From NCBI GenBank assembly GCA_026874595.1, contig CM049309.1, forward strand, positions 55,913,926-55,977,925: DNA of 64,000 nucleotides, given 5' to 3'. The DNA comes from Sipunculus nudus (lineage: Eukaryota > Annelida > Sipuncula > Golfingiida > Sipunculidae). The notes under the pieces were generated by a model that was given only the letters and a program-made list of their open reading frames with translations, did no database searches and was not told the origin of the DNA. Of this stretch, positions 1 through 64,000 are shown piece after piece (within the stretch, counting starts at the first letter, position 1; each line of letters starts with the position of its first letter). A program made the position numbers and the translations under genes.

Positions 1-2325
1 TTTCGATTTTTTACGATTTTTTTTTCTCTATTTTTGAGACCTTTAAAAATGTGGACATATGTTAACAGGGCACAAACCTTAAAGACTTGACCTAGAATCT
101 TCATTCTTAACATTCTGAGAAATCTATGAAAAGTCTCCATGGAAACCAGAAATTAGGTCTCTGTTACCCATATCCTTCGAGCTATGGGGCCCTAAATTAC
201 CCCCCAGAATAGTCAAAAATGTCATATAAAAACTTCAATATCTGATTAACAACATCACTAATGGTCATGATTTTTGGCATACATATTGATCATGAGATGT
301 TTCATCAGTTTTCGGTAGACTGGTGGCGCCATCTGTATTGTTCAAATTTTTACAATTTTTTTCTCTATTTTTGAGACCTTTAAGGATGTAGTTATCTGTC
401 AACAGGGTTCAAATTGTAACGACTGGACCTAAAATCTTCATTCTTGACACACAGGGAAACCCATAAAAAGTCTCTATGGAAACCAGAAATTAGGTCTCTG
501 TTACCCATATCCTTTACGCTCTGGCACTCCAAAGTACAGCTCAGAATAATGGAAAATTTGATACAAAAAGCTGAAGTATCTGAACAACTAATGCAGAGAT
601 CACCATAATTGTTTGTATGGATATTGATCATGGAGTGTTTCATCAGTTTCTGCAGCCTGGTGGCACCACATGTATTTTTCAAATTTTTACCATTTTTTCT
701 CTATTTTTGAGACCTTTAAGGATGTAGTTATCTGTCAACAGGGTTCAAATTGTTACGACTGGATCTGGAATCTTCATTCTTGACACACAGGGAGACCCAT
801 GAAAAGTCTTTCATTTTTGGGACCTTTAAAAATGTTGACATCTGTTAACAGGGCACAAATCGTAAAGACTGGACCTAGAATCTTCATTCTTGACATTCTG
901 AGAGGTCCATGAAAAATCTCCATGGAAACCAGAAACTGGGTCTCTGTTACTCATATCCTTCGAGCTATGGGGCCCCAAAGTACCCCCAAGGAATAGTGAA
1001 AAATTTCATACAAAAACTTCAATATCTCATTAACTACATCACTGATGGTCATGATTTTTGGCATACAAATTGATCATGAGATGGTCCATCAGTTTCTGCA
1101 GACTGTTGGCGCCACTTGTATTTTTCGATTTTTTACGAATTGTTTTCTCTTTTTGTGACCTATAAAAATGTGAACATCTGTTAACAGGGCACAAATCGTA
1201 AAGACTGGACCTAGAATCTTCATTCTTGACATTCTGAGAGACCTATGAAAAGTCTCCGTGGAAACCAGAAATTAGGTCTCTGTTACCCATATCCTTCGAG
1301 CTATGGGGCCCTAAAATACCCCCCCCCCCCCCCCCAGAATAGTCAAAAATTTCATACAAAAACTTCAATATCTCATTAACTACATCACTGATGGTAATGA
1401 TTTTAAGCATACAAATTAATCATGAGATGTTTAGTCAGTTTCTGCAGACTGGTGGCGCCACTTGTATTTTTCGATTTTTTACGAATGTTTTTCTCTATTT
1501 TTGAGACCTTTAAAATGTGGACATCTGTTAACAGGGCACAAATCGTATAGACTGGACCTAGAATCTTCATTCTTTAAATTCTGAGAGACCTATGAAAAGT
1601 CTCCATGGAAACCAGAAATTAGGTCTCTGTTACCTATATCCTTCGAGCTATTGGGCCCTAAAGTACCCCCCCCCCCCAGAATAGTCAAAAATTTCCTAAA
1701 AAACTTCAATATCTCATTAACTACATCACTGATGGTCATGATTTTTGGCATACATATTGATCATGAGATGTTTCATCAGCTTCTGCAGCCTGGGTGTGCC
1801 ACCTCTATTTTTTCAAATTTTTACGAATTATTTTCTCAATTTTTGAGACCTTTAAAGATGTGGTTATCTGTCAACAGGGTACAAATTGTAACAACTGGAC
1901 CTAGAATCTTTATTCTTGTCATGCAAGGAGGCCCATGAAAAGTGTCTGTGGAAACCTGAAATTAGGTCTCTGTTACCCATATCCTTCAAGCTATTGGACT
2001 CCAAAGTATCCCTCAGAATAATAGAAAATTTGATACAAAAGCTGAACAACTTATCCAGAGACCACCATGCTCCTTTGCATGTTTATTGACCATTAAGTGT
2101 TTTTATTAGTTTCTGTAGACTGGTGGAGCCACTTGTATTTTTTTTAAAGTTTACGCATTTTTTCTCTATTTTTGAGATATATTAATACAGACGCAGTCTC
2201 AGCCTGTTGGTGAATCTGTTTGATGCTTCAGTTGAATGGTTATATACTACCATTCAGATGATAAAATTTCCTTTTGCAAATCTCTTCCGAGTCAGCTGAG
2301 CGTCATGACCCATGGGTCACTTGTT
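1..2325 (+). repeat. Repeat family A, copy 1 (3' part) with ~340-bp tandem units
   Basis: The phrase 'ttaacagggcacaaatcgtaa' or a close variant recurs near 60, 397, 732, 843, 1182, 1524 and 1868, a period of about 340 bp with one short unit. Each unit also carries 'gacctttaaa' and 'aggtctctgttacccatat'. The element closes at 2291-2325 with the family A 3' signature: GTCAGCTGAG, then the palindrome TGACCCATGGGTCA, then CTTGTT. The same ends recur at seven or more places in the window. Short open frames here are repeat-derived and not genes. The 5' end is outside the window. Confidence 0.85.
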
Positions 2326-2550
2326 TACATTCTAATTCATAAACTCCAATAAATAAGATAGCGCGCAAATATTACTGGGCTAATAGGCCTGAGAGGTGGT
2401 CTTTTCTAAAGTACTCTCTGTGGGTCATTGCTGCTGAGAGAGGTGGTCTTTTCTAAAATACACTCTGTGGATCATGTGTGTGTAATTAATTCACTGTTCA
2501 GATCATTGGCGGCGAAACCAAATTTTCATTGGGGGCCCAATAGTGAACCA

Positions 2551-2552
<2 letters not shown>

Positions 2553-2608
<56 letters not shown>
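2553..2608. repeat. (AT)n microsatellite, ~28 repeats
   Basis: Uninterrupted AT dinucleotides, followed at 2628-2642 by a run of about 15 G. The flanking intergenic or intronic sequence has no recognisable exon. Confidence 0.95.
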
Positions 2609-2612
<4 letters not shown>

Positions 2613-2903
2613 AAATGGCAGGAGTGTGGGGGGGGGGGGGGGTCAGTAAGCGGATCTGAGGGGATGATTCCCGACAGAGGAAAATTTTGAAAAACTGTAT
2701 TGGTACTACTGCTTTCTGGTGCATTTTATTGGTCAATGCTTATTTAGTAAAGCAGTACCTCCTTGAAGGGAGTTTATTTGTTATTTGTCTGGCAATGGAT
2801 GCATTTTCACACAGAATATCAACTTTGCAATATATTTTTTTTTCACCTAAAATCCGGGAGGCTTCGGCCCTGTATATATCGTACTCCAAGTACTTACTTT
2901 AGG

Positions 2904-2997
2904 TGATCATAATGAATTCCCTGTTTCAGGAGACTGGGTTCTGATTAAGGTAATCATTGTGATTCCCTGTTTCAGGAGACTGGATTCTGACCAATAA
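2904..2997 (+). repeat. Tandem duplication of the M1-exon 3' splice site
   Basis: Two ~46-bp copies lie head to tail. Each contains 'attccctgtttcag' followed by GAGACTGG. The second is the acceptor used for the receptor exon at 2976. The first is followed after 20 nt by a consensus donor (AAG|gtaatc), so it resembles a 20-nt micro-exon at 2930-2949. Whether it is ever spliced in cannot be told; it would shift the frame. Confidence 0.8.
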
Positions 2998-5163
2998 CAT
3001 ATCGGAGAGAGTGGTTAGACCCCGAAACCGGAGCGTCATCCTTGTGTTCTCACGGAGACCAGCTTTACGATTCAGCATCACCCTCCAGCGCATCCCAGGC
3101 TTTACGTCATACATCCTCATGCTACCGTGTCTCCTCCTGGCGGGACTTACTGTAATCGTGTTCTGTCTGCCCCCGGAAAGACCTGACAGAAATGCGTTGG
3201 GTAAGATGGACTGTAAACTATATTAAGTGGCTTGTTGCGTGAAAGTTATATGTGAAAACTCGAACAATTCAGAAGTATTTTTTTACATGCATAGCAACTC
3301 CGAAAAAAGTATATGTGAATATAATAAAACAATGTCAAAATTCAGTGATGTGTTTTCCAAGTCTTCTATATGTAGGATATTCACAAAGAAAGAAAGAATA
3401 ACGATTACCCCGTGCGTCTAAAATTATATTATTCTTTAAGATAATAATCATAAGGTAAACATCGATAGAGAATAATGTCTGTTGATATTCTGTATCGAAG
3501 TGAAGGAGCAGCACTGCCTATTAAGTTTAAAAATATAACGGGGAAATTACACAACGGTATTTTCACATTTATCTATCGTTGAGTACAACTTAGACATTCA
3601 CTCTCTCCTTTGCATGCATCTAGATTTAGCTTAATGCCCCTATTCCTTTTTTATCCAGCAACTAGTTTATTTGGGAGCCTGATGTTACTATTATTAGTGC
3701 TGGTTCAGGTGGCGCCACCGTCTGCGGCTTCGATACCAATATTGGGTGAGTATGTCGTTGATGACCATTTATTGAACAATACGGAATGACATCATAAAAC
3801 GCACGCATATATTTTTAGTCGGTCTACCTTAAATACTAATGGGTTGAAAGAATGGCACCAACAAGTTTATGAAACATTGTTCGTGCATTTCTTGATGTTC
3901 AACATTTCTCAAACGCCATAACAAATGTTTTGGAATGTCAATGAAATCATAATTCCACAATGAATAACAATCAGACTAAAACGTGCCAACTTTGCATTTC
4001 AGGGATACATAAGAAACATATTGTATTTAATGATAGGTGTTTCATGAAATAAGACACTAAGACACACAACGCAATAATTATTTTCTCTTTAAAATTTTAG
4101 AAATATTTGGCCTTTATCACATATATTTTTGCAGGACCTTTAACGTACTACATCATTATCACCAGACAATTCTGTCTGTCGAGCTACTATCAACATTGAT
4201 TTCCCGATTCATAGCTATTAAGATTGGTCAAAGAGATCTGTTTTCTAACTTTTGAAGTTACTGTTAGTTGCTAGCAGATTTTGATGATAATATGTACTTA
4301 TGCCAATCCAATAACGACCGTATTAACTACCGTTTTGATCCAGGCATTTTCTATGCCTTCAACATGCTGCTGATCGTGCTGGCCATTGTCTGTTCTGCCA
4401 TCGTGGGAAGAATTCGGGCAGTGGAAGGACGCATGTCAAAACACCTGAGATCAGTAAGACTTAGAAAAAGATTTTAGCAAAAATATTTTATACTAGATTA
4501 AAACTCTACTTGATTTATTACGGCATCTGTAACTAAAAATCCGATATATATATAATATTAAATTTTTACAAAGACGTTCACTGCGTGATTGCTTAGACCT
4601 TCACTTTTTATATTCATTTTACATTTCGCAGAAATTCTGGCACTCTGTAGATGTAATAATAGGTAATATCTTTCTAAGCCTTCGTTGATTAGTCTTAACA
4701 AAGTGAGGGAGTTATAGGTGCCAATCTCGAGTGTACTTCAGTTTACCTCTAGGCAATTATGGAATTTCAAAAATATTGACATTTCAGATAACGGAACTAT
4801 TCATTTCAGATATTGATTGATGGACTTGCCAGGATAATGTTTGTTTTCCCTAAAACAAAGAAGAAACAAATCCACAAGTGTCCAGAGGAGGCTGTGGAGT
4901 CACGTGACGGGCTGACACTGAGGTGGCACCTGTTTCCGTGCAACCGCAGCCAATCATCAACGGCCAATGCTGATCAGAGCGAGGCTGGTTCCCCCGTCAG
5001 TTCGTGTGGATCAGCCCAAAGCAGCAAGGAGGACACAACTTCCAGAGACTGGTATATCTTTGGACGAGCTGTTGACCGACTTCTCATATTGTTTTATACA
5101 ACTGCTTTAATTATTGCCTTTTGGCTATTTTTTCCGAGACCGAAAAATATGCGTCCTTTTTAA
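2976..5163 (+). CDS. Nicotinic acetylcholine receptor-like Cys-loop subunit, 3' exons only
   Basis: Four exons join in frame: 2976-3200, 3659-3745, 4344-4453 and 4810-5163 (stop 5161-5163), all with GT-AG introns. They encode the end of the extracellular domain, M1 (LPCLLLAGLTVIVFCLPPE), M2 (SLFGSLMLLLLVLVQ), the M2-M3 loop (PPSAASIPILG), M3 (FYAFNMLLIVLAIVCSAIVG), a short cytoplasmic loop of about 90 residues with basic and Ser-rich parts, M4 (LLILFYTTALIIAFWLFF) and a short tail. The family forms pentameric ligand-gated ion channels in the plasma membrane. The usual GEK before M2 reads PDR, leaving an acidic -1' residue, which would fit cation selectivity (inference). The segment before M1 (ISERVVRPRNRSVILVF) has no loop-C Cys-Cys pair, so this looks like a non-alpha subunit. 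The signal peptide, Cys-loop and most ligand-binding exons are left of the window. Exact subunit type is not assignable. Confidence 0.9.
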
Positions 5164-6589
5164 AACAGTATCACCATATATAAATGCGCTTTAGAGTAAA
5201 ACAAGAGCAGTGTTCCTTTGAGGAAAAGCCCGAGAAGCGCTCCGTAAAGTCAGAGAGGTAATACGGAGGAACAAATTTTCAAAGTCTGAGAGGTGTTCTG
5301 CAGAAGTAAAGCTAGAGGTGCTCCGGAGTATTAAAGCCAGAGAGGCCCTCCTGAGAAAATCAGTGGAGTGATCTGCAGGAGCAAAACCGTAGGGATGCTC
5401 CGCAGTAAAAATAATATAATATCCATGATAATATATATCTTAACCTGCATCCTAACAGACATTCCTGTGTTATTTAGTGAGGTCCGCTGCCCCCTCTCGG
5501 GATCCCATTCCTGGGTATCATTAATTTGATAAGCGTTTGTAAATGCTACCAATTTTTATATCGTTTGTATCCGCTCTGTGTTTATATGTATACATGTGTT
5601 TATATACGATTATATTTACGGTGCTCTGGATCACTAGATTACTCTTTTAAGGGTTTTCTTACTGTTTCATGCAAGCAATGTAAGCTTTCGTGTAATTCAT
5701 GGAAAAAGATAAATGATGAATATATATAAATAACATCACATAACTCATTGTGTGAAAGCCGTTCCGTGTTGACAATCATCCATATGCCTTATAATACAAA
5801 ATTTTTCCTGGAACATGATGGTGTCAGAATGTTTAAATAATGAAGAAATCAATGGTCGGTATATACTGTATACAATCATCTAATTCAGGCAAATCATTAC
5901 TGTTTTATGCATACAGACCATGTGAATTATATAAATTGAACTGGTTTCTTTGGCTACAAATCGTGTGGCGCATGTGATATTGGCAGATGGGATGTAACGC
6001 AGACCCTGCATCTTATGTATAAACGAATAGTTGTACAAGGGTTCTCTATTTTTGCTTTTTTATGCGTCTTTTTAGATGCCATCTTACCGTGTGATTTGAT
6101 AAAGTTGGGCATTTTTCCATGTTATTTATTAGTACATGTTTATCACATTTTATATTGGTGTTGGTACTGATGCTACGTCTCTAGGCATCTGGTTGGCTCT
6201 TCTGTGCCATTTTCTATTTGACATTTACACTGCATGTCTGCTGTATGTTACAATTACGTATGTATGGAAACATAATGTCTTCCACTATTTTAATATATTT
6301 TATTTTCTACGTTTTTTGCACAATTGGAATGTTTGCATGGAAGAATAAATGAATCTCACACCTTTACGTTTCCTCTCTTTACCTTCATTAAATGTGTACT
6401 TTTGTAAGTTTAATAGAATTTCAGGGCCTAAATAATTACCTACTAGAACTAAGTATTCGGATAGAAATTACCCATACCACATAGAAATCCTATCTACCGT
6501 GTTGGAACATGTGTTGTGAGAAGCGGACATCTAAGCATACCTAACAACGAGAGCATATAAACGCGGGAAATTCATACCTTTATTGCAAA
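5164..6589. other. Intergenic, no gene seen; degenerate ~40-bp repeats at 5200-5420
   Basis: Just after the receptor stop codon, 5200-5420 holds about five poorly conserved units of the form 'agaggtgctccgcag-aaa'. The rest is AT-rich with no exon-like segment I could support. An AATAAA hexamer is at 6344-6349, but assigning it to the receptor transcript would be a guess. Confidence 0.6.
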
Positions 6590-7004
6590 TTTTTAAAGGA
6601 CATCCCTGGATGTTAAGACATCTGGGCCCAACTGTAAAGTTTTGTACCCTGCCAGACTGTTTGGGTGCTTAAAATGTTTTTGGCCAGTAATATAGGTCAC
6701 AATGACCTAATTTCAGGTTTCTAATGAGATTTTTTACGTCCTTGGATGGGACGTAAGAAATTTCTAGGCCTAGCTGATACAAACTGTGCCCCGTCTGATT
6801 GACTGGTTGCACAAAATCATGTTTTCAGCCTTTAGTTCGCACGAATAGGTCACCATGACCGAATTTCAGTTTTCCAAGGAGTTTTGCTAAGGACCTTCCT
6901 GGATGTACGGTAAGAAGTTTCTTTGTTTAACCGTTACGATTTTTGCCCTGTTAACGGACGGACTGCTTCATCTAAAGGTCTTAAAAATAGAGAATAATTG
7001 CCTA
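6590..7004 (-). repeat. Repeat family A fragment (minus orientation)
   Basis: Read on the minus strand it gives 'cagtccgtccgttaacaggg', 'aaatcgtaac' and repeated 'ggtcatggtgaccta' phrases, the internal vocabulary of family A. The 5' AGCTCAGCTGAC end is missing. It directly follows the 3' end of the family B copy at 7006-8995, the same B-then-A order seen at 43528-47242. Confidence 0.65.
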
Positions 7005-7005
7005 A

Positions 7006-8995
7006 AATAAGAAACAAGGCCTACAGGCCTAAAGCGAACCTGTGCAATGGGATATAAAGCAGGTATAATGCTTCCATGATAAAATGCTTGGCCATTATTT
7101 ACTTGATTAGTACTTGAAAAGTACTTGATTAATTTTCTATTACATGTGTGATATACACATGTACAATGCAAGTACTTAGCATTTTTTAACTCAAGTACAA
7201 GCACAAATTACACAAAAATCACTCATAAAATACTTAGATGGATGTACACAACAGGAAAATGATTATAGGTGCCCAACCAGTATGAGAAAGTCGTCGAAGA
7301 TATATGGACATGTAAAATTTCAGGCAGATACTTTAAACCACTCTTGAACTATGTGCACAGATGAATGAAACCTAAAATAGTTATAGGTGGCGCCTTAAAT
7401 CTTGTATATGACAAAACTATCCGAGATGTAAAAATTTTCCCAATTTCTAGCTGATATGTCAAATCTCTCATAAGAAATAATCAGGGTTATACACTGCAAA
7501 GGTATTGTATGTGGCGCCACTAGTCTTGTGTATGACAAAGCTATCCCAGATATAGAGATATGAACAATTTCAGGATGATATATAAAAGCCATTCTGAGAA
7601 ATAAGAAGGAATATATACTATGCAAAAATCTTTGTAAGTGGCGACACCAATCTTGTATACGAGAAAGCCATCAAAGATGCATGGACACGTCAAAATTTCA
7701 GGCCAATACATCAAACCTCTCTTAATTTAAGTGCACTAGGCTGACCATGCTTAGATGAGACAGGCAGTTGCCTGCTTCAGCTACTGCACCGAGTCTCTTG
7801 ACCTGTTCTTGGCTTTACTGTCTGAACTCTTTACCTGTTGCCAAATCTGTTACGGTTGGCAGTCTGCCAAAGCTATATATAGAATCAGACTACAACTTGG
7901 CCTGTTGCCAAATCATATATAGTTGGCAGTCTATCAAGCTCTTTATAGATACAGTCACACTCTTGGCCTGTTGGTAAATTTGTATACACATACGGAAAGA
8001 CTTTGGCTACAATGCTTCTTACAAGCTGACATATTTATAAGATTTTTCTTCAAAATGTTTAGAATAATAACTTAGGCCTATTGAAAGCAAAATCAGAATA
8101 CAGATATATTTTATCATGGATTTATCTTACACATAAGCTCAGTCTGTAAATACAATTAATCTACAAGCTTTGTTTACCAAAGTAACTCACAGTCCTTTCA
8201 TTATTAAAGGTCCAATCATTATTTATCCAAAAATCATTTAAGTAAACTTGAACAAAGGCCACCGAAGAATGATTTTTGTGCAATGTTACAGAAGTTGAAG
8301 TAACAGTTTTGCAGGAAAAGACTTTTGCAGCCTGCAGTTTAAAATAGGCTTACTAACAACTGCAGGACCAACTTCAGCTTTTTATGAACCCATTATATTC
8401 TTATTCAATTGAAAGAACCTTACCCAAGGATATTTCTTGAGAAAAATTAAACCATTCAGCTTGACAGTTTCATCATAAAACATTTTTAAGCTGAAAATGG
8501 CTAAAAAATACGAGGGTTTTGCCCGTAAATAAGCAGGTCAATGTAGATGGCGCCACAAAAATATCAATTTCAAATATGAGTCACGTGACCAACACTGCAA
8601 AAAAAAAAACTATAGGTGATGTTGGCTCCTGTCGTTTATGAGATTGTTATGTAAGTATGCTTACTTGGCCCATTGACTAAGTTCAAATTCCTGCAACTCA
8701 GCCAAAATTTATCAAACCCAAAATATTAGAATAACCTTGAGAGAGCTCATCACTTAGTCATTCCTGAAATATTGAACTATTTGGCGTAATGATTTATGAG
8801 AATAAAAATTTCAAAGGTTTTCAAGCTTTTTCCCCGTAAAATGTCTGTTGATGCAGGTTGCGCCACAAAAAGCTCAATCCCACAACATTTGATATGTAAC
8901 AGATTTTTGCATAAAATTAAGGAATGCTAGCTCCTGCTATTCCTGAATTATAGGTTAACGTAAAGACGAGGCCACACCATCGCATAAGCTCATCA
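7006..8995 (-). repeat. Repeat family B copy, inverted relative to 43528-45897
   Basis: The reverse complement of 7010-7205 matches 45725-45895 closely, including 'tagtacttgcattgtacatg', 'tatcccattgcacaggttc' and the end AGGCCTGTAGGCCTTGTT. The other end (near 8990) matches the family B start 'gagcttacgcagtggtgtg'. Between them both copies carry ~130-bp units around TGGCGCCAC. The 3' end is a hairpin (AGGCCTGTAGGCCT) followed by TGTT. Confidence 0.75.
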
Positions 8996-9803
8996 GGAAA
9001 TGATGAAACACTCAATGATCATGCTTGGAAAGAATCGTGTCAAACATTCTTTTAGGATTTTTATTCCTTCAGTGTTACTCATAACATTTATACGTTCGCC
9101 CCTTTTCAGCTAGCTATCTCACATTCATGAACTTGGTATATATAAACTTAAGCATAACGTCAGAGGTATAATACATGTACGTACAACCACCCTGGTGGTT
9201 TTCCAATCCATTAGCAAAATGTAAAGCGTCCAGACAGGATTATATCAGTATTCCACCTTTGATTATACGCATTTTGATCAGGTTATTAGATCTATAATGT
9301 CCATAAAGCCGGTATCCGCTCGTATCCCAGGCGCCATGACTATACAAACTTGCGTCTGCTCCTCTAGTTCTGTCTATGTATTATTTATTTATATACCGCA
9401 CACAGGGTATATCCCAATCTGACTATTGTCTGATCCCCCACGGAGCCCTCTAGTCTCAAAGATAACAAATTTTTATATAATATTAAAGTATAAAGCAACA
9501 CAGCCAAAATATAATAATCGTTGCTTAAAATAATGGCCTATAAATACGAATGATACAGTAATGTGATATTATCTAGGCACATGTAGTCATGATATACACA
9601 TTTTAGGTTTATGCAGAGCATTTATCAGAATGAAATAACAATAAATATGATAAAATTTGACATATTAGGTTCCATTAAGAATAGACTCGATTTAAATTGA
9701 TTCCTCCATCGTTTAGAAGATATTTTAAGAGGGCAATCTCTGTGAGATGCAGCGATTTTTCCCCTTATTTGTAGGGCCTCTGAGCAAAAAAATATTTCTG
9801 GCA
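8996..9803. other. Intergenic, nothing recognised
   Basis: AT-rich sequence with scattered short open frames, none with coding character, splice sites in a consistent frame or similarity I recognise. Confidence 0.5.
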
Positions 9804-9811
9804 GTATTCGG

Positions 9812-10184
9812 TAGGGCTGCATTATTATCGATATGTCGGTATATCACCATACGGTGATTCGCATATTGCGTATCGCGATACAGTTTTCAAATATTGATAT
9901 TTTTCTATATTTCGTTGAACATGCCTATACTGATTTTTAAGTAAAACTGATGTTTCTGTTGCAAATTTAGACATCTAAATGGGTTTGGATTAATGACAGA
10001 CTTAAAGTGAAAGCCGCCTCCGTGTCTACAGACGTTTAGTAGGAAATGTTCAAGAAGGTAGATCTGACATACCGTAGACCGATCCGCGAGTTATTTGCAC
10101 ATGTAAGGCTTGAAGAAAACTTTGTTTTTAAAGGTTTCTTTGAGTACTATCAACAAAGTATTACATACTTTATGTATTACATAC

Positions 10185-10236
<52 letters not shown>

Positions 10237-10578
10237 CATATTTATATTGTACTAAGTACAATAGTAAGTAATATTGTCATTTTTCGTGTTTGAAATAAAC
10301 TTATCTGCATAAATACTAATGTACTGAGTACATTAGTAAGTATTATTGGCATTTTTCGTGATTAAAATAAACTGATCTGCAAAACGTTTTATTGTCTCAT
10401 ATATAACAGAATAAAGAATAATTAAATTAATAATATTAATAGTTGATACATATGTATAATATAATATAGAAAATAAACTCATTTCATATGAATTGAATAC
10501 TATTAAAATATCGCAATACGTATCGCTTTGCGCTACCACATATAGTAATACGAAATTTGCAGGCGATACCCAGCCCTA
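9812..10578. mobile_element. hAT-type MITE with 8-bp target site duplication
   Basis: The element starts TAGGGCTG and ends CAGCCCTA, and is bounded on both sides by a perfect 8-bp direct repeat GTATTCGG (9804-9811 and 10579-10586). 8-bp duplications and a TAGGGCTG-type terminus are hallmarks of hAT transposons. The subterminal regions are rich in ATATCG/CGATAT words and short palindromes. At 767 bp with no transposase frame it is non-autonomous. An internal (AT)n tract lies at 10186-10229. Confidence 0.88.
10186..10229. repeat. (AT)n microsatellite inside the hAT MITE
   Basis: AT dinucleotide run with a single interruption near 10200; it lies within the 9812-10578 element. Confidence 0.9.
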
Positions 10579-11168
10579 GTATTCGGTAGATTCTGTATAT
10601 ACAGTATAATTGAAAAGCTATTAGTATATAATGTTGGTGGATCGGTAAACATAGGGGAAGCGGTCATTAAAATTGTATATGGACCCAAGTGTGTATGCAA
10701 CATGATAGATGGAAGATACATATTTGAATGACAATAACATATACATGAAGCCTATAAAGTTTTCAGTAGATATAGGGTCAGGGTTATTACAAATAAATTT
10801 AGTAATTGATAGTTATATATGGAAAGAAGCATTAAGAAAGGCTGCCAACTCCTGTATCACTAATTCCTCAAAGTCAAAATTTAAATCGCATGGTCATTAT
10901 AAAGGGATGAAAACGTAACAGATAAGAAGTGGTAAGAACAATTTTTGTAAGGCAGGGCATGTTTTTATATCATTATGTTTCAGTGTAAATGAAAGAACAT
11001 TACTATTCAATTCCATGTTATGTAGATAATATCTGGGAGGGGGGGTTATTTGGGTAATTGTCCAAAATACCTAATTGTCCGCGGGATTTACCACGAGTGA
11101 TTAGATTTAACAGTGGTTTCATCAGCTCAGCATACAATTTTTGTAATAATTGCTATATTTTATTTCAG

Positions 11169-11298
11169 TATGTCATAATATAGTGGATACTGCATGGAAG
11201 ATAAATGTAACTATCGGAAGCTCTTTTCATGTGCTGAGTGGCATGAATTCAGTCAATTCAGCATTTGTGGCAGTTAACGTTGGCCGTGATATTAACTG
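11169..11298 (+). CDS. Possible isolated exon, unidentified
   Basis: A consensus acceptor (tattttatttcag) precedes an open segment that reads ...FHVLSGMNSVNSAFVAVNVG... and ends at ACTG|gtagga, a plausible donor. The pattern of small residues followed by VAVN or VGVN recalls tectonin-type beta-propeller repeats, but the resemblance is weak and no partner exon was found within several kilobases. It may be a fragment or pseudogene, or chance. Confidence 0.2.
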
Positions 11299-11691
11299 GT
11301 AGGAAATCAAAATTCAATTAATAACTAAAAGGGACGCGGCAAAATAGTTTTTATTACGGTGCAAATTATTTGATCAAAATCTAAATTTTTGAAACGCATA
11401 TTACATTGGATCGAGTCAGCAGCGCCCGCATATGTATAGATACATATACGTCAATGTATAAACAGGGTAAGTTAATTGGAATGCCTGTGAGTTATTATAT
11501 ATGTTTTCATGACAAATAATTTCTCAGGCCGTGCACTCGGTCAAAGTTACCTTTGTAAATACCTTTGTAAGAGGTTGGCCGTGCAGACCCATGCAGTGAA
11601 ACGTACTGTATATATTATCTAAATCGATAAAGGGTTTGCATGTGGAATTATCAGTTAATAAAATTCCACCTACCCATATCGGCCTTGAGTA

Positions 11692-11693
<2 letters not shown>

Positions 11694-11750
<57 letters not shown>
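11694..11750. repeat. (AT)n microsatellite, ~28 repeats
   Basis: Pure AT run. Confidence 0.95.
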
Positions 11751-11754
<4 letters not shown>

Positions 11755-11849
11755 GTAGCCTCAAATTATGTTCAAGATGGGTTGGGGAGGGTGAAGGTTG
11801 TTGAAACATTTATATAAACCCATACGAATATTGAAATGCCACATTGATT

Positions 11850-11850
<1 letters not shown>

Positions 11851-11905
<55 letters not shown>
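11851..11905. repeat. (AT)n microsatellite, ~27 repeats
   Basis: Pure AT run only 100 bp from the previous tract. Confidence 0.95.
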
Positions 11906-11908
<3 letters not shown>

Positions 11909-12255
11909 TGGTTGTCTATAATTGCCCACTACATATATAATTTATTCCGTCATTATTCGTGTTTTAGTGCAATTGGCATGCACCATTAAATTAACGTAAG
12001 TACAATTATAGTGACCCGCAGCCTGAGTCAGCCTGAGTCCCTAATGTAATTACCAATTATTTATTATATCCGTTGACAAAATAGGATACTAAATTAAAAT
12101 TTTAAAATAAATGAACGCGCTTTATTATCCATGGACAATCTGTATACATCATAGTTGACGTTGGATACACTGGACTTTTTACATAAGTTCAATAAAGGTC
12201 CATTAAATAAGCGGTTTATTGTTACTGGGAGCTAAATATGGCTAATATTTTGTAA

Positions 12256-12258
<3 letters not shown>

Positions 12259-12325
<67 letters not shown>
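12259..12325. repeat. (AT)n microsatellite, ~33 repeats
   Basis: Longest AT run in the window. Confidence 0.95.
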
Positions 12326-12326
<1 letters not shown>

Positions 12327-14195
12327 CTTTAACTTGAAAAATAGCCTCTTCCCTTTAAAATGGATCGGTACCTGCCAAACTATTACCCTGAAACCGTTTC
12401 CTTGCTCTGGTAAACAAGTGTTAAAAACAGTGGACTAAGCGCGGTCACAGGTTTAAACATAAACACAGCGCATGCATCGCCGGGCTACAACTCGTGTCAA
12501 TCTGGAGATTCCCAGACTTACTTGGCCCAAAAAATGAAATACATGTTCCTGCTGGTTGAAACATGACGTGTTGCGGCTCATAATCAGAACTCTGGTCATA
12601 CGGGATTGTTTTGGTAAACAAACACACATGGACGGTGTTTACCAACACGCAGAGCCATAATTAACGAGGTGCTAAACCGCCATAATGAGAGTTCCTAAGC
12701 CTGTGTGCTGGGGTGTTTATGCTGGTAAACTTTTGTATAAAGCAAAACTGAACTGAAAGTGTGGAAGAGTAGGCATAATATTTTATGTATAATTAATAAG
12801 GCAGATGTTTTTTATTCTATTTTCTCACATATTTAAAATAATAATGTATTTATACATATCCAGTCAGTGATTTTGCTATCATAAAAATAATAGATATGGC
12901 TACCTATAGTCATTCATTTATTTTAATTAATCCAAACAAATATGTAATTTCAATTTTTTTAATCTTGACTGTTGCAGTTTAATAATAAGCTGTTGTTTAT
13001 TATCTAAGACACACAAAAAAAACTTGTATACTATAATTTAAACTTATTTTTCCCAACTGTTAGGCACAGGAACATTGTTTCAAAATGAGAAAAAAAATGC
13101 AGTGCATCTGTATCAAGTCAAATTCAGTCAATGTTTATTTCTCAAGCAAAAAAAAAAAAAAAAAACAGGAGGGTCATGATCCATTGCCATTGGTATATCC
13201 TATTTCATCCTTATAATTAGCGGCACATAATTATGTGTTATACAAAAAAATAATACTTCATTTAATTAAAATCCGGCCAAATTCGTTTCATCCTTATTTC
13301 AAAATTAGTCCATTTACAGTTTCATCCTTATTATTAGCACATTTAAGTGTAAAACGCCAAAAAAATAATACCAGAGTGCATTATATACTATATAATATAG
13401 TATAATTTATAATCTAGTCAAACCTAGTCAAATTCGGTCAAATACTGTCAAATCCGGTGATTAGCCCAGTGATAAGCCCAACCCGGCTATGAGAAACAAT
13501 GCAATTGTTAAACCTGATGAAAAATTATCACAAAAGGGGCGTTATTACAAAAGGGGTGGTAACGTACAGTAGCCGGGGGGGGGGGATTGTTAAATGTGCA
13601 TAGAGCGTAATGCTACCCTCTTTGGTATGGTCACGTGACTTCCATGCTGCCGGGTCTCGTTTATCCATTGGATAACGGAGTTTGTTATGGCCATCTTTCC
13701 AGGCGGCGTCCAATTTTGAAAGTTGTTGAAGAGTTAAATGTGAGTCGTTTGATCAATTTCACAACATACTGCTTAACTAATATCAGAGAATATCTTATCA
13801 CAGCTTTATATAAAACAACCCAAGTTGTTACTGGAAATATGTCCTTCTGTCAAAGGAAGATTTACCCAGGCCCCTTTTTTCGCCCAAATTTTTTAAGCCA
13901 CAGCCCTTGACTGACGCCGGTGCAAAAGTGATCCATGTCTGCCGTGTCTACCTGCAGTCTATGTCATGTCATGATAAATTGATAGTGATACTGTGCATGT
14001 CCATGTCGACTTCAAGAATAATGTCTTTACAGGTATACATCATCCTGGCTGTAGATCTCGTCTAGTCCTAGCCCATAAGAATGAACTCCTCAATTGCTTT
14101 TTTCATTGACTGACGCAATGTGGAGTCCATAGATTCCACCTTCAGTTAACTGTGATTATAACACGCCATACACAGCTGTGAGATTTTACATTTAT

Positions 14196-14323
14196 TGAAG
14201 TGTTCTTTCGTTCGCTGCCATGCTCCGGACTTACATGAGAGGCAAAACACCAAGATACTTGGACTGGGCTTTATTCCATCAGTTTGTTCAACGCCGGTCA
14301 CTCACGTCCTCTCTGAGTGGTGC
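14196..14323 (-). repeat. 3' LTR of the Gypsy-like element
   Basis: Begins TGAAGTGTTC on the plus strand and ends GAGTGGTGC. It matches 16979-17106 with about five substitutions over ~128 bp, so the insertion is not recent. An open frame covering it is a by-product of the repeat. Confidence 0.85.
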
Positions 14324-14493
14324 AAAACTCCAATATCCATCTTTCGCACTAAAGCTAAAATTTCCATTATAACAGGAATGAGGTATTCAGGGATTATTAC
14401 TAACGATATTGATAATGTTTCAATCACTGATGTTATAAACACCAATATATCTTCCAATCAAGTATATAGATAATACCTCAACTGGTTATTCAT

Positions 14494-15645
14494 TCAATTG
14501 GAATAAAGTATCATTTGATCAACATGTTTTGTTTCTAAGCCCTGTGACATTTGTACCTTGAAGTTTACGTCATATAATCTCTCTTTCAACATAAAGGGAC
14601 CTTCCCATCTGGGAGCAAGTTTGACTGCAAATGATTTTTGCGCATTTGACATTTGGTGAGTTTTCAACAACACACGGTCCCCTTCCTTAAGATGACCCTT
14701 GCTTCTCTTCTGATCATAATATTTCTTATCCATTTCAGCTTGATTTTTCAATTTTGCCACAACTGGATAGGTATAGGTATTCAGGTGAAAGAGTATTGCA
14801 AGAAAAATGAAACTTGCCAAAAATGTAAACCTCAGTATAGAAAACCCATGGGATTGATGCAGCCAGTTACTGTTGTTACTGTTGTTGTTCTTTTTGGGAA
14901 CCATTACCACTGGACTACGCCAAGGAGATTTTGACTCCTCAGTTATTCCATTCTGTAACATTTCTTTAATCTGGTTCTCAGCTGCTTCTTTCTTAACTGG
15001 TGATAAATTATATGGCTTTGATTTATGTGGTTTCACATCCTCCTCAAGGACATTTTCATGTTCAAAAACATGCGTTTTACCAATCTTATCTGTAATTACA
15101 TCAGAAATTTCAACTTTTAAAGCATCAATAATTTGATTCTGGTCATGGTCTTCTAAAGATAAGGGTTGGGCAAATGATACATCTTCCTTTATCTTAGATT
15201 CTGTTTCAGATACTCTGCCAACAAGTGGCCATTTTACCTTTGGTTTAAAAGATGATAACCAATATTCACCAGCCGCAAAATCTACTGTAAGCCCCACTTT
15301 ATAAATAAAGCTCTGGCCCAACAGCACTGGAGTTGACATATTTTCAACTACAATGCATTCAACACGAGAAAAGATTCCACAACATTCAATGTCAAGCAAT
15401 ACTACACCAGCCGGAGCATACATTGAACCGTCAAACCATTTCAGGGTAATATTGTCTGGTCTTTCAATCTTGTCTTTAACTCCCAAGTTTTTACAGACTC
15501 CTTCTGTTATCATAGTAACTGAGGCCCCCGAGTCTACAAGCCCCTGGGTTTCAAACCCGTTAATCTTTAATTCGACCAAAGGACCTAAATCCACTGAAAG
15601 TTTTTCACACTTTTTAAGATACCATACATTAGCAAGGGGGTTCAA
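14494..15645 (-). pseudogene. Pol remnant: aspartic protease, start of RT, integrase C-terminus
   Basis: The open frame of ~383 codons contains a retropepsin active site (LVDSGASVTMI, about residues 36-46), then the linker and first segment of reverse transcriptase (LQNGITEESKSPWRSPVVMV). After an AAC-rich stretch near 14861-14890 it continues directly with integrase C-terminal sequence (KKYYDQKRSKGHLKEGDRVL and APRWEGPF). Catalytic RT, RNase H and integrase core domains are absent. The deletion left the frame open. The frame has no ATG at its start and would have been expressed as part of a gag-pol product. It is not a host gene. Confidence 0.85.
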
Positions 15646-15658
15646 TTCAGATTGTAAG

Positions 15659-15840
15659 TCAGACTATTCCCTGATTGCTCACTGAAGTAAATCTAACATT
15701 TTCTTCTCTTTTATTATTTACATGATTCTGCTCTTTATTATTACCACCAGAGTTTATTATTTTCGGACAATTTCGCTTGATGTGTCCCAGCTCTCCACAA
15801 CTAAAACATGCATCAGAATAGCGATATGAGGTCCGTTTGA
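15659..15840 (-). pseudogene. Gag nucleocapsid fragment with CCHC zinc knuckle
   Basis: Minus-strand frame with CFSCGELGHIKRNC, a perfect CX2CX4HX4C zinc knuckle, followed by an Asn-rich tail. It is in a different frame from the upstream gag, so a frameshift lies near 15830. Pol begins just downstream in a third frame. Confidence 0.8.
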
Positions 15841-16775
15841 TCACTTGCAGGACTTCTGTTGTCATTCCCAGCCAAGACGGACTTCTCATTGGCCAATTCG
15901 TAGGGGGCATGTGGTTGCGTATGTGACAAAAAAAATGATGACATCTTTCTTGTGGCGCGCTTATGACAAGCATACTGGTCAGCCAACTCAGTTATTTCAC
16001 ACAAAGGTTTTCCAGCAGTGTCAGCCTCCATCAGTTTAAGGCGTAAAGTTTCATCAGCTACACATTTAAACAGTTGTCCTATAATCAGTTTCTCAAAAAC
16101 TCTCACAAATGATGTATTTTCCATTAACTCATCATCTGGCACTAGCCAGCAGTTCAGGTATTCACGTAATCTAAACACAAAATCTGAAAATGTCTCTGAG
16201 CTATCTTTCTGTGCATTGTATTATTTCAATCTGTAATCTTCTGGAGTTAATTTATACCGTTTCAATATAGCCAGACGTACTTTCTGAAAGTCTGTTCTAT
16301 CTTCATTTGAAAGAGCATCATAGGCTTTCTGTGCAGGTCCCGTCAAATATGGTTCTAGGGCTTGGCCCAATTTAGAGTCCTCAATTTCATATATACCCTT
16401 GGCCACATTTTCAAATCTTCTCAAATAAATTCTAATGTCATCCTCTTTACTGAGTTTTTGAATTTCTCTCAACCTAGGTAAACCTCTCTGTTTACTGCTG
16501 TTATTATTCGCCATTACTGCTATCAATTGTTCAAATTCACGTTTTCTCTGTCCCTCTAAATGTTCAAGAATGGCAAGAATACTACTGTCAGGGCCAGCGA
16601 AAGTGGTGACTTTTTCTTCATTTTCTTTAATAACAGGTAGACTAGCAAGTGCTTCAATCTTATCTTCTTTTGTTTTCAACTGTGACAACTCTAGTCTATT
16701 CATATGACAAAGTTCCGTCAGATAGTCATTTGTATAATGTTGTAAATATTTCATACGGTCTTCCTTTCCAGCCAT
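15813..16775 (-). pseudogene. Gag (matrix/capsid-like) of the Gypsy-like element, interrupted
   Basis: Starts at an ATG (16775) and reads MAGKEDRMKYLQHYTNDYL..., then a retrotransposon-gag capsid-like segment (EDDIRIYLRRFENVAKG, ALEPYLTGPAQKAYDAL, FQKVRLAILKRYKLTPEDYR). A TAA at 16221-16223 interrupts the frame. The same frame then continues (FRLREYLNCWLVPDDELMEN) until a frameshift separates it from the zinc knuckle. The breaks mark an inactive copy. Confidence 0.82.
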
Positions 16776-16962
16776 TATGAAAAGTCTATACTATTATAAA
16801 GTTCATGAAAAAGTAAACAGTTCTCAAAGTCGACTAAACAAATTTTCCAATATGGCGACCTACCAGGAGTACCACATGGTTCACACACGTGACTGTCTTG
16901 AACATACCGGGCGACCGTTGAATGCTTCCCTCCTCTCCTTCTCAAAGTCCCTGCATATTAAA

Positions 16963-16977
16963 CCACGTTGGGCGCCA
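16963..16977 (-). promoter_or_regulatory. Primer binding site of the LTR element
   Basis: TGGCGCCCAACGTGG on the minus strand, immediately downstream of the 5' LTR. This is the position and form of a tRNA-complementary priming site. Confidence 0.8.
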
Positions 16978-16978
16978 T

Positions 16979-17106
16979 TGAAGTGTTCTTTCGTTTGCTG
17001 CCATGCACCAGACTTACATGAGAGGCAAAACACCAAGATACTTGGACTGGGCTTTATTCCATCAGCTTGTTCAACGCCGGTCACTCACGTCCTCTCGGAG
17101 TGGTGC
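16979..17106 (-). repeat. 5' LTR of the Gypsy-like element
   Basis: Pair of 14196-14323. Its inner edge abuts the primer binding site, which fixes the LTR boundary; its outer edge is near GTGGTGC at 17106. Confidence 0.85.
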
Positions 17107-17603
17107 CATATTCGATACTGGCGATTGCCAGTCAAACTACACGCATGCGCATTAACAGTTTGCGCAGCTAACCTCCCTGCATACATGTAAACTCACTACA
17201 ATATCCACTGATTAATGTTCAGTACATCTATGTGTATTGTATATCTGACCACTAGAAAACACTACTGTTCTGTTCTCAGCCCTATTTTGCACCAAGGAAG
17301 TTAAAATATGAACATAATAGTACACAGGCCTAAAGCCTTATACAGGAGTGGACTGCCACCAAATGCAAGATGTCTACAGGGGCTGTTAATGCTTCAATTC
17401 TCTCTGGACAAATAATATCAGTTGTTGATCTTACAGGTGCTTCATGCTTTCCAGAATGGTTATTTTTTATTACAGGCCTTTCGACATACAACATTATGTG
17501 AACATTGGTTTGTTAAAACCAAAGGAAATATTTTTATTCTATTTCCTTTCTAAGAGTAACAGATTGTATCGTGCTATAACCCCAGTTAGCCCTTTGGTGG
17601 GCT

Positions 17604-17640
17604 GGCGACGCAACAGAAACCTGAAACCTGTTGCGTCGCC
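17604..17640. other. Perfect 12-bp stem hairpin
   Basis: GGCGACGCAACA and its exact reverse complement TGTTGCGTCGCC are separated by 13 nt. GC-rich against an AT-rich background. Function unknown; a decayed element end is possible. Confidence 0.7.
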
Positions 17641-17861
17641 GTCGGCGGCTAGTCTAGTCCTAGACCCAGTTGTGGCAACATGGTCTAAAATAGTACTGCC
17701 TACTGTAGCCTACTGTATGCATTTTCATCATATATACTTTTATATAAAATATATTCATGTTTACATTTAGTCTTGATTTATTATATTCACTTTATTTTAA
17801 AAATGAGTGGGTGAGTTGGATTATTAATTTATTTACATGTATATCATTATGCATTATACAT

Positions 17862-18060
17862 TATGTCCTCCCGCTCTGCGGATGCAAGGGACATTGTTTT
17901 GGGTTTGACTGTCAGTCTCTCTGTCTGTCTGTCAGGTTTCTGTGATTTTTGAAAATCTTATTTGATTTCACTCAAATTTGGATCAGTGATTGATCTCATG
18001 CATACCTCAGTTGGGATTGATTTTGGAGTGTCTATCTGATAAATATTTCTCAAAAACAAA
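17862..18060 (+). repeat. Dispersed repeat D, copy 1
   Basis: Shares 'gggacatt', 'ctgtctgtcaggtttc', 'cagtgattg-tctcatgcatacct' and 'ttttggagt-t-tctga' in the same order with 21840-22040. Two diverged copies of one repeat about 4 kb apart. Confidence 0.6.
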
Positions 18061-20450
18061 ATTCTCAAATTTTGGTCAAATTTCTCAGTGTATTTAAGTT
18101 TTAATGTTCACCTACAAATGTCTCCACATTCACTGGGTGCCTGTGAGCCACTGCAGCTGGTGGCTGACATTGCCTCCTGCTTGGCACCGGCGTTCAACAT
18201 GGTTGATTTGAGGCTGATGGCCGATATGTCCCTAAACACCCAAAACACCGGTGTATTGGGTACCTGTGACAAAACACCCACTTAACTTCAAATCTGAAGC
18301 CAAACCATAACACCAATCGATCAATAATCATCTGATGAATATATCTCTGCAGTATTGTGTCATTAATTTATTACATAAAGATAAAACAAGTGTTTCATGC
18401 AGTGATATGAGTGAGTTCACTGGAGGGACAAGGCAGCCATTTATGCCAGCTATGACGCTGCCTCCAGTGGCAGAAGTGGCAATCAAGCAGAGCACTTGTG
18501 AGTTGTACAAAACACTACTGCTCTCTTTTATTTCACAGAATAGTGGCACAGTTCTGTTTTGAAGTATGCAACATATGATAATATTTTAACTATGCTGGTT
18601 TTTTGCGTCAAATTAGAATGTAAAAGGGTGTTTCATTACACATACCCAAAACACCAATGTTTTGGGTGTTTGGGCAGACCAGCAGTGGCAGAGGACCTGT
18701 CAGTTTGACCCAGCAATTTTAAAACAAAGCAACTACTGCAGCTGGCAAAAGTGCATGCATTATACGGAATGGTTAATTATCTGCGCGATGACAGTGGTGT
18801 CTTTAATATATTCCATTCAGAACATTGTCATACACCTCACGCATGATTGGAGGCATGGGAGCGAGTTGGTTCCGGCTTGAAAAATTGATGTCTATGTTTA
18901 CGTTGTTATGGTGTTCTTATCTCTTGTTAATATGTATGCCTTCTGCATCAGCGTCTCCATCTAGTGGCGAAAATGTAATGAGAGAGAATTAAATATTAGT
19001 ACACATAACAACATGCAATTGTGAAGCTCTTCACTGGGCCATGAACCAGCAACCATGTGTGAACAAGTCGTATGCACTACCATCTTCACCATGCAAGATG
19101 AGTTGGGAATGAGTGGTCAAGTGGGGAAAATTGAATGTACAATTGTGTTAAGTTCAGAGGGAACTAAATGATGTAAAATATGAAGATTTTTAGGGTGTAT
19201 GAGCGTAACTGGTCTTTGTTGTTAAAATTAGGGTTAAATTTTGTTAAGCATATGCAATGTCCAGGTGTGAAGGGCCCTGACATTGCAGAAGTTTGTAAAA
19301 AAATTAACCCTCAGCCGATTGTTAACTGCCTGCCACTACAGCATACTCCGTCTCACGCTTCATGCAGACATGGTTAAAGTCACTGGTTTATTTGTAAACC
19401 CTACCCCTTGAAATACACCAAATATTTGTGGGACAGCCATGATCCACGTGCACCAAAAGCCTGGAGGGTGCAAGACAACAGATGTGATGTAAATAAGCAC
19501 ACAGTTCTGGAATTTTTTGTTTGTGTATGCCAGTTTAATGGTCTAGGTTGCATATGATATGCAAACTTGTTGCTTTCAGTGGTTAAGGCTGTGTATGTTC
19601 CAGCTTTCAGTGGTTTGGGCTGTGTTTGCCAGCTTTCAGAAGAAGAGACTGCTTTTGGTTGTTCTAGCTGTTTATGCTAGCTTTTTTTTGCCTGAATAAT
19701 GAGATAAGTCTGATTAATTTGGTCATCGGTCAAATAACAAAGAGATTGGCTGTCACTGTCAAATTAAAATAGTTAAACGAAAGAAAGTGTTTGATCTGCT
19801 GATTACAGCATTGAGCCTGTTTGTACATGTCACTCAATTTAATAATTACTACAGTAAAGAAATGTAAATGACTTTCTATATTGGGATGATTTTAACATTT
19901 TATCTTTGTATTAAAGAAGTATATCAGTTTATTTGACACTGCAAAGATACATTTTCTTAATAGATATACTATAACATGCGAATGTTTGCAGACATATTAA
20001 TATGAAAGAATGATTGATATATTCCTGGATGAGAAAAGTAGGCAAAAGCTAGATTAAATTTTGGTATGTTCATCAGTCCATGGTTCTAGGTTGAATTATT
20101 TTATTTCTTATAAATCTAACATTGGTCACTGGAAAAACCTCAAAGTTATATCCAGTGAATGACAAATAAAAAATAATGACATTAGACCAGTGGAACCACT
20201 CACGCAGAGAATACCCCTGACTGTGATGTATAATAAGAGTTTCTTTGCAAGGTTCATGTTGTAATTCAATGTAGAAGTTTATTGGGAAAACCATTTTCCC
20301 TGTATGATAACATCAAGTGTATAATTATTTTTTTCAGATTCCATAAGATTAGGCTAAAAGTCTGTAGATTGCACCGTTCCACAAAACATGTATTACCAGT
20401 GTCTGTTGCTGTTTCTTCTTCAGTGATTCAGGGACAACAGTCATTAATAG

Positions 20451-23400
20451 ATGGCTTCCCACGTGCAAGAGCCACCATGCAAGATCCGCAAGAAGGATGT
20501 GGGTAGCCTAAAAAATACAGGAAAAGTAAGTTAATAAGTATTAAGCTACCATTAAGTCTAGATGGTTTACCAACAAAAACAAACCAATGTCATTATAAAG
20601 CTAGACAAGTTTGATCACAAAATATTTGTTTTTTTCTTTACATATATGCTCATATTTTTCTCATTGTGATGTGGTCAGATTTTATTGTATGTGCATGACA
20701 AGAGCTGCCAACTTAACTTTATACTTTTATAGATTACATCATTATTGATTTTTATGAGGCAAATCCCGACCCATAAAACGGTAGGTAAAGTCTGTTGGGC
20801 TTTTACAGCTGAGCCTAAATGGCTAACCAGCTGGAGCTTATCCCAGTTTCTGTAGCATGAAGTGACTTAGGGAGTTAAACTCCTCCTGGTTGGGATGCTA
20901 GGCCATCACAGTTTACCTTCCAAGTATTTCCAGTACCCATTTCACTGCTGGGTAGACAGAGACACACTTGCGCCTTGCCTAAGGGTCATGGCATGGTAGG
21001 GATCTGACAGGGATTCAAACTCAGGACCTCTCGATCGTTGGCCTGACACCTTAACCATTGCACCACAGCCTCCACTTAAATACGACCCATGAAAACAAAG
21101 ATGTTTTTAGGCAAAAAAAATAAAAAGGTATGGTTCTCAGGCACTTTTTTTCAGATATTAATGTGGGCTTGCGGTATTTTATTTTTTACCTTTTTTTTGA
21201 ATATTTCGATAAAAATGACATATGATCAGAGGAAAGCATTAGAATAACCATTTTTTTCTGCTAAACAGGTAAAAACACTACATTACAAAGAAAATCGTAT
21301 CAAAATTGTATTATTTTATCTTCTTGTAGGATGAAAACCAAAATAAAAATGTTTGATGCGGGGGGTTTAAATTGATGCGGGCGGTGCCTGAGAACCATAC
21401 CTTTTATTTTTTTTGGCCTTACAGGAACTTTTTTTTGGCTCATTCTCTTACAAGTTCTGATATTTATCAGGATCAATTCTGCTGAAATCTAGAATGTTGT
21501 GACCCCCATAACTTTTAAGTACAGTATATCTTTTCTTCTAATTTCACACACAAGTTCTTTCTATCACATTATCAGAGACATTTGAAAATTGGTTACTCTC
21601 AATTTGACCTTCAAGGTCACATCTGTAGATTTACATCTTTTCTGAAACAGCATAACTTTTGAGAAAGCACATATTTTTACCCCTCATATTTTTGGATGGC
21701 CAATGGTTGGGGGGGGGGGAGACATATCTGTTTTTGTGCCTGTAAAAACAAAGCCATTCTTGCTGAAGATGTTTTTGAGTGTCCCTGCAGATTTGCCAAA
21801 GCATGTTTGTTACTAAAGATGAGACTGGATGCTGAATTGTGGCCTTTAGTTTGATCTTCCATGGAATAGGGGACATTAATTTGGGGTTGTCTGTGTATCA
21901 TTCTGTCTGTCAGGTTTTCATTCTGTGTGATAACTTTCCTAAATATTATAGGATTTCTTTCCAATATGGCTCAGTGATTGCTCTCATGCATACCTTGGTT
22001 TGGATTTGTTTTGGAGTATTTGTCTGAAAATGTATTATTATCCAGCTCCAACAAAAAAATTTTCCCTTTTGTTCCCAATTTACAACAAAAGTTAAGACAT
22101 GTGGAGACATCTTCAGGGGACAATAAAAAACTAAAACATATTAAGAAGGCAAGCAGGGGACAACAAGAGGCAGAAGCGGAGGACATAAATTCTATGAATT
22201 TGCTTGTTTATATTTTAACAGATCAGCTCATGGGTCACATCTTCCTTTGCTGACTTTGATGATTCATTCACTTCATCTGCCTTTGATGGGAAAACAAACA
22301 TGGCATCAACAGGAGCTAAGAGCCAGTCAGCCCGTGGTCCACACAAACGTCAGAATAAGACACCAGCTAACAACGATGAACTCTGGGTAGACAGACATGC
22401 ACCAGCCACCAAGGTAATTCGTATTGATAAATAACAACAGTGAATCTACAAACAGAAACATTGTTTAAGGGTGCCCTCTTGCTTGTGTTCTTTGATGGAG
22501 ATGTTTAATTCAGTGCAGCTTTCATTCATGCTGAATGCTTATATTTATAGATCTCTTCTTGTCACTAATGTTCAGTCACACATGTACTATGATCTGTTAC
22601 CATAACAAGTATTGTTATCAATAGAGTTATAAGTTTTCCTACTTTCAAGGCAGATAAGCTTTAGTTGCCATGGCATTCTGAAATAAATTTCTTTGTGAAA
22701 AATGATGTCATAATGTTATAATTTTACTTTAACTGCTTGTATATTCTATTTCAGGTTGACCTTGCTGTTCATAAGAAGAAGGTGACTGAGATAGAGACGT
22801 GGCTACAGCACTCTTTAGCTGCCAGAAAGGTAGGGATAGGGATATGGCTACCACAATCATTATCTGCCAGAAAGGGATTCATAGAGCATTCTCTAGCTAC
22901 AGCACACCCTAGCTGCCATAGTGATTGAGCTACAGCAATATCTGCTGCCAGTAAAGTAGGGACAGAGACATGGCTACAGCTCTCTCTAGCTGCCAATAAG
23001 GCAGGATAGAACACTCTCTTGCTTCAGCACTCTCTAATTGCCTCTGTTGTAGTGAAAGAGACTTGGCTACAGCATCCTGTAGCTAACTGTCAGGCAGGGA
23101 TAAAAACATGGCTACAGCACTCACTTGCTGCCAGCAAGGTAGGTTGGAATAGAGACATGCATACAGTGCTCTTTTAACTGCCTGTAAGATTGGTGCAGAG
23201 CTCAGTCTAGCTACAGCACACTCTAACTGCAAGCAAGGTAGGGATAGAAGTGTCAGTAAGACAGGCATAGTGACAGGCTGCAGCACTTTATTGCTGCCTA
23301 TAAGGTAAGAACAGAGACATGACAAGTGCATTCTTAAGCTACCATTTGGAAATTAAAATCTAAACCAGGCTGAACTTTGCAACAAGTATAGGTAATGATT

Positions 23401-26400
23401 TATTAGCTCAGCTGACTACAAGTCATCTGAGCTATATAGTTGGGGTTCCTTGTCCGTCGTCCGGCTGTCCTCCGTCCTTTAACAGGGCACGTTTTGAAAT
23501 CGTTGGACTTACCAATCCAAAATTTTACATAGTTAGATGTCCCCACAATCTCCTACCTTACCAAAAATTGGGTCTCTAGGACTTCATTCCTTCAAGATAT
23601 TAAGGAAAAACCTCCATTTTCCATAAAAAAAGAGATTGTTACACTTCATGGCCTATATTAAAACCATGATCATATTTAGTATTCATATTCTTCCATACAT
23701 TTTCTATGAACATACCAAAAATTAGGTCCGTATTCTGTATTGTTTTGAAGTTATTGGTTCAGATATAATGCAATTTTTAAAAAATCAGGAAATATATTTA
23801 CTCACTGAACATGAGAATTGCTGAAACTGGGGACTTTTTTTCAGGGATATAACTTTATTTTATCAAGTTTCAACTGTTTACCAAAAATTAGATCAGAATT
23901 ATGCAATTTTTTCAAGTTACTAGCGTAAATATAAAATTAATACCTTAAATTTTGTCCAACTTTTGCAATGGCATGTTTTTTCCATGTAAGCACTGTTGAT
24001 TTAATTTTCACAGCATATATACATATGGATTTAATCTTTTAAAATCTGAATCTGAATTGATTGAAATATGTAGCTTTTATTCAAGTGTTCTTACACCATG
24101 TTGTGTTGTTTACATCAAGCCCACCTAGTAGTACAGCCTTCACTTGTGTTATCTAACACACTCCAGGCAGCTTGCCTTGGCTCAGCTTGGCCACTACTAG
24201 CAGGCTTCCCCTCTGCCCTGCACTCCCCCCCCATGGTGCTTAAACCAAATGAATGTTATAATAATATAACTGTATTGTATATATAATTGTATTATACCAC
24301 TAGGGTTACAATGATTAAAGTGCTCATTCAATTGTGTCCACATAGTGGTGTATTGCTATGAAAGTGTGGATGTTCATCAGATAAGTTATTCCTTACTTCA
24401 GAAGAGTAAAAACTTCACCAGGTGTGAAATTGACTGTAATTCCAGTAATAAATTATAGCTGGGATAGCAATTTGCATTATGATATTGTATGTCCCTCATT
24501 CTGAAGTGTACTGAAAACTCCAATGTACAAAACTTTTTAATAGTGATTCAAGGAATAATCTTGAAGATGCCATGTTGTGGAATTATTTTCTTTTAAATTC
24601 AGTTTAAACATTTGTGATTTAGAAATAATAAAATATATGTATATGCATAAATTGACCCGATATTAGCTACACTCTGGATAAATAATGATTGTAACTTAGA
24701 ATTCTGATATTTTAACTTATATTTTCAGGTTTTTCTATTACAAATTTATAAAACTTGTAAATAAAAAATGAATTTGATAAAAACTATTTATGGAAAAAGT
24801 GGATATGCTTAAAAAAAGATAGACTTTAATATAAACTTAAATACATTATTCCTTCGAAAATGAAATAAAGGTATATTCTGTCCTCTTGCCTGTCCATCCT
24901 TAAATTTTTCATAAGCATCACAGTATTCAAAACTTTTACTTTTTTTCTTCATGACAGTCTTGTCAGAGTATTAGTTTTGCAATTATATATTTAGAACTTA
25001 ACTAAACCAAACAGGAGGGCCCTTCCCTTTAAGCGTCTCATATGCATATATAAGAAAAACATTACAATAGAATATTTTGCATATTTTGCATTTGCAAAAA
25101 TTTCAAACTACAGCTGAGTGCCGTGAACCATGGGTCCCTTGTTTATACATTTGCAGTTTATTAGACGTAGATTTCATTCTTATTTGAAGTAGTAGATAAA
25201 AAATAAAAATGTGATTTTTTAAAATCAAAATCAAAGGACTTAACAGTGATTGAAGGTCACTTCATTCCATAGAAAACGATGGCCAGAAGTTTTACTTCAG
25301 GTTTTTTAAGAGTCTTTTTACATTGTTTTGATTTTGTGTTCATCAGCACCTAGATGGGGACCAGTTTGAATCATCAAACCAAATAGATTAACCTATATGT
25401 ATGTATGAATATATTAAATATATATGTATATATATATATATATGGTTATCATAATGTTAATGAAAAAGTAAGTGTATGTATTAGTATATCTAAATTTATA
25501 TATTAGTAATGATCTACTGATTATGAAATCATTTTTATTCTGTCTGTGTGGAGCCAGTTCCAAATAGGAAAAAGTCAGTTCAGAATCAGGAATGATTATC
25601 ATATTATGTACTTGGATAAAATATATATATACCATGGGTATATGTTTTGCAGGAGGTATCACTGTTGTTACTGACTGGGCCAGCAGGGGCAGGTAAGACA
25701 GAAGCAATACGTGTCCTCTGTCAGGAGCAGCAGTGTGATATACTAGAGTGGAGCAACCCTAGTACTGCTGGACAACAGTACAGCAGCAAGCCATGGGAGA
25801 GACACAGCCTTGATGGTAAGAAAATGAGAACCTTCAAATCTTGTCACATTTATTGAGAGTCCTTTAATTCAAGTGTTAGTATATCAGGGAGGCAGATTCC
25901 TGTAAATGACAATTGCTACAGAAAATGTCATTAACTTAATGAATAGATTGTGTGTTCTGCCAGTACACCCCATGATTTTCTGTATATTCAGTACAGCATT
26001 GCCCTCTGCCATTTTGAATGACCTGCACTCTGACAGTCTTACATATTCATATGTGCCCCATATGCTTATAAATTACTACCATGTCTCTCATTCTGGTGCT
26101 GACCTTATCCTTACATTATTGATTAGTAGTAAATTATATATCAGTAAAACTATTCCTCACCTGTCCCATGGCCTTGACTAGTATCAATTTCTATAAAGCA
26201 TTAAAATTTCTAGAATCCTGGGGTTTTACTTATAAAACTCTTCTATCAAGTGAGCATGTCCTTTGTAAAAACGAGCAACAAACCATGTAAAAAAACTTGT
26301 GCATCAATAAATATTTAGTCTGGTATTAAGGACTATGAATAACAGTCTTTATTCATAAAGCTCTGAAACAAACACAATCCATCGGTATCACAATGGGGTT

Positions 26401-29400
26401 CCTCAGAAATGTACATGTCGAGATGCACATGTTCCGACACAAGCTTAAACTCTGAGAATCAGCTAAAGTGATTACCCAGGTACAGAGATAGGGGTCTGCA
26501 AAATTATGTATAAAATTAAACTGGTACAGTTTATATATTGGTGAGAACAGGAGCATCTTTCGTTTCTTTGTTTCCCCAAAAGATATTAATCTATTTTTAG
26601 TAACATAAAGTGGAATTTCGATTTAATTTCCTCCTGACCTTAGAAATTTAAACCATAACAACACTATCAGTCACTGTCACATAGATACTTTATGCTTTAT
26701 TGGCAATTTCAGTAAATTTCTTGCTTTATAATGATGCTGATGGTCATAAGTGATAACATATTATTATTTCTTATGCCTAGGATATTCATTAAGGACATAT
26801 TGATATCTGTTCTGTTTCAGCTGTATTCACTCCCTCAGACATTAAGCAAGAATCTCAAGAATCACAGTTCCGTGACTTCCTGTTGCGAGGTAACAGGTAT
26901 CCCTCCCTACAGGTGGATCCCAAAGGTGCTGTTTATAAAAAGAAGATTGTTCTGCTTGAGGTAGATGGCGATACACTTTCACTATATATATGTATATATG
27001 AGACACATTGTGTCATATTCCTTAAGCAATACTGCATAATAATGTAGAAACAAATATCTGACATACTTCTTCATGGCCAAGGGGATTTGAAGGAAAATGT
27101 ACACAGCTGTAGATATTATATCCAGGGTCTCTCTCTTTTAAATATTTGTAAATTATAATGCATATAATTGCTTGTTTTCCTATCCTCAACTGATACTAGT
27201 GTTTCTAGACTGTGGTAGCATTGATAACTTCATATGAATTTGTTATCCAGAGACACATCACAGGATATCTTCTTAAACTATAATCAGTATTTTTCTGTAT
27301 TTTGAAGCAGAAAGATTGCTAAACCTGTATTAATTGTGCAACATGTGGAATCTCTATGAATGGTTAGGCATGTAGCCCAGTTTGGACAAGGAAATATATA
27401 TGAGTGGAATATATAAAATCCTGCCCAGTGCATCATGATCAGCAAATTTTCTAATCACAACCCTTATAGTTATCTTGGTTCATGTTGCACAATGATTATT
27501 TGGACCATGACAAAATGGAGGTTGTGTTACTTACAACTGCATATGTGTCTGTATCACTTGTTTGTACCATTTTGCTCAAGGCAGCAAGGAGCACAGCAAG
27601 AATGTGTATTATCAGAGTGGCTATATATTTTTTCAGGAGTTCCCAGGTGTGTTTAGCAAAAGCCCTGGTGTCTTCCATGACATAATGAGGTAGGTGTATA
27701 GGTGGGAGTGTTTATGGTGTATTGAAGTTTGTGACAGGAGTGTTTATAGACAAAAACTGAGTTATGATGTCTTTGCTCTTTCAAAATAAATGTAAAAAAT
27801 TATTATAGCAGTTGTCAGTCTATAGTTGCTCAAACAAAATGAATTTATAGTAAATTACTGTAGCTGTATGTTATCAAGACAACCACCAATTTAAAGGTAA
27901 AAGCAGATATCTTACACTTTAAGTCTTGTGTGTTCTTGCTGAAAGTCTTTTCAGGCCATTCCCTTGAATAATTTGATTTAGATTTTGTCATTCTGTGTAT
28001 GTACTGTGTATATATCCTATAAATGATGACATATATTAAAAAGATATGTTTTATATACCAGGTCTTATAAAGCAAGAGGGAGGCATCCTCTGGTGGTGAT
28101 AATTAGTGACAGCCCAGCTGCTGATTCCATAGAGAGGTTAATGCTACCAAAAACACTCCAAAAGGAACTCAACATATACAATATAAGGTTAGTATTATCT
28201 TTTTGATTGTTTATATTATACCAGTGCTTTTGAAAAATGAAACCCTAACATGTGGATACCCCTCAACATAATTTTAAATACAAAGGTTTATTTTTATTTA
28301 TTATTGTTTTGATTCATATAAAAATTGATGTTCACAGTGCAATTGAAAGAACATACATGTTAAGAATGCCTCATCACATTATAGATGTTCAAGAATGGAA
28401 TCTATTTTCAGTTTTCATCTTGTGACTATAGCATTGGTAACCATCAGTGTACTTTATATGCTCTATTCTTGAACAGAGTTTAACTCCCATACGATATTGC
28501 TGTACAACTTTGAGTGCTACCTGCTTTTTGCTTGACATTTAATATCATTGTCAGTGTAATGTGTTTCTTTTTCAGTGTCAATCCAGTCGCCCCAACAACT
28601 TTAACCAGAATCCTCAGTAGAATAGCCACAGTAGAATGTAAACAGGTCAGTTTAAATTGATTCTTCATACAATGTCAAAGTATTTGGTAATTAATATATC
28701 TTATGCAGTCAGTGAGAAAGGCAAACATGAGGTCCTGATGTCAGAGTGAACTAGATGACCTTTTTACATGAAAAGACAAAATTTGTTTATATAAAAGTCA
28801 TAGCTTTATTTGATATTTCTTTGAGATAATGACACATATTTTAAGAGTTACTTACTTGTCTAGACTCCCTGGCAAGGAAACATTATGGTTACACTTGTGA
28901 AAAAAAATATAGTTAAAAATGACATGAAGGGGGCAGGGATGGAGTAGTGTAGTTTAGGTACTGCTTTTGTGCATAGTGCAAATGTTGTTATATACAAACA
29001 ATACTAACATTGTGCTTTCTTGTATTGCAAGGTACTTTATTCACTGACTTGCTGTAATAACATCAATTTATTATTGCCCTTGAAGTATTTCAGGTATTAC
29101 ATGTATCTTACATGTTTTAGAACAGCCAAAGACTGCAGATGCCAAATAAAGACACACTAGATGCCATCTCCATGTCTTCGGGTGGTGATCTCAGAGGTGC
29201 TATCAACAGCCTTCAGTTCTCATGTTTCAAAGGTTAGAATATTTTCTCTGGGAGATTTTTACCATGCAGAACACCTGATCTGGTCTGCAGTCTATCTTGC
29301 AACTTGTGTTTAAATTTTTATTTATAGGAACTGATTCTTTATTTCATTGATTCCATGGGAGAAATAAGAAAGTAGTGATAAACCATCAACCTGCTTGTGA

Positions 29401-32400
29401 ATATTCAGTGTCTTAATTGTATTTCCTTGATTATAATGTCCACCTTATTCTTGTATAAAGTTTATATCAGGTCATCAAAGAATTAATATAATGCAAAATT
29501 ATGTTATTATAAAAATTAAATTAATCACATTTTATGAAGAACACTGTTATTATTCTTTACCACTCATTTTCTTTCCTTTTCTCTTTACAGAGAGTGACCT
29601 CAGGTTACCCAGCAAATCTACAAAAACAGATAAAAATACAAAGCAAAGATCCTTGAAAAAACAAGGATCAGAGGTGAAAAAGGGAGGAAGCACAAAGAAA
29701 ACTGGCAAGTCAGAATCAGTGGCAGGAATAGGTGGAAGGGACGCCTCACTCATCTTGTTCAGAGCTCTAGGGAAGGTGCTGTACTGTAAAAGTAAGTGAC
29801 AAAATAAAAAAAGTTCAGTGGTCAAGGAAAGGTCCTATACTGTAAAAGTGAGTGATGGTATATGCAATGTTCATTGCTCCAGGAAAGGTGGTATACTGTA
29901 AAAGTAAGTGATGATATGCATAATGAATAGACCTTAACTTTGTCCTTTTAACACCTAAAAAAGAATATCTTTATAACTGTTCAGGCTCTTTTATAACTTT
30001 TATGCTCACTTACATGCACTGATTGTCAGTGTTTTTAGCTCAGCTGACTATAAGTCATCTGAGCTATAGTCGTGGTCCATTGTCCGTCGTATGTCTGTCC
30101 GTCCGTCTGTCCGGATGACTGTCCTTAAGACTGGCACGTTTCGACACCGTTGGACCGATGAATCTGAAATTTGGCATACAGTTAGATGTCCCCAAAATCT
30201 CCTACCATGCTGAAAGTTGGGTCAATAGGACTTTTTTCCTTCGAGATATTAAGGAAAAACCTCAATTTTTTATTAGAAATCTATTTTCACACTTCAGGAC
30301 TGCCTAATATCAAAACCACTCATCTGGTTTTCTTCATATTTACCATAAATATTCCTCTATATAGTTCTGGGTCATTAGGAATGCGTTCCTTTGAGATATT
30401 AAGGGAAAAAAACTCTGTTTTCCATAAAAAAAGCCATTGTTACACTTCAAGGCTGCCTAATATCAAAACCACTGATCTGTTTTTGATCCTATTTAGTATT
30501 CACATTATTTCATACATTTTCTATGAACATACCAAAAATTAGGTCAGTATTGGGTATTATTTTGAAGTTATGGGCCAAAACATAATGCTATTTTTAAAAA
30601 AATCAGGAAATATATTTACTCACCTAACATGAGAATTGCTGAACCTAGAGACTTTTTTTCAGGAATATAATTTTATTTAATCAAGATTCAATTGTTTACC
30701 CAAAATTAGATCTGAATTTTGCAAATTTTTCAAGTTATTAGCATAAATAAAAAATCAATACCTTAAATTTTGTCCAACTTTGGCACTGTTGATTTAATTT
30801 TCACAGCATATATACATAAGGATTTAATCTTTTAAAATCTGAAATTTCAAAGAAATTGATTGGAAAGAATAGCTTTTATTCATGTTTTCATACACCATGT
30901 CAAGTGTTGTTTACATCTAGCCCACCTAGTAGTACAGCCTTCACTTGCATTATGTAACCCACCCCAGGCAGCTTGCCTTGGGTCAGCTTGGCCACTACCA
31001 GCAGGCTTCCCCTCGGCCCTGCACTCCCCCCCCCCCCCCCCCCCCCCCCCGATTGTGCATAAACTAGATGAATGTTATTATTTTCTGTATTTGATTCATT
31101 CTTATTCTAGGCTGTGCTACATTTTAGATTTTGTATTGTATCACCAGGGTTACAATGATTAAAGTGTACATTTAATTGTGTCCACAAAGTGGTGTATTGC
31201 TATGAAAGTGTGGATGTTCATGAGATAAGTAATTCCTTACTTCAGAAGAGTAAAAACTTCACCAGGTGTGGAATTGACTATTAATTCCAGTAATAAATTA
31301 AAACTGGGATAGAAATTAGCACAATGATATTGTTTGTCCCTCATTCAACCAACAGTGTGTATACTTTATTTGAAAAGACATTTTATTTAATCAAATTTAC
31401 TGAATCTTTTATTTTATTTTGGTGAATAAAATTAAGCATGTACTGAAAACTCCAATGTGCAAAACTTTTTAATAGTGATTCAAGGAATATTCTTGTAGAT
31501 GCCATGTTGTGGCATTATTTTCTTTTAAATTCAGTTTAAACATTTATGATTTAAAAATAATAATATATATGTGTATGCATAATATGACCCAATATGAGCT
31601 ACACTCTTGATATATGATGATTGCAACTTTTGCGAGTTTCTAATATTTTAACTTATAGTTTCAGTTTTTTACTCTGTATATATAATGATTGCAACTTTTG
31701 CAACAATTCTAATATTTTAACTTATAATTTTAGGTTTTTTTATTAAAAATTCATAAAACCTGTAAATAAAAAAATGATTCAGATAAAAACTTCTTAATGG
31801 AAAAAGTGGATATGCTTTAAAAAATAGGATTATATATAAACTTAAATGCATTATTCCCTTGAAAGTGAAATAAAGGTATTAGTCCATTCTGTCCACTTGC
31901 CTGTCCATCTGTAAATTTTCATATGCATCACAGTATCTCAAAACTTTTACTGTTTTTCTTCATGACAGTCTTGTCAGAGTATTAGTTTGCAATCATATAT
32001 TTAGAACTTTACTATAACCAAGTAGGAGGGCCCTTTTCCTCTTAGCTTTTCATATTCTTATATAAATGAAAAACATTACAATAGAATATTTCTACATCCA
32101 CCTTCGTGCTGCCCTCATTTTTCCCTTCTCCAAACCCCATCCCAAAGTAAGCCTCAGTAAGCAAGAACAAGATGAATCAGATATATTCATACTTTAATGT
32201 TTTGTATAACTATTCGTCCATAGGTACCTATGTACATGCCAGAAATTATGTCAATATTGTGAAATATGTAGGCATAGTGGGCATCACAATAATGTACCTT
32301 GTCAAGATTAAAGAGATATTGTGTCATACAGGCACAAATTCATGAATCACTTCATCAGCATAGTTAATCATAACATCATATCTGTCAAATTGAAAGCTTG

Positions 32401-35400
32401 CAGACTACCATACACTTTAGATCCTTCAACAAATAGCCTTATCATCATTCTACTACTGCTTATTACTGCTGTCATTGCATTCATATTTGCTCAAATATAT
32501 CACAATTTTCAACCCCTCCTAAATAAATAAAAGTAAACCACTATATTTGACTCTATTAATCCATCAGTCAGGTTATTTCATTTATCATTTACTCACATAT
32601 TACATTACATTCCTTTATTATAGCCCAACATGTCCATGATATTCATAAGCTTTATCGACTCGATATAGTATTACAGTGGAGAAACATTTATAGTCCAATC
32701 ACAATCAGCTGAGCGCCGTGACCCATGGGTCCCTTGTTTTAATCAAATTATCACATTGTAAAAAATTGTATACAAGAGAAATATAAAAAAAACATGAATA
32801 TCTTAATATACACGTATGTGGGTTTTGGTAGTTACATGGAGTCTTGTTGTATACAGGGGAGGAGCCATCAGATGAGGACCGTACAGGTTTACCTACTCAC
32901 CTACAGCAACACTACAGAGATCCCCTGGTCGAGATACCTGAGGTAAGTAGGTTCATGTTAGTAATATGTTTGTATCGGTTTGTTTGACAGGTTATTATAG
33001 AGTTGTCCCATCATGATATTTATTTGAATGACAGGAGGTGAAAGAGATGTCCCACCAAGATATTTATTTGAATTGATTGACAGGAGGTGATGCAAATACC
33101 CCATCAAGATATTTATTGGATTTGGCTGGCAGGAGGCAGTTCAGTTGTTCAAACTTTATATTTATTTGATTTGATTGACAGGAGATGATAGTGTTGTCCC
33201 ATAGCAATATTTATTTGGTTTGACTAACAAGAGGTGGTAGAATTGTAGCAGCATAATATTGATTCAGTTTGATTACAAAAAATGATAGGGTTTTCCATCA
33301 TGATATTGTATTGCTTTGACTGGCAGGATGTGATGGAGTTGACCCATCATAATATTTATTTTATGTTTATATATGATTTGATTGACAGGAGGTGGTAGAG
33401 AGGTCCCATATTTCTGGTGACACATTCACAGCCTTCCTGCATCAAAACTACCTGGAGTTCTACACGGAGCTGGATGATGCCGTCAGCTCTACCAGATACA
33501 TGAGTGATGCTGATGTGCTAACAGTTGACTGGGCTGTAAGAATTATAACTATAACTATTCAAAAGCCTGCTTAATTACACAAAGTATCAAACTTATTTGA
33601 ATTTTTCAGTTTAAATTGGTTTGCTTTATTAAAGGTTGAGTATTTACTTAAATCATATAACTATTAAGCTCATAGAATATTTTGGTATATATGTCTTATT
33701 TAAAGATAAATAAAAATTGTTTATCAAAATTTAGAACATATTAACACATTATGTGAATGACTGGTACATGTTTAGGTAATGTGAGTCTCTGCTGTAAGGA
33801 ATTTACAATGGGAAGAAAGATTTTAAGTAAACTGTTGCTGTTTAAAACATAACATGTTTCATTGACATGCATAACTGTATCATGACCTATAACTGATTAT
33901 GTATTTCCATTCTTCAGACTGATATGTTTTATGTATACTATAAATATTTAAACTTATCTTAAAATAATAATAATGGAAAGGTAAAAAATCTATGAGAGTT
34001 TAATTAGCCTTTTGTATGAGGTTAGCCTAATTTTTGGATAATGGAAAGTCTATCTGTCACCCACAGTCAAGATCAGCACTGCAAGAATACTCAACCAGTG
34101 TAGCTACGAGAGCGATTATGTTTTGTAACTCCTGTCGGGCCAAGGCAGGGGCAGCAGGATCAGGGGCCTGGCGGCCACTACATAAACCACAGTGGTTCTC
34201 TGTATTCAGTCAGGTAAGCTTGTAAGCCATGGAGAGTGCCTTGTATTAGTTCTTATAACTAGTTGTACAATCCATGTAACATTAATAAAATTTATATAAT
34301 TATAAATATTAACCAGTATAAAATATAAATAATATATTATATATAACCAATATATCTCACCTGAATCAAATTCTTGGCAAAACCCACACTTACATAATTA
34401 GGTCAGAGGTCACAAGACATATGACAGGCATCTTATCCACCCTTGCTGTGCTCTTGTTTTCTGAATGCTAAGTACCAGCGAGCTCTGATGTCATAGACTA
34501 ATCATTAGAAAATTATTTAGCTGTGTCATCATTTGGTCATCTTCATTGTTTCAGGTTCGATCCAGTCAGGCCAGAATATTTGACTTATTTCAAGGTAAAC
34601 CTTGTTTATTTTTCCCATCTTCATGGCATTAATATCATTATTGCTTATGTTGCCTCTGTCATTTCACTGTGTCAGTATACAACTTCTGCTCAGTCGTATT
34701 TAATACACAGTATAGACTGCCTTTTTGTATGGAAGTGTGGTTGCTTGTATGTGTGTGTGAGAGAGAGAGAGAGAGAGAGTTACAAACTAAATTGATACAT
34801 CAGTTTTGTGCATTACATGTTAATTAAATTTTGCATATTTGAATATTTGTTTGATCCAGGTTGCTCTTGTACTCCAGAAGAATTAGTTACAGATTACATT
34901 CCCTACGTACAGAAATGTAACCCTACATTACATGATCCAGGTATGGAATGTTTACAATTATGTAAATGCATTTCATGATCCAGTATTGACTACAGAGATC
35001 TGGCTTTGCATTAAAAAATCAATAATAGATACCATATTGTTGTTACTACAGCACATGATCTAGTTAGCAAATAAAGTATCATTAAAAAACAATGGAGAAA
35101 TGCATACAGAGATGTAACTGTACACTTCATGATCCAGGTAATAAGTTTAGATATGTCAACTGTAACTCCTTTATCCAGGTAAGGAATCTAATTGTGACTC
35201 TGTGATCTAAACTGTAACAAATACAGTATGTGATCTAATTATTAAATACCTGTGTATACCTTTCACTGCACCAGCTTAGTGTCAGCATAGTAGAGAAACC
35301 TCTTGTGCAGAATTGAAATTTCATGATCTCTCATATTTATCCCTAAAGCCTGTTGCATTGCTTCCATTCTCACATAGTTCTACGGTGTTATATGACTGCT

Positions 35401-37728
35401 CATTAGCAGCAGCATCACAATAGATGCAGCAAACGAAGTCCCACAGTCCCATAAGGGAAACTCTGCTGTGTATGTTAATATGATTATACATGCATTCATT
35501 TATTAATTATTTTATTTTTCAGATCAGATATCATTAGTTCAAGATTTGAGCTGGTTCACCCACAAAGGTTCAAGGTGAGTAACAGATTAAGTCCAGTGAT
35601 GTGCAGCATATAGTTTAGACTACTATAATGAAACCTAACCCTGTTCTATTGTCAGACATACTGCCTTTGTAGGCCTTGATATTGACATAACCACCATTTA
35701 TAACATTAAGTGTAATGATAATCTGGTCAACTGAATTATTAATTTCTGCTCCTTATGTCAAACTCCAACTCTGTGACAACTTTTTTAATATTGTCAATCT
35801 CTTGCTCATGCTCTAAGAAATTACGAAGTACCCGCAACACCTTTAAAACCACTTTCTTTTATATGATGACCAATTGTGGCCACTTATATATTTATGAATA
35901 TGCTAGCAAGGCCATGCGGAGGTTGTGGTACGGTCATTATGTAAATACTAAATTAATTTTTAGTTGAGCTGACTATAGGTCATCTGAGCTATAGGGTTCA
36001 CCCTTTTTGGTACATCTGGGGCCTGTTGCAAAAACATTTTACTGGACTTAAGCCCAGTTGGGGGCCTAAATACCATGGTTACAATTGTGACGTCATAATG
36101 GTTACCATGGTGACAAACAGAGGCCCCTGGGCTTAAGTCACCTACATGACTTAAGTCACCTTATTACAACACACCCCTGGTCTTGTCTGTTAACAAGGCG
36201 TTTGACCTAGAAACTTCTGACTTGACAGCAAGGAGGTCCTTTGTAAATCTCCTTGGATCCAAAAAAGTAGGTCACTGTGACCTACACTTTGTTAGTTACT
36301 TGCATTTTTGTGTGTTTTTAGCACTTTGAAAATCAGACTTGTGTGAGACTGGCAAACAAAAATTTTGCACTCAACCCTAAAACTAAAACATTGTGCATCA
36401 ACTGCACATATATCATTATAACCATGCAAAAAATGAAGAAAATTGGCCCAGCCAGTTCTTCAGAACTGTTGGGGACGCAATTGAAACATTGTTAAGTTTT
36501 CGGATGTTGATGTATGAAATTCATAATTAGATAAAATATCTCAGTAATGATTGCATGGAGCTTTCCAAATTCAGCAAGCTTATTGACCATGGATAGCCTT
36601 TTTAGCTGTGGAAGACTGGTGGCGTCATCTACATTTTCACTATTTTTAAGCATTTCTTTATTATATTTTTGTACCAAGAAATTACGGCTGGCCAGTTGTT
36701 AACAAGGCACAAATTATAACCACTTGACCTAGAAACTTCTTATTTTAAATTCAGGTAGAACTCTGGTAAATCTCCTTTACCTAAAATAATGTCACTGTGA
36801 CCTGTATTCTGGAAGTAACAAGTTTCTGTATGTGTTTAGCACTTAGAAAATTAGACTTGTATCAGTATTGTGGACTGCAAAACAGAAATTTTGCACCAAA
36901 CCCCAAACCTAAATCGTTGTGCATTACCTGCACATGCAACATTCTTACCGTGTAAAAAAATGAAGAAAATCTGCATAAGCAAATTCTCCAGAACTGTTGT
37001 GAACACAAATCCAAAAATTTTAACATTTCAAGCTGTTGATGTATGATATTTGTACTTAAGATAAAATATCTCATAGTTGATTTTTATGGATCTTTCTGAA
37101 ATTTGGTAAGCTTATTGATCATTAAAACTGTGGTGCTATCTACATTTACTTTATGTTTGCACATTTCTTAATTGAATTTTTTGTAATGAGAAATTATGGC
37201 TGGCAATTTGTAAAAATGGCACATATTTTAACCACTTTGCCTAGTTTCATCTTACTTCAAAGGTAGGTTCTTTGTAAATCTTCGTGCATACATTTTGCCC
37301 TTTTGTGACCTTCATTTAGCGAGTTACGCATGTTTTTACATAACAGACTGCTCTAGTCGGCTGAACATCATGACCCACTGTCACTTGTTAAATGTTTCTA
37401 TACTTCAGATAATGAAACTGGTTTGTGGAGTATAAGTATATCTTTGCACATTAAATTTGAACTTAACATACATTCATACACATGTAATGTATTATCTGTA
37501 GTACTGTATTATATATATGTACTTCTGTACTGATGACATTGTGCTTGCACTTACAGGGGTGGTGGCCCTGAGAAACTGACTGAAGAGGACACAGGTGCTG
37601 GTCAGTCATTACAGGCTGATGAATATTCATCAGCTGGGGAACTCCATCACCATCACAGCACTAAAGAACAAACAAATTTACTGGTGGAAGATGAGGACTT
37701 TCAGATTGATGACTTTGATGATGATTGA
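20451..37728 (+). CDS. RAD17: RAD17 checkpoint clamp-loader ATPase (complete, 17 coding exons)
   Basis: RAD17 replaces RFC1 in a clamp loader that places the 9-1-1 ring on damaged DNA and promotes ATR signalling in the nucleus. Coding exons: 20451-20525, 22222-22413, 22755-22829, 25653-25815, 26821-26960, 27637-27689, 28062-28187, 28576-28645, 29121-29232, 29591-29791, 32857-32942, 33389-33535, 34067-34213, 34555-34594, 34860-34940, 35523-35574, 37557-37728. All introns are GT-AG, phases agree, and the product is 643 residues (human about 670-680). Landmarks: ELWVDRHAP and LAVHKKKVTEIETWL near the N-terminus; Walker A GPAGAGKT at 123-130; Walker B region KIVLLEEF near 210-217 (the family usually has ED where this has EE); NPVAPTTLTRIL near 277; sensor-2 GGDLRGAINSLQF near 319; FRALGKVLYC; LREYSTS-like LQEYSTSVATR; PLHKPQWF; ISLVQDLSWF; acidic C-terminus. 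Exon 1 is the least certain: chosen for in-frame ATG, phase 0 and GTAAGT donor. Introns 1, 3, 10 and 16 carry mobile elements. Confidence 0.95.
20760..21076 (-). mobile_element. tRNA-derived SINE in RAD17 intron 1
   Basis: On the minus strand a tRNA-like head shows an A box (TGGTGCAATGG, 21055-21065) and a B box (GAGTTTGAATCC, 21011-21022) at normal spacing, internal RNA polymerase III promoter elements. The body follows leftward with 'cagtgaaatgggtac', 'gagtttaactccctaagtc' and 'acagaaactgggataagctc'. The left boundary is approximate. It is not a functional tRNA gene: no cloverleaf is intact and a long non-tRNA body follows. Confidence 0.8.
21110..21418. mobile_element. PIF/Harbinger-like MITE in RAD17 intron 1
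   Basis: Terminal inverted repeats of about 33 bp begin GGCAAAAAAAATAAAAA and run into GGTATGGTTCTCAGGCAC; the right end mirrors them and finishes TTTTGGCC. Both sides are flanked by TTA (21107-21109 and 21419-21421), a 3-bp target duplication of the TWA type typical of Harbinger. 309 bp, no coding capacity, TIRs nearly identical. Confidence 0.87.
21840..22040 (+). repeat. Dispersed repeat D, copy 2 (RAD17 intron 1)
   Basis: Diverged counterpart of 17862-18060. The preceding 21540-21700 has a 'gaccttcaaggtcac' phrase also seen in the repeats at 38960-39260. Confidence 0.6.
22785..23325 (+). repeat. Minisatellite derived from the RAD17 exon 3 / intron 3 junction
   Basis: The end of exon 3 (GAGACGTGGCTACAGCACTC, then TTTAGCTGCCAGAAAG|gtaggga) is followed in the intron by roughly ten degenerate ~45-bp units of the form 'agagacatggctacagca-tct-tagctgcca-aaggtaggga'. 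Clear units start near 22930, 22968, 23060, 23105 and 23205. Several keep an AAG|gtaggt or AAG|gtaaga donor, for example near 23138, 23237 and 23303. Confidence 0.85.
23404..25143 (+). repeat. Repeat family A, copy in RAD17 intron 3
   Basis: Begins TAGCTCAGCTGACT followed by AGTCATCTGAGCTATA (a 5' hairpin) and a CCGTCGTCCGG core. It ends CAGCTGAGTGCCGTGAACCATGGGTCCCTTGTT, given here as its parts CAGCTGAGTG, ATGGGTCC and CTTGTT. The interior is clearly alignable with the 30035-32739 copy ('gtagtacagccttcacttg', 'aggcagcttgccttgg'). Interior frames are not genes. Confidence 0.85.
25427..25443. repeat. Short (AT)n tract in RAD17 intron 3
   Basis: AT dinucleotide run about 200 bp before exon 4. 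Confidence 0.8.
29770..29914 (+). repeat. Three-copy tandem of the RAD17 exon 10 donor junction
   Basis: The exon end GGAAGGTGCTGTACTGTAAA, then A|gtaagtgac, is repeated twice in the intron about 55 bp apart: GGAAAGGTCCTATACTGTAA with gtgagtgatg, and GGAAAGGTGGTATACTGTAA with gtaagtgatg. All three keep a good donor at the same place. Confidence 0.9.
30035..32739 (+). repeat. Repeat family A, copy in RAD17 intron 10
   Basis: Starts TTAGCTCAGCTGACTATAAG, with AGTCATCTGAGCTATAG and a CCGTCCGTCTGTCCGG core, and ends CAGCTGAGCG, then TGACCCATGGGTCC and CTTGTT. It is a longer relative of the intron 3 copy and contains a run of about 25 C at 31026-31050. The 30.2-30.5 kb part repeats 'tgcctaatatcaaaaccact' twice. 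Confidence 0.87.
32980..33430 (+). repeat. Minisatellite derived from the RAD17 intron 11 / exon 12 junction
   Basis: The real junction is TTTGATTGACAG|GAGGTGGTAG with GAGGTCCCATATTT after it. About eight ~50-bp units precede it in the intron (starts near 32986, 33030, 33078, 33130, 33177, 33227, 33275 and 33323), each of the form 'ttgattgacaggaggtgatag-gttgtcccatcatgatatttatttga'. Five or six keep a gacag|gag or ggcag|ga acceptor. Confidence 0.88.
34758..34779 (+). repeat. (GA)n microsatellite in RAD17 intron 14
   Basis: About 11 GA repeats after a TGTGTGTGTG stretch. Confidence 0.85.
34905..35235 (+). repeat. Degenerate tandem copies of the RAD17 exon 15 donor junction
   Basis: The exon end TACAGAAATGTAACCCTACA, then TTACATGATCCAG|gtatgg, recurs in the intron. 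The best copy is TACAGAGATGTAACTGTACA followed by CTTCATGATCCAG|gtaata near 35105-35140. Weaker copies are near 34970, 35050, 35160 (TTTATCCAG|gtaagg) and 35195-35225. At least two keep a donor. Confidence 0.75.
35961..37388 (+). repeat. Repeat family A, copy in RAD17 intron 16
   Basis: Starts TTTAGTTGAGCTGACTATAG and ends AGTCGGCTGAACATCATGAC, then CCACTGTCACTTGTT. Inside, a unit of about 430 bp is repeated ('gatgtatgaaattcataatt', 'aaattttgca-caaaccc-aaac'). Confidence 0.8.
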
Positions 37729-37767
37729 CACGTTGCTCACTGAATCACATAAACACGCACAACACAG

Positions 37768-37773
37768 AATAAA
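37768..37773 (+). terminator. RAD17 poly(A) signal
   Basis: AATAAA 40 nt after the TGA stop at 37726-37728. Further AATAAA hexamers near 38294 and 38329 could support a longer 3' UTR. Confidence 0.5.
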
Positions 37774-39737
37774 ATAATGACTTTATCAGTTACACAAACA
37801 CACACACACATCACTGAACCTGTGATATGACACTGCTTATTGTGTAAGTGGACCAAGTATAAATGTTTTCACTATACAGTGAATGCTGCCATGCTGTCTT
37901 ACTTGAATCTATGGCTTAGTTCTACAGCAGGCAAATCATGGTGTCTTGTTCATGGTGCTTGTATTTATCCCTGGAACTACCATGCACTTTGATGTCATTG
38001 GGGGAAAAAATAATTATCATTGATAATTACCATTTATCATTTAAGCAGTAATTTATATTTAAATTCCACAAACACTCTGGTAAATTACTAAATATCTATG
38101 TTTTATGTTTAATAGATTTAACTGCCCAGAGATACTGGTCAAATTACAAAGCATATGAATTAAGGAAATTTCCTCTTTTTAAATTAAGTTCAGTGGTAGG
38201 TCTCAGTTAAGCCTTTTATCCAACAATGCATGATGTACAAAATTTAGTTTATTTATCTGAAACAATTATCATGTTATTTATTTTGTTTAAACAGTAAATA
38301 AACCATAGTCTTTATGAGGATTAGTGAAATAAAGGCATCTCAAAGTGAACAAGATTTGTCAGTAGACATAGATGTGCAAGATTTAATGGTTCCAGTGTTT
38401 AAGTGTCTTTCATCCTGTATGTATCACGTGTGTAAGCAGAAATACAGTTGGCTTCATCCCACAAATGAATAAATGAAAAAATATCATATTTGCAGGATCA
38501 CACCTACTGAGATGTTGAATTATCTATAAACAATACATTAATTACTGTATGTGCAATATGTACATGTTTCATAGAAACATCAGCCCCCTGATAAGATGTT
38601 ACATAGGGATGTCTACTGGGAAACATATATTACGTCCTCAGGATCGATCTCAATTTCTCTGTGCACTGAAACCAGTTAGTCTCATTCCCAGATAATATGG
38701 ACGGTATAACAGGATCTAAACAGAACTCATTTTTCTTAAGGAAACGTTATATTGAAAAAAGTTCCAAATCTGCACATACCAGTGACAGGAATTATGTCTA
38801 CCCTCTCATGGGGGAGACGTATAGTATTTGGTCTGGTGTCCTCATCATCCGCATGTGGCGACATCTGTGTAATTTCTTGTGAATGCAATAACTTTTGAAC
38901 CACTCAACATTTTTAATTAAATTTGAAATTTAAATTGTTTCTACCATTATATCAGACAAGTTTGAAAACTGGTGACCTTGACCTTTATTATCAGGGTCAA
39001 ATAGGCTTAAATAATTTATTGTGAACCCCTTAACTTTTGAAGTATCTCATGTTTTTTCTCAAATTTGAGACACTTATTGTATTAACCAAGTTCATTGAAG
39101 AGTTTGGAAACTGGTGACCTTGACCTGTATCTCCAAGGTCCAATCAGCTATTACTTTGGAACAACTCAATTTATTTTCATGAAGTTTGACTTGTGAAATG
39201 TTTCAACCAAAATTTCAGAAGTGTTAAAAAAATGGGTGACTTTGATCATCTTCAAGGTCAAATCAGCTGAAGTAGAAATTAATTGTGAAGGCCGTGACAT
39301 TTTAAGTAGTAGGTACATTTTGCCTCAAATTTGGGGATGTGAGGCCGATAGGGAGGGGACACATTTTTTTTGGCATTGCAAAAACAACCTCATTCTAGTT
39401 TCTAGTTTCTTGTGTTTTAGAAAATTTAATCATTAGACCAAGTGAAATTATTCGAGGGGTGGAGCACTGGATGCGACCGGGGTGGGGAGGGCATGGCCCA
39501 TTGACGCTCCCCTTGGCTACGCCCCTGAATCAGGAGCTGATACTGGGCCTATGGGAAATTAGCTTGTCTCCCCCTACCACCCATCCAGCCTTTCAAATAC
39601 ATGTGCATACAAAAAATACTTTCGACCATACATCTAGTAGATTTTTATGTGATGTCAGTTTGTTTTCAAATTATTGCACTGTACCCAATGAGTCACTTAT
39701 TTGTGAGACACTGGGAGAGTCAGCCAGGATCATAATT
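37774..39737. other. RAD17 3' flank; no gene, short tandem repeats at 38960-39260
   Basis: AT-rich, probably partly 3' UTR. Three ~120-bp degenerate units at 38960-39260 share 'aactggtgaccttgacct' and 'aaggtcaaatcagct'. No exon-like sequence. Confidence 0.5.
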
Positions 39738-40877
39738 TTTAGCTCAGCCGACTAAATCATCTGAGCTAAATCGATCACCCTTTGTCATGCGTCCTTCCGG
39801 CCATTATAAAGGCAAAAATTGTAACTGTTAGACCTAGAAACTTCTAACTGTACACCAAGGAAGGTCCTAGGCAAATCTCCTTGAAACCTTAAATTAGGTC
39901 CTGGTGAATTATGTTCTGCGACCTATGCTCCGAAAACATGATCTGAACAACCAGACAGTCAGATGGAGCATAAATTGTATCCATTAGGCCTAGAATCCTA
40001 TAACGTTATATTCAGGGAGGTTCTGGGCAAATGTTGCTGGAAACATGAAATGAGGTCACCTTTAACTAAATTCCGCTACCTGTAGGAAAAAGATGTCATA
40101 TGAGCACCCTAAATGTCAGCTGCGTGCAAATTGTATCTTGTAGGCCTAGAATCTGCTAATGCAACATCCAGAAAGATTCTGGCAAATCTCCTTGGAAACC
40201 TGAAATTAGGTCATGGTGACCTATATCCTGCGACCCAATGGCCGAAAACATGATTTTGAGCAGTCAGACGGGGCACAAATTGTATCCATCAGTCCTAGAA
40301 TCTTCTAATGTAGGCTAACATTCTGGGAGGTCATGGATAAATGTCCTTGGAAACATGAAATAAAGTCACTGTGACCTATATTCTGCAAGCTATATGCAAA
40401 AGATATTTAACTGTTTGACCTAGCACATTCTGTTTTAAAATCCAGGGAGGTCCTTTGCAGGTGTCCATTGGATCTTGAAATTGGGTCACTGTGACATATT
40501 CTGTGAGCTATAGGAAAAAAACATGATTTTAATTCTGTGAAAATCACTGAGATGGGCACAAATATAGCGGTTGGACCTAGAACCTTCTAACTTAAAATTC
40601 AAGGAGATCTCGGGCAAATCTACTTCACCACCTGAGATTAGCTCATTACACCCTTTATTCTGTGAGGTACAAGCAAAACCCAATTTTGAACACTGCACTA
40701 GATAGTAAACTTTGCCATAATTTTTAATGTTGGTTCCAGAAACGTTATTGTATTGTCTCCTTCGACAACCAAAATATGGTCACTGTGACTAAATTCTGTG
40801 AGCTATGTGACAGAGTATGATTTTAGCTCCCTATTAGGCACAAAAGGTAGCAGTTGGGCTAGAAACTTCTAATTGTA

Positions 40878-42888
40878 TCCGCCAAAACGAAGTTTTGCGG
40901 ATACTATGTTTTTGACCGGGTTCCGCCGCCGCCGCGTTCGTTTCCGGAGAACTCCTCTGAGACTACTGGACAGATTTTTCCGAAACTTACACAAATTATC
41001 GGGTCACATGTGAACTGGTGCCTAACCAAGTGACCTTGACCTCTGACCTTTCGTCTCTGCCCAGTGTCCGTTTGTGCGTCTGTTTCCACACATAAACCCA
41101 TATATCTCGGGAACCGTTTGACCGATCCGGAAAAATTTTTTACACAAATGTAGCCCTGGGATAGCTTTATAACATACACAACAAAAGGTGGTGCCACCTG
41201 CAACCATTTTTGCACAGTGTCCATCTGTTCATCTGCCTGGGGTTAAAATCACTCATATCCCTGCAGTGGTTTGACTAATTCACCTAAAATTCGGCATGCG
41301 TATACATCCTAGATAGCTTTCTCGATTTTATGACAGGTGGCGCCACCTACATTCACGTTAACGCTCCACACATAAACCCACATATCTCGGGAACCGTTTG
41401 ACCGACCCGGAAAAAAATTTTACACAAATGTAGCCCTGGGATAGCTTTATAACATACACAACAAAAGGTGGCGCCACCTGCAACCATGTTTGCACAGTGT
41501 CCATCTGTTCATCTGCCTGGGGTTAAAATCACTCATATCTCTGCAGTGGTTTGACTAATTCACATAAAATTCGGCATGTGTATACATCCTAGATAGCTTT
41601 CTCGATTTTATGACAGGTGGCGCCACCTACATTCACGTTAACGCTCCACACATAAACCCTTATATCTCGGGAACCGTTTGACCGATCCGGAAAAATTTTT
41701 TACACAAATGTAGCCCTGGGAATGCTTTATAACATACACAACAAAAGGTGGCGCCACCTGCAACCATGTTTGCACAGTGTCCATTTGTTCATCTGCCTGG
41801 GGTTAAAATCACTCATATCTCTGCAGTGGTTTGACTAATCCACCTAAAAATCAGCATGCGTATACATCCTAGATAGCTTTCTCGATTTTATGACAGGTGG
41901 CGCCACCTACATTCACGTTAACGCTCCACACATAAGCCCATATATCTCTGGAACCGGTTGACCGATCCGGAAAAAAATTTTACACAAATGTAGCCCTGGG
42001 ATAGCTTTATAACATACACAACAAAAGGCAGCGCCACCTGCAACCATGTTTGCACAGTGTCCATCTGTTCATCTGCCTGGGGTTAAAATCACTCATATCT
42101 CTGCAGTGGTTTGACTAATTCACCTAAAATTTGGCATGCGTATACATCCTAGATAGCTTTCTCGATTTTATGACAGGTGGCGCCACCTACATTCACATTA
42201 ATGCTGCAGACATCCAAGCTCATATCTCGGGAACCGTTTGACCAATCAGGAAAAAAAAATTACACAAATGTAGCCCTTGGATAGCTTAATAACATTCACA
42301 AAAATGGTGAAGTCACCTGCAGCCATTTTTACACAGCGTCCATCTGTTTGTCTGCCTTTGGTTAAAATCACTCATATCCCTGCAGTGGTTTGACCAAATT
42401 CCCTGAAATTCAGCATGCTTATACATCCCGCATAGCTTTCTTGATTTTATGACAGGTGGTGCCACCTACATTCACATTCATGCTGTAGACATCCATGCTT
42501 ATATCTCCGGACTCATTCAACCAATCAGGAAATTTTTTTTACACAAATGAAGCCCTTGGATAGCTTTAAAACATACACAAAAATGGTGGCGCAACCTGCA
42601 GCCATTTTTGCACAGCGTCCATCTGTTTGTCTGCTGTGGGATAAAATCACTCATATCTCTACAGTGGTTTGACTTTTCAACATCAAATTTTGCTTGTGTA
42701 TATATCTTGGATAGTTTCAAATAACAGGTGGTGCCACCTACAATCATGTTTATGTGGCAGAGATCCATTCTAATATTTAACACATGTAACTCTATATCCC
42801 CTTGCCACTCAATCCATGCCTTACTTCACCCGTCCTTCTCTGATTTTGGCGGATACACGTAGTCGCTTGTCGACTACCCGTATTCTAG
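40878..42888 (+). mobile_element. Non-autonomous Helitron with canonical ends
   Basis: Begins TC immediately after an A (40877) and ends CTAG (42885-42888) immediately before a T, the canonical Helitron target. A perfect 7-bp stem hairpin (GTAGTCG, 5-nt loop, CGACTAC; 42859-42877) sits 7 nt before CTAG. The 5' end also folds (TCCGC-CAAAAC / GTTTTG-CGGA), and TTTTGGCGGATACA at 42844-42857 is the inverted form of the start. No target duplication, as expected for rolling-circle insertion. There is no Rep/helicase frame; the interior is 280-bp satellite. Confidence 0.88.
41091..42770 (+). repeat. Satellite of six 280-bp units inside the Helitron
   Basis: Landmark 'cataaaccca' (or derivative) occurs at 41091, 41371, 41651, 41931, 42211 and 42491, exactly 280 bp apart. 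Each unit holds two AGGTGGCGCCACCT palindromes alternately about 130 and 150 bp apart, so the unit is an old dimer. The first four units are nearly identical; the last two have diverged. Confidence 0.93.
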
Positions 42889-43527
42889 TTTTAATGAAGA
42901 TCCAGGGAGGGCCCTGATAATCTTATTAGTAACCCTAAATAAGGTCATTGTGACTCATATTCTGTGAGCATTTAGCAACTGATTATTTGGACTGACATAA
43001 TATATTGTAGCAGTTTGACATAGAACATAACATCTAGCGAGTTCTTGGTAAAACCTTCTTGGAAACCCTTAATAAGGTTGCTGTATCCTATTTTCTAAGA
43101 CTTATGGTCAAAACGCCTGATTTTGAGCTCTCTGGAGGTCATTCTATCCATTGTTCAAGGTTCCCTAACAAATATTTTCAACAGATCATAACATTAATAA
43201 TTAATACATGCATCGGCTGTATGTCAGATTAAGCTGAGCGTTATGGTCCATGGGCCACTTGTTAAAATTCATGTTGCCTGTATCAGCCAGGCCAGACTGT
43301 AATGCATGCTTGATAACAAATAACTATAAGCAATTATTAATGAATTCATTCACCACCAGGTATTACGTCTACTATCTTGTTCGGGGGGGGGGGGGGGTTA
43401 AGCACTGCCTGAAGCACAATATGATGAAAGAACCTAAAAGTAAACATTAAAGTTAACGATATGCAATAAAGAAACATGCTTACAGCATGATACACCAATA
43501 GATCACCAGTTAAGAGATTTTTAGCCA

Positions 43528-45897
43528 ACCTGCGAGCTTACGCAGTGGTGTGCGTCGTCAGTCGTCTGTATGTTAACCCATACTATCTCAAATCGGCAGG
43601 AGCTATCATCACTAAATTTTATGAAAATAAAAAATCAGTCATCTAAAAAACTTTCGGATTTTGCTTATTATTATTATTATTTTTTTGCTATCTGCATTTA
43701 CTTAGATTTTATAGGGGAAACGTGAAAAAAAATTATAAATCTTCTCCGAAACTGTCCAGCCGAATTGTTGAAAATTTCACAGGAATAATCTCTGAAACAA
43801 TCTCTCTCAAGTTTGTTCGAATGGTTCCAGTTCAGTGAATTATAGCCGAGGTACAGGAAGCTGAACTTAGTCATTTGGCCAAAAATGAATACTTCAATAA
43901 CAATATCAGAAACGGCTGTAGCTATCTTCAAATTTATGCAAATGTTGGTCACATGACTCATATATGTATTTGAGGTATTGGTGGCGCCACCTGCATCAAA
44001 CTTTTTGTACGAGGATCATCGGTCATTTGAACATTAACTAATAATTTCTCAGGAAAAGCAGGAACTAGCAACCCCAAAATTTATGCAAAAATTTGTCACA
44101 TATCAAATGTTGTGGGATTGAGTGTTTTAAGGCACCACCTGCATTAACTCATATTTTATGGGAAAAAAGCTATAAAACCTTTGAAAATCTTCTCTGAAAT
44201 AAATCAGACAAATGGTTCAATGTTTCACAGAAATGATCCCAGAGATAAGCTCTCTCACTTTTGTTCAAATGGTTTGGGTGTGATGAATTTTGGCAGAGTT
44301 ACAGGTATTTGAACTTAATCATTTGGACAATTAAGCATATTCTAACATAACAATCTCAGAAACGACAGGAGCTAGCATCACCAAGTTTTGTGCAAATGTT
44401 GGTCACATGACTCAATATTTGAAATTGAGATTTTTGTGGCGCCACCAACATCGACCAGTTTTTTACGGGCAAAAACCTTGTAATTTTAGCCTCTTTCAGC
44501 TTAAAAATGTATGATGATGAAAATGCCTAGCTGAACGAATTAATAATTTTTCCCAAGAATTATCCTAGATTAGGGTTCTTTCAATTGTTTAAGATTAGAT
44601 TTGGTTCATTGAATTTTGGTAGAGTCATAAAAAGCTGAAGTTGGTCTTGTGGCCATTAGTAAGCCTATTTGAAACTGAAGGCTGTAATAGTCTTCTTCTG
44701 CAAAACTGTTGTTTCAACTTCTGTAACACTGCAAAAAAAAATTATTCTTAGGTTCAAGCTTGCTTAAATGATTTTTGGCAGAATTATTGGACCTTTAACA
44801 ATGAAAGAACTGTGAGATACTTTGATAAACAAAGCAAGTAGATTTATTGTGTTAACAAACTGAGCTCTTTGAGTATATTAGCAGAGCTGTACAGGCAACA
44901 TAAATAACTGGTTCCATATCCAGCTCAAGTGTAAGTCAACCCATGAATAAAATATATTTTAATTTTGATTTTGCTTACAAAAGGCATCTATTATTAATCC
45001 CAACATTTTGATGATTTAAAATCTCATGAATATGTCAGCTTGAAAATGCATTTTAGCCAAAGTCTTTCAGTATGTGTAAACAGTTTTACCAGCAGGCCAA
45101 GATTGTGTCTGTATCTATAAATAGTTATGCAGACTATTTCAATGTTTCAGTCTGTTTCTGTTTATAGCTTTGATAGACTGCCAACTGTATCAGATAAGGC
45201 AACAGGTCAAGAGTTCAGTCAGTACAGCCATGTGCAGGTTAAGAGTTCACTCAGTGCAGTAGCTGCAGCTGGCTATTTGTTCCGGTTCACTCGGGGAAAC
45301 TGCCTGCCTCAGCTGAGCGTGGTCAGCCCAGTGCACCTGACTCAAGAAACGTTTGATGTATTGGCCTAAAAGTTCGACTTGTCCATGCATCTTTGATGGC
45401 TATCGCGAACACAAGACTGGTGTCGCCACCTACAATAATTTTTGTATAGTGTCCCTGCTTATTTTTCAGGAAGGATTTTATATATAATCCTGAAACTAGG
45501 CATATTTATACATCTCAGATAGCAACGTCATATACAAGACTTGTGGCGCCACCTACAATTGTTTGTGTTTCATACGTCTGTGCACATAGCTAAAGAGTAT
45601 CTACCTGAAATTTTATATGTCCATACGTCTTCAATGGCTTTCTCGTAAAAAAGACTGATGACGCCACACTATAATTTTTGTAGTGTACATCCATGCCATT
45701 CTCGGGAGTGACGTTTGTGTAATTGGTGCTTGAAACTCGAGTTAAAAATGTTTAGTACTTGCATTGTACATGTGCATATCACACGTTCTTGAAAATTAAT
45801 CAAGAAATGTCAAAATAATGGTCAATCATGTTATCATGGAAGCATTACATCTGATGTATATCCCATTGCACAGGTTCACATTAGGCCTGTAGGTCTT
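43528..45897 (+). repeat. Repeat family B, plus-strand copy
   Basis: Starts TTTTTAGCCAACCTGCGAGC followed by TTACGCAGTGGTG (5' hairpin CTGCG...CGCAG) and a GTCGTCAGTCGTCTG core. It ends GCACAGGTTCACATTAGGCC, then TGTAGGTCTTGTT. The terminal AACCTG(C/T)G and CGCACAGGTT-type motifs are inverted relative to each other. The interior has ~400-bp units with 'gtcacatgactca' and TGGCGCCACC, and ~130-bp units near 45400-45700. Confidence 0.75.
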
Positions 45898-45905
45898 GTT
45901 ATATT

Positions 45906-47242
45906 TTTAGCTCAGCTGACTGTAAGTCATCTGAGCTATAGCGATCACTCTTTGTACGTCGTCCGTCCGGCCATCCGGCCGTCTGTCCGTTAATAAGGTA
46001 CAAATTGTAACCACAGGACCTGGAATCTCCTACCTTTACATCCAGAGAAGTCTTTGAAAAATCTCCTTGGAAACCTGGAATTAGGTCTCTGATACCCATA
46101 TTCTTCCAGCTATTGGGCTGCGAAGTGTTTCATCAGTTTCTGCAGACTGATGGCACCAGTTTTTTTTTTTTTCGATTTTTTTACGATTTTTTTTTTTTCT
46201 CTTTTTTTGAGACCTCAAGAGATGCCGTCATCTGTTAACAGGGCACAAATCGTAACCGCTGGACCTGGAATCTTCTTACGTTACACCAGAGAGGTCCATG
46301 AAAAGTCTTATTGGAAACCTGGAATTAGGTCTCTGTTACCCATATTCTTCGCATATATACGCATTTTTATCTTTATTTTTGAGACCTTCAAAGATGTGGT
46401 CGTCTTTTAACAGGGCACAAATCATAACTATTTGACCTGAAATCTTTTTTCTTGACATCCTGGGAGGTCCATAAAAACTCCATGGAAATTAGGTCTCTGT
46501 TACCCATAGCCTCCGAGCTATTTTACTCTGAGCTAAATTCAACTAAAAATTTGATAAAAAAAAGCTCCAGTATCTGAACAACTATTGCATTGATAACCAT
46601 GATTCTTTGCATGCATATTCATCATGGAGTGTTTCATCAGTTCTTGCGGACTGGTGGCACCACCTTAATTTTAAAATTTTAAACATTTTTTTTCTCTATT
46701 TATGAGACCTTCAAAGATGCGGTCGTCCCTAAACAGGACTCAAATTGTAACCATTGGTCCTAGAATCTTCAAACTTGACATCCAGGGAGATATATAAAAA
46801 GTCGCCTTGGAAACGTGAATTTAGGTCTCTGTTACCCATACTTTCTCAGCTATGGGGCTTATAAGCACCCCTCAGAATAAAAAATTGAAAATTTGAAACC
46901 AAAGTAGGGCACAAATCATAACCATGGTGCCCAGAATCTTCTAACTTGACATCCTGAGAGTTCCTCAAAAGTTCTTCCCAGAAACCTGGGGTCACAGTGA
47001 CCTATATTCTCAGAGTTATGGGGTATGTTTGAGCACCCCAGAAATAATGCAAAATACACACATGCCAGATTCCTCATGAAAGGCTGGTTGGATTGTCATC
47101 AGATTTGTTGTGCTTATAGGTCTTGATGAACTTAAGCTTATATGCATGAACAGTGATGCTACCTATCTTAATTAGTTGTCTGTGCGAGGACATATTATCA
47201 ACATGTCAGTCGGCTGAGCGTCATGAGCCATGGGCACTTGTT
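45906..47242 (+). repeat. Repeat family A copy
   Basis: Starts TTTTTAGCTCAGCTGACTGT with GTCATCTGAGCTATAGCG, has a CCGTCCGGCCATCCGGCCGT-type core, and ends AGTCGGCTGAGCGTCATGAG, then CCATGGGCACTTGTT. ~330-bp internal units ('ggaccttga-ttaggtctctgttacccata'). Confidence 0.88.
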
Positions 47243-48960
47243 ATTAGCTGACTGAAAGTCATCTGATCTATCCATAGCGATGGATCTTTGTCGATATCTG
47301 TCTGTCCATCCGTCTGTTAACAGGCCAGAAACCTAACCGTAAGACCCATGGATTTCAGAACTTCACATATTGACAAATCTTGATAGGTGCTTTTGTAGAA
47401 ACATTCAATTGAAAACATTTTTCAGCAGTAAATTCACTAACGAAAGCCTGAATTTCTGGGTAACGGCATAATGGATTGGCTTGAAATTGTGAATGCCAAT
47501 TGAAGAACATTTGACTGTTGCAGAAGACTAATGGTGCCACCGGTATTTTTTTCAGGAATTTTTTACGCTTCTTTTCTTGGAATTTTTGGAATAGCATTGT
47601 AACCACCGGTGCCAACTGTAACAAGACACAAATCATATCTGTTGAACCCGGAAAGTTCAAACTTTACATGCTCAGAGATCAGCTGATGAGATTTTGTATG
47701 TAAATAGATCTTGGAGAACTTTAACTGCAGTAGCAGGCTAGAGGTGCCACCTGCAATCTATATATTTGTAAAGGCATTTTTACTTGTAATTTTGAGGATG
47801 AAAGTTTACAATTATTGTACCAGACTTCAACAGGGTTGTTATCGCATGTCCCAAGGAGTTAAAAAAAAACTTCACGAGATAGGTCGTTTGTTGAAACTGG
47901 AAAGTAGGTCATTGTTATCTATATTTTCTGAGTAATTGGGCTAATACCATTGTCCATTCGTTAACAAGACATGAATCATAGGCATAACCCTCAGAAGCTA
48001 ATGCCGGATTGCATGGATTTTCATGAAACTTCCAAATGCTAATTGATCTTCCATCATTTACACTGCCACAGTAGACAAATGGGACCATCTGCGATCTTTC
48101 TATTTTTACGTATATTGGGGGTGCGGCCTGTTAAGGGGCATCTACATATTTTAAAGCTATTCTTGCTGATTGAGCGTGAATTGAGTTTAATTATTTTAAA
48201 AAAAGTTGCCGTTTATTACGGTTCATATTTATGGAATTCCCTAATTAAGACGACTTCAAGCGCGTTTTGTCTGCTACTGAATATCTCAGGAATTGCTCGG
48301 CTCTTAGCGCCAGAATTGCAGGCCATATATACAGCGACTGGTAATTCAGTGTAAGCTGCAGGTACTGCCACTTGTGTTGACATAGTTTTAGTAAAAACTT
48401 GCTTTTCGACTTCTCTTATTGCATTGTTTGATCTTTGTGTTTGCTTATAAAATATATTGTTCATTACCAAATATTGGTCATTTGACTTTTGTATGAAAAT
48501 TACAAGTGGCGCCACTTATCTGACCTATTTTTTGTGAACTAATATTTTATATTTATTTTTATATCTAAATTGTGTGCATATTTAAGCTGCAGGTAGCACG
48601 CCTTTTCCTAAACTATAGCATTTTGCACTACGTTTTCATCGTTCCCATTGTTATGCACAGTTTTGCACAGATTCATGTAAGACCCCTCGGTCTCTTATTA
48701 AGAATGACAGACTACAGCCTCCAGTCTAATACTATGCAGGGCACAGACAGTAATCATTAGAACTAGGATGTTGAAACTTAACAATATTGTAGACTCTTCT
48801 TGTAAATCCAAAATTATGAGAAACATTTAGGTGCTATCACGCGCGATGCCTGAGAAACCAAACTTTATTGTCCTAATGACTTACTCGTATCCATTCTTGG
48901 CAGATTCTGCTTCTAACAAATCTTCTCAAATATTTATTACGACATGTTTCTCCTGGAACA
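47243..48960 (+). repeat. Repeat family A copy, head to tail with the previous one, 3' end lost
   Basis: Starts ATTAGCTGACTGAAAGTCAT right after the CTTGTT of the preceding copy, with 'tgtctgtccatccgtctgttaacagg' broken across the core. Family vocabulary fades after about 48100, although AGTGGCGCCACTT is still present at 48507. No 3' terminus is seen, so the right boundary is approximate. Confidence 0.6.
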
Positions 48961-49428
48961 TGACTTAAGCTGCTTGTCCACTTGTGCGGATACGGATGCG
49001 ACTAAAATCGCACAAGGAAATAAGAAAAGACTGTGTCCATTTAGGCGATGCGGCTGCGGATACGTTTTTGCCAACCGAACCATGTAGTGACGGGTATGGA
49101 AACGCATGCGAAAACGTACAGGCTGAGTGCAATTTTGAAGAGTTCAACAAGCCTGTCACTCTTTTTTTAGTATTTCCTGAAAATGATGCTAATTACTCTT
49201 ATTTTTTTTTTCACTTTTTTTCAGCAGCACTTTTTTCATGAAATAATTCCGATATTTACTATTTCTCTCTTGCTTTAACAGTCAAATTAGAACAAGAATG
49301 GGACATTTTGCATTTTTTTTGTGTGCAAATGTCCAGAATGTGTCACAACATGTGAAAAATGTCCTTATACCCTCATTAATTGGGATGTGCACAATGTATA
49401 AATCTGACTTTTGGAATGATATGCGTCA

Positions 49429-49490
49429 ATATATATATATATACATATACATATATATATATAGATATATATATATATGTATATATATAC
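49429..49490. repeat. Interrupted (AT)n microsatellite
   Basis: AT run with ATAC and ATAG interruptions. Confidence 0.9.
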
Positions 49491-49539
49491 ACAATTGTGC
49501 TATGCAAAGCACACCTTTATTCAGTCTGTGATATGTGAT

Positions 49540-51053
49540 TAACAAGTGACCCATCGGTCATGACGCTCAGCCGACTGACATGTTGACAAGATGTTCTTGC
49601 ACAAGCAACTAATTGAGATAATGTAGGCCGCATCATAGTTCATGCATATTAGCTCAAGTTCATCAACACCCATATACACTCCAAATTTTATGACAATCCA
49701 ACCAGCCGTTCCTGAGAGATCTGGCAATTTGTGAGTATTTTGCATTTTTTTGGGGTCCTCAAACATGCCCCGTAACTCGGAGAATATACGTCACAGTGAC
49801 CTAATTTCAGGTTTCTAAGGAAATCGTTTGAGGAACTCTCAGGATGTCAAGTTAGAAGATTCTAGGTCCAATGGTTATGATTTGTGCCTTGCTTTGGTAT
49901 CAAATTTTCATTTATTCTGAGGGGCTCTTATACGCCCCATAGCTTACAGAATATGGGTAACAGACACCTAATTTCAGGTTTCCAAGAAGACTTTTCATGG
50001 ACCTCCCTGGATTTCAAGTTGGAAGATTCTAGGTACAGTGGTTATGATTAAGTGCCTTGCTTTGGTATCAAATTTTCAATTATTCTGGAGAGTGCTTATA
50101 AGCCCAACAGCTTGGAGAATATGGGTAACAGAGACCTAAGTTTCGAAAAAGACTTTTCATGGACTTCCCGTGATGTCAAGTTGGGAATTCCGAGGTCCAG
50201 TGATTACGTTCTGTGCCCTGTTGACAGGAGACCACATCTTTAAAGGCCTCAAGAATAGAGGAAAAAAATCTGTAAAAATAAAAAAACAGATGTTCATATC
50301 TTTAAAGGTCTCAAAAATAGAGAAAAAAATTCGAAAAAAAGCCCGAACAAATCCATGTAGCGCCATCAAACTGCAGGAACTGATGAAACACTCCATGATC
50401 AATATGCATGCAAAGAATCATGGTGATTAATGCATTAGTTGTTCAGATAATTGAGCTTTTGAATAAAATTTTGCATTATTCTGGGGGCTACTTAGGAGCA
50501 TATTGGAGGATATGGGTAACAGAGACCTATTTTCGGGTTTCGTTGGAGACGTTTCATGGACCTTCAAGGATATAAAGTTGAAAGGTCCAGTGATTACGAT
50601 TTGTGTCCTGTTAACAGATGACCACATCTTTAAAGGTCTCAAAAACAGAGAAAATAAAATTGTAAAAAAAAAATCGAAAAAATACAGGTGGCTCCACCAG
50701 TCTGCAGAAATTGATGAAACACTCCATGATCAATATCCATGCAAAGAATCATGGTGATCAATGCATTAGTTGTTCAGATACTTGAGCTTTTGTATCAAAT
50801 TTTCCATTATTCTGGGGGTACTTCGGAGCCCAATAGCTCGGAGGATATGGATAACAGAGACTTAAATTCAGGTTTCTTAGGAGATTTTCCACGGAATTAC
50901 CTGGTTGTCAAGTTAGAAGATTCTAGGTCCAGTGCATGGTTACGATTTGTGCCCTGTTAACGGACGGACGGACAGACAGACGGACAGCTAGACGGACGAC
51001 GGACAAAGGGAGATTGCTATAGCTCAGATGACTTTCAGTCAGCTGAGCTAAAA
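49540..51053 (-). repeat. Repeat family A, complete minus-strand copy
   Basis: The left edge AACAAGTGACCCATCGGTCA with GACGCTCAGCCGACTG is the inverted 3' terminus. The right edge reads, inverted, TTAGCTCAGCTGACTGAAAG with AGTCATCTGAGCTATAG. The core (50963-51005) is a (ACGG/ACAG)n tetranucleotide tract. Internal units of about 290-330 bp. This is the cleanest full-length copy, 1514 bp. Confidence 0.9.
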
Positions 51054-51389
51054 AATCGGGAATTTACGCTAATTTTACACTATTTTCACTCTTTTATTTC
51101 AAAGACGTTTACTCTTTTTCCCCGGTTCACTTACTCTTTTTTTCGATTATTTACCTTTGGCAGGCCTGGGTGAAAGACCTTAAACCACACTAACAAATAT
51201 GATGGACACACACAAAAACGTATCCGCATACGTATCCGCACCGCACTGGCACCGCATCCGTACAAAACGTGGACACACAGCTAGACTGGCCTCCGCCGAA
51301 TGCCTTAAAGTAATAATAACTCGTGACCACGACAAACGATCGACATGCCTCCCGCCGTGAAATTTACATTTTATTGAAATTAACTCTAA

Positions 51390-51762
51390 GGGTGATTTTC
51401 CATGTTCGCGACAGAAACTGCCGCGCGTCAAACGAATGCGTTTGTCGCGCGGCCAGTCCTTTTCCATGTGAGCGTTTTTTTTATGCGTTTGCCGCGTGGC
51501 AATCGCATGCCTTCCTAACACAGCTGAACGGACTTCAACATACGAGTACGATGAATCCCACATGTGACGTCATTAAGGCGGAATTTTTGCCGCGCGGCAA
51601 ACGCAGAAATCCAGCACTGCTGGATTCCAAAACTGACGCGTGTGTTTGCCGCGCGGCAATCGCATACATGGAAATAGCACATGACTTTTTAACTGGTTGG
51701 ATTTTCGCCGCGCGGCAGCCGCGCGCCAAACGCTCGCAAAACGAGTACATGGAAAAGCGCCC
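51390..51762. mobile_element. Harbinger-like MITE with GC-rich palindromes
   Basis: The ends are inverted (GGGTGATTTTCCATGT left; ACATGGAAAAGCGCCC right) and flanked by TAA on both sides (51387-51389 and 51763-51765). Inside, TTGCCGCGCGGCAA-type palindromes with AACGCA or ATCGCA neighbours recur about six times in 300 bp. 373 bp, non-coding; the GC content is far above its surroundings. Confidence 0.85.
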
Positions 51763-51986
51763 TAATGTCAAAACCCCGGAGCTGAAATGAACATTTCTTG
51801 CCGCGAACGACTGTTCTAGACCAGATGTGACACGTAAAATGTACAAAATGACGTATTGAAATGTGACATGTCTGTCCAGGCACCGACCACCTGCATGTAT
51901 TTCTGTGAAGTCGGATGCTTATATTACTCTACGCCGTTTTGACTTTTAAAAAATATCGCGGAATATATCGGGCTGTTATAAATTAC

Positions 51987-52108
51987 TTTAAATAATTGTT
52001 CGACAGAACCAGTCTCGAAATTCGTTGCATGTCGACATACTTTTCAAGAAAATCGCCGTCAGCATAGTATGAACACGGGGAATGATCTTTTTCGGATATA
52101 TCGGTCAT
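51987..52108 (-). CDS. Possible first exon of an unidentified minus-strand gene
   Basis: An ATG at 52108 opens a 40-codon frame (MTDISEKDHSPCSYYADGDF...) with coding-like composition. It runs either to a donor-like AAA|gtaatt or to a TAA two codons later. It lies about 470 bp beyond the stop of the PHF24-like gene, on the same strand. No partner exon was found to the left, where repeats dominate. It may be a real short exon, part of a 3' UTR, or chance. Confidence 0.2.
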
Positions 52109-52574
52109 CTTGTCGCGTTTTCGGCCATGAGATCTTCCAAAACGGCAGACAAGGCGCTTAATATTTAATATTTGCCATAAGACCGTTTTAAACTTGATTC
52201 TTGATAATAGATACATGAGTCTTCTAAGTTATAGAAAAACAAATATATATATGCATGTCACCACACAATTGGGTACTGAGTGTTATAATCTGTTCGCATA
52301 TAACACTGTTCATATTATTTCTGTCGGAACTCTTCCTCCTCATTTGGACTGCAACATTCATCAGAGCTCGCATTCGAGCGTCTCGGAGTACTGATATGTG
52401 TGATGGAAAAAGTTTTATCCAAACTATTACTCGTGTAAAAATAAATCAATATAAATAAAAACCACTTGAAAAACAAAATATTTAAGTGGTTCAGATCAGT
52501 TCCCTGACAGATGCATTGTGATTGGTCCGTAAGAATTGGTTGTCTGACGCGCCACCTAGCGGAGGATGCTGCAG

Positions 52575-55500
52575 TCAGTGACACGTGAAGATGGATCTGT
52601 TTGGTCGTGAACAAATGAGGTACAGAGCTTGGTCCTTGATAAAGTCATCCCACGTGATCACTCTGAAAATAAATAAATGGTTGATATAAAATGTTTGTGT
52701 GACAGAAAAGTATATCTCACTTGAAGGTTAATTGTTCCCCTTCCGAGGTCTTAGTTCTTACAGGCATACCTGTCTGAATATTTTGGAAATATCTTTCGAA
52801 ATAGAGATTAGCCTTACAACTGCACCATGCGACAAGCCCACAGTGGTCACCATTATGACAGTATCAGACCCGACATGTCTGACAGCTTGGAATGTCGCTC
52901 ATGCTAGAAACAGTAATTTAAAACCCAACGAAAATGTGCTAAATGTACATTAAGTTTGTGAAAGACTCCCCATGACATTCATAGCAAACAGAACCATATC
53001 TGGTTAAATTTCTGAACGCTCTTTCGAGCGGGGTTTTGAGGTCAGTATAATACACTGAGAGACCCTTTATTACTGGTATCATAAGAAGAAGATAACTGGT
53101 GTCAGCAAGCAGAATTAACAAGGTAGCCCTGTGTTTCTGGTGTCAGCAGATAGAAAGAACAGGGTAGCTCCGCATTACTTGGGTCAGCAGGTAGAAATAA
53201 CAAGGAAGTCCCGTGAATCTGCTGTCAACAGACAGAAATAACACGGTAGCCCCTTGTTGTGTCAGCGGGGAATTAAAAAGATATCTCTGTGTTACTGGTG
53301 TCAGCAGGCAGAAATAACAAGGTAGCCCCGTGTTTCTGGTGTCAGCAGACAGAAAGAACAGTGTAGCTTGTGATACTTGTGTCAGCAGAGAAAAACAACA
53401 AGGTAGCCCCGTGTCACTAGCGTCGGCAGACAGATACAACAAAGAAGCCCCATGGATCTGGTGTAGCAGACAGAAATAAAAAAGGTAGCCCCGTGTTACT
53501 GGTGTCAGCAGGCAGAAATAAAAAGGTAGCCCCGTGATATTGATGTCAGCAGCCAGAAACAACAAGGTAGCCCCGACTTATGTCAGCAGACAGAAACAAC
53601 AAGATAGCCCCGTGTTACAAGTTTCAGCAAATAGAAATAAAAAAAAGCAGCCCGTGTTACTTGTGTCAGCAGAGAGAAATAAGAAGGTAGTCCCGTGAAT
53701 CTGGTGTCAGCAGACAGAAAAAACAAGGAAGCCCTGTGTTACTGCTGTCAGCAGACAGAAATAACAAGGAAGCCCTGTGTTACTGCTGTCAGCAGACAGA
53801 AATAACAAGGAAGCCCTGTGTTACTGCTGTCAGCAGACAGAAATAACAAGGAAGCCCTGTGTTACTGCTGTCAGCAGACAGAAATAACAAGGAAGCCCTG
53901 TGTTACTGCTGTCAGCAGACAGAAAAAACAAGGAAGCCCTGTGTTACTGCTGTCAGCAGACAGAAAAAACAAGGAAGCCCTGTGTTACTGCTGTCAGCAG
54001 ACAGAAATAACAAGGAAGCCCTGTGTTACTGCTGTCAGCAGACAGAAATAACAAGGAAGCCCTGTGTTACTGCTGTCAGCAGACAGAAATAACAAGGAAG
54101 CCCTGTGTTACTGCTGTCAGCAGACAGAAATAACAAGGAAGCCCTGTGTTACTGCTGTCAGCAGACAGAAATATTATGGTAGCCCCGTGATGCTGGTGTC
54201 AGAAGAAAAAACGACAAGGTAGCCCCGTATAACTGGAGTCAGCAGAATAGTATATTGTGCTCCCGTGTAACTGGTATTAGCCGGCATAAATAATGTTACC
54301 CTGTGTTCCTGGTATCAGCAGACATCAGCACTGACGACTGCTGCTCGACATGAAGGTTTAACGAGGAGCTGTCACGAAGCAGCGTCAGGGCCGGGGTGTC
54401 TGCGCCAGTCCTCTTGCTGCTGTAAACATGAAATGATATATCATCAATAAAACCTGCCTAAAATTAAACTGCCATCAAAGCCATTTAAAGGGACCTATAT
54501 TGATATACCAAATTTGTTAAATATTCTTGAAATATATGGTGACCCCACATAAGTCCGTGTGAAGGGATGCTTTTGCTCGAAAATGTTTTAAGCAGCTAAA
54601 ATGAACATATAGTGTGAGTTGATAAATATTTTATTGCAAATTATTATGCACCTCTAAGAGTCTTTATACATTATCTCCAGATGCCAATCCCAAAAGGGGT
54701 GTCACGTATGATACGCTGTTATTATAAAACGATTGTTTTTATAAAGACCTGTTATTATCGAAAACTTTCAGCTTCACCGCAGAAATGTGCACGTTGGTGT
54801 TGTAGTCATCTGAACCAGGTAAACACACTTCCAGTTGCTACTTGGAGAACCGGCTGTCATTGTAAGTAGCCAAGTAATATGATTGCGCAGGGAAAACTAT
54901 ATATTTCTGTCTGAAAATTCCTTTATATTTGTCTCAAGCGCTCCTTTAAATTCTTACATTTCTTCAGGAGTCTAATGGGAGTCCTGAAATTTATAATTTA
55001 CCTTAATATATAATATAATATTTTATGACTATTACATCTGTGAAATGCCGAAATGCCCCCCCCCCCCTTAATAACCTCTCTAACTCTACTCAATAATTCA
55101 TAAGTAATTCAGTCAACAGATATAGGGGATACCTGTCGTCTGGTTTACAGATGTGATCAAAGTGTTGGAACCAGTGCCGGTACGCCTTCTTTACTTCATA
55201 CTCGGATATCCTGCCATCACCGTTGTCATCGAACGTGCTGAACAGTTGCTTAGCAACAAGAACTTCTTTCTGTTTCAACAAACCAACCAACTCCATCTGT
55301 CGATAAATAAATTAACCCAATATGAGCTGTTAGGGTAATATGTCTTTTGAATAACATGGTGCATTCTGCAACATTCAACTTAACCTTAATATAAAATAAT
55401 TTTGATATTTGTTACTGGAAATCTGAGAAAACTTGATTGTATAATAATTGTTTTTATATTCTGGTCTCCGTACATTTCTTCTCTTAGCCTTGCGGGGATC

Positions 55501-56305
55501 CGCCTTAAAGGGGTTTCTTTCGCTGTTTTTGTCAGTTCTTTGTGGGTTTGTCTTAGCGGGCAACTATGGTGTTCACGCTAGTTCGTGTATCTAAACTGCA
55601 TTCAAATGAACTGAATATCCCTTCCGTGTTTCATTTATCTATTATGTTAAACTTATGTAATGTATAATTAAATTGTCATAAAATACGTGTTATTTTTGTT
55701 TGTGTTCTTCGGCTGTCTGCAAACGTAATCTGTGTATATATATACCTGTATTATATGTACGATATATTTGGGGACGGGGGGGGGGCAGTCAAATTTCATT
55801 TTAAGGATATAGAACAAGTTTCTTTTGTACTCTTCATTTTTTAGTAACTTAAAGAACTAGAAACTCCAGAAAGTGTATAAATAATTTCTTTATATATTTT
55901 CAACAATAATCTTTCAATTTTGCATCTCATATTGAGAAACTTTAGCATATGGTATATGTCAATTGCCTCCAGGGGCGTCAATATAGGGGGGATGGGGAGG
56001 GGGTATATAACCCCCTCTATTTTTTGGCAAGGGGGGATGGTCAATGTAATTATCAACCACACTATTCAGAGAATGATATTTATATATTGCAAATAAAATA
56101 TTTAGTTAATAGAATTATAGACTCTGGAACAATTTATGAGTTTACAATAAAATGTATATACCTAAACTGTTTTAGAATTAACTTATACTGGAAACATATT
56201 ACCTTATTTTCTAAAACATTATAATAAATTGATTGTGAAATATTTGAAATGTGATTAATATATATATATATATATATATATGAAATGTGTCATACAAAAG
56301 CTAAA

Positions 56306-56352
<47 letters not shown>

Positions 56353-59300
56353 GGTATATAATGTATATATATGTGTGTGTGTGTGTGTGTGTACGTGTGT
56401 CTGAAAGTTATTTCCCCCCCCCCCCCCCGGAAGAAAAATTAACGCCACTGATTGCCTCATTGAATCATCATAAATGTTAGCCTACTTTGTAGCAAGATGT
56501 AGAAAGTTTGTAAGTTGAGGTGAAATAAATGAAATTTAATTTATAATAAAAAAAAAACTTTAAAAATAAGTAAAATTACTTTTGTACAACCAAAATATAT
56601 CCTCCATAACAAGTAGCGGGAATGAAGAAAATTATGATATTCTGGATGGATGGCGGTCGTCCTGTTTGTCATAAGGTGGGGGTGTTCCTTAAGGGACTCT
56701 GGTCGGAGTCTTTGTTTCAGGGGGAGGTATTTTTGCGACGGGGGGGGGGCTTCTATTCGTACTCGTGCTATGTGTCTGCCTATCATTTCCCTAGAAAACA
56801 AGGGCCATGAACAATATCAAGATGGACTAGCGGTAATTTAATCCATACCGGGTCTCGTTTAGCGAGGACTTTGCACGCCTCGTGTTTCAGGAACTCCCAC
56901 CAGTCTATGATTCCGTCATTGTCCTGGTCCATCAACCGGAACTCCAGCAGAGTCCTCTCTTCCTCTTCATTAGACATAGCCTCGTTCTCGATCTGCTGGT
57001 GCTGATCATGTCGTACCCGCGAGAACTCGTCCTGCGTGATGCCGGCGTCTGTTTAAAATTAACCAGTTTTTCAATTAGACGTCCGGGAAATTAAATTAAG
57101 GACGCATTTTATTACAGTGGATTAATGCATAATTGTTTACTTTCAGTAAACTTTCACAAAAATGATAATACTCATCCATGAAAATAATGAGCTCTAAAAA
57201 TATGCTTACGAAAGACCAGGATTCATGAACAAAGCATGTCAAAGAGAGAATTTAACTGTTCGGTGAAGTTCTCCAGTTGATTGATGGGTACGTGTATGAC
57301 AGAAAAACCGTTTAATAGATATGCCTGTACGTTAACCGTAAAGTAACACACTTTAACAACTATTAAACCAGGTGTTTTTATACGGTAATAAATAGAAATG
57401 GTAAATAAAAACTACATATGATTATTGTCTTATTCAAGACCATTAACTTGATACTCTTGTTTTTTTTCCAGGGTACACAGAAGGAAAAAACTTTAAGTAC
57501 TATAAACACAGTATCGAATTAAGTACCTCTGTTGATATCATATCTGTCAAATTCTTCAATCAGATGCTTCATCTCTTGGTCCGTCAGTAGGCGCGGAATA
57601 TCATCCTGTTCAGAGAACATTCATTATTCATAATCAACCGGAATCTGTTTGGTCCCACCAGTTATATTAGAATCAGGCTTCCGCTGAAAATCCGGAACTC
57701 GAGTGAATTTTAGATTACTGTTAAAAGATTGTCACCCTTCCGTCGAAGGCCGTTTCTCCTCAAAGCAAACCTCTTCCGGTTAGGGTTTATGCGGGACTGC
57801 ATATCTCAAAAGTCAAACTTCAAAATCAAAATTTGATACAATCCAGGAAAAACCTTCTGTTTATATTGTACGTACGCATGCAGTTATTTTAGATATTTCA
57901 TTAAGTCCTTATCATAAAGATATTCCCGTGCAGGTAAGTAATAATTATGTATAGATAAAATTGAAATCTGTCACATTTGAACGAACTAAATCATAATCAT
58001 CTTCACATCTAAAGCTTTGGCATGGGTGTATTGAGAAGCCTCGTTGCATTTTTGGTAAAGGATCCCTGTAAATTACACAACGGAGTTGTCATTCTGTGTT
58101 CGGCATCGAGTGGTGATCACGGGCTTTACTTTGATCCTACATTGACTCTTAATTCACCACCTCACCTTTAGCCTGTACAGGTTTCCGGTTAATCATCCTC
58201 CCGGGCGTGGCATTTTATGGACGTATAGAACTGGTTACGTATTCTCAAAATCTAATTTATTTTTTATGTCCTGGATTTATATCAAGTGCTTATGTCACTG
58301 CAGATGTTATTACATCGCCTCATACCTACACAATAACTGAGGTGAATGCATTATGTATCCATGTAAATATCATGTAAATATGAAACTCATAAATATTAGA
58401 TAATGCAGTTGATAAACTATTATTCTCAGTGTGTTCGTTTGGTTTTGCACCAGTAGACATCTTACCGACTCCACAAAGCGATTTTAGACGGAGAGCCCTA
58501 GGTACAAAATACCCCTTGTCTAAAAAAACAGAAAAGTGGAACTTTTGTACCTAGGAGAACCCGTGCATGGTTTTATCTATATTTGACAAGAAGTTTTTCA
58601 TAATTCCCAGCAGGTTACGATTGTACTCACACACTCGTAGCAGCTCCAGCCGGTGTTTGAGTGAGCGTTGTTGAGCAGGAAGAGTTCTCCAGGTTTGTAG
58701 CGACCACAGTTTTCTAGGCAGACACGGTGGAACGTCCGGGAACACACGCGGCACGGAAACCCTTCAAACGTCGCCTCGTGACAGAGGTGACACTGACTGT
58801 CACACTCCCTCTGAAAATAAGAAAGACAGCAATGACACGGTCCGTCAAACGCCCTCTGAAAAAATTAAGAAAGACAGGGGTGACACGGACCGTCACACGC
58901 CGTCTGAAAGAAATAAGAAAAACAGGGGTGACACGGACCGTCACACGCCGTCTGAAAAAGCAAGAAAGACAGGGGTGACACGGACCGTCACACGCCGTCT
59001 AACAAAAATAAGTAAGACAGAGGTGACATGGATCGTCACACGCCGTCTGACAAAAATTAGTAAGACAGAGGTGACACGGACCGTCACACGCCGTCTGACA
59101 AAAATAAGTAAGACAGAGGTGACACGGACCGTCACACGCCGTCTGACAAAAATAAGTAAGACAGAGGTGACACGGACCGTCACACGCCGTCTGACAAAAA
59201 TTAGTAAGACAGAGGTTACACGGACCGTCACACGCCGTCTGACAAAAATTAGTAAGACAGAGGTGACACGGACCGTCACACGCCGTCTGACAAAAATTAG

Positions 59301-62300
59301 TAAGACAGAGGTGACACGGACCGTCACACGCCGTCTGACAAAAATTAGTAAGACAGAGGTGACACGGACCGTCACACGCCGTCTGACAAAAATAAGTAAG
59401 ACAGAGGTGACACGGACCGTCACACGCCGTCTGACAAAAATAAGTAAGACAGAGGTGACACGGACCGTCACACGCCGTCTGACAAAAATAAGTAAGACAG
59501 AGGTGACACGGACCGTCACACGCCGTCTGACAAAAATTAGTAAGACAGAGGTGACACGGACCGTCACACGCCGTCTGACAAAAATAAGTAAGACAGAGGT
59601 GACACGGACCGTCACACGCCGTCTGACAAAAATAAGAAAGACAGTGGTGACATGGATCGTCACACCATAATTAAACACACACAGGTAGTTTTGATATTGA
59701 TGTTCATTTTCAACGATAAGGTTTCATGGCATACGATTTTGGGTTTTATCAATATATTTTTTTCTATTCAATATAGGTAAAAAATTACAAAAAACAATAT
59801 TAAATATGTTTTGTTAGTGTACTTAAAAGAAATATGTAGAGTTAAAATTGTAAAAATTTAAATTTATAAAATATTACAACCTTCATAAAATCAATCAGGT
59901 TGGGAAAAAATCCTTTCATAAAGGTGTTCATATAACATATAGCATAGAACATTTTTATATATCAGATCATATAAACTGATGTAAAGGTGCAGTTTCTGTA
60001 ATATTAAAGCAAACTAAAACAACTAAACAGAGAGATTCTTATTACCTTATACGATAAAATGAGTAGAGAATTTAACCATCAGGTTAGGCCTCATTAACAA
60101 AAGTATTCAGAACGAGTCAATCCTGCACAACCTTGCATGCATACAGATGTAGAATAAGTGGTGAGTATATTCATCTCTACACATATTCTTGTTTATACTT
60201 ACAAAAACTAAACTGTTATCATATTTTCCATCACAAGAAAAACTGAGAGTGATCAACAAACTGATCAGACCAAATCAATATCCAGTATGTAATACTTCGG
60301 AAAACTAACCAGCTGGTAACAAGAATATACCACTAGCCAGGGCCCAAAGTCAGCGGTTTGGTAATATTGAAAAAATATAACTGAAGGAAAAATATTTATA
60401 CATACCCAAGAGATAGTCCTGAGACTTTAGCAGATATGAGTATAGAAATTAACAATTTTATTAGGCCCAATTAAAAAAGTTACAAAAGTAACATGATTGA
60501 GGAAAGGGACCCAAAGTGGATTAAGAAAAAGGCATCATCAGGTCCAGACCATTAGCTAAAAGTACAAGGAGGAGCCAAAACCTTCAAAATACGTATATCT
60601 TTTTTTCTGTGATGATCCTAATTTTGCAATAAGAGAGGAATATATTAAGGGTAGATGTACATTTTTTTCTGTAATAGAATAATTAAAGATTCCATTGAGA
60701 AAGGCTCGAGAACACTTTAAAGACTGTCACTTAAAAGTGTTAAAAACTGCCAAAAAAACTCCTAAAATTTTCTAAAATGGAGATACCATGGAGATAAATT
60801 GAGGCGCGCTGTGCCTGATCAACCTGTTTTGGCCTTACACACTCCAATTACAAGTAAATTACCTTCACCTCTATTATTTGACAGTCCCTCTAAAATACAA
60901 ATTACTTGTCGTGGTCAGGAGTTGTTATTCCTTATTACTTATACATTGTTCCGACTGCCCGTTGACGCCGACAGTTTACTGGTCTCACACGATGGACCAA
61001 GGGATCTCCGTCTATCCGTTCGTCACTCTCTTTATTGGGCGTTATCTAATAACGTTTTGAGATATTTACTGTGAAACGACTATGTCGGCTCACTATGTCA
61101 AACCCATGCGAGCGCTGTGGGACCATCGGCCATCGGCGGCAGTAGGGAGGAATTATGGGATTTTTAATAAATTTTTAAATCATCACGTACATTGAGTAAG
61201 TATCCCAAAGGTTGATGTAACTTAGGAAGTATTTTCACATTAATTTTCAGGTTTGAATTGCTGATCTACCTTCTTCGACCAACAAACACATAGCAATAGC
61301 CCAGTGCTTGGTTCGTTAATCAGGATTTACCTGTTCACAGGAAGTGGTGAACCATAACAGAATTGGTCATGGACAGTGATTCAATTTGACATTTACATCA
61401 CAGGCAGACCAAATATGTAACGCTGAGTATAGAATTATAAAGGTTGATATTTCTGTACTGGCTATATGTTAAAGTGTATGATACCATCCATATAAGCTAA
61501 CTTGTTATTCTGACCTTTGAAATGACAAGGATTGATCCTCTGGCCTATTAATGCCTGGTACACCCCGAGGAAATAACTCTCAGGAAACAATCTAGAATAT
61601 ATTAGGAAAAATTGAAAGGAATTTGGAATTTGTGCAGCACACACATGCGAGCTTTTAAAACTGTTTCCATACCATAGTTAACAGGATATAGCGTTTCATT
61701 TGTAAAAGGAGAAGAAATATGCGCATGCACGTCAATGCAACATTTATGTGTGTGCTGTATTGAGGAGCTGACAAATGTGACTGCCTGACGTATGAGACAA
61801 AAGAAATTTAAATTGGTTTCCCCGGTGAGCTTGACAATACGAGAAAGAGGCTTTGTCTGGGCAATTATACAGGGCGTATTGAATGTAATATACCCGTAAC
61901 ACACAAACAGGGCAAACCTGAATAAAAACCATTGTATGCAGACAAACCATTGTGTTTATTTTAATCACAGTCACTTTTAACGTGTTCCTATATAGAGCCA
62001 CTGTGCATGTTTATGTGTACATTTATTCGAGGTAACTTAGAGAGTAACGCTTTAAGTGGAGGATTTACATGTTACAGAATGAGCTTTTTAACGAACTCTA
62101 CAGTAATTCTTCTCACCTGTAAACATAATCACCATCGTGACTAACAATATACAGCATATGATCACATTCCCTTTGATAAAATAATAATTTATATCCAAAT
62201 TTATAACAAGTTATTGAGGGTGAAACATGTATTGATTGCTCATACATAATCTCAATAGGACCTAATGTCAATTCACCATGTCAAACAAGCAAACATTGAT

Positions 62301-63786
62301 TAACAAGGTAATTACACCAAAGTATTTGAAGCCGATGAAAGAGAATCTTATCCAAGACGGTTGACAGGCGGAAATTATTGTAGGTTTGACGCGAAGTTTC
62401 AGCTGTTAGGTTTGTTTGATCAATGTAATTAATGTACACTGGCTGTGTGCCCAGAGCTGATTTGGTTCTGGTCGACTGTTATTCATATTTCGTTGGTATG
62501 TATAAAGGACAACCTGTCTACAGGTCAGTGCAGGTGAGAAAATACTAAGCATTTTAAGTGGTGGTATGCTGATTAATCGATTAAATCGATGATTATGCGT
62601 TTTTTTCCCAAAATCGATTAAATCGACTGCATTTTTGCATAATCGATTAAAAACGATTATGTATATACCAGGAATTAACCTATTCTTGTCACAGATAAGA
62701 AGAACAAAAAGTAACGAACAGCATGAAAACGAAACCTTCCGCATAAATAATCGTCCGACGCTTAGTCGATCTTGGATGAGGGTTGGACTGATGGCTTCGT
62801 TATGTTCACCGACGTACAAGTCAGACTATTTACTTGGGTCAATATTGTAGGTACTAATATATAGCAGATTTCAAGGTTATACAGAAATACATAAAATAAT
62901 CGATTAATAATCGATCATCGGTCGTAATTTTTCGAACATCGATTATGATTTAAAAACCCAATTGCTACCACTAATTTTTAGTGTTCAACACTCTCATATA
63001 ATAAAGCCACGTCATCATTGACAAAGTGCAGTTAGTTCAAGAAGTGGTTATCGGGAATAATCTAGGCTATCTGTGCTGCCATCTATAACCCTCCCCAGCC
63101 ATCTCTGTCAGCCACTGCCTACTCTGTATATTTGGTGCAAATGTCTATATCTTCCGTTTCCTACTGGGTGTCAGACATTTATTTCTGAATATCAAAGTTC
63201 AACTGCCAATAATCTAAGATAAAGTAAAGTCACAGCAATAAATTACATAATTAATTACTGTACCTCTTGTAAATCACCAATGTGCGCTTTCTCTCTCTGC
63301 AACTGAGACACACCTCGTGAAAATTTTGTCTCCAAGTTTGCCCTACAATTGCCATATAGAGATCTAGATAATGTTGTTGCAATATGAGGGAATACACAAA
63401 ATCAACCACCGAAATCAGCCATGAGCTTTCACAGGGTGAGGCTCATGACGTCACAGGTTAGGTCTTACCATCATCTCAATAGTGGGCCGAGTGATCCTTT
63501 GGCGTTTTCCGGACTTCGGCCTGACTCGGTACTTGTCGGCACTCGTGGTTGCCTCGTCCTGCTTGAAGGCGTAGTAGTCTTGTAACTGGTTGTTCTTCAA
63601 CATGTCAACAAACTGGAACAATTCATCTCTGTTGAGGGGCGGCAAACTCGGCCGCCGGGACATTCGGCTAAACACCACAGCAGCTCTCACCTTGTTCTTC
63701 ACTCTCTGGCGACGTTCAAAAGTCGGTTCCGGCTCCTTACCTTGTTCCGTAGTTTGGGTTTTACTATTGGAAAATCCTGTGCCCAT
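52575..63786 (-). CDS. PHF24: PHF24/GINIP-like protein: PHD finger plus two EF-hands (complete, 7 coding exons)
   Basis: Coding exons in order: 63469-63786, 58631-58810, 57527-57605, 56849-57048, 55133-55296, 54300-54419, 52575-52662 (stop 52575-52577). All are GT-AG with consistent phases, giving 382 residues against about 400 in vertebrate PHF24 (KIAA1045, GINIP), a neuronal protein that binds active G-alpha-i and modulates GABA-B signalling. The N-terminus MGTGFSNSK fits N-myristoylation (Gly2, Ser6). The PHD finger is at about 109-166: CHLC, CRVC, HRVC, CYEC (C4HC3). The first EF-hand loop is DQDNDGIIDWWE at 233-244, the second DDNGDGRISEYE at 282-293, both with all calcium-coordinating positions. 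RHWF (299-302) and the C-terminal WDDFIKDQALYLICSRPN match the family. A membrane-tethered calcium-responsive G-protein regulator is inferred. Introns 1 and 6 contain large minisatellites. Confidence 0.92.
53040..54299 (-). repeat. 41-bp minisatellite derived from the PHF24-like exon 6 / intron 6 junction
   Basis: About 29 units of 41 bp. The core of about 12 units (53708-54165) is nearly identical; both flanks are degenerate. On the minus strand each unit contains TGTCTGCTGACA and AGTAACACAGGG, which matches the end of exon 6 (TGTCTGCTGATACCAGGAAC, then ACAGG|gtaac), with the intron-derived 'cttgttattt' after it. Most units have lost the GT donor. Two overlapping plus-strand 77-codon frames here are artefacts of the repeat. 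Confidence 0.9.
54420..55132. other. PHF24-like intron 5, nothing further seen
   Basis: AT-rich intron with a short C run near 55058; no repeats or exons recognised. Confidence 0.5.
55297..56848. other. PHF24-like intron 4 with microsatellites
   Basis: Contains (AT)n at 56258-56280 and 56308-56350, (GT)n at 56371-56393 and a C run near 56414. A Lys/Arg-rich minus-strand open segment at 55440-55560 (NPFKADPRKAKRRNV) has no acceptor-donor pair that fits the gene, which joins exon 4 to exon 5 cleanly without it. Confidence 0.6.
58811..59672 (-). repeat. 48-bp minisatellite derived from the PHF24-like intron 1 / exon 2 junction
   Basis: About 17 units; GTCACACGCCGTCT recurs (plus strand) every 48 bp from 58891 to 59610. 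On the minus strand each unit is an acceptor (TTATTTTTGTCAG) followed by ACGGCGTGTGACGGTCCGTG and TCACCTCTGT. Exon 2 itself starts after TTATTTTCAG with AGGGAGTGTGACAGTCAGTG and TCACCTCTGT. 48 is a multiple of 3, which is why long frames are open on both strands (231 and 245 codons); they are not genes. Confidence 0.93.
59673..63468. other. PHF24-like intron 1, mostly unique AT-rich sequence
   Basis: Apart from the minisatellite and the candidate MITE near 62550, no exon or recognised repeat. Short frames near 60799-61074 and 61602-62001 lack coding features. Confidence 0.5.
62556..62976. mobile_element. Candidate MITE rich in ATCGATTAA motifs
   Basis: Ends GTGGTATGC (left) and GCTACCAC (right) are roughly inverted. 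Subterminal regions carry repeated TAATCGATTAAATCGAT words in both halves, a layout common in hAT MITEs. No convincing 8-bp target duplication could be read, so the boundaries are approximate. Confidence 0.5.
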
Positions 63787-64000
63787 TTTAACAATAGCAA
63801 ATATCAATGACGAAATTCTTAGGGCTCTTACGATAAGCGGGAATGATGATTAATCAGTCCATGTTCCAGCAACAGTTGCCCGGTAACCATCTAAAACATT
63901 TCTTTATTGAAGAACTAAGTTGTTTCCTTGGGGCCGACATTAAACTGTTCTTAGGATGGAGTGGTCCAACGGAGAACCATTTCCTACAACATCAAGTAGA
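63787..64000. other. 5' flank / probable promoter side of the PHF24-like gene
   Basis: Sequence upstream of the minus-strand start codon. No TATA box or other element I can support; the 5' UTR probably begins here. Confidence 0.4.

What the first reader, a model, noticed from the sequence alone, without database searches (positions are those of the whole stretch)
2904..59672. Splice junctions repeatedly seed tandem arrays in all three genes
Seven separate arrays consist of units that span an exon-intron junction of the adjacent exon: receptor M1 acceptor, RAD17 exon 3 donor, exon 10 donor, exon 12 acceptor, exon 15 donor, PHF24-like exon 2 acceptor and exon 6 donor. Units are about 41-60 bp and include roughly 20-40 nt of exon plus the splice signal, and arrays always extend into the intron. 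They range from two copies to about 29 and from near-identical to badly decayed, so the process appears ongoing. Three unrelated genes sharing it in one window argues against chance. I know of no named process that generates minisatellites preferentially at splice junctions. Possible links are replication slippage at R-loops or at AGGT-like microhomology (inference).
Basis: partly seen in the sequence, partly recalled or inferred. Interest (0 to 1): 0.88.

Follow-up and report, generated by a model that had tools for sequence, protein, structure and literature searches.

The report
Tandem repeats straddling exon-intron junctions
Seven splice junctions in three genes of an invertebrate have been copied into short DNA repeat arrays that run into the neighbouring intron; this is a known but little-studied oddity first named in lancelets, and in a sample of other genes of the same animal it turns up about as often as chance placement predicts.

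Summary
In detail: each of the seven named junctions has intron-side copies of a unit that spans the junction (scores 21-30), while the other 41 of 48 tested score at most 12. Within the window, junction-spanning arrays exceed random placement: 7 of 10 array groups, 1.24 expected. But the window was picked for them. In eight other genes of the same 1.43-Gb genome (seven CCT subunits, HSP60), 3 of 178 junctions carry such arrays and 3 of 31 array groups span a junction, 4.14 expected, while 1218 of 6381 intron windows lie in local repeats. Preferential seeding at junctions is therefore not supported outside the window. The structures have a name: 'mirage' minisatellites, known from amphioxus (PMC3087553, section 16 read). 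RAD17 points to a lophotrochozoan, not amphioxus. Best reading: chance tandem duplications that happened to include a junction, tolerated because splicing keeps to the exon-proximal copy, then grown intron-ward. New member of a known kind, apparently in a new branch of animals. Open: why 7 of 50 junctions here against 3 of 178.

The parts
2905..3005 (+). junction-spanning repeat, unit about 46 bp, one extra copy upstream of the acceptor of the receptor M1 exon (exon 2976-3200); 15 nt exon part
22781..23335 (+). degenerate, irregularly spaced array at the donor of RAD17 exon 3 (exon 22755-22829); 9 intron copies found, GT kept in 4 of the 8 that cover it
29751..29931 (+). 56-bp array at the donor of RAD17 exon 10 (exon 29591-29791); two intron copies, both with GT
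32969..33418 (+). 49-bp array at the acceptor of RAD17 exon 12 (exon 33389-33535); seven intron copies, AG kept in six
34900..35155 (+). decayed, irregular copies of the donor of RAD17 exon 15 (exon 34860-34940); four intron copies, GT in three
53085..54328 (-). 41-bp minisatellite (28.4 copies by TRF) at the donor of PHF24-like exon 6 (exon 54300-54419); the amplified unit has GC where the exon has the donor GT
58773..59674 (-). 48-bp minisatellite (18.5 copies by TRF) at the acceptor of PHF24-like exon 2 (exon 58631-58810); AG kept in all 17 aligned copies; near-identical middle, diverged ends
23710..23924 (+). intron-only repeat pair (lag 166) in RAD17 intron 3, counted as non-junction array
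30212..30738 (+). intron-only array (about 150 bp) in RAD17 intron 10, counted as non-junction array
31592..31751 (+). intron-only array (68 bp) in RAD17 intron 10, counted as non-junction array

Best explanation
The seven arrays are 'mirage'-type minisatellites. Step 1 (inferred): replication slippage, template switching or unequal exchange makes short tandem duplications throughout this repeat-rich genome. Step 2 (inferred from reading frames): when the duplicated unit happens to include a splice junction the allele is tolerated, because splicing goes on using the exon-proximal copy and the mRNA is unchanged; duplications inside exons are removed by selection. Step 3 (seen in the two large arrays): intron-side copies expand and homogenise like any minisatellite, with diverged ends. 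No junction-specific machinery is needed; the density in this window is a local excess that was noticed because it is striking.
For: In eight other genes of the same genome 3 of 31 array groups span a junction, 4.14 expected from random placement by each array's own period; intron windows there are in local repeats in 1218 of 6381 cases, exon windows in 0 of 519. The three arrays found there are of the same kind (CCT4 donor, CCT7 acceptor, CCT2 donor). In the window, copies carry exon and intron DNA in genomic order, so they were not made from spliced RNA; best inverted match within 600 nt of any of 48 junctions is 12, and outside its own array no unit scores above 16 forward or 19 inverted. 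Frames that match homologs use the exon-proximal junction at all seven sites (for RAD17; own reading for the other two genes). Homogenised middles and diverged ends in the two PHF24-like arrays.
Against: Inside the window 7 of 10 array groups span a junction against 1.24 expected (P=3.0e-4), five of the seven survive masking of exons, and 7/50 junctions against 3/178 differs (Fisher p=0.0012). Window and sample together give 10 against 5.38 (P=0.048). The sample is one protein family and its arrays hold less exon (9, 12 and at least 23 nt). Tolerance by use of the exon-proximal site is not shown: there is no RNA.
Confidence: 0.74

Rival explanations
1. A junction-linked mutational process (R-loop or splicing-coupled fork stalling, AGGT microhomology, or the GC step at exon edges) seeds duplications at splice junctions, at least in some genes or regions.
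For: Excess inside the window: 7 of 10 array groups, 1.24 expected; three unrelated genes share it; 7/50 against 3/178; exon GC 0.46-0.52 against intron GC 0.33-0.37 in RAD17 and the PHF24-like gene.
Against: No excess in eight other genes (3 against 4.14), which have the same GC step; junctions there are less repetitive than introns. The window was chosen for the feature. Three candidate acceptors and one donor of receptor exons just upstream show nothing.
Confidence: 0.13
2. Duplication is more frequent in exon-like DNA and only events at exon edges survive, because splicing hides them; the junction itself does nothing.
For: All seven window arrays hold at least 15 nt of exon and the three intron-only arrays lie far from exons. 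Exon windows are almost free of repeats (1/173; 0/519), as purging predicts.
Against: The CCT arrays hold as little as 9 and 12 nt of exon and their number needs no raised exon rate.
Confidence: 0.07
3. The copies are kept for a function: spare or decoy splice sites, splicing enhancers, or alternative isoforms.
For: Acceptor AG is kept in 24 of 25 copies in the window and donor GT in all 14 listed CCT4 copies. The copy next to PHF24-like exon 2 is open in the exon's frame.
Against: Donor GT is lost in 4 of 8 covered copies at RAD17 exon 3, in the amplified PHF24-like exon 6 unit and in both CCT2 copies. In the frame of PHF24-like exon 2 there is a stop in the second upstream copy. Unit lengths other than 48 bp would shift the frame.
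Confidence: 0.05
4. Assembly or chance artefact.
For: Copy number of the near-identical PHF24-like arrays could be off in an assembly (inference).
Against: The other five arrays consist of diverged copies, none arises in 5 simulated windows, and the score gap is 21-30 against at most 12.
Confidence: 0.01

Closest known systems
'Mirage' minisatellites of amphioxus (Adh3, BflGb6, BflGb9; PMC3087553, abstract, passages and section 16 read; the original Adh paper PMC117041 is not held)
   Same: Tandem units that span an exon-intron boundary, at donors and acceptors, copies in the intron, splice signals in many but not all copies, homogenised middles and diverged ends
   Different: Another branch of animals; units 41-56 bp in the window and 112 bp at CCT4 against 150-160 bp in the globins and 10-72 bp in Adh3; no RNA or haplotype data here
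[quoted passage not shown]
   Same: Tandem duplication that copies an existing intron-exon structure
   Different: There the copy became a new spliced intron and exon; here no modelled exon needs a copy
Internal tandem repeats at exon-intron boundaries of human segmental duplications (PMC2812944, passages)
   Same: Minisatellite-type repeats located at exon-intron boundaries
   Different: There they change transcripts of recent paralogs; transcripts could not be checked here

Membership tests
mirage minisatellites | tandem units that span an exon-intron boundary | tested here: met
   7 of 50 window junctions; 3 of 178 in eight other genes
mirage minisatellites | both donors and acceptors can be duplicated | tested here: met
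   four donors and three acceptors in the window
mirage minisatellites | splice signals in many but not all copies | tested here: met
   acceptor AG in 24 of 25 copies; donor GT 4 of 8, 2 of 2, 3 of 4 at RAD17 exons 3, 10, 15
mirage minisatellites | concerted evolution inside the array, diverged ends | tested here: met
   seen in the two large PHF24-like arrays; the other five are too short or decayed to judge
mirage minisatellites | regular splicing is not disturbed | not testable with these tools
   no RNA; frames fit use of the exon-proximal site
mirage minisatellites | length differences between haplotypes or tissues | not testable with these tools
   one assembly only
intron gain by tandem duplication | a duplicated copy has become a spliced exon or intron boundary | tested here: inconclusive
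   frames that match homologs need none of the copies; no RNA

The most novel reading that the evidence does not exclude
In this genome some regions or gene classes have a process that seeds minisatellites at splice junctions, so that 7 of 50 junctions in three neighbouring but unrelated genes carry them against 3 of 178 in a housekeeping family; the excess would follow chromatin, expression or splicing kinetics.
Probability: 0.12. Interest if true: 0.75.

Novelty: new member of a known kind. Interest (0 to 1): 0.36.

Why it matters
Under the name mirage, my nine searches listed such arrays only from amphioxus. Finding them in an unrelated animal, in six genes (three in the window, three CCT genes), suggests that they are not a cephalochordate peculiarity and gives material for models of intron gain and alternative splicing. 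It also shows that a striking cluster in one window can look like a new process while other genes of the same genome fit random placement.

Tried and rejected
Coding repeat in PHF24-like exon 2: the 48-bp unit is 16 codons long, but in the exon's own frame there is a stop in the second upstream copy and in most copies further up. Copies made from spliced RNA or carried by a mobile element: units contain intron sequence and do not recur elsewhere in the window. Conserved-anchor detection bias: five of seven arrays survive masking of exons plus 25 nt, so it is not the whole story. The PHF24-like homolog search found nothing at E<=0.001; the receptor search found two weak hits. A Pfam Aldedh search of the genome scored only 11 candidates, all on small contigs with uninterrupted frames. 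CCT5 models on L050 and L051 were too patchy to count. VCP was located but its region could not be fetched; RAD51 and myosin searches did not complete.
Full report
What was checked. I first rebuilt the genes. RAD17 is on the + strand: exons match human RAD17 (PDB 7z6h) and human RAD17 typed from recall; spliced alignments with three animal RAD17 proteins agree on the main exons and all give exon 6 at 27637-27689. The receptor is a divergent Cys-loop channel (Neur_chan_memb match below its cut-off; ligand-binding exons just upstream; M2-M3 and M4 exons read). The PHF24-like gene is on the minus strand; its exon at 58631-58810 matches the PHD-finger stretch of human PHF24 typed from recall, with further exons read. 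Reading frames run through the modelled introns (RAD17 exon 6). That gives 50 junctions: receptor 7, RAD17 31, PHF24-like 12. RAD17 exon 1 was not modelled.

The observation. For 48 junctions I compared 30 exon plus 15 intron nucleotides with 400 nt of the same intron. The scores split cleanly: seven at 21-30, 41 at 12 or less; exon 6 adds 7 and 8. With 30 exon nucleotides alone, six beat all 300 dinucleotide shuffles and one (exon 12) is reached by 1 of 300; the other 41 score at most 10, of which 1 was reached by 3 or fewer shuffles. Copies contain exon and intron in register: 1 beside the receptor acceptor, 9 at RAD17 exon 3, 2 at exon 10, 7 at exon 12, 4 at exon 15, and by that aligner 19 and 17 at PHF24-like exons 6 and 2 (TRF: 28.4 and 18.5 copies). 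All seven arrays extend into the intron.

Is the junction preferred, within the window? But 156 of the 185 intron windows lie inside the seven arrays; outside them the rate is 29/1221 and the contrast is p=2.6e-4. Counting arrays instead of windows, 7 of 10 array groups in the gene spans span a junction. Random placement expects 0.84 (exon part at least 15 nt, P=1.5e-6) or 1.24 (exon part at least 9 nt, each array's own period, P=3.0e-4). Five of the seven arrays are still found with exons and 25 nt of flank masked, against three intron-only arrays (p=1.4e-4), so a conserved exon anchor is not the only reason. None of these P-values is corrected for the fact that the window was picked for this feature.

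Is it preferred elsewhere? The own genome answered (1.43 Gb, 153 contigs). Eight other genes were located by Pfam PF00118, fetched and modelled by spliced alignment: TCP1, CCT2, 3, 4, 6, 7, 8 and HSP60, on seven contigs other than that of the window. Of 188 junctions, 10 next to doubtful exons were dropped before the count. Of the 178 kept, 3 score 22-25 and the rest at most 13. The three are genuine junction-spanning arrays: CCT4 donor with a 112-bp unit (14 copies listed, all with the donor GT), CCT7 acceptor with three copies, CCT2 donor with two, both with the GT lost. Their exon parts are 9, up to 12, and 23 to 34 nt. In the same genes 1218/6381 intron windows and 0/519 exon windows lie in local repeats. 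Of 31 array groups 3 span a junction, 4.14 expected (P(>=3)=0.78); an earlier, cruder count gave 38 clusters, 3 spanning, 1.5 expected. Window and sample together: 10 against 5.38 (P=0.048). So a general preference is not supported, while 7/50 against 3/178 (Fisher p=0.0012) leaves the window an outlier, either by selection or by a local cause. Of two receptor exons just upstream of the window, three candidate acceptors and one donor score 7-9; the other donor was not tested.

How it most likely works. Shown: the copies are duplications of contiguous exon-intron DNA; they are direct, local and private to each junction (no inverted copy within 600 nt scores above 12; outside the array the best forward score is 16, the best inverted 19); mid-exon duplications are nearly absent; the two big arrays have homogenised middles and diverged ends. 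Inferred: duplications arise anywhere by slippage, template switching or unequal exchange; those that include a junction survive because the exon-proximal site stays in use; arrays then grow in the intron. Splice signals show no consistent selection: acceptor AG is kept in 24 of 25 copies, donor GT in 4 of 8 at exon 3, 2 of 2 at exon 10 and 3 of 4 at exon 15, lost in the amplified PHF24-like exon 6 unit, kept in the listed CCT4 copies and lost in the CCT2 copies.

What is known. The globin paper PMC3087553 (abstract, passages and section 16 read) describes tandem repeats spanning exon-intron boundaries in amphioxus Adh3, BflGb6 and BflGb9, says they were termed mirages, that they do not seem to disturb regular splicing, that haplotypes differ in length and somatic instability was seen at Adh3, and proposes a role in intron gain; it calls the mechanism unclear. 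The first Adh paper (PMC117041) is not held. PMC4974935 (abstract and passages) reports a potato tandem duplication that copied an intron-exon structure. PMC2812944 (passages) treats boundary repeats in human paralogs. An earthworm metallothionein paper (PMC12783039, passages) has intron minisatellites; the passages I saw mention no junction-spanning units. Nine searches listed no report under the name mirage outside amphioxus; most subscription papers are not in that library.

Which animal. The RAD17 search gave 364 proteins, 120 listed, led by bivalves at 42-47% identity, none of the named rows being Branchiostoma. A quick tree puts the window next to an unnamed record and Owenia with unstarred support and a long branch. 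I take it as probably a lophotrochozoan and not amphioxus; the species is unknown.

Limits.

Noticed in passing
window 14494-16790, minus strand: Remains of a retroelement in several open frames: gag-type aspartyl protease, zinc knuckle and a weak Retrotrans_gag match. Described only.
   Followed up: partly
window 41085-42674: Array of a 280-bp unit, 5.7 copies, 90% matches, between RAD17 and the PHF24-like gene.
   Followed up: no
window 19-2012 and 49779-50206: Two groups of larger repeats whose units look related in reverse complement by eye; not computed.
   Followed up: no
own genome, small contigs such as C61-C99 (e.g. L002-L010): Nine uninterrupted GroEL-type frames with the same score and several uninterrupted aldehyde dehydrogenase frames on small contigs, probably bacterial symbiont or contaminant sequence in the assembly; the origin is inferred.
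   Followed up: no
CCT4 region L032-L033, joined coordinates 11207-13025: A 112-bp array at a CCT4 donor: all 14 listed copies keep the donor GT, a natural test of how one site among many is chosen.
   Followed up: partly
window 2905-2955: The receptor mirage places an AAG|GTAAT donor-like motif about 20 nt after the copied acceptor, a possible tiny pseudo-exon; read by eye.
   Followed up: no
window 58811-58855, minus strand: The copy next to PHF24-like exon 2 is open in the exon's frame; use of its acceptor would add 15 codons.
   Followed up: no
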